A stretch of 31,463 bases of DNA from positions 1 to 31,463 of IMG/VR virus record IMGVR_UViG_3300008517_000030. One strand, given 5' to 3'. The number at the start of each line of letters is the position of its first letter. Positions within the stretch are counted from its first letter, which is position 1. Made by a program: the position numbers and the translations under genes. The DNA is from a virus. Below the pieces are notes generated by a model that had not been told where the DNA came from, did no database searches, and saw only the letters and a program-made list of their open reading frames with translations. This document shows, piece after piece, positions 1 through 31,463 of the stretch.

Positions 1-933
1 AATAACTTAAGTGAAGAAGAAAAAAAAGAGTTTGAGGCAGAAGAGGAAAAAGAAAGGAAGGGAATTGTTGCTGACATAGATGACTTTCTCGGTCTGCTAT
101 CTGAAAAGGAGGAGGAAAAAAAGGAGGGGGAGGAAAAGGAAGAGAAGGAACCTGGAAAGGAGGAGGAAAAGGAAGAACCTGAAAAGAAACCTGAGGAAGA
201 AAAGAAGCCCGAGGAAAAAGAACCCGAGGAGGAGAAGAAGAAGGAAGAAGAGGAGGAACCTGAGAAAAAGCCTGAGGAAGAAAAAGAGGAGAAGAAAGGG
301 GAGAAAACACCTGACATCAAAGATACTGTGATAGAAAAACTGTCAGCAGAGCTCACGGCTAGGAGGGCTGAGGAAAAGAAACCGGAACCTAAGGAAGAGA
401 AGGAAAAGGAGGAGGAGAAGGAGGAAGAAAGGGAAGAACCTAAGAAGATTACCGACTTTGTTACAAGGGACCAGCTTGAGGAGATAACCTCTGACCCAAA
501 GAGGTTTAATGAGTTTATAACTAACCTTACTTCTATGATTTCGGAAGGGATTATAACCAGTGTTCCTGGAATGTTTGAGGAGATGATGAAGGGAGTCTTT
601 ACTAGGCGAGATGAGAGTGCTGCCTTTTATCAGAGGAACACTGACTTGATTCCCAATCAGGAGTTTATAACCTACCTGGCGAGAAGGGTGAGAGCTGACA
701 ATCCTAACTGGGAGATTTCTAAAGTTTTAGGTGAGGTGGAGACTAGAGCCAGAAAGGAGCTGGGGAAACCTAGACCCGATGGGAAAGGGAAGGCTGGGAA
801 GGAAGAAGGGAAAGAGGAAGAAGAAGAGGAGAATCCTGCCTTTGCTCCAGGCTCTAAAGGAAAGAAGAAAAAGAGGTCAAGTAAAGATATGACTGATGAG
901 GAGAAGGACGTATTAGATCTAATTCCTGATTAA
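1..933 (+). CDS. Glu/Lys-rich scaffold-like protein, 5' end missing
   Basis: The reading frame is open from the first base to the TAA at 931-933, so the start lies outside the window and at least 310 residues are present. Residues about 35-105 are an almost pure Glu/Lys/Pro tract with repeated PEEEKKPEE-like units. After it comes a helical, more ordinary segment (about 150-250), then a second charged tail rich in Glu, Gly and Lys. An apparent GTG start at 328 lies inside the long frame and need not be used. A highly charged, helical protein shortly upstream of the major capsid gene is the usual place and composition for a phage scaffolding protein. That role is inferred from position and composition, since no catalytic motif is visible. 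Confidence 0.6.
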   Translation, partial: NNLSEEEKKEFEAEEEKERKGIVADIDDFLGLLSEKEEEKKEGEEKEEKEPGKEEEKEEPEKKPEEEKKPEEKEPEEEKKKEEEEEPEKKPEEEKEEKKGEKTPDIKDTVIEKLSAELTARRAEEKKPEPKEEKEKEEEKEEEREEPKKITDFVTRDQLEEITSDPKRFNEFITNLTSMISEGIITSVPGMFEEMMKGVFTRRDESAAFYQRNTDLIPNQEFITYLARRVRADNPNWEISKVLGEVETRARKELGKPRPDGKGKAGKEEGKEEEEEENPAFAPGSKGKKKKRSSKDMTDEEKDVLDLIPD

Positions 934-954
934 TAATGGTAGAAAGGAGGAGCT

Positions 955-1257
955 ATGCCTTGGACTGGAGACATAGTCTTTCAAGGAGCTATAGATATTA
1001 CTGGAACTCTCAGTGTTGGCGGTAACTTTGCTCTAACAGGCAATGCTGATATAGATGGAACAGCGGCCTGTGATACTAGTTTTACAATAGATTCAAACAA
1101 GATTACATTTGGAGCTGCTGCACCAACTACTGGCACGTGGGCTCAAGGTGATATAGTAATTAACACGGGAGCTGCAGCGTCAGGTCAAGTCGGCTGGGTT
1201 TGTGTTACCGCTGGAACTCCAGGTACTTGGAAGACTTTCGGGGTTATTGTAGCTTAA
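955..1257 (+). CDS. Small beta-rich virion accessory protein
   Basis: This 100-residue protein starts 21 nt after the scaffold-like gene with a strong AAAGGAGG site. It is rich in Gly, Thr and Ala. Its N-terminal half (DITGTLSVGGNFALTGNADI) resembles the repeated strands of phage fibre and decoration proteins. Its C-terminal half (GTWAQGDIVINTG, then GWVCVTAGTPGTWKTFG) is a cap motif I recognise from the ends of phage fibre and minor structural proteins. There are no Lys-rich or enzymatic motifs. Its position between scaffold and capsid suggests a head decoration or head-fibre protein. The motif is seen directly; the role is inferred. Confidence 0.6.
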   Translation: MPWTGDIVFQGAIDITGTLSVGGNFALTGNADIDGTAACDTSFTIDSNKITFGAAAPTTGTWAQGDIVINTGAAASGQVGWVCVTAGTPGTWKTFGVIVA

Positions 1258-1297
1258 TTAATTAACAGATTAAACAAATGAGAAAGGAGAACTCAGA

Positions 1298-1648
1298 ATG
1301 GGAATGGAAAATAAGTTGCTTGAGACTTATCTGAAGCCTGATATTGTCAGAGTTACTTTTGTTACCGGGACTACTACTTACTATATGAAGGCTAATGACC
1401 TTCGTGTGGAAGTGGATGGCAGCGCAGGTGTTGCTGGAACGGTGTATCTTCCACCTGTCGCTGAAGCAATGGGCAGAATTTACGCTATTGTGTCAGCTCC
1501 TGGAAAGTTTTCAGCTACCATAACGGTAGCAGACCGTGACGATGCTTATGACCAGGTTTCTGATGATGAGTTGGCGGCTGATAAAGATAGGTTGCTGTTC
1601 TACTCTGACGGAGCTAGTTGGTATCTGCTCTGTGATTATGGCACCTAA
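1298..1648 (+). CDS. Small beta-rich head-module protein, possible decoration protein
   Basis: This 116-residue protein is preceded by GAAAGGAGA. It reads as alternating short beta strands and turns (VRVTFVTGTTTYYMKANDLRVEVD, AGTVYLPPV, GRIYAIVSAPGKFSATITV) and ends in an aromatic patch (LLFYSDGASWYLLCDYG). I do not recognise a named family. It lies between another small beta-rich protein and the major capsid gene and has a compact all-beta look, so a capsid decoration or stabilisation role is plausible but unproven. The 69-nt gap that follows holds only the ribosome site of the capsid gene. Confidence 0.5.
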   Translation: MGMENKLLETYLKPDIVRVTFVTGTTTYYMKANDLRVEVDGSAGVAGTVYLPPVAEAMGRIYAIVSAPGKFSATITVADRDDAYDQVSDDELAADKDRLLFYSDGASWYLLCDYGT

Positions 1649-1717
1649 AAGTAACTAGGGGAGAGAAACTAATTATGAGGAGAGAGATGTATAACTTTCG
1701 AATAAGGAGGTTGGAAA

Positions 1718-3013
1718 ATGGCAACAGGAGTATTAGGGATGCGAGGAACTGGGGGCTGGGAGGGTGATGAGCGTCCTAAAGATTGGAGAGAGCTTATTTT
1801 GTATCTCTATCCGAATGGAAGGGCTCCCCTAACTGCTATTCTTGCGAAGATGAAGTCGGAGAGAACGTATGATGTGGACTTCAACTGGTGGACTCAGACA
1901 TTGCCAGAACAGGCCGGTGCTATTACCGGACTGTATACGGAGTCAGGGCTTTCCACTGCCTATGTTAGTGGTGGAGCAGCTGGTGACACTGTTTATGCGA
2001 AGGTGGCTGCAGTCACTGTCAGTGAGTTTAGGATAGGTCACCAAGTTCTACTTCGAGACTCTGACGACCCGAATGTTGACGTTAATGGAAAGGTCACAGG
2101 AAGGGTCTCAGCAGGAGCCAGTTCTTACATTGCCGTGAAGTTGCTGGAGGCTGACGATAACAGTACTCTGCATGACTTAAGCGATGCTGATAGGATATTA
2201 GTTATAGGTAATATTAACCCCGAAGGCGGGGAGATTCCTCCTGCCGTTAGCTATGACCCTGTCAAGGTGTATAACAGAACTCAAATTTGGAGGAACTCTT
2301 TGGATGCTACCAGAACAGCACTTCAGACAAAGTACCGAACTGGTGATAAGTACAAAGAGCTGAAGAGACAGACTCTTGAACTTCATTCGGTCGAAATGGA
2401 GAAGTCCTATCTCTGGAGTATTAGGTCGGAGAACCTAAACGCCAATGGTCAAAATGAGGGTACTACTATGGGATTGATTCCCTGTATTAAGCAGTACGCC
2501 CCTGGAAATGTAGATGACTATACTCTCAATGCTACATACAATGGAGTGAGTTGGGTAGATGGCGGTGAAGATTGGCTTGACGCACAACTTGAGACAGTCT
2601 TTAGATATGGAAGGATTAGGAGGGCTGCTTTTGTAGGCACTGGAACTCTTCTGGGAATGAAGAGACTTGCCAAGGCTGGAGCCGTTGTCAATATTACTAC
2701 CAATGTAATTGAGTATGGTATTGAGGTTCGGACCTATCATCATGTTCAAGGCATTCTAGATTTGATACTTCATCCGTTGTTTAGCCACGAACCTTCCTGC
2801 AGAAATAGTATGGTTATCTTTGAGCCTGAGAATCTTGTTAACAGACCTATTCAGGACACTAAGTTCTATCCTGATGGGGATAGGAACAGAAGTGGAAGAT
2901 ATAAGGTGGACGGTTTGAAGGAGGAGTTTTTAACTGAGTCCGGACTGGAGTTTCATCATCCCATAACTTTCGGCTATCTTAACGGCTTTAACCAAGACAA
3001 CGCTGCGTTGTAA
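1718..3013 (+). CDS. Major capsid protein, SU10-like (DUF5309 type)
   Basis: A 431-residue protein with the ribosome site AAGGAGG seven bases before ATG. The N-terminus (MRGTGGWEGDERPKDWRELI, then LYLYPNGRAPLTAIL) matches the opening I associate with the phage SU10 major capsid family, which has an HK97 fold. A typical central region follows, with VSEFRIGHQVLLRDSDDPN and a helix spanning EKSYLWSIRSENLN and the segment after it. The length is normal for an unprocessed HK97-type capsid protein; no fused protease or large insertion is visible. Placement after a scaffold-like gene and before a head-tail adaptor supports the call. It is probably the most abundant virion protein. Three antisense frames opposite it are shadows. 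Confidence 0.82.
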   Translation: MATGVLGMRGTGGWEGDERPKDWRELILYLYPNGRAPLTAILAKMKSERTYDVDFNWWTQTLPEQAGAITGLYTESGLSTAYVSGGAAGDTVYAKVAAVTVSEFRIGHQVLLRDSDDPNVDVNGKVTGRVSAGASSYIAVKLLEADDNSTLHDLSDADRILVIGNINPEGGEIPPAVSYDPVKVYNRTQIWRNSLDATRTALQTKYRTGDKYKELKRQTLELHSVEMEKSYLWSIRSENLNANGQNEGTTMGLIPCIKQYAPGNVDDYTLNATYNGVSWVDGGEDWLDAQLETVFRYGRIRRAAFVGTGTLLGMKRLAKAGAVVNITTNVIEYGIEVRTYHHVQGILDLILHPLFSHEPSCRNSMVIFEPENLVNRPIQDTKFYPDGDRNRSGRYKVDGLKEEFLTESGLEFHHPITFGYLNGFNQDNAAL

Positions 3014-3027
3014 GAAAGGAGACTAAT

Positions 3028-3609
3028 ATGAGAAAGATATTTTTAGTTCTGGCAGTTATAGTCTTGACGCTTGGTTTAGTTAGCATTCCGATGTTTGGTC
3101 AGACTACTAAACTGCTTAAGGCCGTGGATGGTACATCTTTGACAAACACCTTCCGTGACGGTGTTGGAGCCGGTCTTGTTTCATCTTCACTGTATTTAGA
3201 TACAGCTGAGATTGTGATAGACTGCAGAGATGTTTATTTTAATCGGCCTGGACTTGATACTAATATAGTTGTGAGATTTACTGCCGATACTTCATCCGGG
3301 ACGGACCAGATTGGGAGAATAATGGCTGAGTGGCGATATAGACAGGTATCTAGAAGTCCTGTCTGGAACAGAGGGGATGCCGGTAAAGGAACTGCCGGCC
3401 CGGACACAGCTCAGGCTAATTGGAGTACCGGAATTGATACGGCATTGCAGGCTATAGGAGTAAGCTCAAGCGGTGATTCTGTCAACATCTTCAAGATACC
3501 TGCTCTTCCCACTCGGTATATCGAACTGAGGTATAGAACGGTATCGACTGCCGCAGGGACATGTGGAGTTGTTGTCTTTACAACAGAGGTTGAAGCGGTC
3601 TGTAAATAG
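3028..3609 (+). CDS. Secreted or membrane-anchored protein in the head module
   Basis: This 193-residue protein follows the capsid gene by 14 nt with the site AAAGGAGAC. Residues 1-24 form a textbook export signal: basic MRK, a hydrophobic stretch IFLVLAVIVLTLGLV, then SIPMFGQ as a plausible cleavage region. The remainder is polar and beta-rich (IVIDCRDVYF, NIVVRFTADTS, YIELRYRTVS, CGVVVFTTEVEAVC). The cysteines (in IDCRD, TCGV and the C-terminal VCK) could form a disulphide after export. I do not recognise a family. A signal peptide is unusual for an assembled structural protein, so the product may act in the envelope of the infected cell, or the hydrophobic segment may be a virion membrane anchor. 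Confidence 0.6.
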   Translation: MRKIFLVLAVIVLTLGLVSIPMFGQTTKLLKAVDGTSLTNTFRDGVGAGLVSSSLYLDTAEIVIDCRDVYFNRPGLDTNIVVRFTADTSSGTDQIGRIMAEWRYRQVSRSPVWNRGDAGKGTAGPDTAQANWSTGIDTALQAIGVSSSGDSVNIFKIPALPTRYIELRYRTVSTAAGTCGVVVFTTEVEAVCK

Positions 3610-3626
3610 TTGTCAACTGAGTAACA

Positions 3627-3671
3627 ACAGTGTTATGGGCTGCAGTATCATACTGCAGTCTGTGCCACTGT
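3627..3671 (+). ncRNA. Long hairpin in the 3' region of the capsid operon
   Basis: The 119-nt gap 3610-3728 contains a near-continuous helix. ACAGTG (3627-3632) pairs with CACTGT (3666-3671), and CTGCAGTA (3640-3647) pairs with TACTGCAG (3651-3658) around a TCA loop. Between the two stems, bases 3634-3639 pair with 3659-3664, mostly through G-U pairs. Those G-U pairs work only in + strand RNA, which suggests an RNA-level function such as processing, attenuation or 3'-end protection. No U-tract follows, so it is not a standard intrinsic terminator. Confidence 0.5.
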
Positions 3672-3693
3672 AATTTGGTTTGAATAAATAGAC

Positions 3694-3710
3694 TGTTGCA
3701 TAATGCAACA
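3694..3710 (+). repeat. Palindromic element copy 1
   Basis: TGTTGCATAATGCAACA, a perfect 8+1+8 palindrome. It ends 18 nt before the ATG of the adaptor gene and just upstream of its GTGAGGA ribosome site. The right flank is CCCTG. One of eight copies in the window. Confidence 0.85.
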
Positions 3711-3728
3711 CCCTGAAAGTGAGGAACT

Positions 3729-4469
3729 ATGACACTTGCACAGATAAGAGCAAACTTTGTTGCTAAGACTGGAAGAAATGATTTAGTTGCTGGAGATGGT
3801 ACAACGGATGATGGAGCTAACTTTTTTATTAATGCAGGACTGAGATTATTAGATACTCTACAGGACAACCCCTATACCAAAAGAAGGTATATGAAGGATG
3901 TGGTGAGTGGGGCTTATACCTTAAGCTTTCAGTACTGTAGGTCTGTGGAGAAAGTATGGATGTCTAATGCTAATCAGAGGTATGAGCTAACTGGGCCGAT
4001 GTCAGAGGAGTGGATAAGAAGGAACTATGAGGTGGCTATTGCGGATATTGCAACTGGCGTGCCGGTATATTATTGTACTAATGTTATAAAACTAGCACCA
4101 TCACAGATAGATGAAACCCTAGTGGGCTTTACTGATGCTACCTATGACAAGGGGGATATTGTCTATGGAAGAGATTGGACTTATACGGGTATTCTATTTA
4201 TGCCTCCTGCCGATGGTACTTATACAGCAACTGTTTACGGTAAGTTTTTCACTGAAAGACTGGCTGAGGACGCTAATACTAACTACTGGTCAAACGAGTA
4301 TCCGGACCTTCTTGTAATGGCCGCTATGGCTGAACTTGAGCTGTTTAATAGGAATAGGGAAGGATTTCTGGATATTGTAGAGGGTTTGAAGAATGGTCTC
4401 AATGCGGTTGATTTTATACTTGTTGAGCAGGAGATAGCAGGGGAAAGCACAATGGGGAGAAGTGGATGA
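3729..4469 (+). CDS. Head-tail adaptor (neck) protein, SU10-adaptor-like
   Basis: This 246-residue protein has the features of the phage adaptor family placed after SU10-like capsid genes. The N-terminal helix pair (LAQIRANFVAKTGRNDLV, then ANFFINAGLRLLDTL) is followed by a beta-rich middle (YTLSFQYCRSVEKVWM, KLAPSQIDETLVG). A conserved C-terminal helix block (NEYPDLLVMAAMAELELFNR) and the sequence after it close the domain. Such proteins sit between portal and tail and close the connector. The start has GTGAGGAAC upstream and lies 18 nt after palindrome copy 1, so this gene may head a transcription unit of its own. The stop overlaps the next start (ATGA), showing translational coupling. Confidence 0.68.
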   Translation: MTLAQIRANFVAKTGRNDLVAGDGTTDDGANFFINAGLRLLDTLQDNPYTKRRYMKDVVSGAYTLSFQYCRSVEKVWMSNANQRYELTGPMSEEWIRRNYEVAIADIATGVPVYYCTNVIKLAPSQIDETLVGFTDATYDKGDIVYGRDWTYTGILFMPPADGTYTATVYGKFFTERLAEDANTNYWSNEYPDLLVMAAMAELELFNRNREGFLDIVEGLKNGLNAVDFILVEQEIAGESTMGRSG

Positions 4470-4666
4470 GTAAGAAGATAAGGGAGATGTATAGGAAGGC
4501 CGGCCTAAAGCCGCCTGATGGTAAGGGTATTCATACTGAAAGGTTTCACGAGTGTGTTATTGCACTAACGAAAGCCTTAAATCCTGTAGATAATCCTTAT
4601 GCTGTTTGTATGGCTAAATTGGGTAGAGACAAGTCAGTAAAAAAGAGTCATAGGAAGAAAAAATAA
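4466..4666 (+). CDS. Small basic phage protein
   Basis: This 66-residue protein overlaps the adaptor gene through ATGA. It is lysine- and arginine-rich, ending in VKKSHRKKK, with a central NPVDNPYAVCMAKLGRDK. I have the impression of seeing the NPYAVCMAKLG stretch in short proteins encoded next to head-tail genes, but cannot name a function. Its two cysteines (HECV and AVCM) are too far apart for a simple CxxC zinc site. The basic charge suggests contact with packaged DNA or an acidic partner; this is inference. Confidence 0.6.
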   Translation: MSKKIREMYRKAGLKPPDGKGIHTERFHECVIALTKALNPVDNPYAVCMAKLGRDKSVKKSHRKKK

Positions 4667-4676
4667 AGGAGAAGAT

Positions 4677-4868
4677 ATGCCTATTATAATAAACGGTGGT
4701 TATGAAGGGGGGACCAATCCTAGTAGTCAAGAAAGACCGAGGGACGGCAGAGGAAAAGGTAAGGGAGTACCTAAAGGTCGAAGAAAGGGAAAGATGAAGA
4801 AACCTTGTCCGGACGGAGGTCCTGGATTTGGAAACGGTGAAGGTAGAGGAGGAGGCAAAAATAGATGA
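4677..4868 (+). CDS. Small Gly/Arg/Lys-rich protein
   Basis: This 63-residue protein has the site AAAGGAGAAG before its start, and its stop overlaps the next gene through ATGA. Composition is extreme: Gly, Lys, Arg and Pro dominate (GRGKGKGVPKGRRKGKMKK, later GNGEGRGGGKNR). It is almost certainly disordered. No family is recognised. Spacing and coupling support a real gene even though the sequence is low-complexity. Nucleic-acid binding or a linker role in the virion are possible but not shown. Confidence 0.5.
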   Translation: MPIIINGGYEGGTNPSSQERPRDGRGKGKGVPKGRRKGKMKKPCPDGGPGFGNGEGRGGGKNR

Positions 4869-6391
4869 AGGAGTTTTCCTTTGATGTAGAGTTATGGAAA
4901 GGCCTCAGGAATTATGATAATCAAAGGAGAGGAGCGGGATACTTAACTGAGTGCATTAATACTATTCCTATGGGGGAAGAAAGAGGGTTAGCTCCTGTGG
5001 AAGAAGTCAGTTGTCCACTCTCATCAATTACGGTTAATTGGCCGTTTCCTCAGCTCTTTAGAGGAAAAGGTGTAACACTTCTGGCTGATAAGACTAAAAT
5101 ATATACTGTAGATGAAAGTGATTGGGGTAAGACCCAAATTACTACCTATGATGCTTTTAGTATAGCCGCTGAGAAGTCTATCACTGCAGGAAGTTCTTGG
5201 CATTTCATGGACTTCTATGATACTTGGATGCTCTTTAATGGAAGCTGTGTAGTGTTTCATACGGAAAGGTATAATGTCTTTGGAGGGACTGACAGGACTT
5301 TTGTTCAGGACACTGTGACAGTTCAGACTGGTTGTGATTTCAGAGGTAGAGGTCTAATGGGAGGCTTTGCTGTCGCCGATTTTCTAACTGATGATTGGAC
5401 AGCTTTTTGGGATAACTGGCTAATAAATAAGCCAACAGGTTCAACCTTTAGTCATACTATAGATACAAACTTTGTGCTGTGGACTACTATTGGCGGGGGA
5501 GATTTGCTATGGTTGTTCTACAAAGATATTGCAGAGTCTGGTTTCACTTCCGATGGATTTCACGATGCTGTGAGGCCTTTAGTTTTAGAGCAGATGAAGA
5601 GGAATCAGAGAGGCTTTATGCCAATGCCTTGGCAGGGAACTGTCTATAGGTTAGTACCTCTAGGGAAAAGGGTGATAGTGTATGGCAGTGGGGGTGTTAG
5701 TAGTTTGATGATGGTCAGTGAGCCAGTTCCTACTTTTGGGCTGGAGGATGTCTTACACGTAGGAGTAGCAGGGAGAAGTGCTGTCGCTGCCGGCCCTTAT
5801 GGGCATATCTTTGTGGATACTACTGGGATGCTCTGGCTTTTAAATGCTGACCTCAGTTTAAAGCAGTTAGGTTACAAAGAGTTTTTTGAAGATATGCTCA
5901 GCACTGATATTGTAGGGTCTTACAGTCCTATAGACAACAGGTACTATTTATGTAATGAGGGGAGAGGCTTTATCTGGAATCCAGAAGGGCTATGTGAAAC
6001 TTCCCAACTGATTACTTCCTTAGCCAGAGTGGGAGCTAATCATTATGGAGTATTTGAAAAGACAGGTGATAGTACTATGGCTATTACCTCAGATGTCTTC
6101 AATATGAATATTCCAGGAATTAAACTTGTATCTCAAGTTGATGTAGAGGGTACAGCAGGAACTGATGTGGAGGTGGCTATTGACTGGAGGTATAAGACAG
6201 GAGACAAGTTTGTCAGAACAAGGTGGCAGAGAGTTAATGACTTCGGTGTGGCTTTTATAACTGTAAGTGGGGCTGAGTTTAGGCTGGCTGTAAGAGCTAA
6301 TCCTTCTAATGAGAACAAGTATGACAATGCCAGAGTTCACTGGAAGAGTTCTGACAAGAGATTTGTGAGAGGACTTATAACTAAGACATAA
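4865..6391 (+). CDS. Probable tail nozzle/stabilisation protein
   Basis: A 508-residue protein overlapping the previous gene by ATGA. It is rich in Trp, Phe, Tyr and Gly with many short beta segments (LFRGKGVTLLADKTKIYTVD, FYDTWMLFNGSCVVFHT, VYRLVPLGKRVIVYGSGGV, YGHIFVDTTGMLWLLNADLS). This repeated strand pattern looks like a beta-propeller-like platform. Proteins of this look and length follow adaptor genes in short-tailed phages, where they form the nozzle or the stabilisation ring. I judge by position, length and strand pattern rather than a definite motif. Two antisense frames near 6100-6340 are shadows. Confidence 0.55.
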   Translation: MKEFSFDVELWKGLRNYDNQRRGAGYLTECINTIPMGEERGLAPVEEVSCPLSSITVNWPFPQLFRGKGVTLLADKTKIYTVDESDWGKTQITTYDAFSIAAEKSITAGSSWHFMDFYDTWMLFNGSCVVFHTERYNVFGGTDRTFVQDTVTVQTGCDFRGRGLMGGFAVADFLTDDWTAFWDNWLINKPTGSTFSHTIDTNFVLWTTIGGGDLLWLFYKDIAESGFTSDGFHDAVRPLVLEQMKRNQRGFMPMPWQGTVYRLVPLGKRVIVYGSGGVSSLMMVSEPVPTFGLEDVLHVGVAGRSAVAAGPYGHIFVDTTGMLWLLNADLSLKQLGYKEFFEDMLSTDIVGSYSPIDNRYYLCNEGRGFIWNPEGLCETSQLITSLARVGANHYGVFEKTGDSTMAITSDVFNMNIPGIKLVSQVDVEGTAGTDVEVAIDWRYKTGDKFVRTRWQRVNDFGVAFITVSGAEFRLAVRANPSNENKYDNARVHWKSSDKRFVRGLITKT

Positions 6392-6409
6392 TATAATTGG
6401 GGAGAGGTT

Positions 6410-6844
6410 ATGTTAGTAGAACTGACACCTAAGGAGGTGGGAGACCGTTGGTCGACTCACATAAGGGAGGCCATTAGACTTAGTTTAATGCCTTCTACAG
6501 TTAGTGATAATGAGAGATTACTCAATGTACTGAAGTCCATTGTGAGTGGAAGATTGAAGTGTTGGGAGATTGTGTCAGATGAGAATGAAGTTTTTGGTAT
6601 AGTAACGACCACAATGTCCTATGATGAGTGCGACGGGACTTTTTCACTGCTAATTTATACTGTTTATGCTTTCAAAGAGCTGACAAAAAGTTTAGTGAAA
6701 GATGGAATGGTCACTTTGATTAAGCACGCAAGGAAAGAGCATTGTAGTGAAATCTCGGTTTACACTCAAGTGGAGAGTGTTAGAGATTTAATAAAGATGT
6801 ATGGAGGAGAGACTAATACTTATTATGTAACATTAGATGTATAG
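6410..6844 (+). CDS. Small virion-module protein with possible GNAT-like fold
   Basis: This 144-residue protein is preceded by GGGGAGAGG. Its order of elements resembles a GNAT acyltransferase: an N-terminal helix pair, strands around CWEIVSDENEVFGIVTTTM, a strand FSLLIYTVYAF, a long helix (SLVKDGMVTLIKHARKEH), then strand, helix and strand (EISVYTQVESVRDLIKMYGG). The family's acetyl-CoA loop, usually R/Q-x-x-G-x-G/A, is not evident, so it may be catalytically dead. T7-like phages carry a GNAT-fold internal virion protein in a comparable place. That comparison is recalled family knowledge, and the assignment here is tentative. Confidence 0.45.
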   Translation: MLVELTPKEVGDRWSTHIREAIRLSLMPSTVSDNERLLNVLKSIVSGRLKCWEIVSDENEVFGIVTTTMSYDECDGTFSLLIYTVYAFKELTKSLVKDGMVTLIKHARKEHCSEISVYTQVESVRDLIKMYGGETNTYYVTLDV

Positions 6845-6852
6845 GAGATGCT

Positions 6853-8064
6853 ATGAGTTCCGGTCCTGGGATAGTAAAGTACCCTGACAACATAGAAAAC
6901 TTTCAGAAGTATCAAGCATGGGGAGACAATGCAGCCAATACTGATTTATCCAGTTGGTTTACTGCCACTAAACATTTAGCTGGAGTAATGGGAGCAGCCC
7001 TTGGTGCTAGCCCTTATGATGGAGAGAGTGCATATGACCCTACTATAGTTTTAAATGCTATCGAAGCAAAGTATCTTAATATGGACAGAGAGATATTTGC
7101 TATGGCTCCTGAAGGTGATTGGAAACTATTTTTGGATGAAGCGGAGGAGAATAAAAGTACAATTTTCCCTGAGGATGATATAAGTGATGATATTCACACT
7201 GCCGCAACAGGGATAGTTGCGAAGTGTTTGTCCACTGCAAATACTACTGCTGCGTCGTTAGTGAGTGAGGCAACAACTGACACAGATGAGGAGTTTAACC
7301 TTGCTATTGCCGCCGCTGGTAATGCAGCTGCTATGGCTTGTTTAAATACAGTTGCATCCTCCCTGTCCGCTATGCAGACTCAGTTAGTGCAGGATGAGGT
7401 TGATGCTTACGGTGAAAGTTCAATGGACACCTTTAATCAAGGAGTTAATAGATTTGCTGGCCAGATGGCTGATGTGAACGCAATTATGGGTTCAGCTTTT
7501 GTTATAGGTATATCAGTCCTGGAGGCACAAAGGGCTTCTGATATTAGAAAGTTTGAAGCTGACCTAAAGATAAGGTTGTATGAGACTGGTATGAGAGTTT
7601 ACTCTCAGTTATATAACTCCCTATTGACGTTGAGGTCGGAGACCTTTAGGTTCCTGACCGCTCAGCAGTTTGCTTTGTTACAAGCTACTTTCCAAGGGCA
7701 CTTACAGACTCATATCCAATCTAGAATGCAGACCTATGAACACAAGGCTGCTTTCCTGAACAATGCTGTTGCTAATATGACTAATTCACTTTTAGGCAAG
7801 GTCAAGTTGGACTATGCATCTACCTCTCTAAAGGAGCAGATTGGAAGATTGAAGATAGCTGCAGAGGGTACTCAGTCAGATAAAGATTTACAGATAGCAG
7901 TTAGGGACAGTAGCTGGGACTTGGATGTTCACAGAACTGGAGCTATTCTGTCCTCAGGTGGTGCGTCTCCGGGATATATTCCTAAGGAAGACCCACTTGG
8001 AGCCTTTGGGTCTCTTATATCAGGTTTTGCAAAGGCAGGTGAGGCAGCTGCCATGATTGGATAA
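6853..8064 (+). CDS. Ala-rich helical internal virion or tail protein
   Basis: This 403-residue protein begins 8 nt after the preceding stop, with TAGGAG before the start. After an N-terminal domain (about 1-110) it becomes Ala/Ser/Thr-rich and strongly helical (NLAIAAAGNAAAMACLNTVA, ASDIRKFEADLKIRLYETGM). A hydrophobic stretch (AIMGSAFVIGISVLEA) might be membrane-active. A Gly-rich C-terminus (GAFGSLISGFAKAGEAAAMIG) resembles the ends of ejection proteins. Its place before two large late proteins supports an internal virion or ejected protein. No enzyme motif is visible. Confidence 0.5.
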   Translation: MSSGPGIVKYPDNIENFQKYQAWGDNAANTDLSSWFTATKHLAGVMGAALGASPYDGESAYDPTIVLNAIEAKYLNMDREIFAMAPEGDWKLFLDEAEENKSTIFPEDDISDDIHTAATGIVAKCLSTANTTAASLVSEATTDTDEEFNLAIAAAGNAAAMACLNTVASSLSAMQTQLVQDEVDAYGESSMDTFNQGVNRFAGQMADVNAIMGSAFVIGISVLEAQRASDIRKFEADLKIRLYETGMRVYSQLYNSLLTLRSETFRFLTAQQFALLQATFQGHLQTHIQSRMQTYEHKAAFLNNAVANMTNSLLGKVKLDYASTSLKEQIGRLKIAAEGTQSDKDLQIAVRDSSWDLDVHRTGAILSSGGASPGYIPKEDPLGAFGSLISGFAKAGEAAAMIG

Positions 8065-8073
8065 TAAAAACTG

Positions 8074-8090
8074 TGTTGCATAATTCAACA
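8074..8090 (+). repeat. Palindromic element copy 2
   Basis: TGTTGCATAATTCAACA, one change from the perfect palindrome (right half ATTCAACA). It lies 19 nt before the ATG at 8110 and is followed by CACTATATT, then the GGAGG ribosome site. The intergenic gap is only 45 nt, so the element fills most of it. Confidence 0.85.
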
Positions 8091-8109
8091 CACTATATTG
8101 GAGGAAGAT

Positions 8110-9495
8110 ATGAATTGGAGAGATGAAGAATTAAGTATAAGGCCTCCTGTAGAGGATTTAATGGGAGCATTAAAGTACAGTAAGCCTGAAAGAAGACCTC
8201 AGTTCATGGGCGCTGACGTACCTAGACCGGAGGATGCTACCAATCGTATTATAGACACGCTAACAAGGACAGGTGATAAGACTATTGTAGAAACCGTATT
8301 GCAGGCTATGCAACTTAATCCAAAGGAGGCTTTTGGAGAAAAGAAGCCAACTAAGACTGCTGAAAAGAAACCTAAAAGATTCGTAAGTGCTATTGAACCT
8401 CCAGAGTATGGTCGAGAGTATGGGATGGAGACTATGCCGGAAGTAGCTGGACCTCCGGTGCCTGAAGGTACTAGAGAGATAAAGAAGTTTGCTGAGTTTG
8501 TAGGAAGGAATAGGCCAGGCTTGGGACTTGAGTATGGATTAGCAAGAGGGAGAGAGTTCATGGCTGACCCTAGGACAAGAATATTTCTTGGAGAGTTGGG
8601 AGCTGCTGTATCTCCTCCTGGTACTGCAGGCGAGAGGATAGGGGCGTCTGCAGCCGAAGTAGCCAGACGTGAAATAGTTGGGGATATAAGAGCGGAAGTA
8701 GCTGAGAGTGAGACTCCAGTAGAATCACTGTCAAGGGCTTTAGCTACTCCAAGAGGAAAGTTAGTGTCTCCAGAACAGATTAAGGATTTAGCTAGTTTTG
8801 CTTTACTTCCTGCCAGTATGAGAGCTCAAGAAAAAGCGGTGAAGAAAACGGAGGCTGATATAGCGTTAACTGAGGCTAGAGCAAAGACTGAAGAGGCTAT
8901 GCTTGACCCAACTATAGAGCAGGCTAAGGCAACATCAGAATGGTACAGGGCCAGGACAGAGGCCGAGAAAAGACCTGACATTACTTTCAAACCTATTATG
9001 TTTGAGGGAGAGCAGGTGATAGGTATACTTAGAGTCTTTCCTGACGGCTCAGTTGAAGTTGAACCTATACCTGATGCTAAGTTGGCTGAGGAAGCGGTAG
9101 ACCTTCCGCCAATAGCCGTTGCGAATCTTATTAATAAAAGATTAGGGGCGGAGTTCTTTGGGCCTATGAGAAGGTATGCTGCAGAGTTGTCAGCTAGTGA
9201 AGACCCTGCTGAAAGGGCAAGGGGAATTAGCTTAGACCAAAGGCTAAAACAAAAGATGATGATGGGAAGAGTAGAACTTCCTGATTGGAGCTTTGTCTTT
9301 GAGTCCTTGCCCCCTGAACTGAGGGCCTTATGGGATGCTAGATATGTAGAATTAGAGAATCAAATTAGAACTACAAGGAGTTACTATCTTGGGGGAGATT
9401 TTGAAGAAGGTTTTGAAGGAGATTTTGAAACTATCCCAAGAACAGGTGATAGAACTATCAACGAAGAACTTGATGCCTTATTTGAAGGAAAGTAA
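8110..9495 (+). CDS. Unrecognised virion-module protein, coiled-coil rich
   Basis: I place the start at ATG 8110 (GGAGG at 8100-8104, five bases away), not at the in-frame TTG at 8098, which would overlap that ribosome site. The product is 461 residues. The N-terminal third is Pro/Glu/Lys-rich and probably disordered. The middle contains a long Ala/Glu/Lys helix (ADIALTEARAKTEEAMLDPT, TSEWYRARTEAEKR) typical of a coiled coil. The C-terminal third is mixed and ends in an acidic, Gly/Phe-rich tail. No family is recognised. It ends one base into the start of the giant gene (TAATG), so the two are coupled and may be co-packaged. Confidence 0.55.
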   Translation: MNWRDEELSIRPPVEDLMGALKYSKPERRPQFMGADVPRPEDATNRIIDTLTRTGDKTIVETVLQAMQLNPKEAFGEKKPTKTAEKKPKRFVSAIEPPEYGREYGMETMPEVAGPPVPEGTREIKKFAEFVGRNRPGLGLEYGLARGREFMADPRTRIFLGELGAAVSPPGTAGERIGASAAEVARREIVGDIRAEVAESETPVESLSRALATPRGKLVSPEQIKDLASFALLPASMRAQEKAVKKTEADIALTEARAKTEEAMLDPTIEQAKATSEWYRARTEAEKRPDITFKPIMFEGEQVIGILRVFPDGSVEVEPIPDAKLAEEAVDLPPIAVANLINKRLGAEFFGPMRRYAAELSASEDPAERARGISLDQRLKQKMMMGRVELPDWSFVFESLPPELRALWDARYVELENQIRTTRSYYLGGDFEEGFEGDFETIPRTGDRTINEELDALFEGK

Positions 9496-12400
9496 TGCCA
9501 CAACCAGAAGTAAACAGATTACAGAGCTTTCATAACTCTTTAATAAAGGGTGGTCTTAGAGTAGGCTCTCTTGACGAGTTTAGAACTATCCTTAGTGACC
9601 CAGAGAAAAGGGTAAAGTTTCACGGAATCCTCTCAAAGGGTGGTTATAGAGCAGGTTCCTATGAAGAGTTTGAGAAAGCCATTATACCTCACTTGGGCGA
9701 AGTTAAAAGGACTGAGCCTGGTTTTCTACCCAGAGACTATAAAGGAGGCCTTGGTAGAAAACCACTTGAGGGTACCTTTGGAGCTCAAATCCTTAGAGGA
9801 GGAGCTAGACTTGCACAATCAGCAGTGGGTATTACTGACCTTGGTTATAGATTAATAGGTCAACACTTTCACGAGCCTGAAGAAAGGGAGAGAGTTTTTA
9901 AGGCTTTTGAGAAGTTTGATGAGAAACTTGAGGTCTGGAAAGGACGGCCGAAAGGAGTAATGGGCTATACTGGAGCCGTCATATCTGATGTATCAGCTTT
10001 TGTGTTGGAGGCAAAGGGCGTGAGTAAAGTTCTAGCCGCAGCTAAGTATAATAATCTAATCTCAAAAATGTTAGGGAGAGTTCCTAAGAAGGGCCTTCCT
10101 AGTATGCTCACCAGGCTATTTGCTCGTAATCTTGCTCACAATCTACCTGTGTTCGCTACTGTGGAGGGTGTTAGAGATTTAGGTCCTATGCAAGACAGAG
10201 CTGAAAGAGCCTATCACGGTCTTAAAATGGGAGTAACTTTTTCTTGGGCTACTATGATTCCAGGCGGATTTATCTCACCAGGAGCTCTTGTTAGGATTCC
10301 TTTAGGTACTTGGGCTTTAGGAACTGCCCCTTGGGAGGTAGGAAAGCTTATAGCAGATCCTTACATACCGACGGAAGAGAAGTTGACGAAGTTAGTGGAC
10401 TTTGCAGTTAATGCTTACTTTATGAAACGTGGTCAGACTAAGGAGACTATATTAGAGCTGCATAGAGATATTGCTAAGGAGTACCACAAAGTGGGTGAGC
10501 CTGTACCTAAGGCTGTGACAGAATCACTTAGAGAGCTGGGTGATATAGTTAAGGTGATTCCTGAGTACAAAGGGAAGAGGGAGAAAATTTCTATTACAAG
10601 GCCGGCCAAGAAAGTTCCTACCAAATATAGAGGGAAAAAGGAAGAAGTTCCTGTCAAGAGGGAAGAGACAGTTGAAGATTTAGAGAAAGCTATTGAAGAG
10701 TTTAGCGTAGCTGAATTGAAGATTCGCCCTAAGGATAGAACTACTTTGAGGAAGAAGGGTTATACTGACAAAGAGGTTGCTGGAATTAAAGATGTTGATG
10801 AGCTGTTAGAGAAGTTAGCTGCTGAACCTATTAGAGAGCCAGTTGAACCTGAAGTCCGACCTAAAACTTTCATTGAGCCTGAGAAAGGTAAAGTTACATT
10901 AGCTAAAATAAAACCCAGAGTTAGACCTAGAGAAAGAAAGTCTATATCACCACCTAAAGAAGTTCCTGTAAGTCAACGCATAGAACCTACAGATAAAGTC
11001 ATACAGGACTTAAAGGCAGCTGGCCTTAGCATAGCTGAGATAGAAAGTAAACTTCCTACAATGACTCCTTTTGATTATGTAGATATTACTAGAGAAGCCA
11101 GGAAGGAAACTCCTAGGGAAAAGAAGGTGGAGGAGAGAGCAGAGGAAATACATGAAGGTTATGTTTCTCTTGAGCCTATAGCAGGCATTAAAGATATAGG
11201 ACCTAGACCTGAGAAGAGAACTGAAGAGTTGAGGTTAGGACTTGAGGAAAGGTATGGAGGAGGACCAACTTGGGAAGACTTAAAGGCTTCTATTAAAGTA
11301 CTGCAGAGACTTGGGGTTGATGTAGACCCTAAGAGAGTACAAGAAGGTTTGAAGGCTATACCAAAGAAGGAGCTTGACAAGTTGATGTCTAAAAGTCCTG
11401 CAGTTGTTGATAGAGTAGTCGCATTTCCTAAAAAGTTTACATTTGAGCAAAGTAGAATAAAGTCGTGGGTGATAGATGAAGTAAGTAAAACTAAAAGAGC
11501 TGGAGGTAGAAAGCCAGAAGTGCTAAATGCATTCTCAGGGGCTGTAATGTTAAAAGGAGTTAAAGAGACTAGAGTTGATGTTCAGACTTATAAACCTGAA
11601 GATTTACCTAAAGGTCTTAGAGATGAATATAGACCTGCTGAATATCTCAAGGGTATAGAATCTTATATTAAAAAGACAAAGAAGGAAAACAAGAAGTTTG
11701 ATGTTATTATTTCAGACCCTCCCTTTGGGAAAGGATTAAGCGTAAAGCTCTATGCTGTTAAGTTGCCTAATATGATGGAAGTGAAGGCTCAATATCTAGA
11801 TATATTAAAGCCTGGTGGAACTATTATTTCCTTTGGCTTTAATCCTAGCAGTTCTGGAATGGGAGTAAGTCGAGGATTTGTGAAGACTAAAGTCCTGTTG
11901 GTTGAAAGAGGCTCTTTACCTCCTTATTATGGTATAGTTGAAAAGAATGTTCTTGGGCTCTCATCTAAGGACGCTGAAATCTTAAGAATTAATAAATCTT
12001 CTGCTAGAATAAAAGAGGTAACGGAAAGACGAAAAGCTATTGAAGGTAAGGGTTATAAACTGTGCTGTGTAGCAATCCCGATACCTTTCCTACCTTGGAA
12101 AGATATAACTCAGACTTTAAGACGCTGGAATGATGAAGGCTTTAGAAAGGAAGCCAAAGGCTATGTCGAAGGAATGAAAAAAGCTGCATCTAACGCTATG
12201 TGGTGGTTAGAGCAGACTCCTGCCGTCTTTGATGTTCAAAGACCTTTTAGAAAGGAAGGGGCTCCTGAGACTGGGTTTCACTTCAAGAACTTCTTCTCCT
12301 TTGAGGAATCCTATGTAAAACGTACTGTTGCCAAGATGGAAGAACTGAAGGCTATGTATAGGGAAACAAGATGGAAGGGAATGTCTAAGGAGGATAGAGC

Positions 12401-14405
12401 TGATATAGTACTGTATCACGAGAATCCTAGGGACTTTAAACAACTGTCAAAGAAAGAACAAAAACGACTGAAGCCCGGAATAGACTTCCTCAAGGATTAC
12501 CTCGAAGGTTATCAGAAGCAATACAAAGATAGAGGAATAGAGCTAGACTTTGTAGGAAATAGATTATTGGCTTTGGAAGAAAAACTCACAAAAGCTGAGG
12601 GAAGGAAGGATACTGAGGCTAATAGAGAAATAATTAAAGATTTGAGAGCAGAGATAAAGGCTACAAGGGAGATAAGGTTTGCTCACATTCCTTTATTCTG
12701 GTTTCAGAAGTACGAGAAAAGGGGAGCTACTGAAAGAATTGGAGCATTAAAGATACTTGCTAAAAAGAGGAGAAAGAGTTTTACAATTAAAGATTTAATA
12801 GAGGAAGGTGTAATTAAAAAAGAGGATGTTGATGTTCTTGACATCATCTGGAATTATGGCTTGAGAGCTGGTCACGACTTTGCTGTCCTTAACATAGCTG
12901 ACGCTGCTGTTAAGGAAGGACAGGCTATAAAAGGAAAGAAGTCAAAGGTAGTGGATGGAGAGAAGTGGATAAAGAATCCACCAGGAACTCCAGCTCTAAA
13001 AGGCTTTCTCCTCCGTAAATGGCTAGCTGATTATATATACAGTGTAACTAACATAAGCAGGAAGGGCTGGCTAGCTGCAGGAGCTCAAGGTATTCTAACT
13101 ACTATCAAGATGTTCCAATTCTATAATCCTATATTTCTACCAGGCTATGACTTAACTCAGCATCTAATGGCTATAGGAACAGGAGCTTGGAAATCACCTA
13201 AGTATGCAGCTGAAGCATATAGATTAATGAGGGATAGGCCTGAAGAGTACTATCAAATTCTTGGACAAGGATTAGCATCTAAACCTTATGAGAGTCCTTT
13301 TAAATCACTTGAGAGAATGAGAGAGCATATAAAACGCTCAGGAGAAGAAAAAACATGGCATCTAATGAAGGATTTATTCTCTCCCAGAATTCTCAGGGAC
13401 TTTTATCAAGCCTCTTGGACTACTGCCTGGCACTTAGATGAGTTTGTCAGACTAATGACAAATCAGTATTTGAAAGATAAGGGCTTTAGTCCTAGAGATG
13501 CAGCGCAGGGAGCAGCTATGCTTCACTCTGATTATGCAAGTGTTCCAAGAAAGACTAGAGAGGTTCTAAACTACTTTCTGTTCACCCCTACATTTAAAAT
13601 TACTATGGGTAAACTCTATCTGAATATGATGGAGAGCGCTGTCAAGGAGGTTAGAAGGAAGGAGACTACCGACATGACAGCTATGTACGCTAGGTCATTA
13701 GTACATACAGCTGCCATCTGTCAGGCTTTTGATTCTTTCATGAACGTCATTGGTTTCAGAACTGACCAGTGGGGTAGAAGATATGTGAAGGAAGTTATGA
13801 CTGACGAGGGGTCAAAGGAGTTAGTACTCACTTGGAGTATGCCAGCTAACATGTTCCTTAAGTATTTATATAGAGTAAGAGATGCAGTAGGACCTGGAGT
13901 TGACAACTCCCTCATGACACTTTATAAATCTATGAGTTGGGAACTTCATCCCGCTTGGAGAATAGCACAGAACATAGTGAATAATAAAGGAGAGGGATTT
14001 GAGTACATTTGGCATCCGTTTGACCCTTGGACTACAAAGTGGAAAAAGGCCATTAACTATGCTCTACTGAAGACTATCAGGCTAGGAGAGTGGGCGGGCA
14101 AGATGACAGGTGCTATAGAGCCTGGGAGGAGAGAGGCAATAGCTAACAAGAAGTTCGCTGAGGATACTTCAAAGACGTTTGAGATGCTTTCTAGGTTCGT
14201 TACCTTTAAGTATATTAGAAGTCCAGCTGAACTCAGAGAGGCCTATCGTCTTAGAGCTATGATGAACAAGTGGGCAAAGCTGTGTAGCAATCCCGATACC
14301 TTTCCTACTCAAGAACAGATGATAGAGTTTCAGAAGGAGATGGAAAGAATTATTAAGGCTTCGGAGGGCCCGGACCTTTTAGAAGAAAGTACAGTAGGGC
14401 CATAA
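9495..14405 (+). CDS. Giant polyvalent virion protein with a DNA-methyltransferase-like domain
   Basis: A 1636-residue protein coupled to the previous gene by TAATG. Residues 12-29 and 42-59 are two copies of a FHxxLxKGGxRxGSxxEF repeat with 30-residue spacing, a motif I associate with large phage proteins. A Gly/Ala-rich, possibly membrane-active region follows, then a long charged Lys/Glu/Pro linker. Residues about 660-850 look like a Rossmann methyltransferase: VLNAFSG at 676-682, catalytic-type DPPFG at 741-745, then LKPGGTIISFGFN. The C-terminal third (about 1200-1636) resembles the helical LPD38-type ends of polyvalent proteins. Those are large multi-domain proteins injected with phage DNA. 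An injected methyltransferase could protect incoming DNA; this is inferred. A 30-bp exact repeat is read in two frames inside the gene. Confidence 0.68.
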   Translation: MPQPEVNRLQSFHNSLIKGGLRVGSLDEFRTILSDPEKRVKFHGILSKGGYRAGSYEEFEKAIIPHLGEVKRTEPGFLPRDYKGGLGRKPLEGTFGAQILRGGARLAQSAVGITDLGYRLIGQHFHEPEERERVFKAFEKFDEKLEVWKGRPKGVMGYTGAVISDVSAFVLEAKGVSKVLAAAKYNNLISKMLGRVPKKGLPSMLTRLFARNLAHNLPVFATVEGVRDLGPMQDRAERAYHGLKMGVTFSWATMIPGGFISPGALVRIPLGTWALGTAPWEVGKLIADPYIPTEEKLTKLVDFAVNAYFMKRGQTKETILELHRDIAKEYHKVGEPVPKAVTESLRELGDIVKVIPEYKGKREKISITRPAKKVPTKYRGKKEEVPVKREETVEDLEKAIEEFSVAELKIRPKDRTTLRKKGYTDKEVAGIKDVDELLEKLAAEPIREPVEPEVRPKTFIEPEKGKVTLAKIKPRVRPRERKSISPPKEVPVSQRIEPTDKVIQDLKAAGLSIAEIESKLPTMTPFDYVDITREARKETPREKKVEERAEEIHEGYVSLEPIAGIKDIGPRPEKRTEELRLGLEERYGGGPTWEDLKASIKVLQRLGVDVDPKRVQEGLKAIPKKELDKLMSKSPAVVDRVVAFPKKFTFEQSRIKSWVIDEVSKTKRAGGRKPEVLNAFSGAVMLKGVKETRVDVQTYKPEDLPKGLRDEYRPAEYLKGIESYIKKTKKENKKFDVIISDPPFGKGLSVKLYAVKLPNMMEVKAQYLDILKPGGTIISFGFNPSSSGMGVSRGFVKTKVLLVERGSLPPYYGIVEKNVLGLSSKDAEILRINKSSARIKEVTERRKAIEGKGYKLCCVAIPIPFLPWKDITQTLRRWNDEGFRKEAKGYVEGMKKAASNAMWWLEQTPAVFDVQRPFRKEGAPETGFHFKNFFSFEESYVKRTVAKMEELKAMYRETRWKGMSKEDRADIVLYHENPRDFKQLSKKEQKRLKPGIDFLKDYLEGYQKQYKDRGIELDFVGNRLLALEEKLTKAEGRKDTEANREIIKDLRAEIKATREIRFAHIPLFWFQKYEKRGATERIGALKILAKKRRKSFTIKDLIEEGVIKKEDVDVLDIIWNYGLRAGHDFAVLNIADAAVKEGQAIKGKKSKVVDGEKWIKNPPGTPALKGFLLRKWLADYIYSVTNISRKGWLAAGAQGILTTIKMFQFYNPIFLPGYDLTQHLMAIGTGAWKSPKYAAEAYRLMRDRPEEYYQILGQGLASKPYESPFKSLERMREHIKRSGEEKTWHLMKDLFSPRILRDFYQASWTTAWHLDEFVRLMTNQYLKDKGFSPRDAAQGAAMLHSDYASVPRKTREVLNYFLFTPTFKITMGKLYLNMMESAVKEVRRKETTDMTAMYARSLVHTAAICQAFDSFMNVIGFRTDQWGRRYVKEVMTDEGSKELVLTWSMPANMFLKYLYRVRDAVGPGVDNSLMTLYKSMSWELHPAWRIAQNIVNNKGEGFEYIWHPFDPWTTKWKKAINYALLKTIRLGEWAGKMTGAIEPGRREAIANKKFAEDTSKTFEMLSRFVTFKYIRSPAELREAYRLRAMMNKWAKLCSNPDTFPTQEQMIEFQKEMERIIKASEGPDLLEESTVGP
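12064..12093 (+). repeat. 30-bp direct repeat, copy A
   Basis: Starts GCTGTGTAGCAATCCC and ends GATACCTTTCCTAC, identical to 14279-14308. Here it is read as part of LCCVAIPIPFL. It lies just after the methyltransferase-like domain of the giant gene. Confidence 0.9.
14279..14308 (+). repeat. 30-bp direct repeat, copy B
   Basis: Identical to 12064-12093 over 30 bases but in a different reading frame, giving KLCSNPDTFPT near the C-terminus of the giant protein. The flanking bases differ on both sides. Confidence 0.9.
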
Positions 14406-14485
14406 CAAAATAGATAAAAATTAATAGAATAATTTTAGTGATGAATTCCATTTATTCACCCTTTCTTTTTTAGTTTATTACAGTG

Positions 14486-14502
14486 TGTTGCATTATGCAA
14501 CA
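14486..14502. repeat. Palindromic element copy 3
   Basis: TGTTGCATTATGCAACA, perfect with arms extending to GTGTTGCAT/ATGCAACAC. It lies between the convergent arms, 15 nt upstream of the structured RNA at 14517. It is the only copy with no open reading frame directly downstream. Confidence 0.85.
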
Positions 14503-14516
14503 CTCTATTTTAAAGG

Positions 14517-14589
14517 CCTCCTGGCAGGTTTCCTCTACCTCTCCTCAGGGGACAGTACGTAAGACGTGCAACTTGCTAGGAGGTTTTTT
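14517..14589 (+). ncRNA. Three-way-junction RNA ending in a U-tract, at the junction of the arms
   Basis: A 14-bp stem is formed by 14517-14530 (CCTCCTGGCAGGTT) and 14570-14583 (AACTTGCTAGGAGG), with two G-U pairs in the + strand. Inside are a small hairpin (14542-14545 with 14549-14552) and a six-base-pair hairpin (14555-14560 with 14564-14569, loop AAG). TTTTTT follows at 14584-14589, directly against the stop codon of the converging gene. It can act as the terminator of the left arm. It is more elaborate than a simple terminator, and palindrome copy 3 lies just upstream, so a small RNA is possible. Confidence 0.6.
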
Positions 14590-14869
14590 ATCCAAACTCT
14601 CTCAATCTTATCTCCCGCCATTGCCAACCATCTTCGTCGAGTACGGTTGCGACTCTATTAGCTACATATACCTTACCATCTATGTGGACTTCGTCACCAA
14701 ACTCTATACAGTCCTCAGACTTATTGAATCGTGAGTCGATAGGAAATCGAAGTCTTGTGAACTTGGCATCTGGATACTGCCGGTTGACTATTTCCATTTC
14801 TAGCTCTACTTCCGATGGAGTGTAATATGTCTCCTTTAAGCTTTTTCCACAGCTCTCACATTTCTTCAC
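14588..14869 (-). CDS. Small zinc-ribbon protein
   Basis: This 93-residue protein starts at a GTG whose bases overlap the TGA of the upstream gene (GTGA); GGAG lies seven bases before. The N-terminus MKKCESCGKSLKE is a CxxCGK knuckle typical of half a zinc ribbon. No second cysteine pair exists, so metal binding would need a partner or a dimer. The C-terminal half is beta-rich (DEVHIDGKVYVANRVATVLD, WQWREIRLREFG). It is the last gene of the right arm and stops against the U-tract of the junction RNA. Function unknown. Confidence 0.6.
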   Translation of the reverse strand: MKKCESCGKSLKETYYTPSEVELEMEIVNRQYPDAKFTRLRFPIDSRFNKSEDCIEFGDEVHIDGKVYVANRVATVLDEDGWQWREIRLREFG

Positions 14870-15288
14870 TTTTTTTCTCCTTCTCTTTTTTCCTCCTTTT
14901 TAGTGTTCTTACCCAACTCTTGGTTTAGTTTGTATGCGGTCATTAATCCTTTATGTCCTCTTGGGTTACCAAAAACAAATTCCATTCTGTATCCATCAGG
15001 AAAATGTTTACGAAAACTCTCGTGTCTATCAGGGCGTGTATCCTCTAATATACCTAAATCGTGTGGCATATAGGCCTCAGATGAGCAAAGATGGCTGCCT
15101 AAAAAGTGTCTATCACTTGCAATTAAGCAAGCGGAATAGAGTCTCGATGAACCTCCGTTATTAAACCCATAAATAACCGGTAAAGTATTAATAGGTTTAT
15201 TAAGTGGGTTGTATATAGCTACACCCTTTCCTTTCATCTTCATTAAGCGTTGTGCTTCATATAATCTTTCTGATGCTAATGTAGTCAT
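14866..15288 (-). CDS. Unrecognised 140-residue protein at the end of the replication arm
   Basis: Overlaps the helicase gene by one base (TAATG) and the next gene by GTGA, so translation is probably coupled on both sides. The sequence is soluble and mixed (GKGVAIYNPLNKPINTLPVI, RLYSACLIASDRHFLGSHLC, FPDGYRMEFVFGNPRGH) with a Lys/Glu-rich tail. I do not recognise a domain. Gene position suggests an accessory to DNA replication or nucleotide metabolism, but no residue pattern supports a specific reaction. An opposite-strand frame at 14934-15164 is a shadow. Confidence 0.55.
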   Translation of the reverse strand: MTTLASERLYEAQRLMKMKGKGVAIYNPLNKPINTLPVIYGFNNGGSSRLYSACLIASDRHFLGSHLCSSEAYMPHDLGILEDTRPDRHESFRKHFPDGYRMEFVFGNPRGHKGLMTAYKLNQELGKNTKKEEKREGEKK

Positions 15289-16484
15289 TATTTATCCTCC
15301 TCTTTTTTTTCTTCAAGGTACTTAATTACACCTTGAGTTGCGTCGTGTTTGCAGAACTTCATACTCCCTAGTGTTCTTATGATACTACTTAAGGTGTCTC
15401 TATCTGCATCCCTATAGAATGTTCTAGTTAACTCCTCAAAGGTAGTGGTACCTCTTGCAGCTATGAAAGCCATAACCCTTTCAGTAACTGCAGCAGTTCT
15501 AGACTCCCCGAAGCCAGTGAATGTCCTAGGCATCTTAACTTCAGTCTGCTTCAACAGCAATAAACTTTTTTGAAAGTCGATAGGTTCTAGTACCATACTG
15601 TTAGACCTGGACGCACTCATTATCATACTTAGTTTTAGTAAATGTACTGGTCGTCTCTCAAAGTATCCTCCAAACCTGTCATCTTCAAAGGGCGGACTTT
15701 CATCCTGCTTTGGATACCACTCTGCCCAGAGGTCGAAGAAGTCCTCAGACAACTTGAACTGTCCGCTCATTGTGCTGATTGCTACAAGGTCAGCCTTCAG
15801 GTCTGGTTCTATCCTCTCCGCCTCTTCTGATAAAGAAGGGAAGATTACTGTCTTGGCCTTTCTGTCCTCATAGACAAATATCATTCTTCCTGTCAGCCCT
15901 CCACCTACTGCATCATGAGGCAGGGCAGACCTAATTAGAGATGGAGTAGTTCCACCTATTAGATTTACCCAGACTCCCACTACTTTATTATCCCCGTGAT
16001 GCTTAGTCTTGTACTTCCACTCATCCTTGCAGTCATACCAGTCTACCATGTCTATCATCAGTTGTCTATTGTCCCAGCCTAAAAAGACCGTCAACTCATT
16101 ACTGAATATGGTTAGAGAGGAATGAAGTCCCGGTGATTTAAGACCGTCGCTACCTTCGTTCCAGCCAGCTGCTTCCAAGTCCACTATCAATGCTTCCCTT
16201 GTTGTGGCTTCAGCAGCCAATCTGACACCTGTGTCTCGAAGTAAGGATTCTGCAGGGCCTAGAGCTGTACCCTTTCTACATTTTCCACTTTCACCAACAA
16301 GTATAATATAAAAGTTTGGATAACATCTTATAACTCCCCAATCTAACCTACACTTCCTCTGAAGGCAGGCGGCAAGAACACTTATTGCAGACCACTTTCT
16401 ATACAGGATAGGGGGTTCCGAGTTTTCAGTGTAAATCATATAAGAGTCAAGCCAGTCGTCCAGCCGTCGTTCTATCTCTTCCAC
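15288..16484 (-). CDS. DUF3987-like replicative helicase/primase-type ATPase
   Basis: A 398-residue P-loop protein starting at GTG with GAGG upstream. The Walker A region is YIILVGESGKCRKGTAL, residues 59-75, in which Arg-Lys-Gly-Thr takes the place of the usual GK[ST]. This resembles the variant loop of the DUF3987 family found in phages. A Walker B-like segment LTIFSNEL has Asn-Glu where Asp-Glu is common. VNLIGGTTPSLI could be the sensor region. The C-terminus (TERVMAFIAARGTTTFEELT and the following residues) looks like a winged helix. Next to RNase H and in the same cluster as polymerase, it is the best candidate for the replication helicase. The family link is from memory, with moderate certainty. 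Confidence 0.65.
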   Translation of the reverse strand: MEEIERRLDDWLDSYMIYTENSEPPILYRKWSAISVLAACLQRKCRLDWGVIRCYPNFYIILVGESGKCRKGTALGPAESLLRDTGVRLAAEATTREALIVDLEAAGWNEGSDGLKSPGLHSSLTIFSNELTVFLGWDNRQLMIDMVDWYDCKDEWKYKTKHHGDNKVVGVWVNLIGGTTPSLIRSALPHDAVGGGLTGRMIFVYEDRKAKTVIFPSLSEEAERIEPDLKADLVAISTMSGQFKLSEDFFDLWAEWYPKQDESPPFEDDRFGGYFERRPVHLLKLSMIMSASRSNSMVLEPIDFQKSLLLLKQTEVKMPRTFTGFGESRTAAVTERVMAFIAARGTTTFEELTRTFYRDADRDTLSSIIRTLGSMKFCKHDATQGVIKYLEEKKEEDK

Positions 16485-16493
16485 GTAATGTCC

Positions 16494-16937
16494 TCAAAAC
16501 ATTTGTCTTCCTTTTTTCTCATTTCTTATTCCTTTCCTCACGGCTTTCTGTGCTAGAGCGTCTGCGACAGTATTATCCTCCCTATTAATGTGCCTGATGG
16601 TACAGAAGGGAAGCTGGTTAAAGAGATGTGTAGCTTCTCTACACAAAGACACCATCTTAGGGTCATTAACTGCCCAGTTGCCATTGACTTGTTCTACTAC
16701 CAATTGACTGTCAGACAAAACCAGAATAGTCTCGCCTTGATAGTAGTTAATAGCAGTGTGAAGTGCTACTATCAAGGCTGAGTACTCTGCTACATTGTTG
16801 GTAGTCTGAGACAAAGGTTCAGAGAGAGACCGAATAGGAATACCTCTCTCCTTTCCTTCATAGAAGGCTACTCCAATTCCTCCAGGTCCTGGATTGCCAA
16901 AACAAGCTCCATCAACAAAGACTGTAATTTCTTTCAT
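16494..16937 (-). CDS. rnhA: Ribonuclease HI
   Basis: This 147-residue protein has the full RNase H signature: FVDGACFGNPGPGGIG with Asp9, AEYSALIVAL with Glu51, LSDSQLVVEQVNG with Asp76, and ADALAQKA with Asp126. These four acidic residues are the metal-binding catalytic set. The NPGPGG and xAEYxAL forms fit the archaeal/bacterial plant-like RNase HI subgroup rather than E. coli RNase HI. It would hydrolyse RNA in RNA-DNA hybrids, for example primers during phage replication, which fits its place between a helicase-like ATPase and the radical SAM and polymerase genes. Its start overlaps the previous stop (ATGA), with a weak TTAGGA site. Confidence 0.93.
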   Translation of the reverse strand: MKEITVFVDGACFGNPGPGGIGVAFYEGKERGIPIRSLSEPLSQTTNNVAEYSALIVALHTAINYYQGETILVLSDSQLVVEQVNGNWAVNDPKMVSLCREATHLFNQLPFCTIRHINREDNTVADALAQKAVRKGIRNEKKGRQMF

Positions 16938-17647
16938 TTCCTAATTCTTTCCTTAGTATTGTAATACTCTCTCAGGCAGTTACCACACCTTTCGCAGGAG
17001 TGAGTACCTCTATATCCGCAAGAGTAGACAAGCGGGTTATTATTATACTGGTCTTCAATCACAAACCTGCCCTCTTCAGTTAGACATAAGTACTCATTAA
17101 GTGTTCTCTTCTTCAGCTTATAGTACTCACTGAAATTTGAGGGTATTTTGGTGGTATAGTAGACCATATAAGTTAGAACAACAGGGACAAGCTTGATTGT
17201 ATAGTAATCTACCACGTTGGAGGTTAGTCTTCTATTCCAAACATTGGTGCGGACTCTAACAAACATAAGGTTATTAGGAAGCACTGTTAGTCTGTGCCAG
17301 TCCTTGTCTGTCATATAGCCAGGATTGACAGTAAGAACGACTGGTCCTGAATACCTATCCAGCATAAAAGGACTTGAAGTGTTGAAGAAGTAGTCCTTGA
17401 ATCTTTGAGCAACTCTTTCTACACACTCTCTGTCGTTGTTACTGTCATTACCGTCATTCATCCTTACCACTCTACCTTCAGCCTCTTCAAGTGACGGAAT
17501 GTTTGGTAGGTTTTCCTCTAGTAGTTCAAGGTAACTCCTGCCAGATTGGAAGAAGCAGTCCTCACATCTAGTTGGACATTCTCCTGATTGGGGAATGCAG
17601 GCTATAATCCCGCTGCCTTTTGTCTTTGGGTTCTCTATATAGCTCAC
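16934..17647 (-). CDS. Radical SAM family protein
   Basis: A 237-residue protein starting at GTG with GGGAGG ten bases upstream. Residues 24-31 are CPTRCEDC, the CX3CX2C pattern that binds the 4Fe-4S cluster in radical SAM enzymes, within IPQSGECPTRCEDCFFQSG. A second Cys group near the C-terminus (C210, C218, C221, C224, in YSCGYRGTHSCERCGNC) could bind another cluster or zinc. I have seen similar short phage proteins labelled radical SAM; the substrate is unknown. The usual GGE motif is not obvious, so alternatives such as a gp88-like Cys protein remain open. Neighbours are RNase H (ATGA overlap) and a MazG-like gene, hinting at nucleotide or nucleic-acid modification. Confidence 0.6.
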   Translation of the reverse strand: MSYIENPKTKGSGIIACIPQSGECPTRCEDCFFQSGRSYLELLEENLPNIPSLEEAEGRVVRMNDGNDSNNDRECVERVAQRFKDYFFNTSSPFMLDRYSGPVVLTVNPGYMTDKDWHRLTVLPNNLMFVRVRTNVWNRRLTSNVVDYYTIKLVPVVLTYMVYYTTKIPSNFSEYYKLKKRTLNEYLCLTEEGRFVIEDQYNNNPLVYSCGYRGTHSCERCGNCLREYYNTKERIRK

Positions 17648-17662
17648 TCCTTGCCTCCCTTC

Positions 17663-18181
17663 TTATCTTTGTGAGTTGTAGTTGTAGCTGTCGTCCTCAC
17701 TTGGATCTGGCGGCTGTTCCTGAGCTCCCTCACCGCCTTGTGTATTCTCTTCTTCCTTAGGTTCCGGTGCTAGCTTTATAGGTCCCGTCTCAGCCTTAGT
17801 CTCCCCTGACTCAGCGTCATCTCTTGCTGTATCTTCCTCCTCCGACGGAGGACTAGAGAGGTCCAACTTACTTTCGTCAGTCTCCGACATTGGCACAGCC
17901 ACAGGGTCTCCGTCGTCTCCATCATCATCCACTATAGTGAAACCGTCTGCTATCAGGGCAGCATAGTTAGCTATATGTGCAGCACTCCTGTGAATCCTAG
18001 TGAGGTCTGTCTCGTCTACAACGTCCCTGAGAACGGCAAGAAGATTTCCCATCTGGTGTTTCATTCCTGCAAAAAGAGCTATAGGCCTCTGTGCAGTGTC
18101 CTCAAGAGGCCCATACTTTTCACGCTTTTCCTCCAGGATTTTTTCCTGAAGTTCTACAAACCATTCTGGTAAGTGTTTCAT
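17663..18181 (-). CDS. MazG-like helical protein with a disordered acidic tail
   Basis: A 172-residue protein with AGAAGGAG before the ATG. Residues 1-80 are helical, with EEKREKYGPLEDTAQRPIAL and later DLTRIHRSAAHIANYAALIADG. The last stretch resembles the metal-binding helix region of MazG-like nucleotide pyrophosphohydrolases or the all-alpha NTP-PPase fold. The complete ExxE...ExxD pattern is not clearly present, so activity is doubtful. Residues about 85-172 are low-complexity, rich in Asp, Glu, Ser and Pro. Placement near polymerase and radical SAM fits nucleotide-pool control, but this is inferred. Confidence 0.5.
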   Translation of the reverse strand: MKHLPEWFVELQEKILEEKREKYGPLEDTAQRPIALFAGMKHQMGNLLAVLRDVVDETDLTRIHRSAAHIANYAALIADGFTIVDDDGDDGDPVAVPMSETDESKLDLSSPPSEEEDTARDDAESGETKAETGPIKLAPEPKEEENTQGGEGAQEQPPDPSEDDSYNYNSQR

Positions 18182-18204
18182 AACTTACTCCTTCTATTGT
18201 TTAG

Positions 18205-18411
18205 TTATTTTAAGGTATAGTTTAATAATAAAGCCCCTTCTATTAGAGCTGTTGCACTCTTTAGACCGTATACTATATGCTTCTCTTCATTTATGTGGAT
18301 TGTCCAGACCTCAGGTCGGGCAGGAACAGCTGTTCTAGATATCCCATCTGTACATTTTACGGGCTCTGCTTTATTGAACTTCACATCAACGGTTATTGTC
18401 AATCTTTTCAT
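18205..18411 (-). CDS. Small beta-rich hypothetical protein
   Basis: I use the ATG at 18411, which has AAAGGAG nine bases upstream, rather than the in-frame ATG at 18456. The upstream start would overlap a separate small membrane ORF. The product is 68 residues: MKRLTITVDVKFNKAEPVKC at the start, then a strand-rich segment (EVWTIHINEEKHIVYGL) and a C-terminal helix. I do not recognise it. It follows a 31-residue membrane ORF by 4 nt. Confidence 0.55.
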   Translation of the reverse strand: MKRLTITVDVKFNKAEPVKCTDGISRTAVPARPEVWTIHINEEKHIVYGLKSATALIEGALLLNYTLK

Positions 18412-18415
18412 TGCA

Positions 18416-18511
18416 TCACTCCTTTCTATCTCTATCCTCCCACCAAAAGAGTACATTAATCCACATTATTAAAACGACTTCAACAATTAGTACTGAAATA
18501 AGTACTTTCAT
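18416..18511 (-). CDS. 31-residue membrane micro-protein
   Basis: Found by reading the gap after polA. ATG at 18509-18511 has AAAGGA seven bases upstream and the frame closes at TGA 18416-18418, four bases before the next start. The protein begins MKVLISVLIVEVVLIMWINV and ends in LFWWEDRDRKE: one hydrophobic helix, then aromatic Trp residues and a charged tail. That is the look of a single-span membrane peptide with its C-terminus in the cytoplasm. Palindrome copy 4 lies 24 nt upstream of the start. Possible roles include superinfection exclusion or lysis control; none is shown. Confidence 0.55.
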   Translation of the reverse strand: MKVLISVLIVEVVLIMWINVLFWWEDRDRKE

Positions 18512-18528
18512 TGTTTATTCCTTTTTTA

Positions 18529-20979
18529 TTAGGTTGTTGCATAATGCAACACTCTATATATTTCCTTTATTTTATGAGCTGTATCTTGGATGTTTTCACT
18601 AACCTCAAACTCTCTCATATTCTTCTTCCCCCATCTTAGTCCCATCTTTGCACCAACAGGAATAGTAAACGTTGTTTGCTTCCAACGTATAGGTTGTTCT
18701 AGGGACCTCTTCAACTTCAATAAACAGTCTGCATGATACTCAAGACCAAGACTAATTGGAATCTGAAATAGCACTTCATCATGTACTTGACATAACAAGT
18801 CCAAGCCATAAAAGTCTTTCTGGTTATAGTACAATGGGTCTAACCCACGACTGTTGATTATGTCAGATACAGTACTCTGTGGATTAAAAGCGACAGCGTC
18901 AGTAACCAAGTCATCCCCCCACCTGTCTAGGAAATAAAACACTCTACCAAGACAATTCACTAGCTTCCTACTCTTTTGCAGGTCTGCCTCAACCCAGTTG
19001 TGATACCTTATGACTCCTGGATAGAACATAAAGTAGGAGTCCTTCAGTGCTTTTCCTACTCTTTCTGGCAGTCCAGAGGTCAACGCAAACTTCTTATATC
19101 CCCATCTATAATTAAATGCGTGATTTGTTTTCTTACCCATCTTTCTTTCTGACCAGTCCTCTTCTCCAAAAGGATAAGAACCCTCTTCATCTGATACCTC
19201 CTCTGGAGGCTTGTTTAGTATCAGACCAGCAGTCTTTCTATGTATATCCTCCTTATTTTCAAAGGCCTCTATCATATTTGGTTCTGGGGATATGTATGCA
19301 ACTATCTTATTCTCCGCCTGCTCTAAGTCCAGGCTATATATTATACAGTCTTCATCTGCCATGAAGAACTGCCGGACGTACTCAGGCTGATTCTGTAAAT
19401 CCATACCTGTATCAAATATAGTTTTACTACTACTAAACCTTCCGTACTTTGAGCCTATAGGATTGAAGTTGCTTCTAATTCTATCATCTTCTTCCAGTTT
19501 GACTTCTAAGTAAGTACCTCTTAACTTCACTTGCTTCCTTATCTTTAGAATAAGGTTAGCCTCTGGCACTCCCCTCCTTGCTAGTCTCTTCATAGCGTTT
19601 ACGTCTGTAGTTATTTTTCCTCTGGTTGTATACGGCTTATATCCTTTCTTTATATAAAAATAGTTCATAAGCTGTTGAGGACTATTAGGGTTTATCTCAA
19701 ACCCACACATACTCCAGAGTTCTTCCTTCAAGACTCCTATCTTTTCCTCTGCTACAGCTGAAGCCCCTCTCAATCCTTCCACATCTATTTTGATTCCTCT
19801 ATTCTGCATATAAACGGCGGGCTCTACCATCCTCACTTGCCTTTTGTAAGTTTCAGTATTACCTAATTCATCAAGGTCTGACATAATCTTTGGGAATGCT
19901 TCGTGAGTAACACAGCAGTCCTTCCCGTTGTAGATGGAGAATGATTCTTCCGTGCCTCCTATCTTATTCCATTTCTTTCCCTCATCTTTGTAATACGGCT
20001 CTCTAGTAAACCAGGATGCTATCCAGTCTAACCCTTTAGGAAGGTCAGGATATAACAATCCTTGAGCAATCATAGTGTCATCTACATTATGTGTTCTAAT
20101 ATTATACTTCCAGAGTAAAAAAGAGCAGTCAAAGACTATATTCTGTCCTCTCTTCACTATTCTCTCATCCTCAAGGAGGACAGCAACAGCCCTCCAGATC
20201 TCCAACTCCTCCTCAGGAAGGAATAAATCATTACCACCCCTTGAGAATGCAATACTAATAGCCTCATCGTCTGCCCAGGCTACACCCATTCTTGTCAGCT
20301 CTTCCCCTAACACTTCAATATCTATTGTTAGAACACTCTTAGTTTTACAGTGTGCTAAACACTCCATAGTTTCTATAAACGTAGAATCTATGAGGATGTG
20401 TCTATTGGGCAGATTGATAGAAGGACTGTTACTCTCTTCCCTAATCCTCTTCAAATCCCTAGTTATAGGATATATGTTGAGGAAGTTTCCTCCTGGCATT
20501 GCTCCTCTTACAGTTTGTCTTTCCCTAACAGAACCCGGATGGAGAATAGGAATGGTCTTTCTACCATCTAATCCTTCAAGGATAGACCCTCTCAGTTTAG
20601 TTATCTCTGCTCTTCCAGTTAGAGCAAAGCAAGCTAGCTTCCCCACAGGTACTATTACATTGGCTTCCATCTCCTTAAGTTCTGCCTTTAAACTGTTCTC
20701 ATACTCAACATACTTGGCAGTCCTTGGGTAGCCCTTTCTGCCAAAGTCGATGAAACTAGTGTAACTGTTGTGGGGAAGTAGCTCTTTAATAACGTTGGTT
20801 ATATAACAGTGCTGACGTACTATCCCAGCACTCCTCAACCTTGAGTCAAACTCCTGACCTACGGGACCTACGAAAGGTCTGCCTAGCCTCACCTCCTCCT
20901 TTCCAGGAGCCTCACCTACAAAGCAGATTTTACACTGCTTAGGTCCTTCACCTTTTACTATTGTTATCTTAGAGTTCAT
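18529..20979 (-). CDS. polA: Uracil-DNA-glycosylase-like domain fused to family A DNA polymerase
   Basis: An 816-residue fusion. Residues 16-180 resemble a family 4/5 uracil-DNA glycosylase, with GEAPGKEE at 22-29, GRPFVGPVG at 33-41 and HPG at 148-150. Residues 215-375 are a 3'-5' exonuclease with motifs D220-x-E222, D284 (QNIVFDCSFL) and Y350-x3-D354. The polymerase follows: KYGRFSSS at 511-518, motif A around D551 (SLDLEQAENKIVAY), motif B around R612 to Y624 (RKMGKKTNHAFNY) and motif C HDE at 733-735. Motif B lacks the standard NFG; a His may occupy the Phe762-equivalent place, depending on alignment. The start has no Shine-Dalgarno sequence and overlaps a 38-residue ORF by 11 nt, implying coupling. 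The last codons overlap palindrome copy 4. A 218-codon antisense frame is a shadow. Confidence 0.9.
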   Translation of the reverse strand: MNSKITIVKGEGPKQCKICFVGEAPGKEEVRLGRPFVGPVGQEFDSRLRSAGIVRQHCYITNVIKELLPHNSYTSFIDFGRKGYPRTAKYVEYENSLKAELKEMEANVIVPVGKLACFALTGRAEITKLRGSILEGLDGRKTIPILHPGSVRERQTVRGAMPGGNFLNIYPITRDLKRIREESNSPSINLPNRHILIDSTFIETMECLAHCKTKSVLTIDIEVLGEELTRMGVAWADDEAISIAFSRGGNDLFLPEEELEIWRAVAVLLEDERIVKRGQNIVFDCSFLLWKYNIRTHNVDDTMIAQGLLYPDLPKGLDWIASWFTREPYYKDEGKKWNKIGGTEESFSIYNGKDCCVTHEAFPKIMSDLDELGNTETYKRQVRMVEPAVYMQNRGIKIDVEGLRGASAVAEEKIGVLKEELWSMCGFEINPNSPQQLMNYFYIKKGYKPYTTRGKITTDVNAMKRLARRGVPEANLILKIRKQVKLRGTYLEVKLEEDDRIRSNFNPIGSKYGRFSSSKTIFDTGMDLQNQPEYVRQFFMADEDCIIYSLDLEQAENKIVAYISPEPNMIEAFENKEDIHRKTAGLILNKPPEEVSDEEGSYPFGEEDWSERKMGKKTNHAFNYRWGYKKFALTSGLPERVGKALKDSYFMFYPGVIRYHNWVEADLQKSRKLVNCLGRVFYFLDRWGDDLVTDAVAFNPQSTVSDIINSRGLDPLYYNQKDFYGLDLLCQVHDEVLFQIPISLGLEYHADCLLKLKRSLEQPIRWKQTTFTIPVGAKMGLRWGKKNMREFEVSENIQDTAHKIKEIYRVLHYATT
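18535..18551. repeat. Palindromic element copy 4
   Basis: TGTTGCATAATGCAACA, perfect. It overlaps the last codons of polA, where the - strand encodes RVLHYATT, and ends 24 nt before the start of the 31-residue membrane ORF. The right flank on the + strand is CTCTATATAT. Confidence 0.85.
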
Positions 20980-21085
20980 CTGTTATAACTAACTTATGCT
21001 TGTAGATAAGTCTTCTAACATCACTAATGAAGACCTTTTGATAAGTCTTATAATGCTTAACTACTTCACGTTCGAATGCCGTCAT
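20969..21085 (-). CDS. 38-residue ORF translationally coupled to polA
   Basis: ATG at 21083-21085 is preceded by GTGAGGAGG, one of the strongest ribosome sites in the arm, and overlaps the stop of the upstream membrane gene (TAATG). The protein starts MTAFEREVVKHYKTYQKVFI and ends KHKLVITDEL; it is basic and probably helical. The frame stops 11 nt inside polA, whose own start lacks a ribosome site. It could be a leader that delivers ribosomes to polA, or a small functional protein. The frame is clear; the role is inferred. Confidence 0.55.
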   Translation of the reverse strand: MTAFEREVVKHYKTYQKVFISDVRRLIYKHKLVITDEL

Positions 21086-21237
21086 TATAACCTCCTCACT
21101 TTCTCTTCGTGCTCTACCGCACTATGTATAGCAGAGCTCTTATACTCGTGTGTCTCTGGTTTACATTTCCTGATTGTAGCTATTATGACTACGGCACAGG
21201 ATACTACCATACTTCCTAGTATTATGTAGCTCCACAT
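21085..21237 (-). CDS. 50-residue single-span membrane protein
   Basis: I use the ATG at 21237, just after the TAA of the ParB-methyltransferase gene, with TAGGAG eleven bases upstream. A longer in-frame start at 21291 would overlap that gene by 53 nt. The protein opens with MWSYIILGSMVVSCAVVIIA, a single transmembrane helix, followed by a basic and then polar tail (RKCKPETHEYKSSA). A membrane protein between the methyltransferase and polymerase genes is unexpected. No family is recognised. Confidence 0.6.
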   Translation of the reverse strand: MWSYIILGSMVVSCAVVIIATIRKCKPETHEYKSSAIHSAVEHEEKVRRL

Positions 21238-21238
21238 A

Positions 21239-22564
21239 TTACTTATAACTCCTATATTTTCCAGGTTCTGATTCGTGAACCTCAATAGCAAAACTGTTTT
21301 TATTATCTTCTGACAAGTCCCAACCAGTGCCTGACAGACCTAAATTAGCACCTGCCAGTAAAGTATTACCACTACCCAGAAACGGCACTAGTATCTTATC
21401 TCCAGGCTCGCAGACCAGGCTCAAAATGTCTTGCATTAATTCTACAGGTTTTTCAGTTGGATGTCTTTTTTGTAGTGGCGGTATAGGATTATATCTAAAG
21501 TCATTAGACCTTCCCTGACGGACTAGCTCACTTCTATCTCTTCTTGCTAGAAAGAACGACTCGTAACTACTGCCTAGGTAGAGCTTAGGACTGTTGGTTT
21601 GTCCTGTTCCCTTTGTCCAGATGCAAGGGACAGCCAAATACCGAAACTTGTTAGTAGCAAGTAGCACATTTACGGTATGAAACCAAGGGTCTGGAGCGAA
21701 CCAGACAGTTATCCAACCGTCATCTCCTATGACTCTAGCACACTGAGGTATCATAAAGTCCATCAACTCTTTGTACTCTTTTGCATCTACCTCATTGTAT
21801 TCCTCCATACTAGTTCTAGGCCCATCTAACTTTTTCCACTTATCTAATGTTATGCCAAAGGGCGGGTCAAGGTCTATATACTTTACTGACTTGTCTGGAA
21901 GGTCAGCAATCTGTCTGGCATCTCCTACTATGTAAGAGTCTGCTAAATTCTTCCTCAGGATGTCTATAGCTGTGCCGCCTCTAACTTCCTCAATAACTCT
22001 CATCTTTTCTTTTCTGATGTGAGTCTTTCCAATAGTCTTTAGTACCTTTCTTGCATCCTCTTTAGTTTTCAGGTTGGCAAGTTCAGGCATGGTTTCTATT
22101 AACTCAGCTAACTGCAAGTCCCTACTCAAAGTGGATTTATGCTCTCCTAACATAGATGCCGTATCAGCATCACTATGTCCTATTAGTCCTATCTTCTCTC
22201 CATGAATATCCTTTAATAGTACGTTTATTTCCTTCTTCATTTTCAATTCTTCCGCCCAAGACAAGTCCTTTCTACAAAGGTTCTCAGCCAGCTCTATAGA
22301 CTTCATCTCCTGTTCACTTAGTCCTTCATCATAAACTCTGACTGGTACTTCTGTATGACCTAGCCTAACACAGGCAGTCAAACGACGGTCTCCTGCTAAA
22401 AGACGGTAAGGATGAGTACAACCAGCTGGCAGCTCCGCCACAGCCAGAGGTTGTATTAGACCGTGCTCTTCTATATCCTTCATTAGAACTAGCATTTCAC
22501 CGTAGTCAACTCTACTCCTGTTACTTCGGTCTATAGATTTAATCTCAACTGTTTTTAACTTCAT
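21239..22564 (-). CDS. ParB-like domain fused to an adenine/cytosine-N DNA methyltransferase
   Basis: A 441-residue two-domain protein. Residues 1-110 are ParB/Srx-like: HGLIQPLAV and YRLLAGDRRLTACVRLGH (AGDRR at 57-61), then ELAENLCRKDLSW. A helical, possibly DNA-binding region (about 110-205) contains IGLIGHSDADTASMLGEH, which looks like a helix-turn-helix. Residues 210-441 are a methyltransferase with DPPFG at 233-237, HPTEKP at 368-373 and VPFLGSGNTLLAGA around 393-406. The order DPPF before FLGSG marks the beta-type permutation of N6-adenine or N4-cytosine enzymes. It may methylate phage DNA at sites chosen by the N-terminal part, as protection or regulation. The start has only a weak AGAAAG site. 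Confidence 0.88.
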   Translation of the reverse strand: MKLKTVEIKSIDRSNRSRVDYGEMLVLMKDIEEHGLIQPLAVAELPAGCTHPYRLLAGDRRLTACVRLGHTEVPVRVYDEGLSEQEMKSIELAENLCRKDLSWAEELKMKKEINVLLKDIHGEKIGLIGHSDADTASMLGEHKSTLSRDLQLAELIETMPELANLKTKEDARKVLKTIGKTHIRKEKMRVIEEVRGGTAIDILRKNLADSYIVGDARQIADLPDKSVKYIDLDPPFGITLDKWKKLDGPRTSMEEYNEVDAKEYKELMDFMIPQCARVIGDDGWITVWFAPDPWFHTVNVLLATNKFRYLAVPCIWTKGTGQTNSPKLYLGSSYESFFLARRDRSELVRQGRSNDFRYNPIPPLQKRHPTEKPVELMQDILSLVCEPGDKILVPFLGSGNTLLAGANLGLSGTGWDLSEDNKNSFAIEVHESEPGKYRSYK

Positions 22565-22597
22565 TCATTTTATTCTTTCTATTATTAATCCTCTTGT

Positions 22598-22954
22598 TTA
22601 GAATGGCAAATCCTCGTCCCTGATTTTAGGGGCATCTTTTAGTTTCCACTTACGTTCTGGATCCGGGACAAAGCAGATTGAAGTACTATTCTCAGCTAGG
22701 ACAAGCCAGCCGCCAGGCATTGTCAATCGAAGAAGGCTAAGATTTACCCTTTCCGTCTCTCTTGAATATATAAGACTGGCTTTGTCTTGCTCTCTTTCCT
22801 TCACATCATCGACTGCCTTCCCAAAAGTTGCTACCATCAACTCAAGCTTAGTAGATTGTGTTTCCTGAAGTAAGGATAGAGTGTCACCTATGCTCTCGAG
22901 TTCCTCAAAGATTAAGTCCAAGGTCTTGTTTATGTCTTTCATGCTTTGAATCAT
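22598..22954 (-). CDS. Coiled-coil hypothetical protein
   Basis: A 118-residue protein with GGGGAG eight bases before ATG. Residues 1-65 are helical with heptad-like Leu spacing (IQSMKDINKTLDLIFEELES, then LSLLQETQSTKLELM). A beta segment (GGWLVLAENSTSICFVPDPE) and an acidic tail ending DEDLPF follow. The short C-terminal DDLPF-type tail resembles acidic tails of single-strand DNA-binding proteins. I see no OB-fold pattern, so I do not assign that function. The neighbours are replication genes. Confidence 0.5.
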   Translation of the reverse strand: MIQSMKDINKTLDLIFEELESIGDTLSLLQETQSTKLELMVATFGKAVDDVKEREQDKASLIYSRETERVNLSLLRLTMPGGWLVLAENSTSICFVPDPERKWKLKDAPKIRDEDLPF

Positions 22955-22969
22955 AACTATTCTCCCCTG

Positions 22970-23041
22970 TTAAATTTTCTTGCAACTGGTATTGAAGTAA
23001 GGCTCAAAGCTACCTACAATAAACCGCTTATGTTTCTTCAC
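22970..23041 (-). CDS. Possible 23-residue micro-ORF
   Basis: GTG at 23041 overlaps the TGA of the upstream gene (GTGA) and the frame ends in TAA just before the ribosome site of the next gene, filling the 83-nt gap. The peptide begins MKKHKRFIVGSFEPYF, with a basic start. The fit to the gap is suggestive, but a frame this short can occur by chance. Confidence 0.25.
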   Translation of the reverse strand: MKKHKRFIVGSFEPYFNTSCKKI

Positions 23042-23256
23042 TCTATTTGAACTCCTAAACTATCCAGTAGTTCTTTGGCCTGCTCTGGAGACATATTACC
23101 AATTAGTTTATCCATTTTATCTGATTGCTTCTTAGCACTTTTCCTAACCGCTCTAGGCTTTACTATCCTTCTTCTCCTTCTCACTTCCATTATCAGGGTC
23201 ATTGCCTCCTGCTGGCTGAGTTCCAGCAGACCTACTTTCAGGTTTGTTATGTCCAT
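23038..23256 (-). CDS. Small helical basic protein overlapping its neighbour
   Basis: A 72-residue protein with AGAGGAG eight bases before ATG. It opens MDITNLKVGLLELSQQEAMT, has a strongly basic centre (EVRRRRRIVKPRAVRKSAKK) and a C-terminal helix (NMSPEQAKELLDSLGVQIE). Small basic proteins of this shape are common in phage replication arms; I cannot name one. Its first 104 nt overlap the tail of the upstream gene in a different frame. Confidence 0.6.
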   Translation of the reverse strand: MDITNLKVGLLELSQQEAMTLIMEVRRRRRIVKPRAVRKSAKKQSDKMDKLIGNMSPEQAKELLDSLGVQIE

Positions 23257-23518
23257 TGCTTTTCTCCTCTTTTGTCTGTCCTAGTTGCAAGAGGTTAGTA
23301 ACCTCCCAAGGGAGCTTTACAAAATCTCCTGCCTTTATAGCTCTACTTAGTATTGCTCCGAGAACGAATGAGCCATGCTCTTCCACCAGCTCGATTAAAT
23401 CATCTACAATACAGCCAAACACCTCCTTTTTAGTTCCATACGGAAGAAGTTTTTCAAGCTTTTTAAACTGCTCTTCTGTTATCTCGACGTTTAGTCGACG
23501 GGGTGATATGTAAGTCAT
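23153..23518 (-). CDS. Hypothetical protein with low-complexity tail
   Basis: A 121-residue protein with TTGGAGAGG before ATG. Residues 1-75 look folded (RRLNVEITEEQFKKLEKLLP, then a helix through FGCIVDDLIELVEEHGSF), a helix-rich domain possibly involved in DNA or RNA contacts. Residues 76-121 are polar and disordered-looking (GHNKPESRSAGTQPAGG). That tail is exactly the part that shares DNA with the start of the next gene, so its composition may be dictated by the overlap. A long hairpin (23542-23602) lies just upstream. Confidence 0.55.
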   Translation of the reverse strand: MTYISPRRLNVEITEEQFKKLEKLLPYGTKKEVFGCIVDDLIELVEEHGSFVLGAILSRAIKAGDFVKLPWEVTNLLQLGQTKEEKSNGHNKPESRSAGTQPAGGNDPDNGSEKEKKDSKA

Positions 23519-23541
23519 TATTTCCTCTCCAATTTAATGAT

Positions 23542-23602
23542 AGCAGAAGAGGAGAGAGGTAATCAACTTCGGTATAATTAATATTACCTCTCTCATTCTG
23601 CT
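23542..23602 (-). ncRNA. Long intergenic hairpin
   Basis: AGCAGAA (23542-23548) pairs with TTCTGCT (23596-23602), and GAGAGAGGTAAT (23552-23563) pairs with ATTACCTCTCTC (23583-23594). Only a GAG/A bulge breaks the 19-bp helix; the loop is 19 nt. It fills the gap between the ssDNA-binding-like gene and the next gene on the - strand. No U-tract follows, so intrinsic termination is unlikely. RNA processing, such as RNase III cleavage, or transcript stabilisation are options. The strand is assigned from the gene direction. Confidence 0.6.
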
Positions 23603-23615
23603 CAGTGTAACAGTA

Positions 23616-23999
23616 CTATAACCACTTTTTAACTCTGTTCTGCATACCAAAGTCAGGGTCGTCAGACTCAGACAGGATACACTTTGCAGTTAAGCCTTCC
23701 ATATCTTCTGTCTCAACGGGAGGTTCAATGCCGAAGGCTGCATAAAAATCAGCCAAGTCGCACTTCCTGATGTTCACTCGCTTTGGAGTGTCATTAGGTC
23801 CAGGAAACATTTCTATGTGGTTAATGTCCTTTGAGTAAGGCTCGTCCACAACTTCAAGAGTTGCCTGAAGGAACTTTCCTCCAGTCTTCTCGCTGTCCTT
23901 GATTTTAGGAACACCGATGATTTTTACCTCTGCTTCTGTCATATCTGGTAATGTTGTTATCTCATGTCGGTCAGATATGTCGACGTCAATTAGTGCCAT
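23616..23999 (-). CDS. Probable ssDNA-binding protein (DUF669-like)
   Basis: A 127-residue protein with AAAGGAG before ATG. The pattern is beta strands separated by turns (EAEVKIIGVPKIKDSEKTGG, FLQATLEVVDEP), then KRVNIRKCDLADFYAAFGIE and a final strand EGLTAKCILSESDD. This is the style of phage OB-fold single-strand binding proteins of the DUF669 sort, which are encoded close to Sak4-like ATPases. Here a Sak4-like gene lies two genes upstream, supporting the call. Palindrome copy 5 lies 31 nt upstream of the start, so the gene could be separately regulated. Confidence 0.5.
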   Translation of the reverse strand: MALIDVDISDRHEITTLPDMTEAEVKIIGVPKIKDSEKTGGKFLQATLEVVDEPYSKDINHIEMFPGPNDTPKRVNIRKCDLADFYAAFGIEPPVETEDMEGLTAKCILSESDDPDFGMQNRVKKWL

Positions 24000-24030
24000 G
24001 ACAATTCTCCTTTCTTGTTTTTGTTAAGAG

Positions 24031-24047
24031 TGTTGCATAATTCAACA
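24031..24047. repeat. Palindromic element copy 5
   Basis: TGTTGCATAATTCAACA, flanked symmetrically by AGAG and CTCT. The whole 25-bp site is a dyad with a single mismatch. It lies 31 nt upstream of the ssDNA-binding-like gene. Confidence 0.85.
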
Positions 24048-24064
24048 CTCTATATTATAACTCA

Positions 24065-24154
24065 CTAATACTTTCTTATCTCATCTCTAATGAGAAGAAT
24101 ATCCACAATAAGACAAAAGGCCGCTACTATAGCTAAACAAACTAAGTCAAACAT
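24065..24154 (-). CDS. 29-residue membrane micro-protein
   Basis: ATG at 24152-24154 overlaps the end of the preceding gene by 8 nt and has GAAGAGAAAG upstream; the frame ends at TAG 24065-24067. The peptide opens MFDLVCLAIVAAFCLIVDIL and ends LIRDEIRKY: one hydrophobic helix, then a basic tail. It has the same plan as the 31- and 50-residue membrane ORFs in this arm. Function unknown. Confidence 0.5.
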   Translation of the reverse strand: MFDLVCLAIVAAFCLIVDILLIRDEIRKY

Positions 24155-24338
24155 CTTTCTCTTCTTCTCTTTTGTTTACATCGAAGTTAGTAGGCTCCTG
24201 TATAGTTGGTCTAATACCTACCTTCTGATTTTCTATTATTACAATATCAAAAAACTCACCGAACATAGGTATAAACTCTCTATAAGTATGTATAATCTTC
24301 TCATAGACGTCTTCGTACTTTGCTTCAGTATAGGTCAT
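24147..24338 (-). CDS. Small acidic hypothetical protein
   Basis: A 63-residue protein starting 10 nt after the stop of the Sak4-like gene, with only weak Shine-Dalgarno likeness, so coupled translation is likely. The sequence is helical and aromatic at first (YTEAKYEDVYEKIIHTYREF), then polar with a charged end (DVNKREEEKDV). No family is recognised. Position suggests an accessory to the recombination/ssDNA-binding pair. Confidence 0.5.
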   Translation of the reverse strand: MTYTEAKYEDVYEKIIHTYREFIPMFGEFFDIVIIENQKVGIRPTIQEPTNFDVNKREEEKDV

Positions 24339-24348
24339 AATAATTCTT

Positions 24349-25164
24349 TTACACCAAAGCTGGCTTATCTTTATAAGGTCTGCCAGCCTTTTTTAATAAT
24401 GCTTTTATGTTAGGTAGCTCACTCTTGTCAAAGACTCTCCTTCCCATTCTTGTCCTAGCTTTATAACCCTCACTGGTTGCAGTCAAAAGAGTATGCTTTG
24501 TGTTAGCTCCTGCACCTTTTACAAGCATAACATATAACTCTCCAAACAATGAAGGTAATTTCCATGTCATCTGTCCGGATACAGCAAACTCAGGGATAAG
24601 TCTCTCAATATCAAAGGCGTCCTTTACTCTCTCCATATAAAGATGGAGAGTCATAACAACTATACAAGGCAGCTTTACTACCTCCCTTAGACAGTTTCTG
24701 GCTAAGTTCTGTTGCAGCTTGTAGTCCTGTATTTCAGGAGCTCCTCCCCTTCGGTAGCCTACAGGCTTGCTCTTAGTTGTGGCTTCTGCTATCACTTTAT
24801 TCATAGCAGCCTCAGCCCAATAAGTTCCACTGTCTATGAATAGTGTTCCTATATGGCTAAAGAAACCATCCCTCTCTAGCTTTGATGTCTCGGAATGCCA
24901 GGAGTCGAAGGCAGTAGGCTTCCTTGGGTCTTCTGCCTCAAACCTTTTGTCAATAAGAATCTTTCCGGACTTAATGAGCTCTCTGTTGATTGAGTCCGTA
25001 CCCTTTGGGTCAAAGCTCTGAATTAGAATGGGACTAGGACAGGTCTCGGCCAGACAAGTCTTTCCCGTTCCAACTTCCCCTGTGATGAGAAAGCTAGGAG
25101 GACCTTTTTCTGACTCTTCCTCATACGCTTTCCTTATCTTCTCTGTCGTCGCCTTTATGTCCAT
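24349..25164 (-). CDS. Sak4-like RecA-fold ATPase (recombination)
   Basis: I take the ATG at 25164 (GGAGG about ten bases upstream) rather than the in-frame start at 25206, giving 271 residues. Walker A is GEVGTGKT at 29-36 and Walker B is IGTLFIDSGTYW with Asp111. A conserved region follows (VKLPCIVVMTLHLYMER) with SGQMTWKLPSLFGELYVM, typical of phage AAA/RecA-like proteins of the Sak4 type. These are thought to help single-strand annealing or strand exchange together with an ssDNA-binding protein, here encoded two genes downstream. The N-terminal EKIRKAYEEESEKG matches repeats in the preceding gene. The first 44 nt overlap that gene in another frame. Confidence 0.75.
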   Translation of the reverse strand: MDIKATTEKIRKAYEEESEKGPPSFLITGEVGTGKTCLAETCPSPILIQSFDPKGTDSINRELIKSGKILIDKRFEAEDPRKPTAFDSWHSETSKLERDGFFSHIGTLFIDSGTYWAEAAMNKVIAEATTKSKPVGYRRGGAPEIQDYKLQQNLARNCLREVVKLPCIVVMTLHLYMERVKDAFDIERLIPEFAVSGQMTWKLPSLFGELYVMLVKGAGANTKHTLLTATSEGYKARTRMGRRVFDKSELPNIKALLKKAGRPYKDKPALV

Positions 25165-25423
25165 CTTTGTTTTCCTCCTTTCCACTCCAGTTTGACTCTT
25201 TCTCATACGCTCTTCTTATCTCTTCCATCCTTTCTAGAGACTCGTTCTTGGACTCTTGCTTTCCACCCCAAGCTCTTTTGAATTCCTGTACTCTATCTAG
25301 GGACTCGTCCTTGAGCTCCTGCTTTAGTTCGTCCCTCTCATTCATAACATCCTCCACCCAGACTAAGGCTATCTTTAAAGCCTCAATGTTGTGTCGAATT
25401 AGTTGAAGTACATTTCTTTCCAT
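25121..25423 (-). CDS. Charged coiled-coil protein with internal repeats
   Basis: A 100-residue protein whose ATG overlaps the stop of the preceding gene (TAATG). It is helical and highly charged, with two copies of a unit (SLDRVQEFKRAWGGKQESKNE, then ESLERMEEIRRAYEKES). A third, related unit starts the next gene (EKIRKAYEEESEKG), so the DNA has been locally duplicated. The C-terminus is a disordered Asp/Lys tail overlapping the Sak4-like gene. No function recognised; coiled-coil pairing with the Sak4-like N-terminus is possible. Confidence 0.55.
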   Translation of the reverse strand: MERNVLQLIRHNIEALKIALVWVEDVMNERDELKQELKDESLDRVQEFKRAWGGKQESKNESLERMEEIRRAYEKESNWSGKEENKDGHKGDDREDKESV

Positions 25424-25929
25424 TACTTCTCCTTCTCTGCAAGTTTTTTCTTGATTGCTTCTATATCTAAAACTGTTTTTGCATCACAAATTGGTCGTCC
25501 CTCAAATCTGACACATTCCATTATCTCCCCCAACGTCAGTGTCGGCTCACGTTGGACAAGGGTAATAAGGTCGTTGATAGCACCAGATTCTTTTATACAC
25601 ATACTATTAACTTCATGGTCTGTAAACACATCTCGGAATTTTTCCAGTTCATTAAAGGCTTGAAGGGCGTTATTCAATATTCGCACGCGGCGAGGACTCT
25701 TAACGGAAATCCAATCTTTTATTCTACTGACTAGTTCGCTTGCTTGTTTTAGTTCTTTACTTGTTATGTTCATTTTCCTCTCCAATCTATCTATATATTT
25801 AACAGCCTCTCTAAAGGTCTCAAAGTGAGGTCTCCCCCTTGAACGACCGTCCTTTAGTATAGAGTAAGGAAATCCCCAAGGTGGGTCTCCATCAATTCTC
25901 ACTATCTCAAAGCCTTTATATACCTTCAT
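25423..25929 (-). CDS. Hypothetical protein, two-part
   Basis: A 168-residue protein with AGAGGATT before ATG. Residues 1-50 (YKGFEIVRIDGDPPWGFPYS, FETFREAVKYIDRLE) look like a small beta-beta-alpha unit seen in short phage proteins. The rest is helical and ends in REPTLTLGEIMECV and KKKLAEKEK. That C-terminal part matches the end of the 90-residue protein two genes upstream, including DNA identity at the 3' end, so the two share a duplicated module. Function unknown. Confidence 0.55.
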   Translation of the reverse strand: MKVYKGFEIVRIDGDPPWGFPYSILKDGRSRGRPHFETFREAVKYIDRLERKMNITSKELKQASELVSRIKDWISVKSPRRVRILNNALQAFNELEKFRDVFTDHEVNSMCIKESGAINDLITLVQREPTLTLGEIMECVRFEGRPICDAKTVLDIEAIKKKLAEKEK

Positions 25930-26139
25930 CTACAATCCTCTATTGTCTGGTAGATTTGATAGAATGACTCTACTATCTCTACTCTCCTTGCAGATGTGAG
26001 ATAAGTCGTCGTCCCCTACATACTCAGTTCTCCCCTTGGAGTCCTTCTTCGTTAGGTATAATTTTATCTCACTCTCATCTAGATTTGGATGTATCTTTTT
26101 TAGGTGTTCTAACTCTTCAATTAGTTCTCTTACTTTCAT
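25930..26139 (-). CDS. Small phage protein of the MKVRELIEELE type
   Basis: A 69-residue protein with GGAGGGG before ATG and an ATGA overlap with the upstream gene. It opens MKVRELIEELEHLKKIHPNL, continues ESEIKLYLTKKD and ends with VILSNLPDNRGL. Short proteins with this opening and a following strand of an alpha/beta mini-domain are very common in phage early regions. Their function is generally unknown. At least two other proteins in this arm (71 and 77 residues) share the same style. Confidence 0.6.
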   Translation of the reverse strand: MKVRELIEELEHLKKIHPNLDESEIKLYLTKKDSKGRTEYVGDDDLSHICKESRDSRVILSNLPDNRGL

Positions 26140-26408
26140 TTCCCCTCCTTCTCTGCAAGTTTTCTGTTGATTGATAATTTAAATAAGTGTAAATGTCTTG
26201 CTATTACTACTGGCTCTATATACCACCTGCATGATTTTTCATGATAGACCATATCCATTCCTCCACTAAACCAGTTATTCGCTACTTCCTCGATCTCCTC
26301 ATACGTCAACATCGGTTCACGCTTGAGTTCTTCTATTTCAAGTTTCAAATTGTAAATAGTCTGCCTTATCTCATTATATTCTTCTGCATTATATCTCCCT
26401 ATGTTCAT
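26136..26408 (-). CDS. Hypothetical protein sharing a C-terminal module with a neighbour
   Basis: A 90-residue protein with AAAGGAAAG before ATG, overlapping the preceding zinc-ribbon ORF through ATGA and the next gene through ATGA. The N-terminus is a helix (YNAEEYNEIRQTIYNLKLEI). The centre REPMLTYEEIEEVANNWFSG and the end INRKLAEKEGK match the C-terminal region of the 168-residue protein at 25423-25929. Function unknown. Confidence 0.55.
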   Translation of the reverse strand: MNIGRYNAEEYNEIRQTIYNLKLEIEELKREPMLTYEEIEEVANNWFSGGMDMVYHEKSCRWYIEPVVIARHLHLFKLSINRKLAEKEGK

Positions 26409-26545
26409 TTCTTTCCTTTCTTTTTCCTAATCTCCAACTTGCCTGACTTACAGAAAGGACATCTTACCTCAGACTGGTGGTGTCTGTACGTAAATATTCT
26501 TGCACAGTGCTTACAACTATACTCTTTAACTTTTAGTTCAAACAT
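26405..26545 (-). CDS. 46-residue zinc-ribbon protein
   Basis: Found in the gap after the nuclease gene. ATG at 26545 has TTTGGAG eight bases upstream, one base after the nuclease stop; the TGA overlaps the next ATG (ATGA). The protein starts MFELKVKEYSCKHCARIFTY and later has RCPFCKSGKLEI and a Lys-rich tail. CxxC at 11-14 and CxxC at 29-32 form a complete four-cysteine zinc ribbon. Zinc ribbons of this size usually contact nucleic acid or a protein partner; coupling to the nuclease suggests an accessory. Two overlaps and a full metal site make it a convincing gene. Confidence 0.7.
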   Translation of the reverse strand: MFELKVKEYSCKHCARIFTYRHHQSEVRCPFCKSGKLEIRKKKGKK

Positions 26546-26546
26546 T

Positions 26547-27563
26547 CTAGTCTCCAAAGCCTAATTCTAACATTTTTATATCTTCTCTCAAAGCATTATA
26601 TATCTCCATAAATGTCTCATCTTCCCCTGCTATGTCAAGGTGTACTACTTTCTTGGCTGTCTCTTCCCTTTCAAGAGGATTCCACCACTCTATCCTGAAA
26701 CCTCTTGGAGGTTCACCTTCGTTAAAGTACTGTAGAGGATTAGCCCAAGCACCACAGAAGTCGTGGTATTCACAGGTCTTATAATAGGAGCAACAGTTGG
26801 TTGGCCTCATAGGAAATGCCATTAGCACTCCATCACTATCTGAGCACTCTCGTAGCCTCTCAAACTCCCAGTCAATCATATCCAGCCAGTAAAGGATAGT
26901 CCACCACCAAGTATTCATAGACTCTGGAGTCTTCCTAACTGGCACTCTCTCAAAGTCTAATCCTTTCTGTCTAAAGAATGTGCCGTCTATCACAACTCCA
27001 TAAATCTTTTCATTGGGGTAGAGCATATGTAAGACGTGAGAATAAGTGCCAATCGACAGGTCTAAGTACCACTGGTCTGCCCAGGCACTGTCCTTTCTCT
27101 TACTCGTCTTATGTTCCCTTGAAAAGATACCCTCTTTACCTCTACAGATGGAGTCCATCTTAAATGCGACCTTACGAGTATCATCTATTCCGACAGTGCC
27201 AGCTACTTCAGTAAATAGAGTCTCATACTGGTCTCCTCTATATCTGGTATAATACTCCACAAGGGCGGGAATGACTATGCCAGGAGTCTTTGCTCCGTAT
27301 AGTTCGTCTGACATCTCATCAAAGTCTTTTCTGTAGATGTCAAGGAAGGCTCTCTCTGCTTTCATTAGAGAGTCTTCATTGAAACCTTCTATCATAGTAA
27401 CTTCCCTAGCAGCATGCCAAGCACTTCCAAAAACTAAGTCCTGTTTAGGTGTATCAGAAGTCCAACCTAGAACATAACGGTAAAAATAGTATCTAGGGCA
27501 CTCCATAAAAGCCTTTATTTTTGAAGAGTCCTGAATAGCCCAAGTAGGATGTGGTTGTATCAT
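26547..27563 (-). CDS. Cas4/RecB-like PD-(D/E)XK nuclease with Fe-S cysteines
   Basis: A 338-residue protein with GAGGGAGAAAG before ATG. KIKAFMECPRYYFYRYVLGW (Cys22) is the typical N-terminal RecB/Cas4 opening. His50 (FGSAWHAAREV), Asp137 (AFKMDSI) and the Glu150-x-Lys152 motif (SREHKTSK) form the nuclease site. C-terminal Cys258, Cys264 and Cys270 (CCSYYKTCEYHDFC), together with Cys22, would bind a 4Fe-4S cluster as in Cas4 and AddB. Not part of a CRISPR locus here. With the Sak4-like ATPase and ssDNA-binding-like protein in the same arm, it fits a phage recombination module that resects ends. Confidence 0.85.
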   Translation of the reverse strand: MIQPHPTWAIQDSSKIKAFMECPRYYFYRYVLGWTSDTPKQDLVFGSAWHAAREVTMIEGFNEDSLMKAERAFLDIYRKDFDEMSDELYGAKTPGIVIPALVEYYTRYRGDQYETLFTEVAGTVGIDDTRKVAFKMDSICRGKEGIFSREHKTSKRKDSAWADQWYLDLSIGTYSHVLHMLYPNEKIYGVVIDGTFFRQKGLDFERVPVRKTPESMNTWWWTILYWLDMIDWEFERLRECSDSDGVLMAFPMRPTNCCSYYKTCEYHDFCGAWANPLQYFNEGEPPRGFRIEWWNPLEREETAKKVVHLDIAGEDETFMEIYNALREDIKMLELGFGD

Positions 27564-27595
27564 TTCTTTCTCCCTCTGAGATTACAAATATATAA

Positions 27596-27688
27596 CTATA
27601 CTTCTATTAAATAGACTAATAGAAACATACTTACTACACAATGAACTGCCGTATAGTGCATGAACGTACGATATATTAATAAGTACAT
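27596..27688 (-). CDS. Possible 30-residue membrane micro-protein
   Basis: An ATG at 27686-27688 opens a frame to TAG 27596-27598, in the 157-nt stretch between the 54-residue ORF and the nuclease gene. The peptide has a basic first half (MYLLIYRTFMHYTAVHC) and a hydrophobic second half (VVSMFLLVYLIEV). No good Shine-Dalgarno sequence is present, only GGAT, so this is a weak candidate. It is recorded because the region is otherwise empty and similar micro-proteins occur nearby. Confidence 0.3.
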   Translation of the reverse strand: MYLLIYRTFMHYTAVHCVVSMFLLVYLIEV

Positions 27689-27720
27689 ATCCGTGAGTAT
27701 ATTTTTGGAGTTGTATTCGT

Positions 27721-27885
27721 TTATTTATCTCCATTTCTCTCCCTCACTTTTCTACTCTTCCTATACTCTTTCTTATCTGGGAGGTTGTTCTTATGCTTAT
27801 GCCAGTGCTCAAAACAGTAACCTTGATTAAATACTCTCCTCTCACATCCTTCTTCTAAGCACCTCAGAACTTTATTTAAAGGCAT
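27721..27885 (-). CDS. 54-residue zinc-finger-like protein
   Basis: ATG at 27885 has AGAGG six bases upstream and the frame stops at TAA 27721-27723. RCLEEGCERRVFNQGYCFEH gives Cys-x4-Cys-x9-Cys-x2-His, a zinc-binding pattern seen in many small phage proteins and in HNH-associated fingers. A basic tail follows (HKHKNNLPDKKEYRKSRK). No HNH catalytic triad follows, so this is a finger without nuclease. It is the first gene after the terminator at 27933-27968. Confidence 0.65.
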   Translation of the reverse strand: MPLNKVLRCLEEGCERRVFNQGYCFEHWHKHKNNLPDKKEYRKSRKVRERNGDK

Positions 27886-27932
27886 AATAACCTCTATTAA
27901 TTATGTGTGAGAATGTACTTGTTAAACTAAGC

Positions 27933-27968
27933 AAAAAAGAGGACTATCACTTTGCTCTGTGATAGTCC
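27933..27968 (-). terminator. Intrinsic terminator
   Basis: On the - strand: perfect 10-bp stem GGACTATCAC/GTGATAGTCC, loop AGAGCAAA, then TCTTTTTTG. It lies 22 nt after the stop of the 138-residue gene and separates it from the zinc-finger ORF and nuclease downstream. This is the clearest terminator in the window. Confidence 0.9.
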
Positions 27969-27990
27969 CCTAATTCTGGGTAGCTGAATG

Positions 27991-28407
27991 CTACGCCTTT
28001 TTCAAGCCTGCAGCCTCGATAATTGCATTGACCTTTGCACGCTTCTCTTCCTCAGTCATAGTGCCTGAAGCGAACTGAGCCTTCAGCGCTGCTATCGGGT
28101 CAGAAACCCTGTGCATCGTAACGCCTGGCTTCCAAGGAGCTAAACGAACTCGGATTGCCGCCTCATCTTCACCTCTGTCAAGTCCTGAACGTATATTCCC
28201 TTGAAGGGAAACTATAGAAGCTGCTACGAAAGCACTGTGAACTGGAGCTTCTCCGAAGAGTTCAACTGACTCTTGGAGGCTAGCTCCAAAATTGTACTCC
28301 ATTGAGGCAGTAAGCACCCTCTGTTTCCCAGTCTTCTCGTCAATGACCTTTTCTTTGGTAGCAGGGTCAACCACTGGCTTTCTGGCTGTTACTAGTGTTG
28401 TAGCCAT
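27991..28407 (-). CDS. Conserved-looking phage protein, probably highly expressed
   Basis: A 138-residue protein with GAGAGGAG before ATG. It opens MATTLVTARKPVVDPATKEK, then MEYNFGASLQESVELFGE, VHSAFVAASIVSLQGNIR, and APWKPGVTMHRVSDPIAALK. The YNFGASLQESVELFGE region is one I associate with an uncharacterised phage protein family; no enzymatic motif. Its DNA is richer in GC-type codons (GCC, CGG, GCG) than neighbouring genes. It is the best-isolated gene of the arm: a structured leader and palindrome copy 6 lie upstream and a strong terminator lies downstream. That arrangement suggests a monocistronic, abundant product. Confidence 0.6.
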   Translation of the reverse strand: MATTLVTARKPVVDPATKEKVIDEKTGKQRVLTASMEYNFGASLQESVELFGEAPVHSAFVAASIVSLQGNIRSGLDRGEDEAAIRVRLAPWKPGVTMHRVSDPIAALKAQFASGTMTEEEKRAKVNAIIEAAGLKKA

Positions 28408-28452
28408 AACGGTCTCCTCTCTTAGTTTGTCCCACTAAATATGTATATAGAG

Positions 28453-28469
28453 TGTTGCATAATGCAACA
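28453..28469 (-). repeat. Palindromic element copy 6
   Basis: TGTTGCATAATGCAACA, perfect, extending to GTGTTGCATAATGCAACAC (28452-28470). It lies 45 nt upstream of the ATG at 28407. The CTCTATAT flank is on the - strand side here, the opposite orientation to the other copies. Confidence 0.85.
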
Positions 28470-28476
28470 CAGTAAT

Positions 28477-28559
28477 TGAGAGGCCGAAGACAGAGAACTT
28501 CAGACCTGCACTTTTAGTACAGTGGAGGTTCTTCGTCAACGGTGGGGGAACGCCTCTCA
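28477..28559 (-). ncRNA. Structured leader RNA, domain A
   Basis: Three helices stack in one long hairpin: TGAGAGGC (28477-28484) with GCCTCTCA (28552-28559), CGAAGA (28485-28490) with TCTTCG (28530-28535), and ACCTGCAC (28504-28511) with GTGGAGGT (28522-28529), which has one mismatch. Two single-sided bulges of 13 and 16 nt remain (28491-28503 and 28536-28551). It lies in the 5' region of the 138-residue gene, before palindrome copy 6. No ORF fits. I do not recognise a riboswitch class. Confidence 0.55.
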
Positions 28560-28569
28560 TATATGTTTA

Positions 28570-28648
28570 GAGACACTCAACTGAGTTTTGTTTGAAAGGG
28601 TGAAAATCAAGAGAAAATCCCCTTTATGTCCAACTAGCTGAGTGCCTC
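28570..28648 (-). ncRNA. Structured leader RNA, domain B
   Basis: A 10-bp stem pairs GAGACACTCA (28570-28579) with TGAGTGCCTC (28639-28648). The single mismatch is A-C on the + strand but a G-U pair in the - strand RNA, so the - strand is favoured. An inner stem pairs AAAGGG (28595-28600) with CCCTTT (28620-28625). It lies just upstream of domain A and after the stop of the 152-residue gene. Confidence 0.5.
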
Positions 28649-28663
28649 ATGAATTAGTCTACT

Positions 28664-29122
28664 TCACATTTTAGGCTTCTTTCCTAGCTCTTCCTTAACT
28701 GTGTCAAGAGTCAACTTCCTTTCTTCATCAACTTCCCTAGCAACTTTCCTAGCAACATCTTTCATAACTTTATCGGCAGAAGCCCCTTTTAAAGTCCTGA
28801 CTCTTGGCAGGTCTATATTGAAATCTGCTTTGAGGGTTTCCCCTTGAAGTTGTTTTATTAAAGCTCTCTTATTTCTCCCACCTCTATCTACCTCAATACC
28901 ACTTTCCCAAAGAAAGTTAATAGCCTCTTCTGCTGATGTGAAGGATTCGGTCATCTCGTTATCTATTAGAATTTGGGCAAAATGCTCTACTATAGTACCA
29001 AGCAGGTCGGACTTTGACCTTATTGGAATGCTGTTCTTGAGATAATAGGAAAGAATTGTAGCAAGTGGAATTATGTCGACTCTTGCTTCTATGCAACTTG
29101 CTCTCACAATCTCCTCTGACAC
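28664..29122 (-). CDS. Hypothetical protein, start uncertain
   Basis: The frame opens at GTG 29122, giving 152 residues, but an AGAGGAG site lies inside it and a second GTG at 29107 follows only three bases after. A perfect extended -10 (TGTTATAAT) at 29123-29131 would start the transcript near 29116, favouring the later start. The protein is helical (EARVDIIPLATILSYYLKNS, SDLLGTIVEHFAQILIDNEM) with basic, helical C-terminal segments (KVMKDVARKVAREVDEERKL). No family is recognised. Followed by the structured leader region. Confidence 0.5.
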   Translation of the reverse strand: MSEEIVRASCIEARVDIIPLATILSYYLKNSIPIRSKSDLLGTIVEHFAQILIDNEMTESFTSAEEAINFLWESGIEVDRGGRNKRALIKQLQGETLKADFNIDLPRVRTLKGASADKVMKDVARKVAREVDEERKLTLDTVKEELGKKPKM

Positions 29123-29131
29123 ATTATAACA
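29123..29131 (-). promoter_or_regulatory. Extended -10 promoter candidate
   Basis: On the - strand TGTTATAAT, a perfect TGnTATAAT extended -10. The -35 region at 17-nt spacing (AAATCT) is poor, which extended -10 promoters tolerate. It would transcribe the 152-residue gene and beyond. Confidence 0.5.
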
Positions 29132-29140
29132 GTAATGAAA

Positions 29141-29209
29141 TAACTAGATTTGATATACTCTCCCCTTACTGAGTAACTAGTCCTTGATATGGTTTTTAAC
29201 TGTTGATAT
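29141..29209 (-). repeat. Three direct repeats of TAACTnnTTGATAT type
   Basis: On the + strand, TAACTAGATTTGATAT (29141-29156), TAACTAGTCCTTGATAT (29174-29190) and TAACTGTTGATAT (29197-29209). All lie in the 158-nt AT-rich non-coding stretch 29123-29280, between two candidate promoter sites. Operator or replication-origin iterons are possible. Confidence 0.55.
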
Positions 29210-29213
29210 ACAC

Positions 29214-29242
29214 AAGGTAATAAATGCACATCCATTTGTCAA
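29214..29242 (-). promoter_or_regulatory. Promoter candidate with consensus -35
   Basis: On the - strand, TTGACA (29242-29237), a 17-nt spacer and TACCTT (29219-29214). The -35 is perfect; the -10 keeps only T, A and the final T. It reads toward the direct repeats. Confidence 0.4.
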
Positions 29243-29280
29243 CAATTTACTTTGCACAAATAAAACCAGTTTGAATTAGT

Positions 29281-29505
29281 TTACACATTCGGGATATTTC
29301 CGGACTTTGGTTCCCAGTTATCTTCTTTAGTGTCGTTCCTCTCATTGGAGAAAGTTATCTCATTTCCGGTTGCTTGACTGAAGATGTGAAAGTTGACTTC
29401 GTGAGCATTCAGTATTTGTCTGAGACTTTCCTCTATACCTTCTACTGCCGCTGATGTTATTGGGTTTTTTATAGTTATTAATAAGACCGCTTGATAGTGT
29501 GTCAT
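29281..29505 (-). CDS. Small alpha/beta hypothetical protein
   Basis: A 74-residue protein with AAGGAGGAATTAG before ATG, a strong ribosome site. It opens with a strand (HYQAVLLITIKNPITSAAVE), a helix (GIEESLRQILNAHEVNFHIF) and a polar C-terminus. The beta-alpha-beta feel resembles a small ferredoxin-like fold, but there are no diagnostic residues. Palindrome copy 7 lies 27 nt upstream of the start. The non-coding regulatory stretch lies after its stop. Confidence 0.55.
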   Translation of the reverse strand: MTHYQAVLLITIKNPITSAAVEGIEESLRQILNAHEVNFHIFSQATGNEITFSNERNDTKEDNWEPKSGNIPNV

Positions 29506-29526
29506 AACTAATTCCTCCTTTAATTA

Positions 29527-29742
29527 TTAGACTGTTGTATTATGCAACACCCTTTTTACTTCTTGGGCTTTGCTTAGTATAACGATATTTTCAAGAACGG
29601 TACTGCCATCACTTGAGATAAGTGGTATAATTTCTAGCTCCAGGAACCTCAGATTTCTTCTTGAAGCAAAGACCACTTTGGTATCTTTACGTACACCTTT
29701 CAGTGCATCTCTTAAATCTCCGACGTTACGGATAGTTTTCAT
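29527..29742 (-). CDS. Small phage protein of the VGDLRDALKGV type
   Basis: A 71-residue protein with TAGGAGGTAAG before ATG. It opens MKTIRNVGDLRDALKGVRKD, followed by a strand TKVVFASRRNLRFLELEIIP. Short early proteins with this start are frequent in phages and share the alpha-beta mini-domain style of the 69- and 77-residue proteins in this arm. The last residues RVLHNTTV are encoded by palindrome copy 7, so the stop lies inside the regulatory element. Confidence 0.6.
   Translation of the reverse strand: MKTIRNVGDLRDALKGVRKDTKVVFASRRNLRFLELEIIPLISSDGSTVLENIVILSKAQEVKRVLHNTTV
29533..29549. repeat. Palindromic element copy 7
   Basis: TGTTGTATTATGCAACA, one change in the left half (TGTTGTAT). 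It overlaps the last codons of the 71-residue gene and ends 27 nt before the start of the 74-residue gene. Confidence 0.8.
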
Positions 29743-29785
29743 AACTTACCTCCTAACCTAATGAATGTTGTAATTATCCGTACTC

Positions 29786-30019
29786 TTACAGCAAGAAGTC
29801 TCGACGGAACTTTTCGTCTGCCTCGACAAGGATACCTACTACATTGTCTTCCTCGAAGGGTGTAGCGTCATCGATTAGGAGATTGATACAATCTTCCTTA
29901 TCAATTTCTACGTTACCACTTTTGTCCTTTTTGAGTCCCCAAGGTAGGAACGGCTGTAGGTCTGCTGAGTCAGGCATTCCTGCTGTTGCCTTTCTAAACT
30001 CTCCTAGTGTTAGTGCCAT
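29786..30019 (-). CDS. Small phage protein of the TLGEFRKATAGMPD type
   Basis: A 77-residue protein with AGAAGGAG before ATG. It opens MALTLGEFRKATAGMPDSAD, continues LQPFLPWGLKKDKSGN and ends with an acidic helix and strand (NVVGILVEADEKFRRDFLL). The LGEFRKATAGMPDSADL start resembles that of many short early phage proteins. Function unknown; two similar neighbours suggest a diversified family. Confidence 0.6.
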   Translation of the reverse strand: MALTLGEFRKATAGMPDSADLQPFLPWGLKKDKSGNVEIDKEDCINLLIDDATPFEEDNVVGILVEADEKFRRDFLL

Positions 30020-30021
30020 AA

Positions 30022-30192
30022 CTACTCCTTCTCTCTATAAACATTTAGGTTGACTTTAACTCCGCCTGTCTGAATAGCACCTTTACTAGATGCTACCATT
30101 ACAGACTTTCCGCTCTTGGATAAACCAAGATTTTTCGTCAGGTCGACAGTTATAATTAACTTGTCGCCCTCTGTCCTAGTTTCGATATTCAT
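30022..30192 (-). CDS. 56-residue conserved-style phage protein
   Basis: Found by hand in a 185-nt gap. ATG at 30192 has AAAGGGAG seven bases upstream; the frame ends at TAG 30022-30024, against the next ribosome site. The protein has MNIETRTEGDKLIITVDLTK, NLGLSKSGKSVMVASSKGAI and a strand VNLNVYREKE. The LSKSGKSVMVASSKG region is very like short phage proteins I have seen encoded beside recombination genes. It contains GKS, but the surroundings are wrong for a P-loop. It is an obvious real gene by spacing. Confidence 0.7.
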   Translation of the reverse strand: MNIETRTEGDKLIITVDLTKNLGLSKSGKSVMVASSKGAIQTGGVKVNLNVYREKE

Positions 30193-30204
30193 AATCTTCT
30201 CCCT

Positions 30205-30393
30205 TTAGGTGAATAGTTTAGTTTGTACTCTTTTATTTTGGTCTCTTACTTCTTTATGGAGACGCTCTAATCTAACGATAATCTGTTTTAGTAATCTACT
30301 TGCAGTACTATAATTCTCCTCTTCAATAAACTCTTTTATGTGGTCAAGAGAAGCCTTAATACTTTTAATGTCGTCAGCATTGATTTTGCTCAT
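30205..30393 (-). CDS. Small helical hypothetical protein
   Basis: A 62-residue protein preceded by GGAAAGAAAGAAG, a degenerate ribosome site. Almost entirely helical and charged (INADDIKSIKASLDHIKEFI, TASRLLKQIIVRLERLHKEV), with heptad-like Ile/Leu spacing that would form a coiled coil. No family is recognised. It lies 12 nt before the next gene in the series of small early proteins. Confidence 0.55.
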   Translation of the reverse strand: MSKINADDIKSIKASLDHIKEFIEEENYSTASRLLKQIIVRLERLHKEVRDQNKRVQTKLFT

Positions 30394-30419
30394 CTTCTTT
30401 CTTTCCAGGATTTATCTAA

Positions 30420-30719
30420 TTACTGTAGGCTCTGCCACTTACAGTTGTTGCACTGAAGTGAGTAATTAAGTTCAGTACTGCCGCAGTTAGGACAAGGTGC
30501 TGTTTCCTCTTCAGCCTGAGCCCCTGCAAATGCCTGAACGGCGGCTCTGTAAAGGGCTGTCAGTCTGTCTATGTTGATATACTCTCCATTAATATCTACA
30601 AATACATTGTCAGGGAACTCGTGGTTAGTTACTTCCCTGCTTTCCAACTCAACTATAGTTGAGTCCCGGAGGCTGATAATCTCAACACAGTCCTCTTTAA
30701 TTATTATCCTTTTTACCAT
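30420..30719 (-). CDS. Protein with C-terminal zinc ribbon
   Basis: A 99-residue protein with GGGAGG about ten bases before ATG, overlapping the previous gene by 7 nt. The N-terminal part is beta-rich (VKRIIIKEDCVEIISLRDST, NVFVDINGEYINIDRL). The C-terminus carries a full four-cysteine zinc ribbon (CPNCGSTELNYSLQCNNCKW). The ribbon suggests nucleic-acid or transcription-machinery contact. It is the sort of small early protein that binds host factors, but there is no direct evidence for a partner. Confidence 0.6.
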   Translation of the reverse strand: MVKRIIIKEDCVEIISLRDSTIVELESREVTNHEFPDNVFVDINGEYINIDRLTALYRAAVQAFAGAQAEEETAPCPNCGSTELNYSLQCNNCKWQSLQ

Positions 30720-30934
30720 AGTGTTATACCTCCCTGTTCATTACTTGTAGGTTTGATAGCACCCAAAGTGGGTATTCTTTTGTGCTCTAAATTATATACT
30801 CTGGCAAGGACTTTAGCCTCCTTCCGAGTGGTGAAAGGACCGTCTTCTAAAAAGTCCTTTTGAATGCTGTCATATAGACTCCAAATAGGATAAATGCTAG
30901 TGCCTAAATTATGTACTGTTATTCTTGCTTTCAT
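30713..30934 (-). CDS. Small hypothetical early protein
   Basis: A 73-residue protein with AAAGGAGG seven bases before ATG, overlapping the upstream gene by 26 nt and the downstream gene by 7 nt. The sequence MKARITVHNLGTSIYPIWSL, then FTTRKEAKVLARVYNLEHKR, fits a short beta-beta-alpha unit like the N-terminus of the 168-residue protein (GFPYSILKDG, FETFREAVKYID). No function recognised. Confidence 0.55.
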   Translation of the reverse strand: MKARITVHNLGTSIYPIWSLYDSIQKDFLEDGPFTTRKEAKVLARVYNLEHKRIPTLGAIKPTSNEQGGITLW

Positions 30935-31298
30935 TAAATGCCTCCTTTATTTTCTCAATCATTTTGTATTTTTCTTCTTCGGACAAATCATTAACCTGCT
31001 CGATTGCGAGTTTAGTTCTGCACTTAACATCAGAACAAACTCCTTTTGGTGGAGGTATTATTATTACTCCGCAGAGCCTACAAAATTTAGCAGACTCAGA
31101 TTCTTTCTTAGAACTTATAGCACTTTCTGAGTGGCAGGCTTCAATGCACCTAATTACTTCGCCTATATCGTACATCCTGCCGTCTGCTACCACAACTATA
31201 TTTTTAGGCTTAATTATGAACCCTTCATCCTCTGTGAAGAGAATAGTGCTTGTAGAACTGACCTTGACTCCCATTATATCTTCTTTATTTATAGACAT
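30909..31298 (-). CDS. Cys-rich hypothetical protein, first gene of the right arm in this window
   Basis: A 129-residue protein with AAGGGGAC before ATG. The first half is beta-rich (STILFTEDEGFIIKPKNIVV, VADGRMYDIGEVIRCIEA). The second half has KFCRLCGVIIIPPPKG and GVCSDVKCRTKLA: CxxC plus Cys-x4-Cys, a zinc-ribbon-like set. A charged helix closes the protein. Its leader contains palindrome copy 8 and a TGTTACAAT extended -10. No family is recognised. Confidence 0.55.
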   Translation of the reverse strand: MSINKEDIMGVKVSSTSTILFTEDEGFIIKPKNIVVVADGRMYDIGEVIRCIEACHSESAISSKKESESAKFCRLCGVIIIPPPKGVCSDVKCRTKLAIEQVNDLSEEEKYKMIEKIKEAFNESKNNST

Positions 31299-31345
31299 AA
31301 CAGTCCCCTTCTATTTGTTACAGTTTATTAATGCACTGCAATACT

Positions 31346-31354
31346 ATTGTAACA
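31346..31354 (-). promoter_or_regulatory. Extended -10 promoter candidate next to palindrome copy 8
   Basis: On the - strand TGTTACAAT (TGnTACAAT). The start point would be near 31339, giving a leader of about 41 nt before ATG 31298. Palindrome copy 8 occupies the -35 region, where a bound repressor or activator would act. Confidence 0.45.
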
Positions 31355-31357
31355 GGT

Positions 31358-31374
31358 TGTTGCATAATGCAGCA
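31358..31374. repeat. Palindromic element copy 8
   Basis: TGTTGCATAATGCAGCA, one change in the right half. It lies 59 nt upstream of the last gene's ATG. The right flank is CCCTATTA; adapter sequence starts 13 nt further on. Confidence 0.8.
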
Positions 31375-31387
31375 CCCTATTACAACC

Positions 31388-31463
31388 CTGTCTCTTATAC
31401 ACATCTCCGAGCCCACGAGACGGACTCCTATCTCGTATGCCGTCTTCTGCTTGAAAAAAAAAA
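31388..31463 (+). other. Nextera/Illumina adapter read-through, not biological
   Basis: CTGTCTCTTATACACATCT (31388-31406) is the Tn5 mosaic end used in Nextera kits. CCGAGCCCACGAGAC follows, then the eight-base index GGACTCCT (31422-31429, matching Nextera N705), then ATCTCGTATGCCGTCTTC and the rest of the P7 tail to 31453, then ten A. This should be trimmed. Confidence 0.98.

Follow-up and report, generated by a model that had tools for sequence, protein, structure and literature searches.

Dispersed palindromes in a phage genome and its relatives are probable loading sites of a ParB-HTH-methyltransferase fusion

Which protein reads the palindromes that recur along this phage genome, and what do they do there? 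In the window (the whole stretch of 31,463 nucleotides analyzed here), the motif TGTTGCATWATGCAACA was found exactly eight times with up to three mismatches allowed, compared to a mean of 0.06 and a maximum of one match in 100 dinucleotide shuffles of the window. Four copies are perfect (3694, 14486, 18535, and 28453) and four carry one mismatch (8074, 24031, 29533, and 31358). This confirms the eight positions and the four one-base deviations from the dyad given in the initial annotation. When extended, the dyad is 25 bp long, with AG at −12/−11 and CT at +11/+12, each side being present in seven of the eight copies.

Seven copies lie 18 to 59 nt ahead of a start codon in the direction of transcription, as had been described before. 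Copy 1 (3690–3714, core 3694–3710) is followed after 18 nt by the ATG of the gene at 3729 (+), copy 2 (8070–8094, core 8074–8090) by an ATG after 19 nt. Copy 4 (18531–18555, core 18535–18551) reaches into the final codons of the DNA polymerase gene, the upstream open frame 18529–20979, and the next ATG is 23 nt away. For copy 5 (24027–24051, core 24031–24047) and copy 6 (28449–28473, core 28453–28469) the distances are 31 nt (gene 23616–23999, −) and 45 nt (gene 27991–28407, −), respectively. Copy 7 (29529–29553, core 29533–29549) overlaps the final codons of the upstream frame 29527–29742 (−) and is located 27 nt before the gene 29281–29505 (−). Copy 8 (31354–31378, core 31358–31374) precedes the gene 30909–31298 (−) by 59 nt; it is phage DNA, but Illumina Nextera adapter sequence starts at 31388. 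The exception is copy 3 (14482–14506, core 14486–14502), which is positioned at the convergent 3′-3′ junction of both arms; our own gene calls place no start codon downstream of it.

A repeated palindrome was identified in all 20 clade contigs examined (window included; VsABT was excluded from the clade counts), which supports the proposal of a phage-wide element. In 17 contigs the dyad family was detected by an open scan and in G003, G009, and G010 only by scanning the intergenic DNA alone. The check for the motif itself in related genomes failed in an instructive way: the sequence of the window is absent from the relatives, which carry repeated dyads of their own, mostly private to each contig. 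The clade dyads are about 25 bp long and have a common frame, a variable middle and a mostly A/T-rich centre. A CT..AG frame at −11/−10 and +10/+11 is common to 12 of the 20 contigs (site score of at least 26, as for the junction, largest-gene, and spacing counts below). Over 61 genomes the frame letters were CT in 47, AG in nine (including the window), and other letters in five.

The initial annotation had favored a DNA dyad for a dimeric protein over an RNA hairpin, arguing that copies 7 and 8 break a stem pair. The break in these two copies was verified; it is not limited to them, as a pair is broken in all four deviating copies. Among 99 oriented sites in the 20 contigs, G-U mismatches (41) were about as frequent as A-C mismatches (44), which supports the DNA reading. 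An RNA role as leader hairpin, processing site or terminator would fit the ability of the dyads to fold as hairpins and the position of most of them before ribosome sites. However, besides the mismatch types, the asymmetric dyad centre of G004 is present in both orientations among the sites listed (score of at least 22), and a terminator-like score was obtained for copy 3 only among copies 3 to 8. RNA elements are thus regarded as very improbable.

With respect to gene order, the dyads mostly take up the space that separates a stop codon from the ribosome site following it. Of 99 sites flanked by genes of like orientation, 73 have a 25-bp dyad that starts no more than 20 nt from the upstream stop. 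A start codon is found within 65 nt of 97 of 159 sites, compared to 15.2 expected (site score of at least 26, G005 excluded; genes of unannotated contigs were called with a simple ORF picker of our own, which makes the distances to start codons, and 'intragenic' assignments that involve short ORFs, approximate). At least one copy is located at a convergent junction in 15 of the 20 contigs, again based on our own gene calls. In five of the eight genomes whose largest gene has at least 5.4 kb, a copy lies deep inside this gene, and the spacing is more even than that of random intergenic gaps in 14 of 19 contigs (p < 0.05; G005 was excluded from both counts). The genes downstream of the sites (score of at least 22) differ between phages; the best family follows a site in eight of its 14 members. 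A fixed regulon was rejected for this reason.

These positions bear on the earlier idea of an operator or promoter element with a regulator encoded elsewhere, which proved to be partly right. A KorB-like repressor or roadblock near gene starts, formed by the same binder as proposed below, comes nearest to it. This type of transcription control would agree with the enrichment of start codons near the sites, and the ParB-family clamp KorB of plasmid RK2 represses from near or distant O_B operators (PMC11790492). As a general role it is not supported, given the scant room for promoters in most junctions, the copies that lie between convergent genes or far inside a gene, and the varying genes that follow the sites. 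In addition, a scan of 12000–31388 (copies 3 to 8) gave 29 sigma-70-like matches, compared to 38.6 expected by chance, none of them just upstream of a copy and the nearest about 55 nt away. A sigma-70 promoter just upstream was rejected on this basis for copies 3 to 8, and transcription control is considered rather unlikely. A hairpin promoter of the N4 type, used by a virion RNA polymerase, was rejected as well, because no such polymerase was recognised in the proteins scanned. The only PHROG matches of the 1,636-aa ORF were named methyltransferase (residues 723–807, best E 3e-12); this ORF matched only one of 27 records.

Dispersed sites are also known from temperate phages. The stoperators of Cluster A mycobacteriophages are 13-bp asymmetric sites of the immunity repressor, and like the dyads they are dispersed, lineage-specific and change with a phage DNA-binding protein (PMC6550527). 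In contrast, the sites of the window clade are symmetric, and tyrosine integrase was found, like ParA (see below), in none of 19 contigs (G005 excluded), several of which are incomplete. Furthermore, no repressor gene was recognised among the subset of proteins scanned. Immunity sites like those of L5 are therefore highly unlikely. The SAS/ESAS repeats of Cluster K also lie ahead of start codons, about half of them with inverted repeats, and a role in translation initiation was proposed (PMC3203893). They differ from the window dyads in their 13-bp asymmetric core, their mostly single orientation and their conservation between phages.

The regulator had been assumed to be encoded outside the window, which is probably wrong, since a gene for a protein with a predicted ParB-type DNA-binding domain is located at 21239–22564 (−). 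The predicted 441-aa product combines a ParB_N NTP-binding fold (22277–22543, −; residues 8–96), a helix-turn-helix (HTH; 22091–22171, −; residues 132–158, with the recognition helix at 143–158) and an N6_N4 DNA methylase domain with a DPPF motif (21305–21883, −; residues 228–420). The fusion was found in 19 of the 20 clade contigs, the exception being G003, a contig that begins at the DNA polymerase gene. ParB_N (PF02195) and N6_N4_Mtase are joined in one chain in all 18 aligned fusions, and the nucleotide-box residues R60, R61, E94, N95, and R98 are invariant in all 18. PDB matches of the fusion profile were Noc (7ng0, E 1.9e-20), ParB/Spo0J and m4C/m6A methylases. In the AlphaFold model (mean pLDDT 82.5) the HTH helices span residues 132–139 and 143–158, and Foldseek matched the N-terminal part to Noc chains over 194–213 aligned columns. 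Three of four fusions tested passed the cut-off of TIGR00180 (parB_part), with the window protein below it (51.0 vs. 58.45 bits), and Pfam HTH_ParB matched weakly, in three of 18. Motif IV is DPP[YF] in 14 of 18 and departs from it in the other four; catalysis may therefore not be universal.

By its predicted domain architecture, the window protein is a phage ParB-CTPase-N6N4 methyltransferase fusion, a known uncharacterised class that is more frequent in phages (PMC12704722). The available part of that survey gives neither a target site nor a genome-wide set of sites, and no published target site for such fusions was found in the literature searched. The ParB_N fold, the conserved box residues and the HTH resemble ParB-parS and Noc-NBS, as do the palindromic sites; Noc sites are scattered around the chromosome, and the ParB/Noc specificity residues are located in the HTH region (PMC7383237, PMC8429893). 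However, the methylase takes the place of the C-terminal dimerisation domain of the ParB family, which is absent from the fusion. The phage sites are odd-centred, mostly phage-private and fast-changing, and with about 25 bp they are longer than canonical ParB-type sites, a point against the fusion as binder. A canonical ParABS system was rejected, as ParA (PF13614) was detected in none of 19 contigs (G005 excluded; several incomplete) and in 14 of 14 control genomes. KorB-O_B resembles the proposed phage system as a ParB-family clamp that works from operators of a mobile genome, at a distance too (PMC11790492). It differs in that KorB is a repressor that works with KorA and has no methylase, and in that phage copies 3 to 8 have no recognisable promoters just upstream.

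Are the dyads linked to this gene? For loci found by the fusion protein alone, a dyad with at least two copies was detected in 33 of the 74 loci listed (six of 80 had been dropped as already-known contigs), and in 18 of the 24 listed loci longer than 16 kb. The dyads of 29 of the 33 positive loci have the CT..AG frame, compared to eight of the 251 dyads obtained when 40 loci were shuffled. In a second scan, 13 of 22 fusion loci (10 of 17 with at least 10 kb) had a repeated dyad, compared to three of 39 methylase loci without ParB (two of 27; Fisher p 3.4e-4). Five of 27 new loci had been dropped from this set as duplicates, and old loci returned again were not recounted. The controls were 46 methylase loci minus seven with a weak ParB-like part, none of which had a repeat; before their removal the control values were 3/46 and 2/30 (p 1.7e-4). 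With the search covering odd-centred dyads only, a repeated dyad was absent in 41 of the 74 listed loci (six of the 24 above 16 kb) and in nine of the 22 loci of the second scan. The diverged fusions of Mel-JY34, ctMlz233, and G025 are without clear dyads.

The difference between fusion and ParB-less loci argues against another phage or host protein as the binder, with the ParB-methylase merely co-inherited. Such co-inheritance would be in line with the near-universal presence of other core genes in the clade. It would also fit the lineage G016–G021 (DNA polymerase 26–29% identical), in which numerous dyads of a different kind are scattered and the ParB-methylase was not detected, so that dyads do not by themselves imply this protein. 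Some columns of other core proteins covary with the site about equally well. In contrast, covariation is enriched in the HTH of the fusion, at residues equivalent to ParB-parS contacts, and co-inheritance appears quite unlikely.

The site letters covary moderately with residues of the recognition helix. Near-identical proteins were removed at a 60% redundancy threshold, which left 36; in this set residues 149 and 144 ranked first and second of 372 columns, and the segment 142–152 ranked first of 415. At 75% redundancy the segment 228–238 was first and 142–152 third (L164 was kept in and G024 left out at both thresholds). At residues equivalent to ParB-parS contacts, a set picked after these results had been seen, p-values of 0.011 and 0.0035 were obtained, and the HTH columns compared to all other columns of four proteins gave p 0.0076; these later tests are significant but moderate, with overlapping sequences and only partly controlled phylogeny. 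Both sets exclude L155, L164, and L211, whose repeat family did not resemble a site. Columns 127, 257, and 348 as well as columns of fam2 and Sak4 also ranked high. In an earlier partial Mantel test with 17 genomes the HTH segment ranked 127 of 2,878, and other proteins scored higher.

We conclude that the palindromes are probably specific double-stranded DNA loading sites of the phage's own predicted ParB-HTH-methyltransferase fusion; that the fusion binds them at all is very probable. A fusion dimer would grip each dyad via its HTH, and the dyads would correspond to parS, NBS or O_B, with middle letters that diverged from phage to phage along with the recognition helix. By analogy with ParB, Noc, and KorB, a nucleotide-dependent clamp may then close and move to neighboring DNA, and clamping with sliding is slightly favored here. 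The sites recur every few kb, mostly at junctions and sometimes within the longest gene, and clamps could thus reach the whole genome. In this way the methylase would be spread over the genome and the phage DNA marked or organised. That the purpose is to methylate the phage DNA around the sites is plausible, at somewhat below even chances.

Alternatively, ParB-HTH may simply recognise the target for a highly specific methylase whose action is confined to the dyads. The fused HTH and the mostly A/T-rich dyad centre are consistent with this, but the even spacing, the copies in long genes and the invariant nucleotide-box residues are left unexplained, and we consider it improbable. For the loading-site reading, a tentative extension is that a methylase carried on a sliding clamp loads at private sites set at even intervals and modifies or coats the phage's own genome. 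It is likewise only possible that the genomes of the host and of a co-infecting phage are spared. From phage to phage, a changing recognition helix would rewrite the docking code, comparable to the way in which plasmids avoid having partition sites in common.

The phage ParB-methylase class thereby gains a candidate DNA target that can be read from the sequence of many phages, and the question whether a ParB-type clamp steers a methylase along a genome becomes testable. If so, a virus would mark or organise its own DNA by a new route. The natural protein-site pairs are material for studying how ParB-type specificity changes and a possible supply of orthogonal site-specific DNA-binding pairs. 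The exact motif of the window was also searched in viral contigs, where 13 stretches were found in 12 contigs, with one palindrome per stretch.

The window is a 31463-base record of a tailed phage. Among annotated members of the phage collection, Desulfofustis phage LS06-2018-MD01 (OP947158) is closest to it, with 46% identity in the major head protein and 40% in the DNA polymerase. A motif search confirmed the eight palindromes of the initial annotation (copies 1-8). A weaker palindrome, TGCAGTATCATACTGCA (3641-3657), begins 53 nt ahead of copy 1 (core 3694-3710) and partially fits the matrix. Copy 3, at a convergent junction (14485-14503), also scores as an intrinsic-terminator-like hairpin. 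The phage sequence stops near position 31387. The last 76 bases (31388-31463) are a Nextera/Illumina P7 adapter with poly-A, read into the assembly end, and ORF predictions running into this adapter sequence are artefacts.

Related contigs were gathered via the DNA polymerase and the head protein, resulting in a clade of 20 contigs: the window, OP947158, G001-G015, whose DNA polymerases are 41-49% identical, and G022-G024, with 42-53% identity in the head protein. Each contig was scanned for repeated dyads, openly without naming a sequence and with even centers permitted, and then with a per-genome matrix. The open scan revealed a clear dyad family in 17 of the 20 contigs, for example TGTCCCAAWTTGGGACA in OP947158, TGTCAATTATATTGACA in G001, TGGGGAATTATTCCCCA in G022 and TGTATGCATAAAATGCATACA in G023; one dyad sequence is common to G004 and G005. 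For G003, G009 and G010, families of 4-5 copies were found using an intergenic-only scan (1-2 in shuffles). A stricter uniform scan recovered the family in 17 of the 19 contigs on which it was run; G003 was missed, and in G010 a repeat cluster within 170 bases was chosen instead. No dyads clearly above shuffles were detected in the more distant PaP2, Kuura, Mel-JY34, ctMlz233, CRP-810 and G025, where the excess was at most one copy in the open scan (Mel-JY34: 2 vs. 1 in the uniform scan). Mel-JY34, ctMlz233 and G025 carry diverged versions of the protein described below, and their scanned contigs gave no clear dyads. In Vibrio phage VS-ABTNL-3 (L050, MF497422), which also encodes a diverged version, repeated-dyad scans found a possible even-centered family TCAATCGACGAGTCGATTGT at 173, 23359 and 38800 (3-4 copies vs. 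2 in shuffles).

The clade dyads share a frame of about 25 bp with an odd center, a mostly A/T-rich middle and variable positions −8 to −4. CT at −11/−10 together with AG at +10/+11 was identified in 12 of the 20 contigs, and the window dyad represents a second class with AG at −12/−11. Over 61 genomes, 47 belong to the CT class, nine to the AG class and five to neither. A common frame with changing middle letters is the trace that would be expected of orthologous binders with changing specificity.

The candidate binder is encoded at 21239-22564(-) and combines ParB_N (residues 8-96) with N6_N4_Mtase (228-420). Of the 20 clade contigs, 19 have this ParB-methylase fusion; it was not found in G003, a contig starting at the DNA polymerase gene. 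Both domains occur in all 18 aligned orthologues, in which the nucleotide-box residues are invariant. In profile searches, the best solved relatives of the N-part were Noc (E 1.9e-20) and ParB/Spo0J, and those of the C-part m4C/m6A methylases. The AlphaFold model (mean pLDDT 82.5, pTM 0.58) has helices 132-139 and 143-158 at the HTH position. Foldseek matched 194-213 columns to Noc chains, among them the Noc-NBS complex 7ol9; these hits ranked below the methylase hits. TIGR00180 is passed by three of four tested fusions; the window protein falls short. Motif IV differs from DPP[YF] in four of the 18 orthologues (DPDY in L072, DPDF in L078, DFPY in L018, DSPY in L064); these four may lack activity or differ in specificity. 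Neither ParA nor a tyrosine integrase was found in the 19 contigs examined, several of them incomplete.

Next, 80 loci out of at least 562 were retrieved by the fusion alone, of which 74 were left after removal of six already-known contigs. An odd-centered dyad with at least two copies was found in 33 of the 74 (18 of 24 above 16 kb) and not in the other 41. The many ParB-methylase loci in which no repeated dyad was seen are mostly short. CT..AG flanks were present in 29 of the 33 dyad-bearing loci, compared to eight among the 251 dyads obtained by shuffling 40 loci, and shuffled loci held at most two dyad copies, nearly always one. A second scan comprised 22 further full fusions, once five duplicates were removed, and 46 distant methylase matches. 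Seven of the latter carry a weak ParB-like part, leaving 39 ParB-less controls. Dyads were found in 13 of the 22 fusions (10 of 17 at ≥10 kb), seven of the 13 with CT..AG, and repeats in three of the 39 controls (L225, L242, L244; two of 27 at ≥10 kb), none with CT..AG (Fisher p 3.4e-4).

In the contigs G016-G021, a different phage lineage with DNA polymerase 26-29% identical, no ParB-methylase was detected. Here a matrix scan identified the dyad TTGTGTGASTCACACAA in G020 (L089-L091), G021 (L092-L093) and G017-G019 (L035-L037). G020 has up to 36-38 copies, and 15 of its 26 called leftward genes have one no more than 15 nt ahead of their start. This dyad is a different element from the clade dyads. 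It does not sit well with the proposed pairing of dyads and fusion, and neither do the diverged fusions with no clear dyads or the ParB-methylase loci in which no repeat was found.

A first covariation analysis, limited to 17 genomes, gave no clear signal either way. Among 55 compiled protein-site pairs, GG at −7/−6 occurs with seven of nine H143 proteins and H143 with seven of nine GG sites, one member of this group (L164) being represented by a single site; four of five proteins with 'E[ST]..N' have ACA sites. Residue-site mutual information within the protein was computed at several redundancy filters. At 60% (36 proteins), residues 149 and 144 ranked first and second of 372 columns, residues 142-152 were the first of 415 stretches, and recognition-helix columns exceeded the rest (p 0.016). 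With the filter at 75% (44 proteins), the top residues were 133 and 144, and 142-152 came third after 226-238 (p 0.007), and in the unfiltered set (51 proteins) residue 160 was first and 144 second (p 0.0025). Residues that correspond to ParB-parS contacts, picked after the ranking had been seen, exceeded the rest in the enlarged set (p 0.011 for 55 proteins, 0.0035 for 44). When DNA polymerase, fam2 and Sak4 columns were included (48 genomes), HTH columns ranked 6, 7, 28, 36, 37, 54 and 57 of 1507 (p 0.0076), below non-HTH columns of the fusion and fam2 columns. The equivalence to Caulobacter ParB (132=Q162, 143=R173, 148=N178, 149=T179) is our ungapped mapping on the AlphaFold HTH helices, using contacts given in PMC7383237. 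In Caulobacter ParB, R173 forms a bond to guanine 1 of parS; its equivalent here, residue 143, covaries most with site position −7. All these covariation sets overlap and so do not count as independent replicates.

A start codon is no more than 65 nt away at 97 of 159 sites in 19 contigs (15.2 expected). Sorted by position, the 161 sites of the 20 contigs comprise 99 between co-oriented genes, 21 at convergent junctions (15 contigs), eight at divergent ones, five at contig ends and 28 inside called ORFs, several of which are short and doubtful. At the 99 co-oriented sites, the median distance is 4 nt from the upstream stop to the 25-bp dyad (no more than 20 nt in 73) and 19 nt from the dyad to the start codon. 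Filling these junctions, the dyads allow little space for a promoter. In the window between 12000 and 31388, 29 sigma-70-like matches were found (38.6 expected), none of them just upstream of copies 3-8. An RNA hairpin would favor G-U over A-C mismatches. Read in the orientation of the downstream gene, the 1188 dyad pairs include 41 G-U, 44 A-C and 183 other mismatches, and a wider site set gave 36 G-U and 37 A-C. This supports the initial proposal of a DNA site rather than an RNA element.

In 14 of 19 contigs the dyads are spaced more evenly than randomly chosen intergenic gaps (Fisher combined p 1e-20), and in six of 19 more evenly than under uniform placement (combined p 6e-9); operon structure could contribute to this. 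Palindromes are the loading sites of ParB, Noc and KorB, which close with CTP and then slide (PMC8429893, PMC11790492). The fusion keeps the nucleotide-box residues and HTH of these proteins but, unlike them, has a methylase in place of the dimerization domain. The fusion probably works in a similar way: from evenly spread loading sites, sliding clamps would reach the entire phage genome. The methylase might act on flanking DNA or solely in the dyad, or might not act at all. Phage ParB-CTPase and N6N4 methyltransferase fusions appear as an uncharacterized group in PMC12704722. No description of target sites of phage ParB-methylases was found in the open-access papers searched.

Where the largest gene is at least 5.4 kb, a dyad copy is found 1.0-2.1 kb inside it in five of eight genomes (exceptions G009, G010 and G024). 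For largest genes of 4.5-5.2 kb, one of six genomes holds a copy, close to the gene start, and for smaller ones none of five does. In the window, the 1636-aa ORF at 9495-14405 had a significant match in one of 27 records searched (G024, 33% over residues 909-1596). Despite this rarity of matches, a very long gene also closes the same arm in relatives such as OP947158.

Follow-up and report, generated by a model that had tools for sequence, protein, structure and literature searches.

What does a strongly folded stretch of 173 nt do between two small genes of an uncultured phage? The question arises in IMG/VR virus record IMGVR_UViG_3300008517_000030, a stretch of 31463 bases that was analysed as a whole and is called the window here. 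The record comes from a tailed phage that encodes an SU10-type major capsid protein, a Sak4-like protein, a ParB/methyltransferase fusion and, at 18529-20979 on the minus strand, a PolA-type DNA polymerase with an N-terminal uracil-DNA-glycosylase domain. Relatives align to this PolA across nearly its entire length, and the glycosylase/polymerase fusion therefore appears to be common in the phage group. At the contig end, positions 31388-31463 hold a sequencing adapter (CTGTCTCTTATACACATCTCCGAGCCCACGAGAC, an index, ATCTCGTATGCCGTCTTCTGCTTG and poly-A); the record's right end is thus artificial, and the genome breaks off near copy 8 of a palindrome. This dyad, GTGTTGCATNATGCAACAC, occurs eight times in the window (at 3693, 8073, 14485, 18534, 24030, 28452, 29532 and 31357); an SD is only a few bases away from some copies, and several are flanked by AT-rich letters resembling TATA. 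The copies may be start-site operators or 5′ hairpins of the mRNA.

The minus strand of 28476-28648 (173 nt) folds into two tandem hairpin domains with a minimum free energy of -66.8 kcal/mol, against -39.8 +/- 3.8 kcal/mol for 200 dinucleotide shuffles, none of which (0/200) reached so low a value (z -7.0). The plus strand of the same segment is far weaker, at -54.7 kcal/mol (z -2.5). In a GC-corrected scan of 15,648 segments of 173 nt on both strands, 28476-28648, with ends picked to suit the structure, ranked first at -3.66 sd and the next segment reached -3.33; next in rank were those at 27825 (-), 14417 (+), 1361 (+), 23425 (+) and 3525 (+). Other intercistronic gaps of this phage, at 3610-3728 (+) and 23519-23615 (-), are strongly folded too, and the segment is exceptional in its folding, yet not isolated in scale. 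Both of these gaps hold irregular hairpins without a U-run, and the one at 3610-3728 (+) lies immediately 5′ of a palindrome copy and a gene. Symmetry of this kind could belong to the DNA itself, as a replication origin or as protein-binding dyads that merely resemble an RNA structure: the segment adjoins one of the eight copies of the 19-bp dyad, and both strands fold to some extent. The asymmetry between the strands (4 versus 2 G-U pairs; -66.8 versus -54.7 kcal/mol) favours RNA.

Read along the RNA, domain B (28648-28570) comes first, with a 17-bp outer helix that contains two G-U pairs and one bulge, a 6/7-nt internal loop and an inner stem. Domain A (28559-28477) consists of an 8-bp outer helix, a 10-nt one-sided bulge (GUUCCCCCAC) and an irregular upper stem, in which helices of 2, 4, 5, 2 and 7 bp are stacked above the bulge. 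When the full leader of the window is folded, both domains form (P 0.91-1.0) and the SD stays largely open. The coordinates and the two tandem domains of the original prediction are thus borne out by the fold, and palindrome copy 6, the 138-aa ORF and the strong terminator that it named are all present. Two details need amending. The bulge that it quoted, GGTGGGGGAAC, is written as the plus strand, and the letters on the RNA (minus) strand are GUUCCCCCACC; and the segment, described as having no ORF, is overlapped by a 41-codon ORF (28560-28435, minus strand) that spans domain A and the palindrome, though it lacks an SD. No SD was seen in front of its ATG, and we rejected it as a gene; it is probably not translated.

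Downstream of domain A, palindrome copy 6 (GUGUUGCAUUAUGCAACAC, 28452-28470, minus strand) forms an 8-bp hairpin with a 3-nt loop and occupies the place that a short 5′ UTR hairpin near the SD takes in relatives. It is followed by the SD region of the gene g138 (GAGAGGAGACC, 28411-28421, minus strand; the SD letters are also given as GAGAGGAG), which is complementary to CCUCUC of domain A. The gene itself (27991-28407, minus strand) encodes a conserved phage protein of 138 aa and ends at an intrinsic terminator with a 13-bp stem and a T run (27971-27938, minus strand), the best of the neighbourhood. On the other side of the structure lies g152 (28664-29122, minus strand), an ORF of 152 aa; it matched nothing in Pfam, PHROG or NCBIfam, and its one relative, in L010, is weak (30% over 86 aa). 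The structure matched no Rfam family at gathering thresholds, nor any at E<=5 for 28400-28720, and ARAGORN found neither tRNA nor tmRNA.

How is this region transcribed? The sole TTGACA-N17-TAnnnT of the window, where 0.38 is expected, is the putative promoter TTGACA-N17-TACCTT found by motif scan at 29242-29214 (minus strand), upstream of g152 and 835 nt upstream of g138. Since the only such motif precedes g152 on the same strand, the probable arrangement is a two-gene unit with g138 as its second cistron, and the description of g138 as an isolated gene becomes doubtful. As judged from the sequence, a g152-g138 unit with the structure between its cistrons would be the simplest layout. No terminator-like site (GC stem plus U run) was found on the minus strand of 28477-28648; with no U-run after it and a position between two same-strand genes, the structure is not an intrinsic terminator.

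Homologous loci allow this layout to be compared. Searches with PolA yielded 25 related viral loci and then, with a profile, 80, the best of which is 49% identical to the window PolA; the Desulfofustis phage OP947158 is an additional relative. A close search with g138, g152 and the exonuclease gave no relatives, and a PolA scan of genome contigs returned just two distant loci. An HMM of g138 collected 54 homologous ORFs, including ten seed homologues. The protein has no Pfam, PHROG or NCBIfam family match, and its AlphaFold model (pLDDT 87) matched no fold and shows no known RNA-binding fold. Upstream of g138, TTGACA-16/18-TAnnnT occurs within 1 kb in more than half of the homologues, against a background of 0.027 per kb per strand for the motif (spacer 16-18) across the relatives' loci, and this promoter type is enriched there.

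The position of that promoter varies among the relatives. In many of them it lies about 60-140 nt from the g138 start, and a small hairpin and then an A/C-rich linker stand between it and the SD; about half of those with a located promoter have such a short leader with the small hairpin alone, so a large structure is not needed for g138 generally. Leaders with distant promoters tend to fold more strongly (Mann-Whitney p 0.011), but with the clade described below counted once and the window omitted the p-value is 0.07, and the link between a long leader and structure is just a tendency. Several loci show features of their own upstream of g138. L048, L049 and L054 have in common an element that lies between the TTGACA promoter and the SD and consists of a GAGGG...CCCC hairpin and, after it, AGGGTNNCGACCTAC. 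Just 5′ of g138, L061 (near 2700-2760) and L110 (near 3050) carry tRNA-like letters (GGTTCGA-TCC) that resemble a T-arm; a tRNA was suspected, and ARAGORN calls none.

The short leaders bear on the proposal that the structure is part of the upstream unit, either a 3′ UTR structure or an element resembling a terminator, and that it ends the g152 message or stabilises it; g138 would then be transcribed from a promoter of its own, located within domain A or beyond it. A weak promoter-like sequence, TTGACG-17-TAAAAG, does lie within the inner strand of domain A (28539-28511, minus strand), at 103 nt, a distance that matches the relatives' 60-140 nt, and a promoter overlapping the palindrome is another candidate; moreover, in L059 a terminator-like hairpin separates the g138 promoter from the gene upstream of it. 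The sequence within domain A, however, scores low and has a poor -10 (TAAAAG), and we set it aside as weak; a better promoter stands upstream of g152, and no U-run follows A or B. We consider this explanation unlikely.

Is the fold itself shared by relatives? We built a covariance model (R1) from the window structure; being drawn from a single sequence, it could miss strongly diverged homologues. Scanned against the complete records of 21 relatives, the loci of 16 relatives, five loci without filters and 68 further loci together with the window, it returned no copy beyond that of the window, and the sequence of domain A or B itself found no homologue in the relatives searched. As a result there is no covariation and no comparative support for the exact fold, which appears so far to be unique to the window phage among those relatives. 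The pairings had been expected to recur in homologous loci; these particular pairings are absent from them, and no homologue of the bulges described as conserved-looking was found. Unfiltered runs of R1 and of R2, the clade model introduced below, on selected relatives gave noise alone. A pattern scan of viral contigs with GGCGTTCCCCCACCGT produced five chance matches, none matching the structure, and a scan for the palindrome led to a single short contig, L040, whose only detectable likeness to the window is the palindrome itself.

A different picture emerges in a sister clade of about 10 records (L068/L117, L069/L111, L075/L120, L077/L113, L101/L112, L115, L116, L119, L122 and L123), in which g138 is directly preceded by a strongly structured RNA. 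In L111-L123 this leader RNA, about 200-40 nt upstream of g138, displays strong covariation. Its outer helix, P1, has 11 pairs that are 100% paired across six distinct sequences, and 7 of the 11 are changed on both sides, against 2.9 in shuffles. Over the whole fold, both partners have changed in 36 of 53 pairs, where shuffles give 18.1 and slid partners no more than 12, a count taken on an alignment that was fitted to the model and is biased towards it. A covariance model (R2) built from one sub-clade, with L117, L119, L120 and L122, recovered the held-out leaders of the other (L112, L111, L113, L115 and L116), with E-values between 5e-5 and 1e-3 in 934 kb. Downstream of P1 stands the palindromic hairpin UAACA..UGUUA, which is invariant, and then a conserved SD region. 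Most members share one arrangement: a promoter, TTGACA-17-TACATT, that is conserved and 409-500 nt away, a small ORF, the structured RNA, the palindromic hairpin, the SD and g138. The clade RNA has no Rfam match. On this comparative sequence evidence, the sister clade carries a structured RNA at g138 that is proven by covariation, new and absent from Rfam.

The clade RNA also weighs on two further explanations. Its pairs covary via G-U intermediates, which argues against a DNA-level element. It is placed in cis to g138 in every member found, which argues against an independent small non-coding RNA, whether cleaved out of the g138 unit or transcribed beside it, a possibility that the original prediction had set beside that of a leader. 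Such an RNA would fit the compact and stable fold of the window; the structure, however, has no flanking promoter or terminator of its own and is not conserved as an RNA gene. We judge a separate RNA to be quite improbable and a DNA element marginally more so, both being less likely than a cis-acting element, and of the two original models the clade, as an analogue, favours the leader or intercistronic element of the g138 transcript.

Homology between the window structure and the clade RNA is possible. The two have the same order of promoter, small gene, structure, palindromic hairpin, SD and g138, and the clade leader resembles the window in an outer helix with a purine-rich 5′ strand and a pyrimidine-rich 3′ strand; UGAGGCA and UGUCUCU are common to domain B and P1, in pairing register. 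They differ in that a single P1 encloses arms in the clade, in place of two tandem hairpins, and that the clade hairpin follows directly after P1. Run unfiltered, R2 found its best match within 27800-29300 in domain B (28649-28553, minus strand), at 8.2 bits and E 0.08 in 1.5 kb, while chance matches reach 14.9 bits in 92 kb of unrelated loci. R3 matched neither domain A nor domain B.

The complementarity between domain A and the SD suggests yet another function. As a regulatory leader, the structure would bind a ligand or a protein, possibly g138 itself, at A or B, and the opening of A would free CCUCUC to pair with the SD letters GAGAGG, shutting off g138 translation. CCUCUC (28484-28479) together with GGUCU (near 28506-28502) is able to pair with GAGAGGAGACC; in a transcript starting at 28507 the SD is almost fully paired, whereas in the full transcript it is mostly open, and the 3′ strand of B and the 5′ strand of A are able to pair as well. 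When the upstream strand was shuffled, however, 25% of the shuffles paired with the SD equally well or better (25.5% in the duplex test), so composition alone explains the pairing, and an SD-sequestering switch, striking by eye, does not rise above shuffles. There is also no Rfam riboswitch match, and g138 is without a known RNA-binding fold. The odds are well against such a leader. The original interpretation therefore stands in part: thermodynamics and the clade RNA support a structured cis RNA before g138, and the absence of an Rfam match at E<=5, of a conserved bulge and of SD pairing beyond that of shuffles leaves its ligand-binding reading unsupported.

What we observe is the minus-strand fold potential, the gene order, the terminator and, in the clade, a covariation-proven RNA at the same place. 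Weighing these, we tentatively favour, with a probability of about 0.4, a cis-acting intercistronic element of the g152-g138 mRNA, most likely one of processing or stability, with palindrome 6 as a 5′ hairpin. A single minus-strand early transcript would start from the promoter at 29242-29214 and comprise g152, domain B, domain A, the palindromic hairpin, the SD, g138 and the terminator, reading through the structure on its way. The long irregular helices would then be a place of processing, of the RNase III kind known from T7 early mRNA, or would hold back exonucleases, or both. Cleavage or protection would leave a separate g138 message, its 5′ end guarded by the palindromic hairpin and its SD open, and the fold of the window and that of the clade would presumably do the same job.

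To our knowledge, the mRNAs of uncultured phages have seldom been described as carrying structured control elements. Homologues of g138 permit a comparison between short leaders (promoter at about 60-140 nt plus one hairpin) and long, strongly folded ones, and for the clade a covariance model that Rfam lacks is already at hand, with 36 pairs changed on both sides. The choice between a processing site and a switch becomes testable by ordinary reporter work and 5′-end mapping. A broader proposal, which we consider unlikely, would count B and A as a diverged representative of a novel class of leader RNAs on the phage g138 family, a class proven by covariation in the clade. Through processing or binding, it would control a gene common to many uncultured phages with the fused uracil-glycosylase/PolA DNA polymerase.

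Among known systems, the cyanophage-associated motifs wcaG, psbNH and PhotoRC RNA are candidate structured RNAs near phage genes that came from comparative genomics (PMC2864571); they belong to other genes and other phages, and the window RNA is without an Rfam match. Riboswitches have a 5′ position and bulged helices in common with the window element, which is unlike them in having no family match, no conserved ligand pocket and no significant expression platform. The T7 early mRNA has five RNase III processing sites (PMC4858673), and like the window element these are intercistronic irregular hairpins with internal loops that part adjacent messages of a phage early transcript (PMC4858673). 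The T7 sites consist of one hairpin each, in contrast to the two large tandem domains here, where cleavage is a prediction, and a relation in sequence between them is not expected. As at the T7 sites, an intercistronic irregular hairpin of at least about 20 bp lies on the transcribed strand of the window, between genes that are probably co-transcribed.
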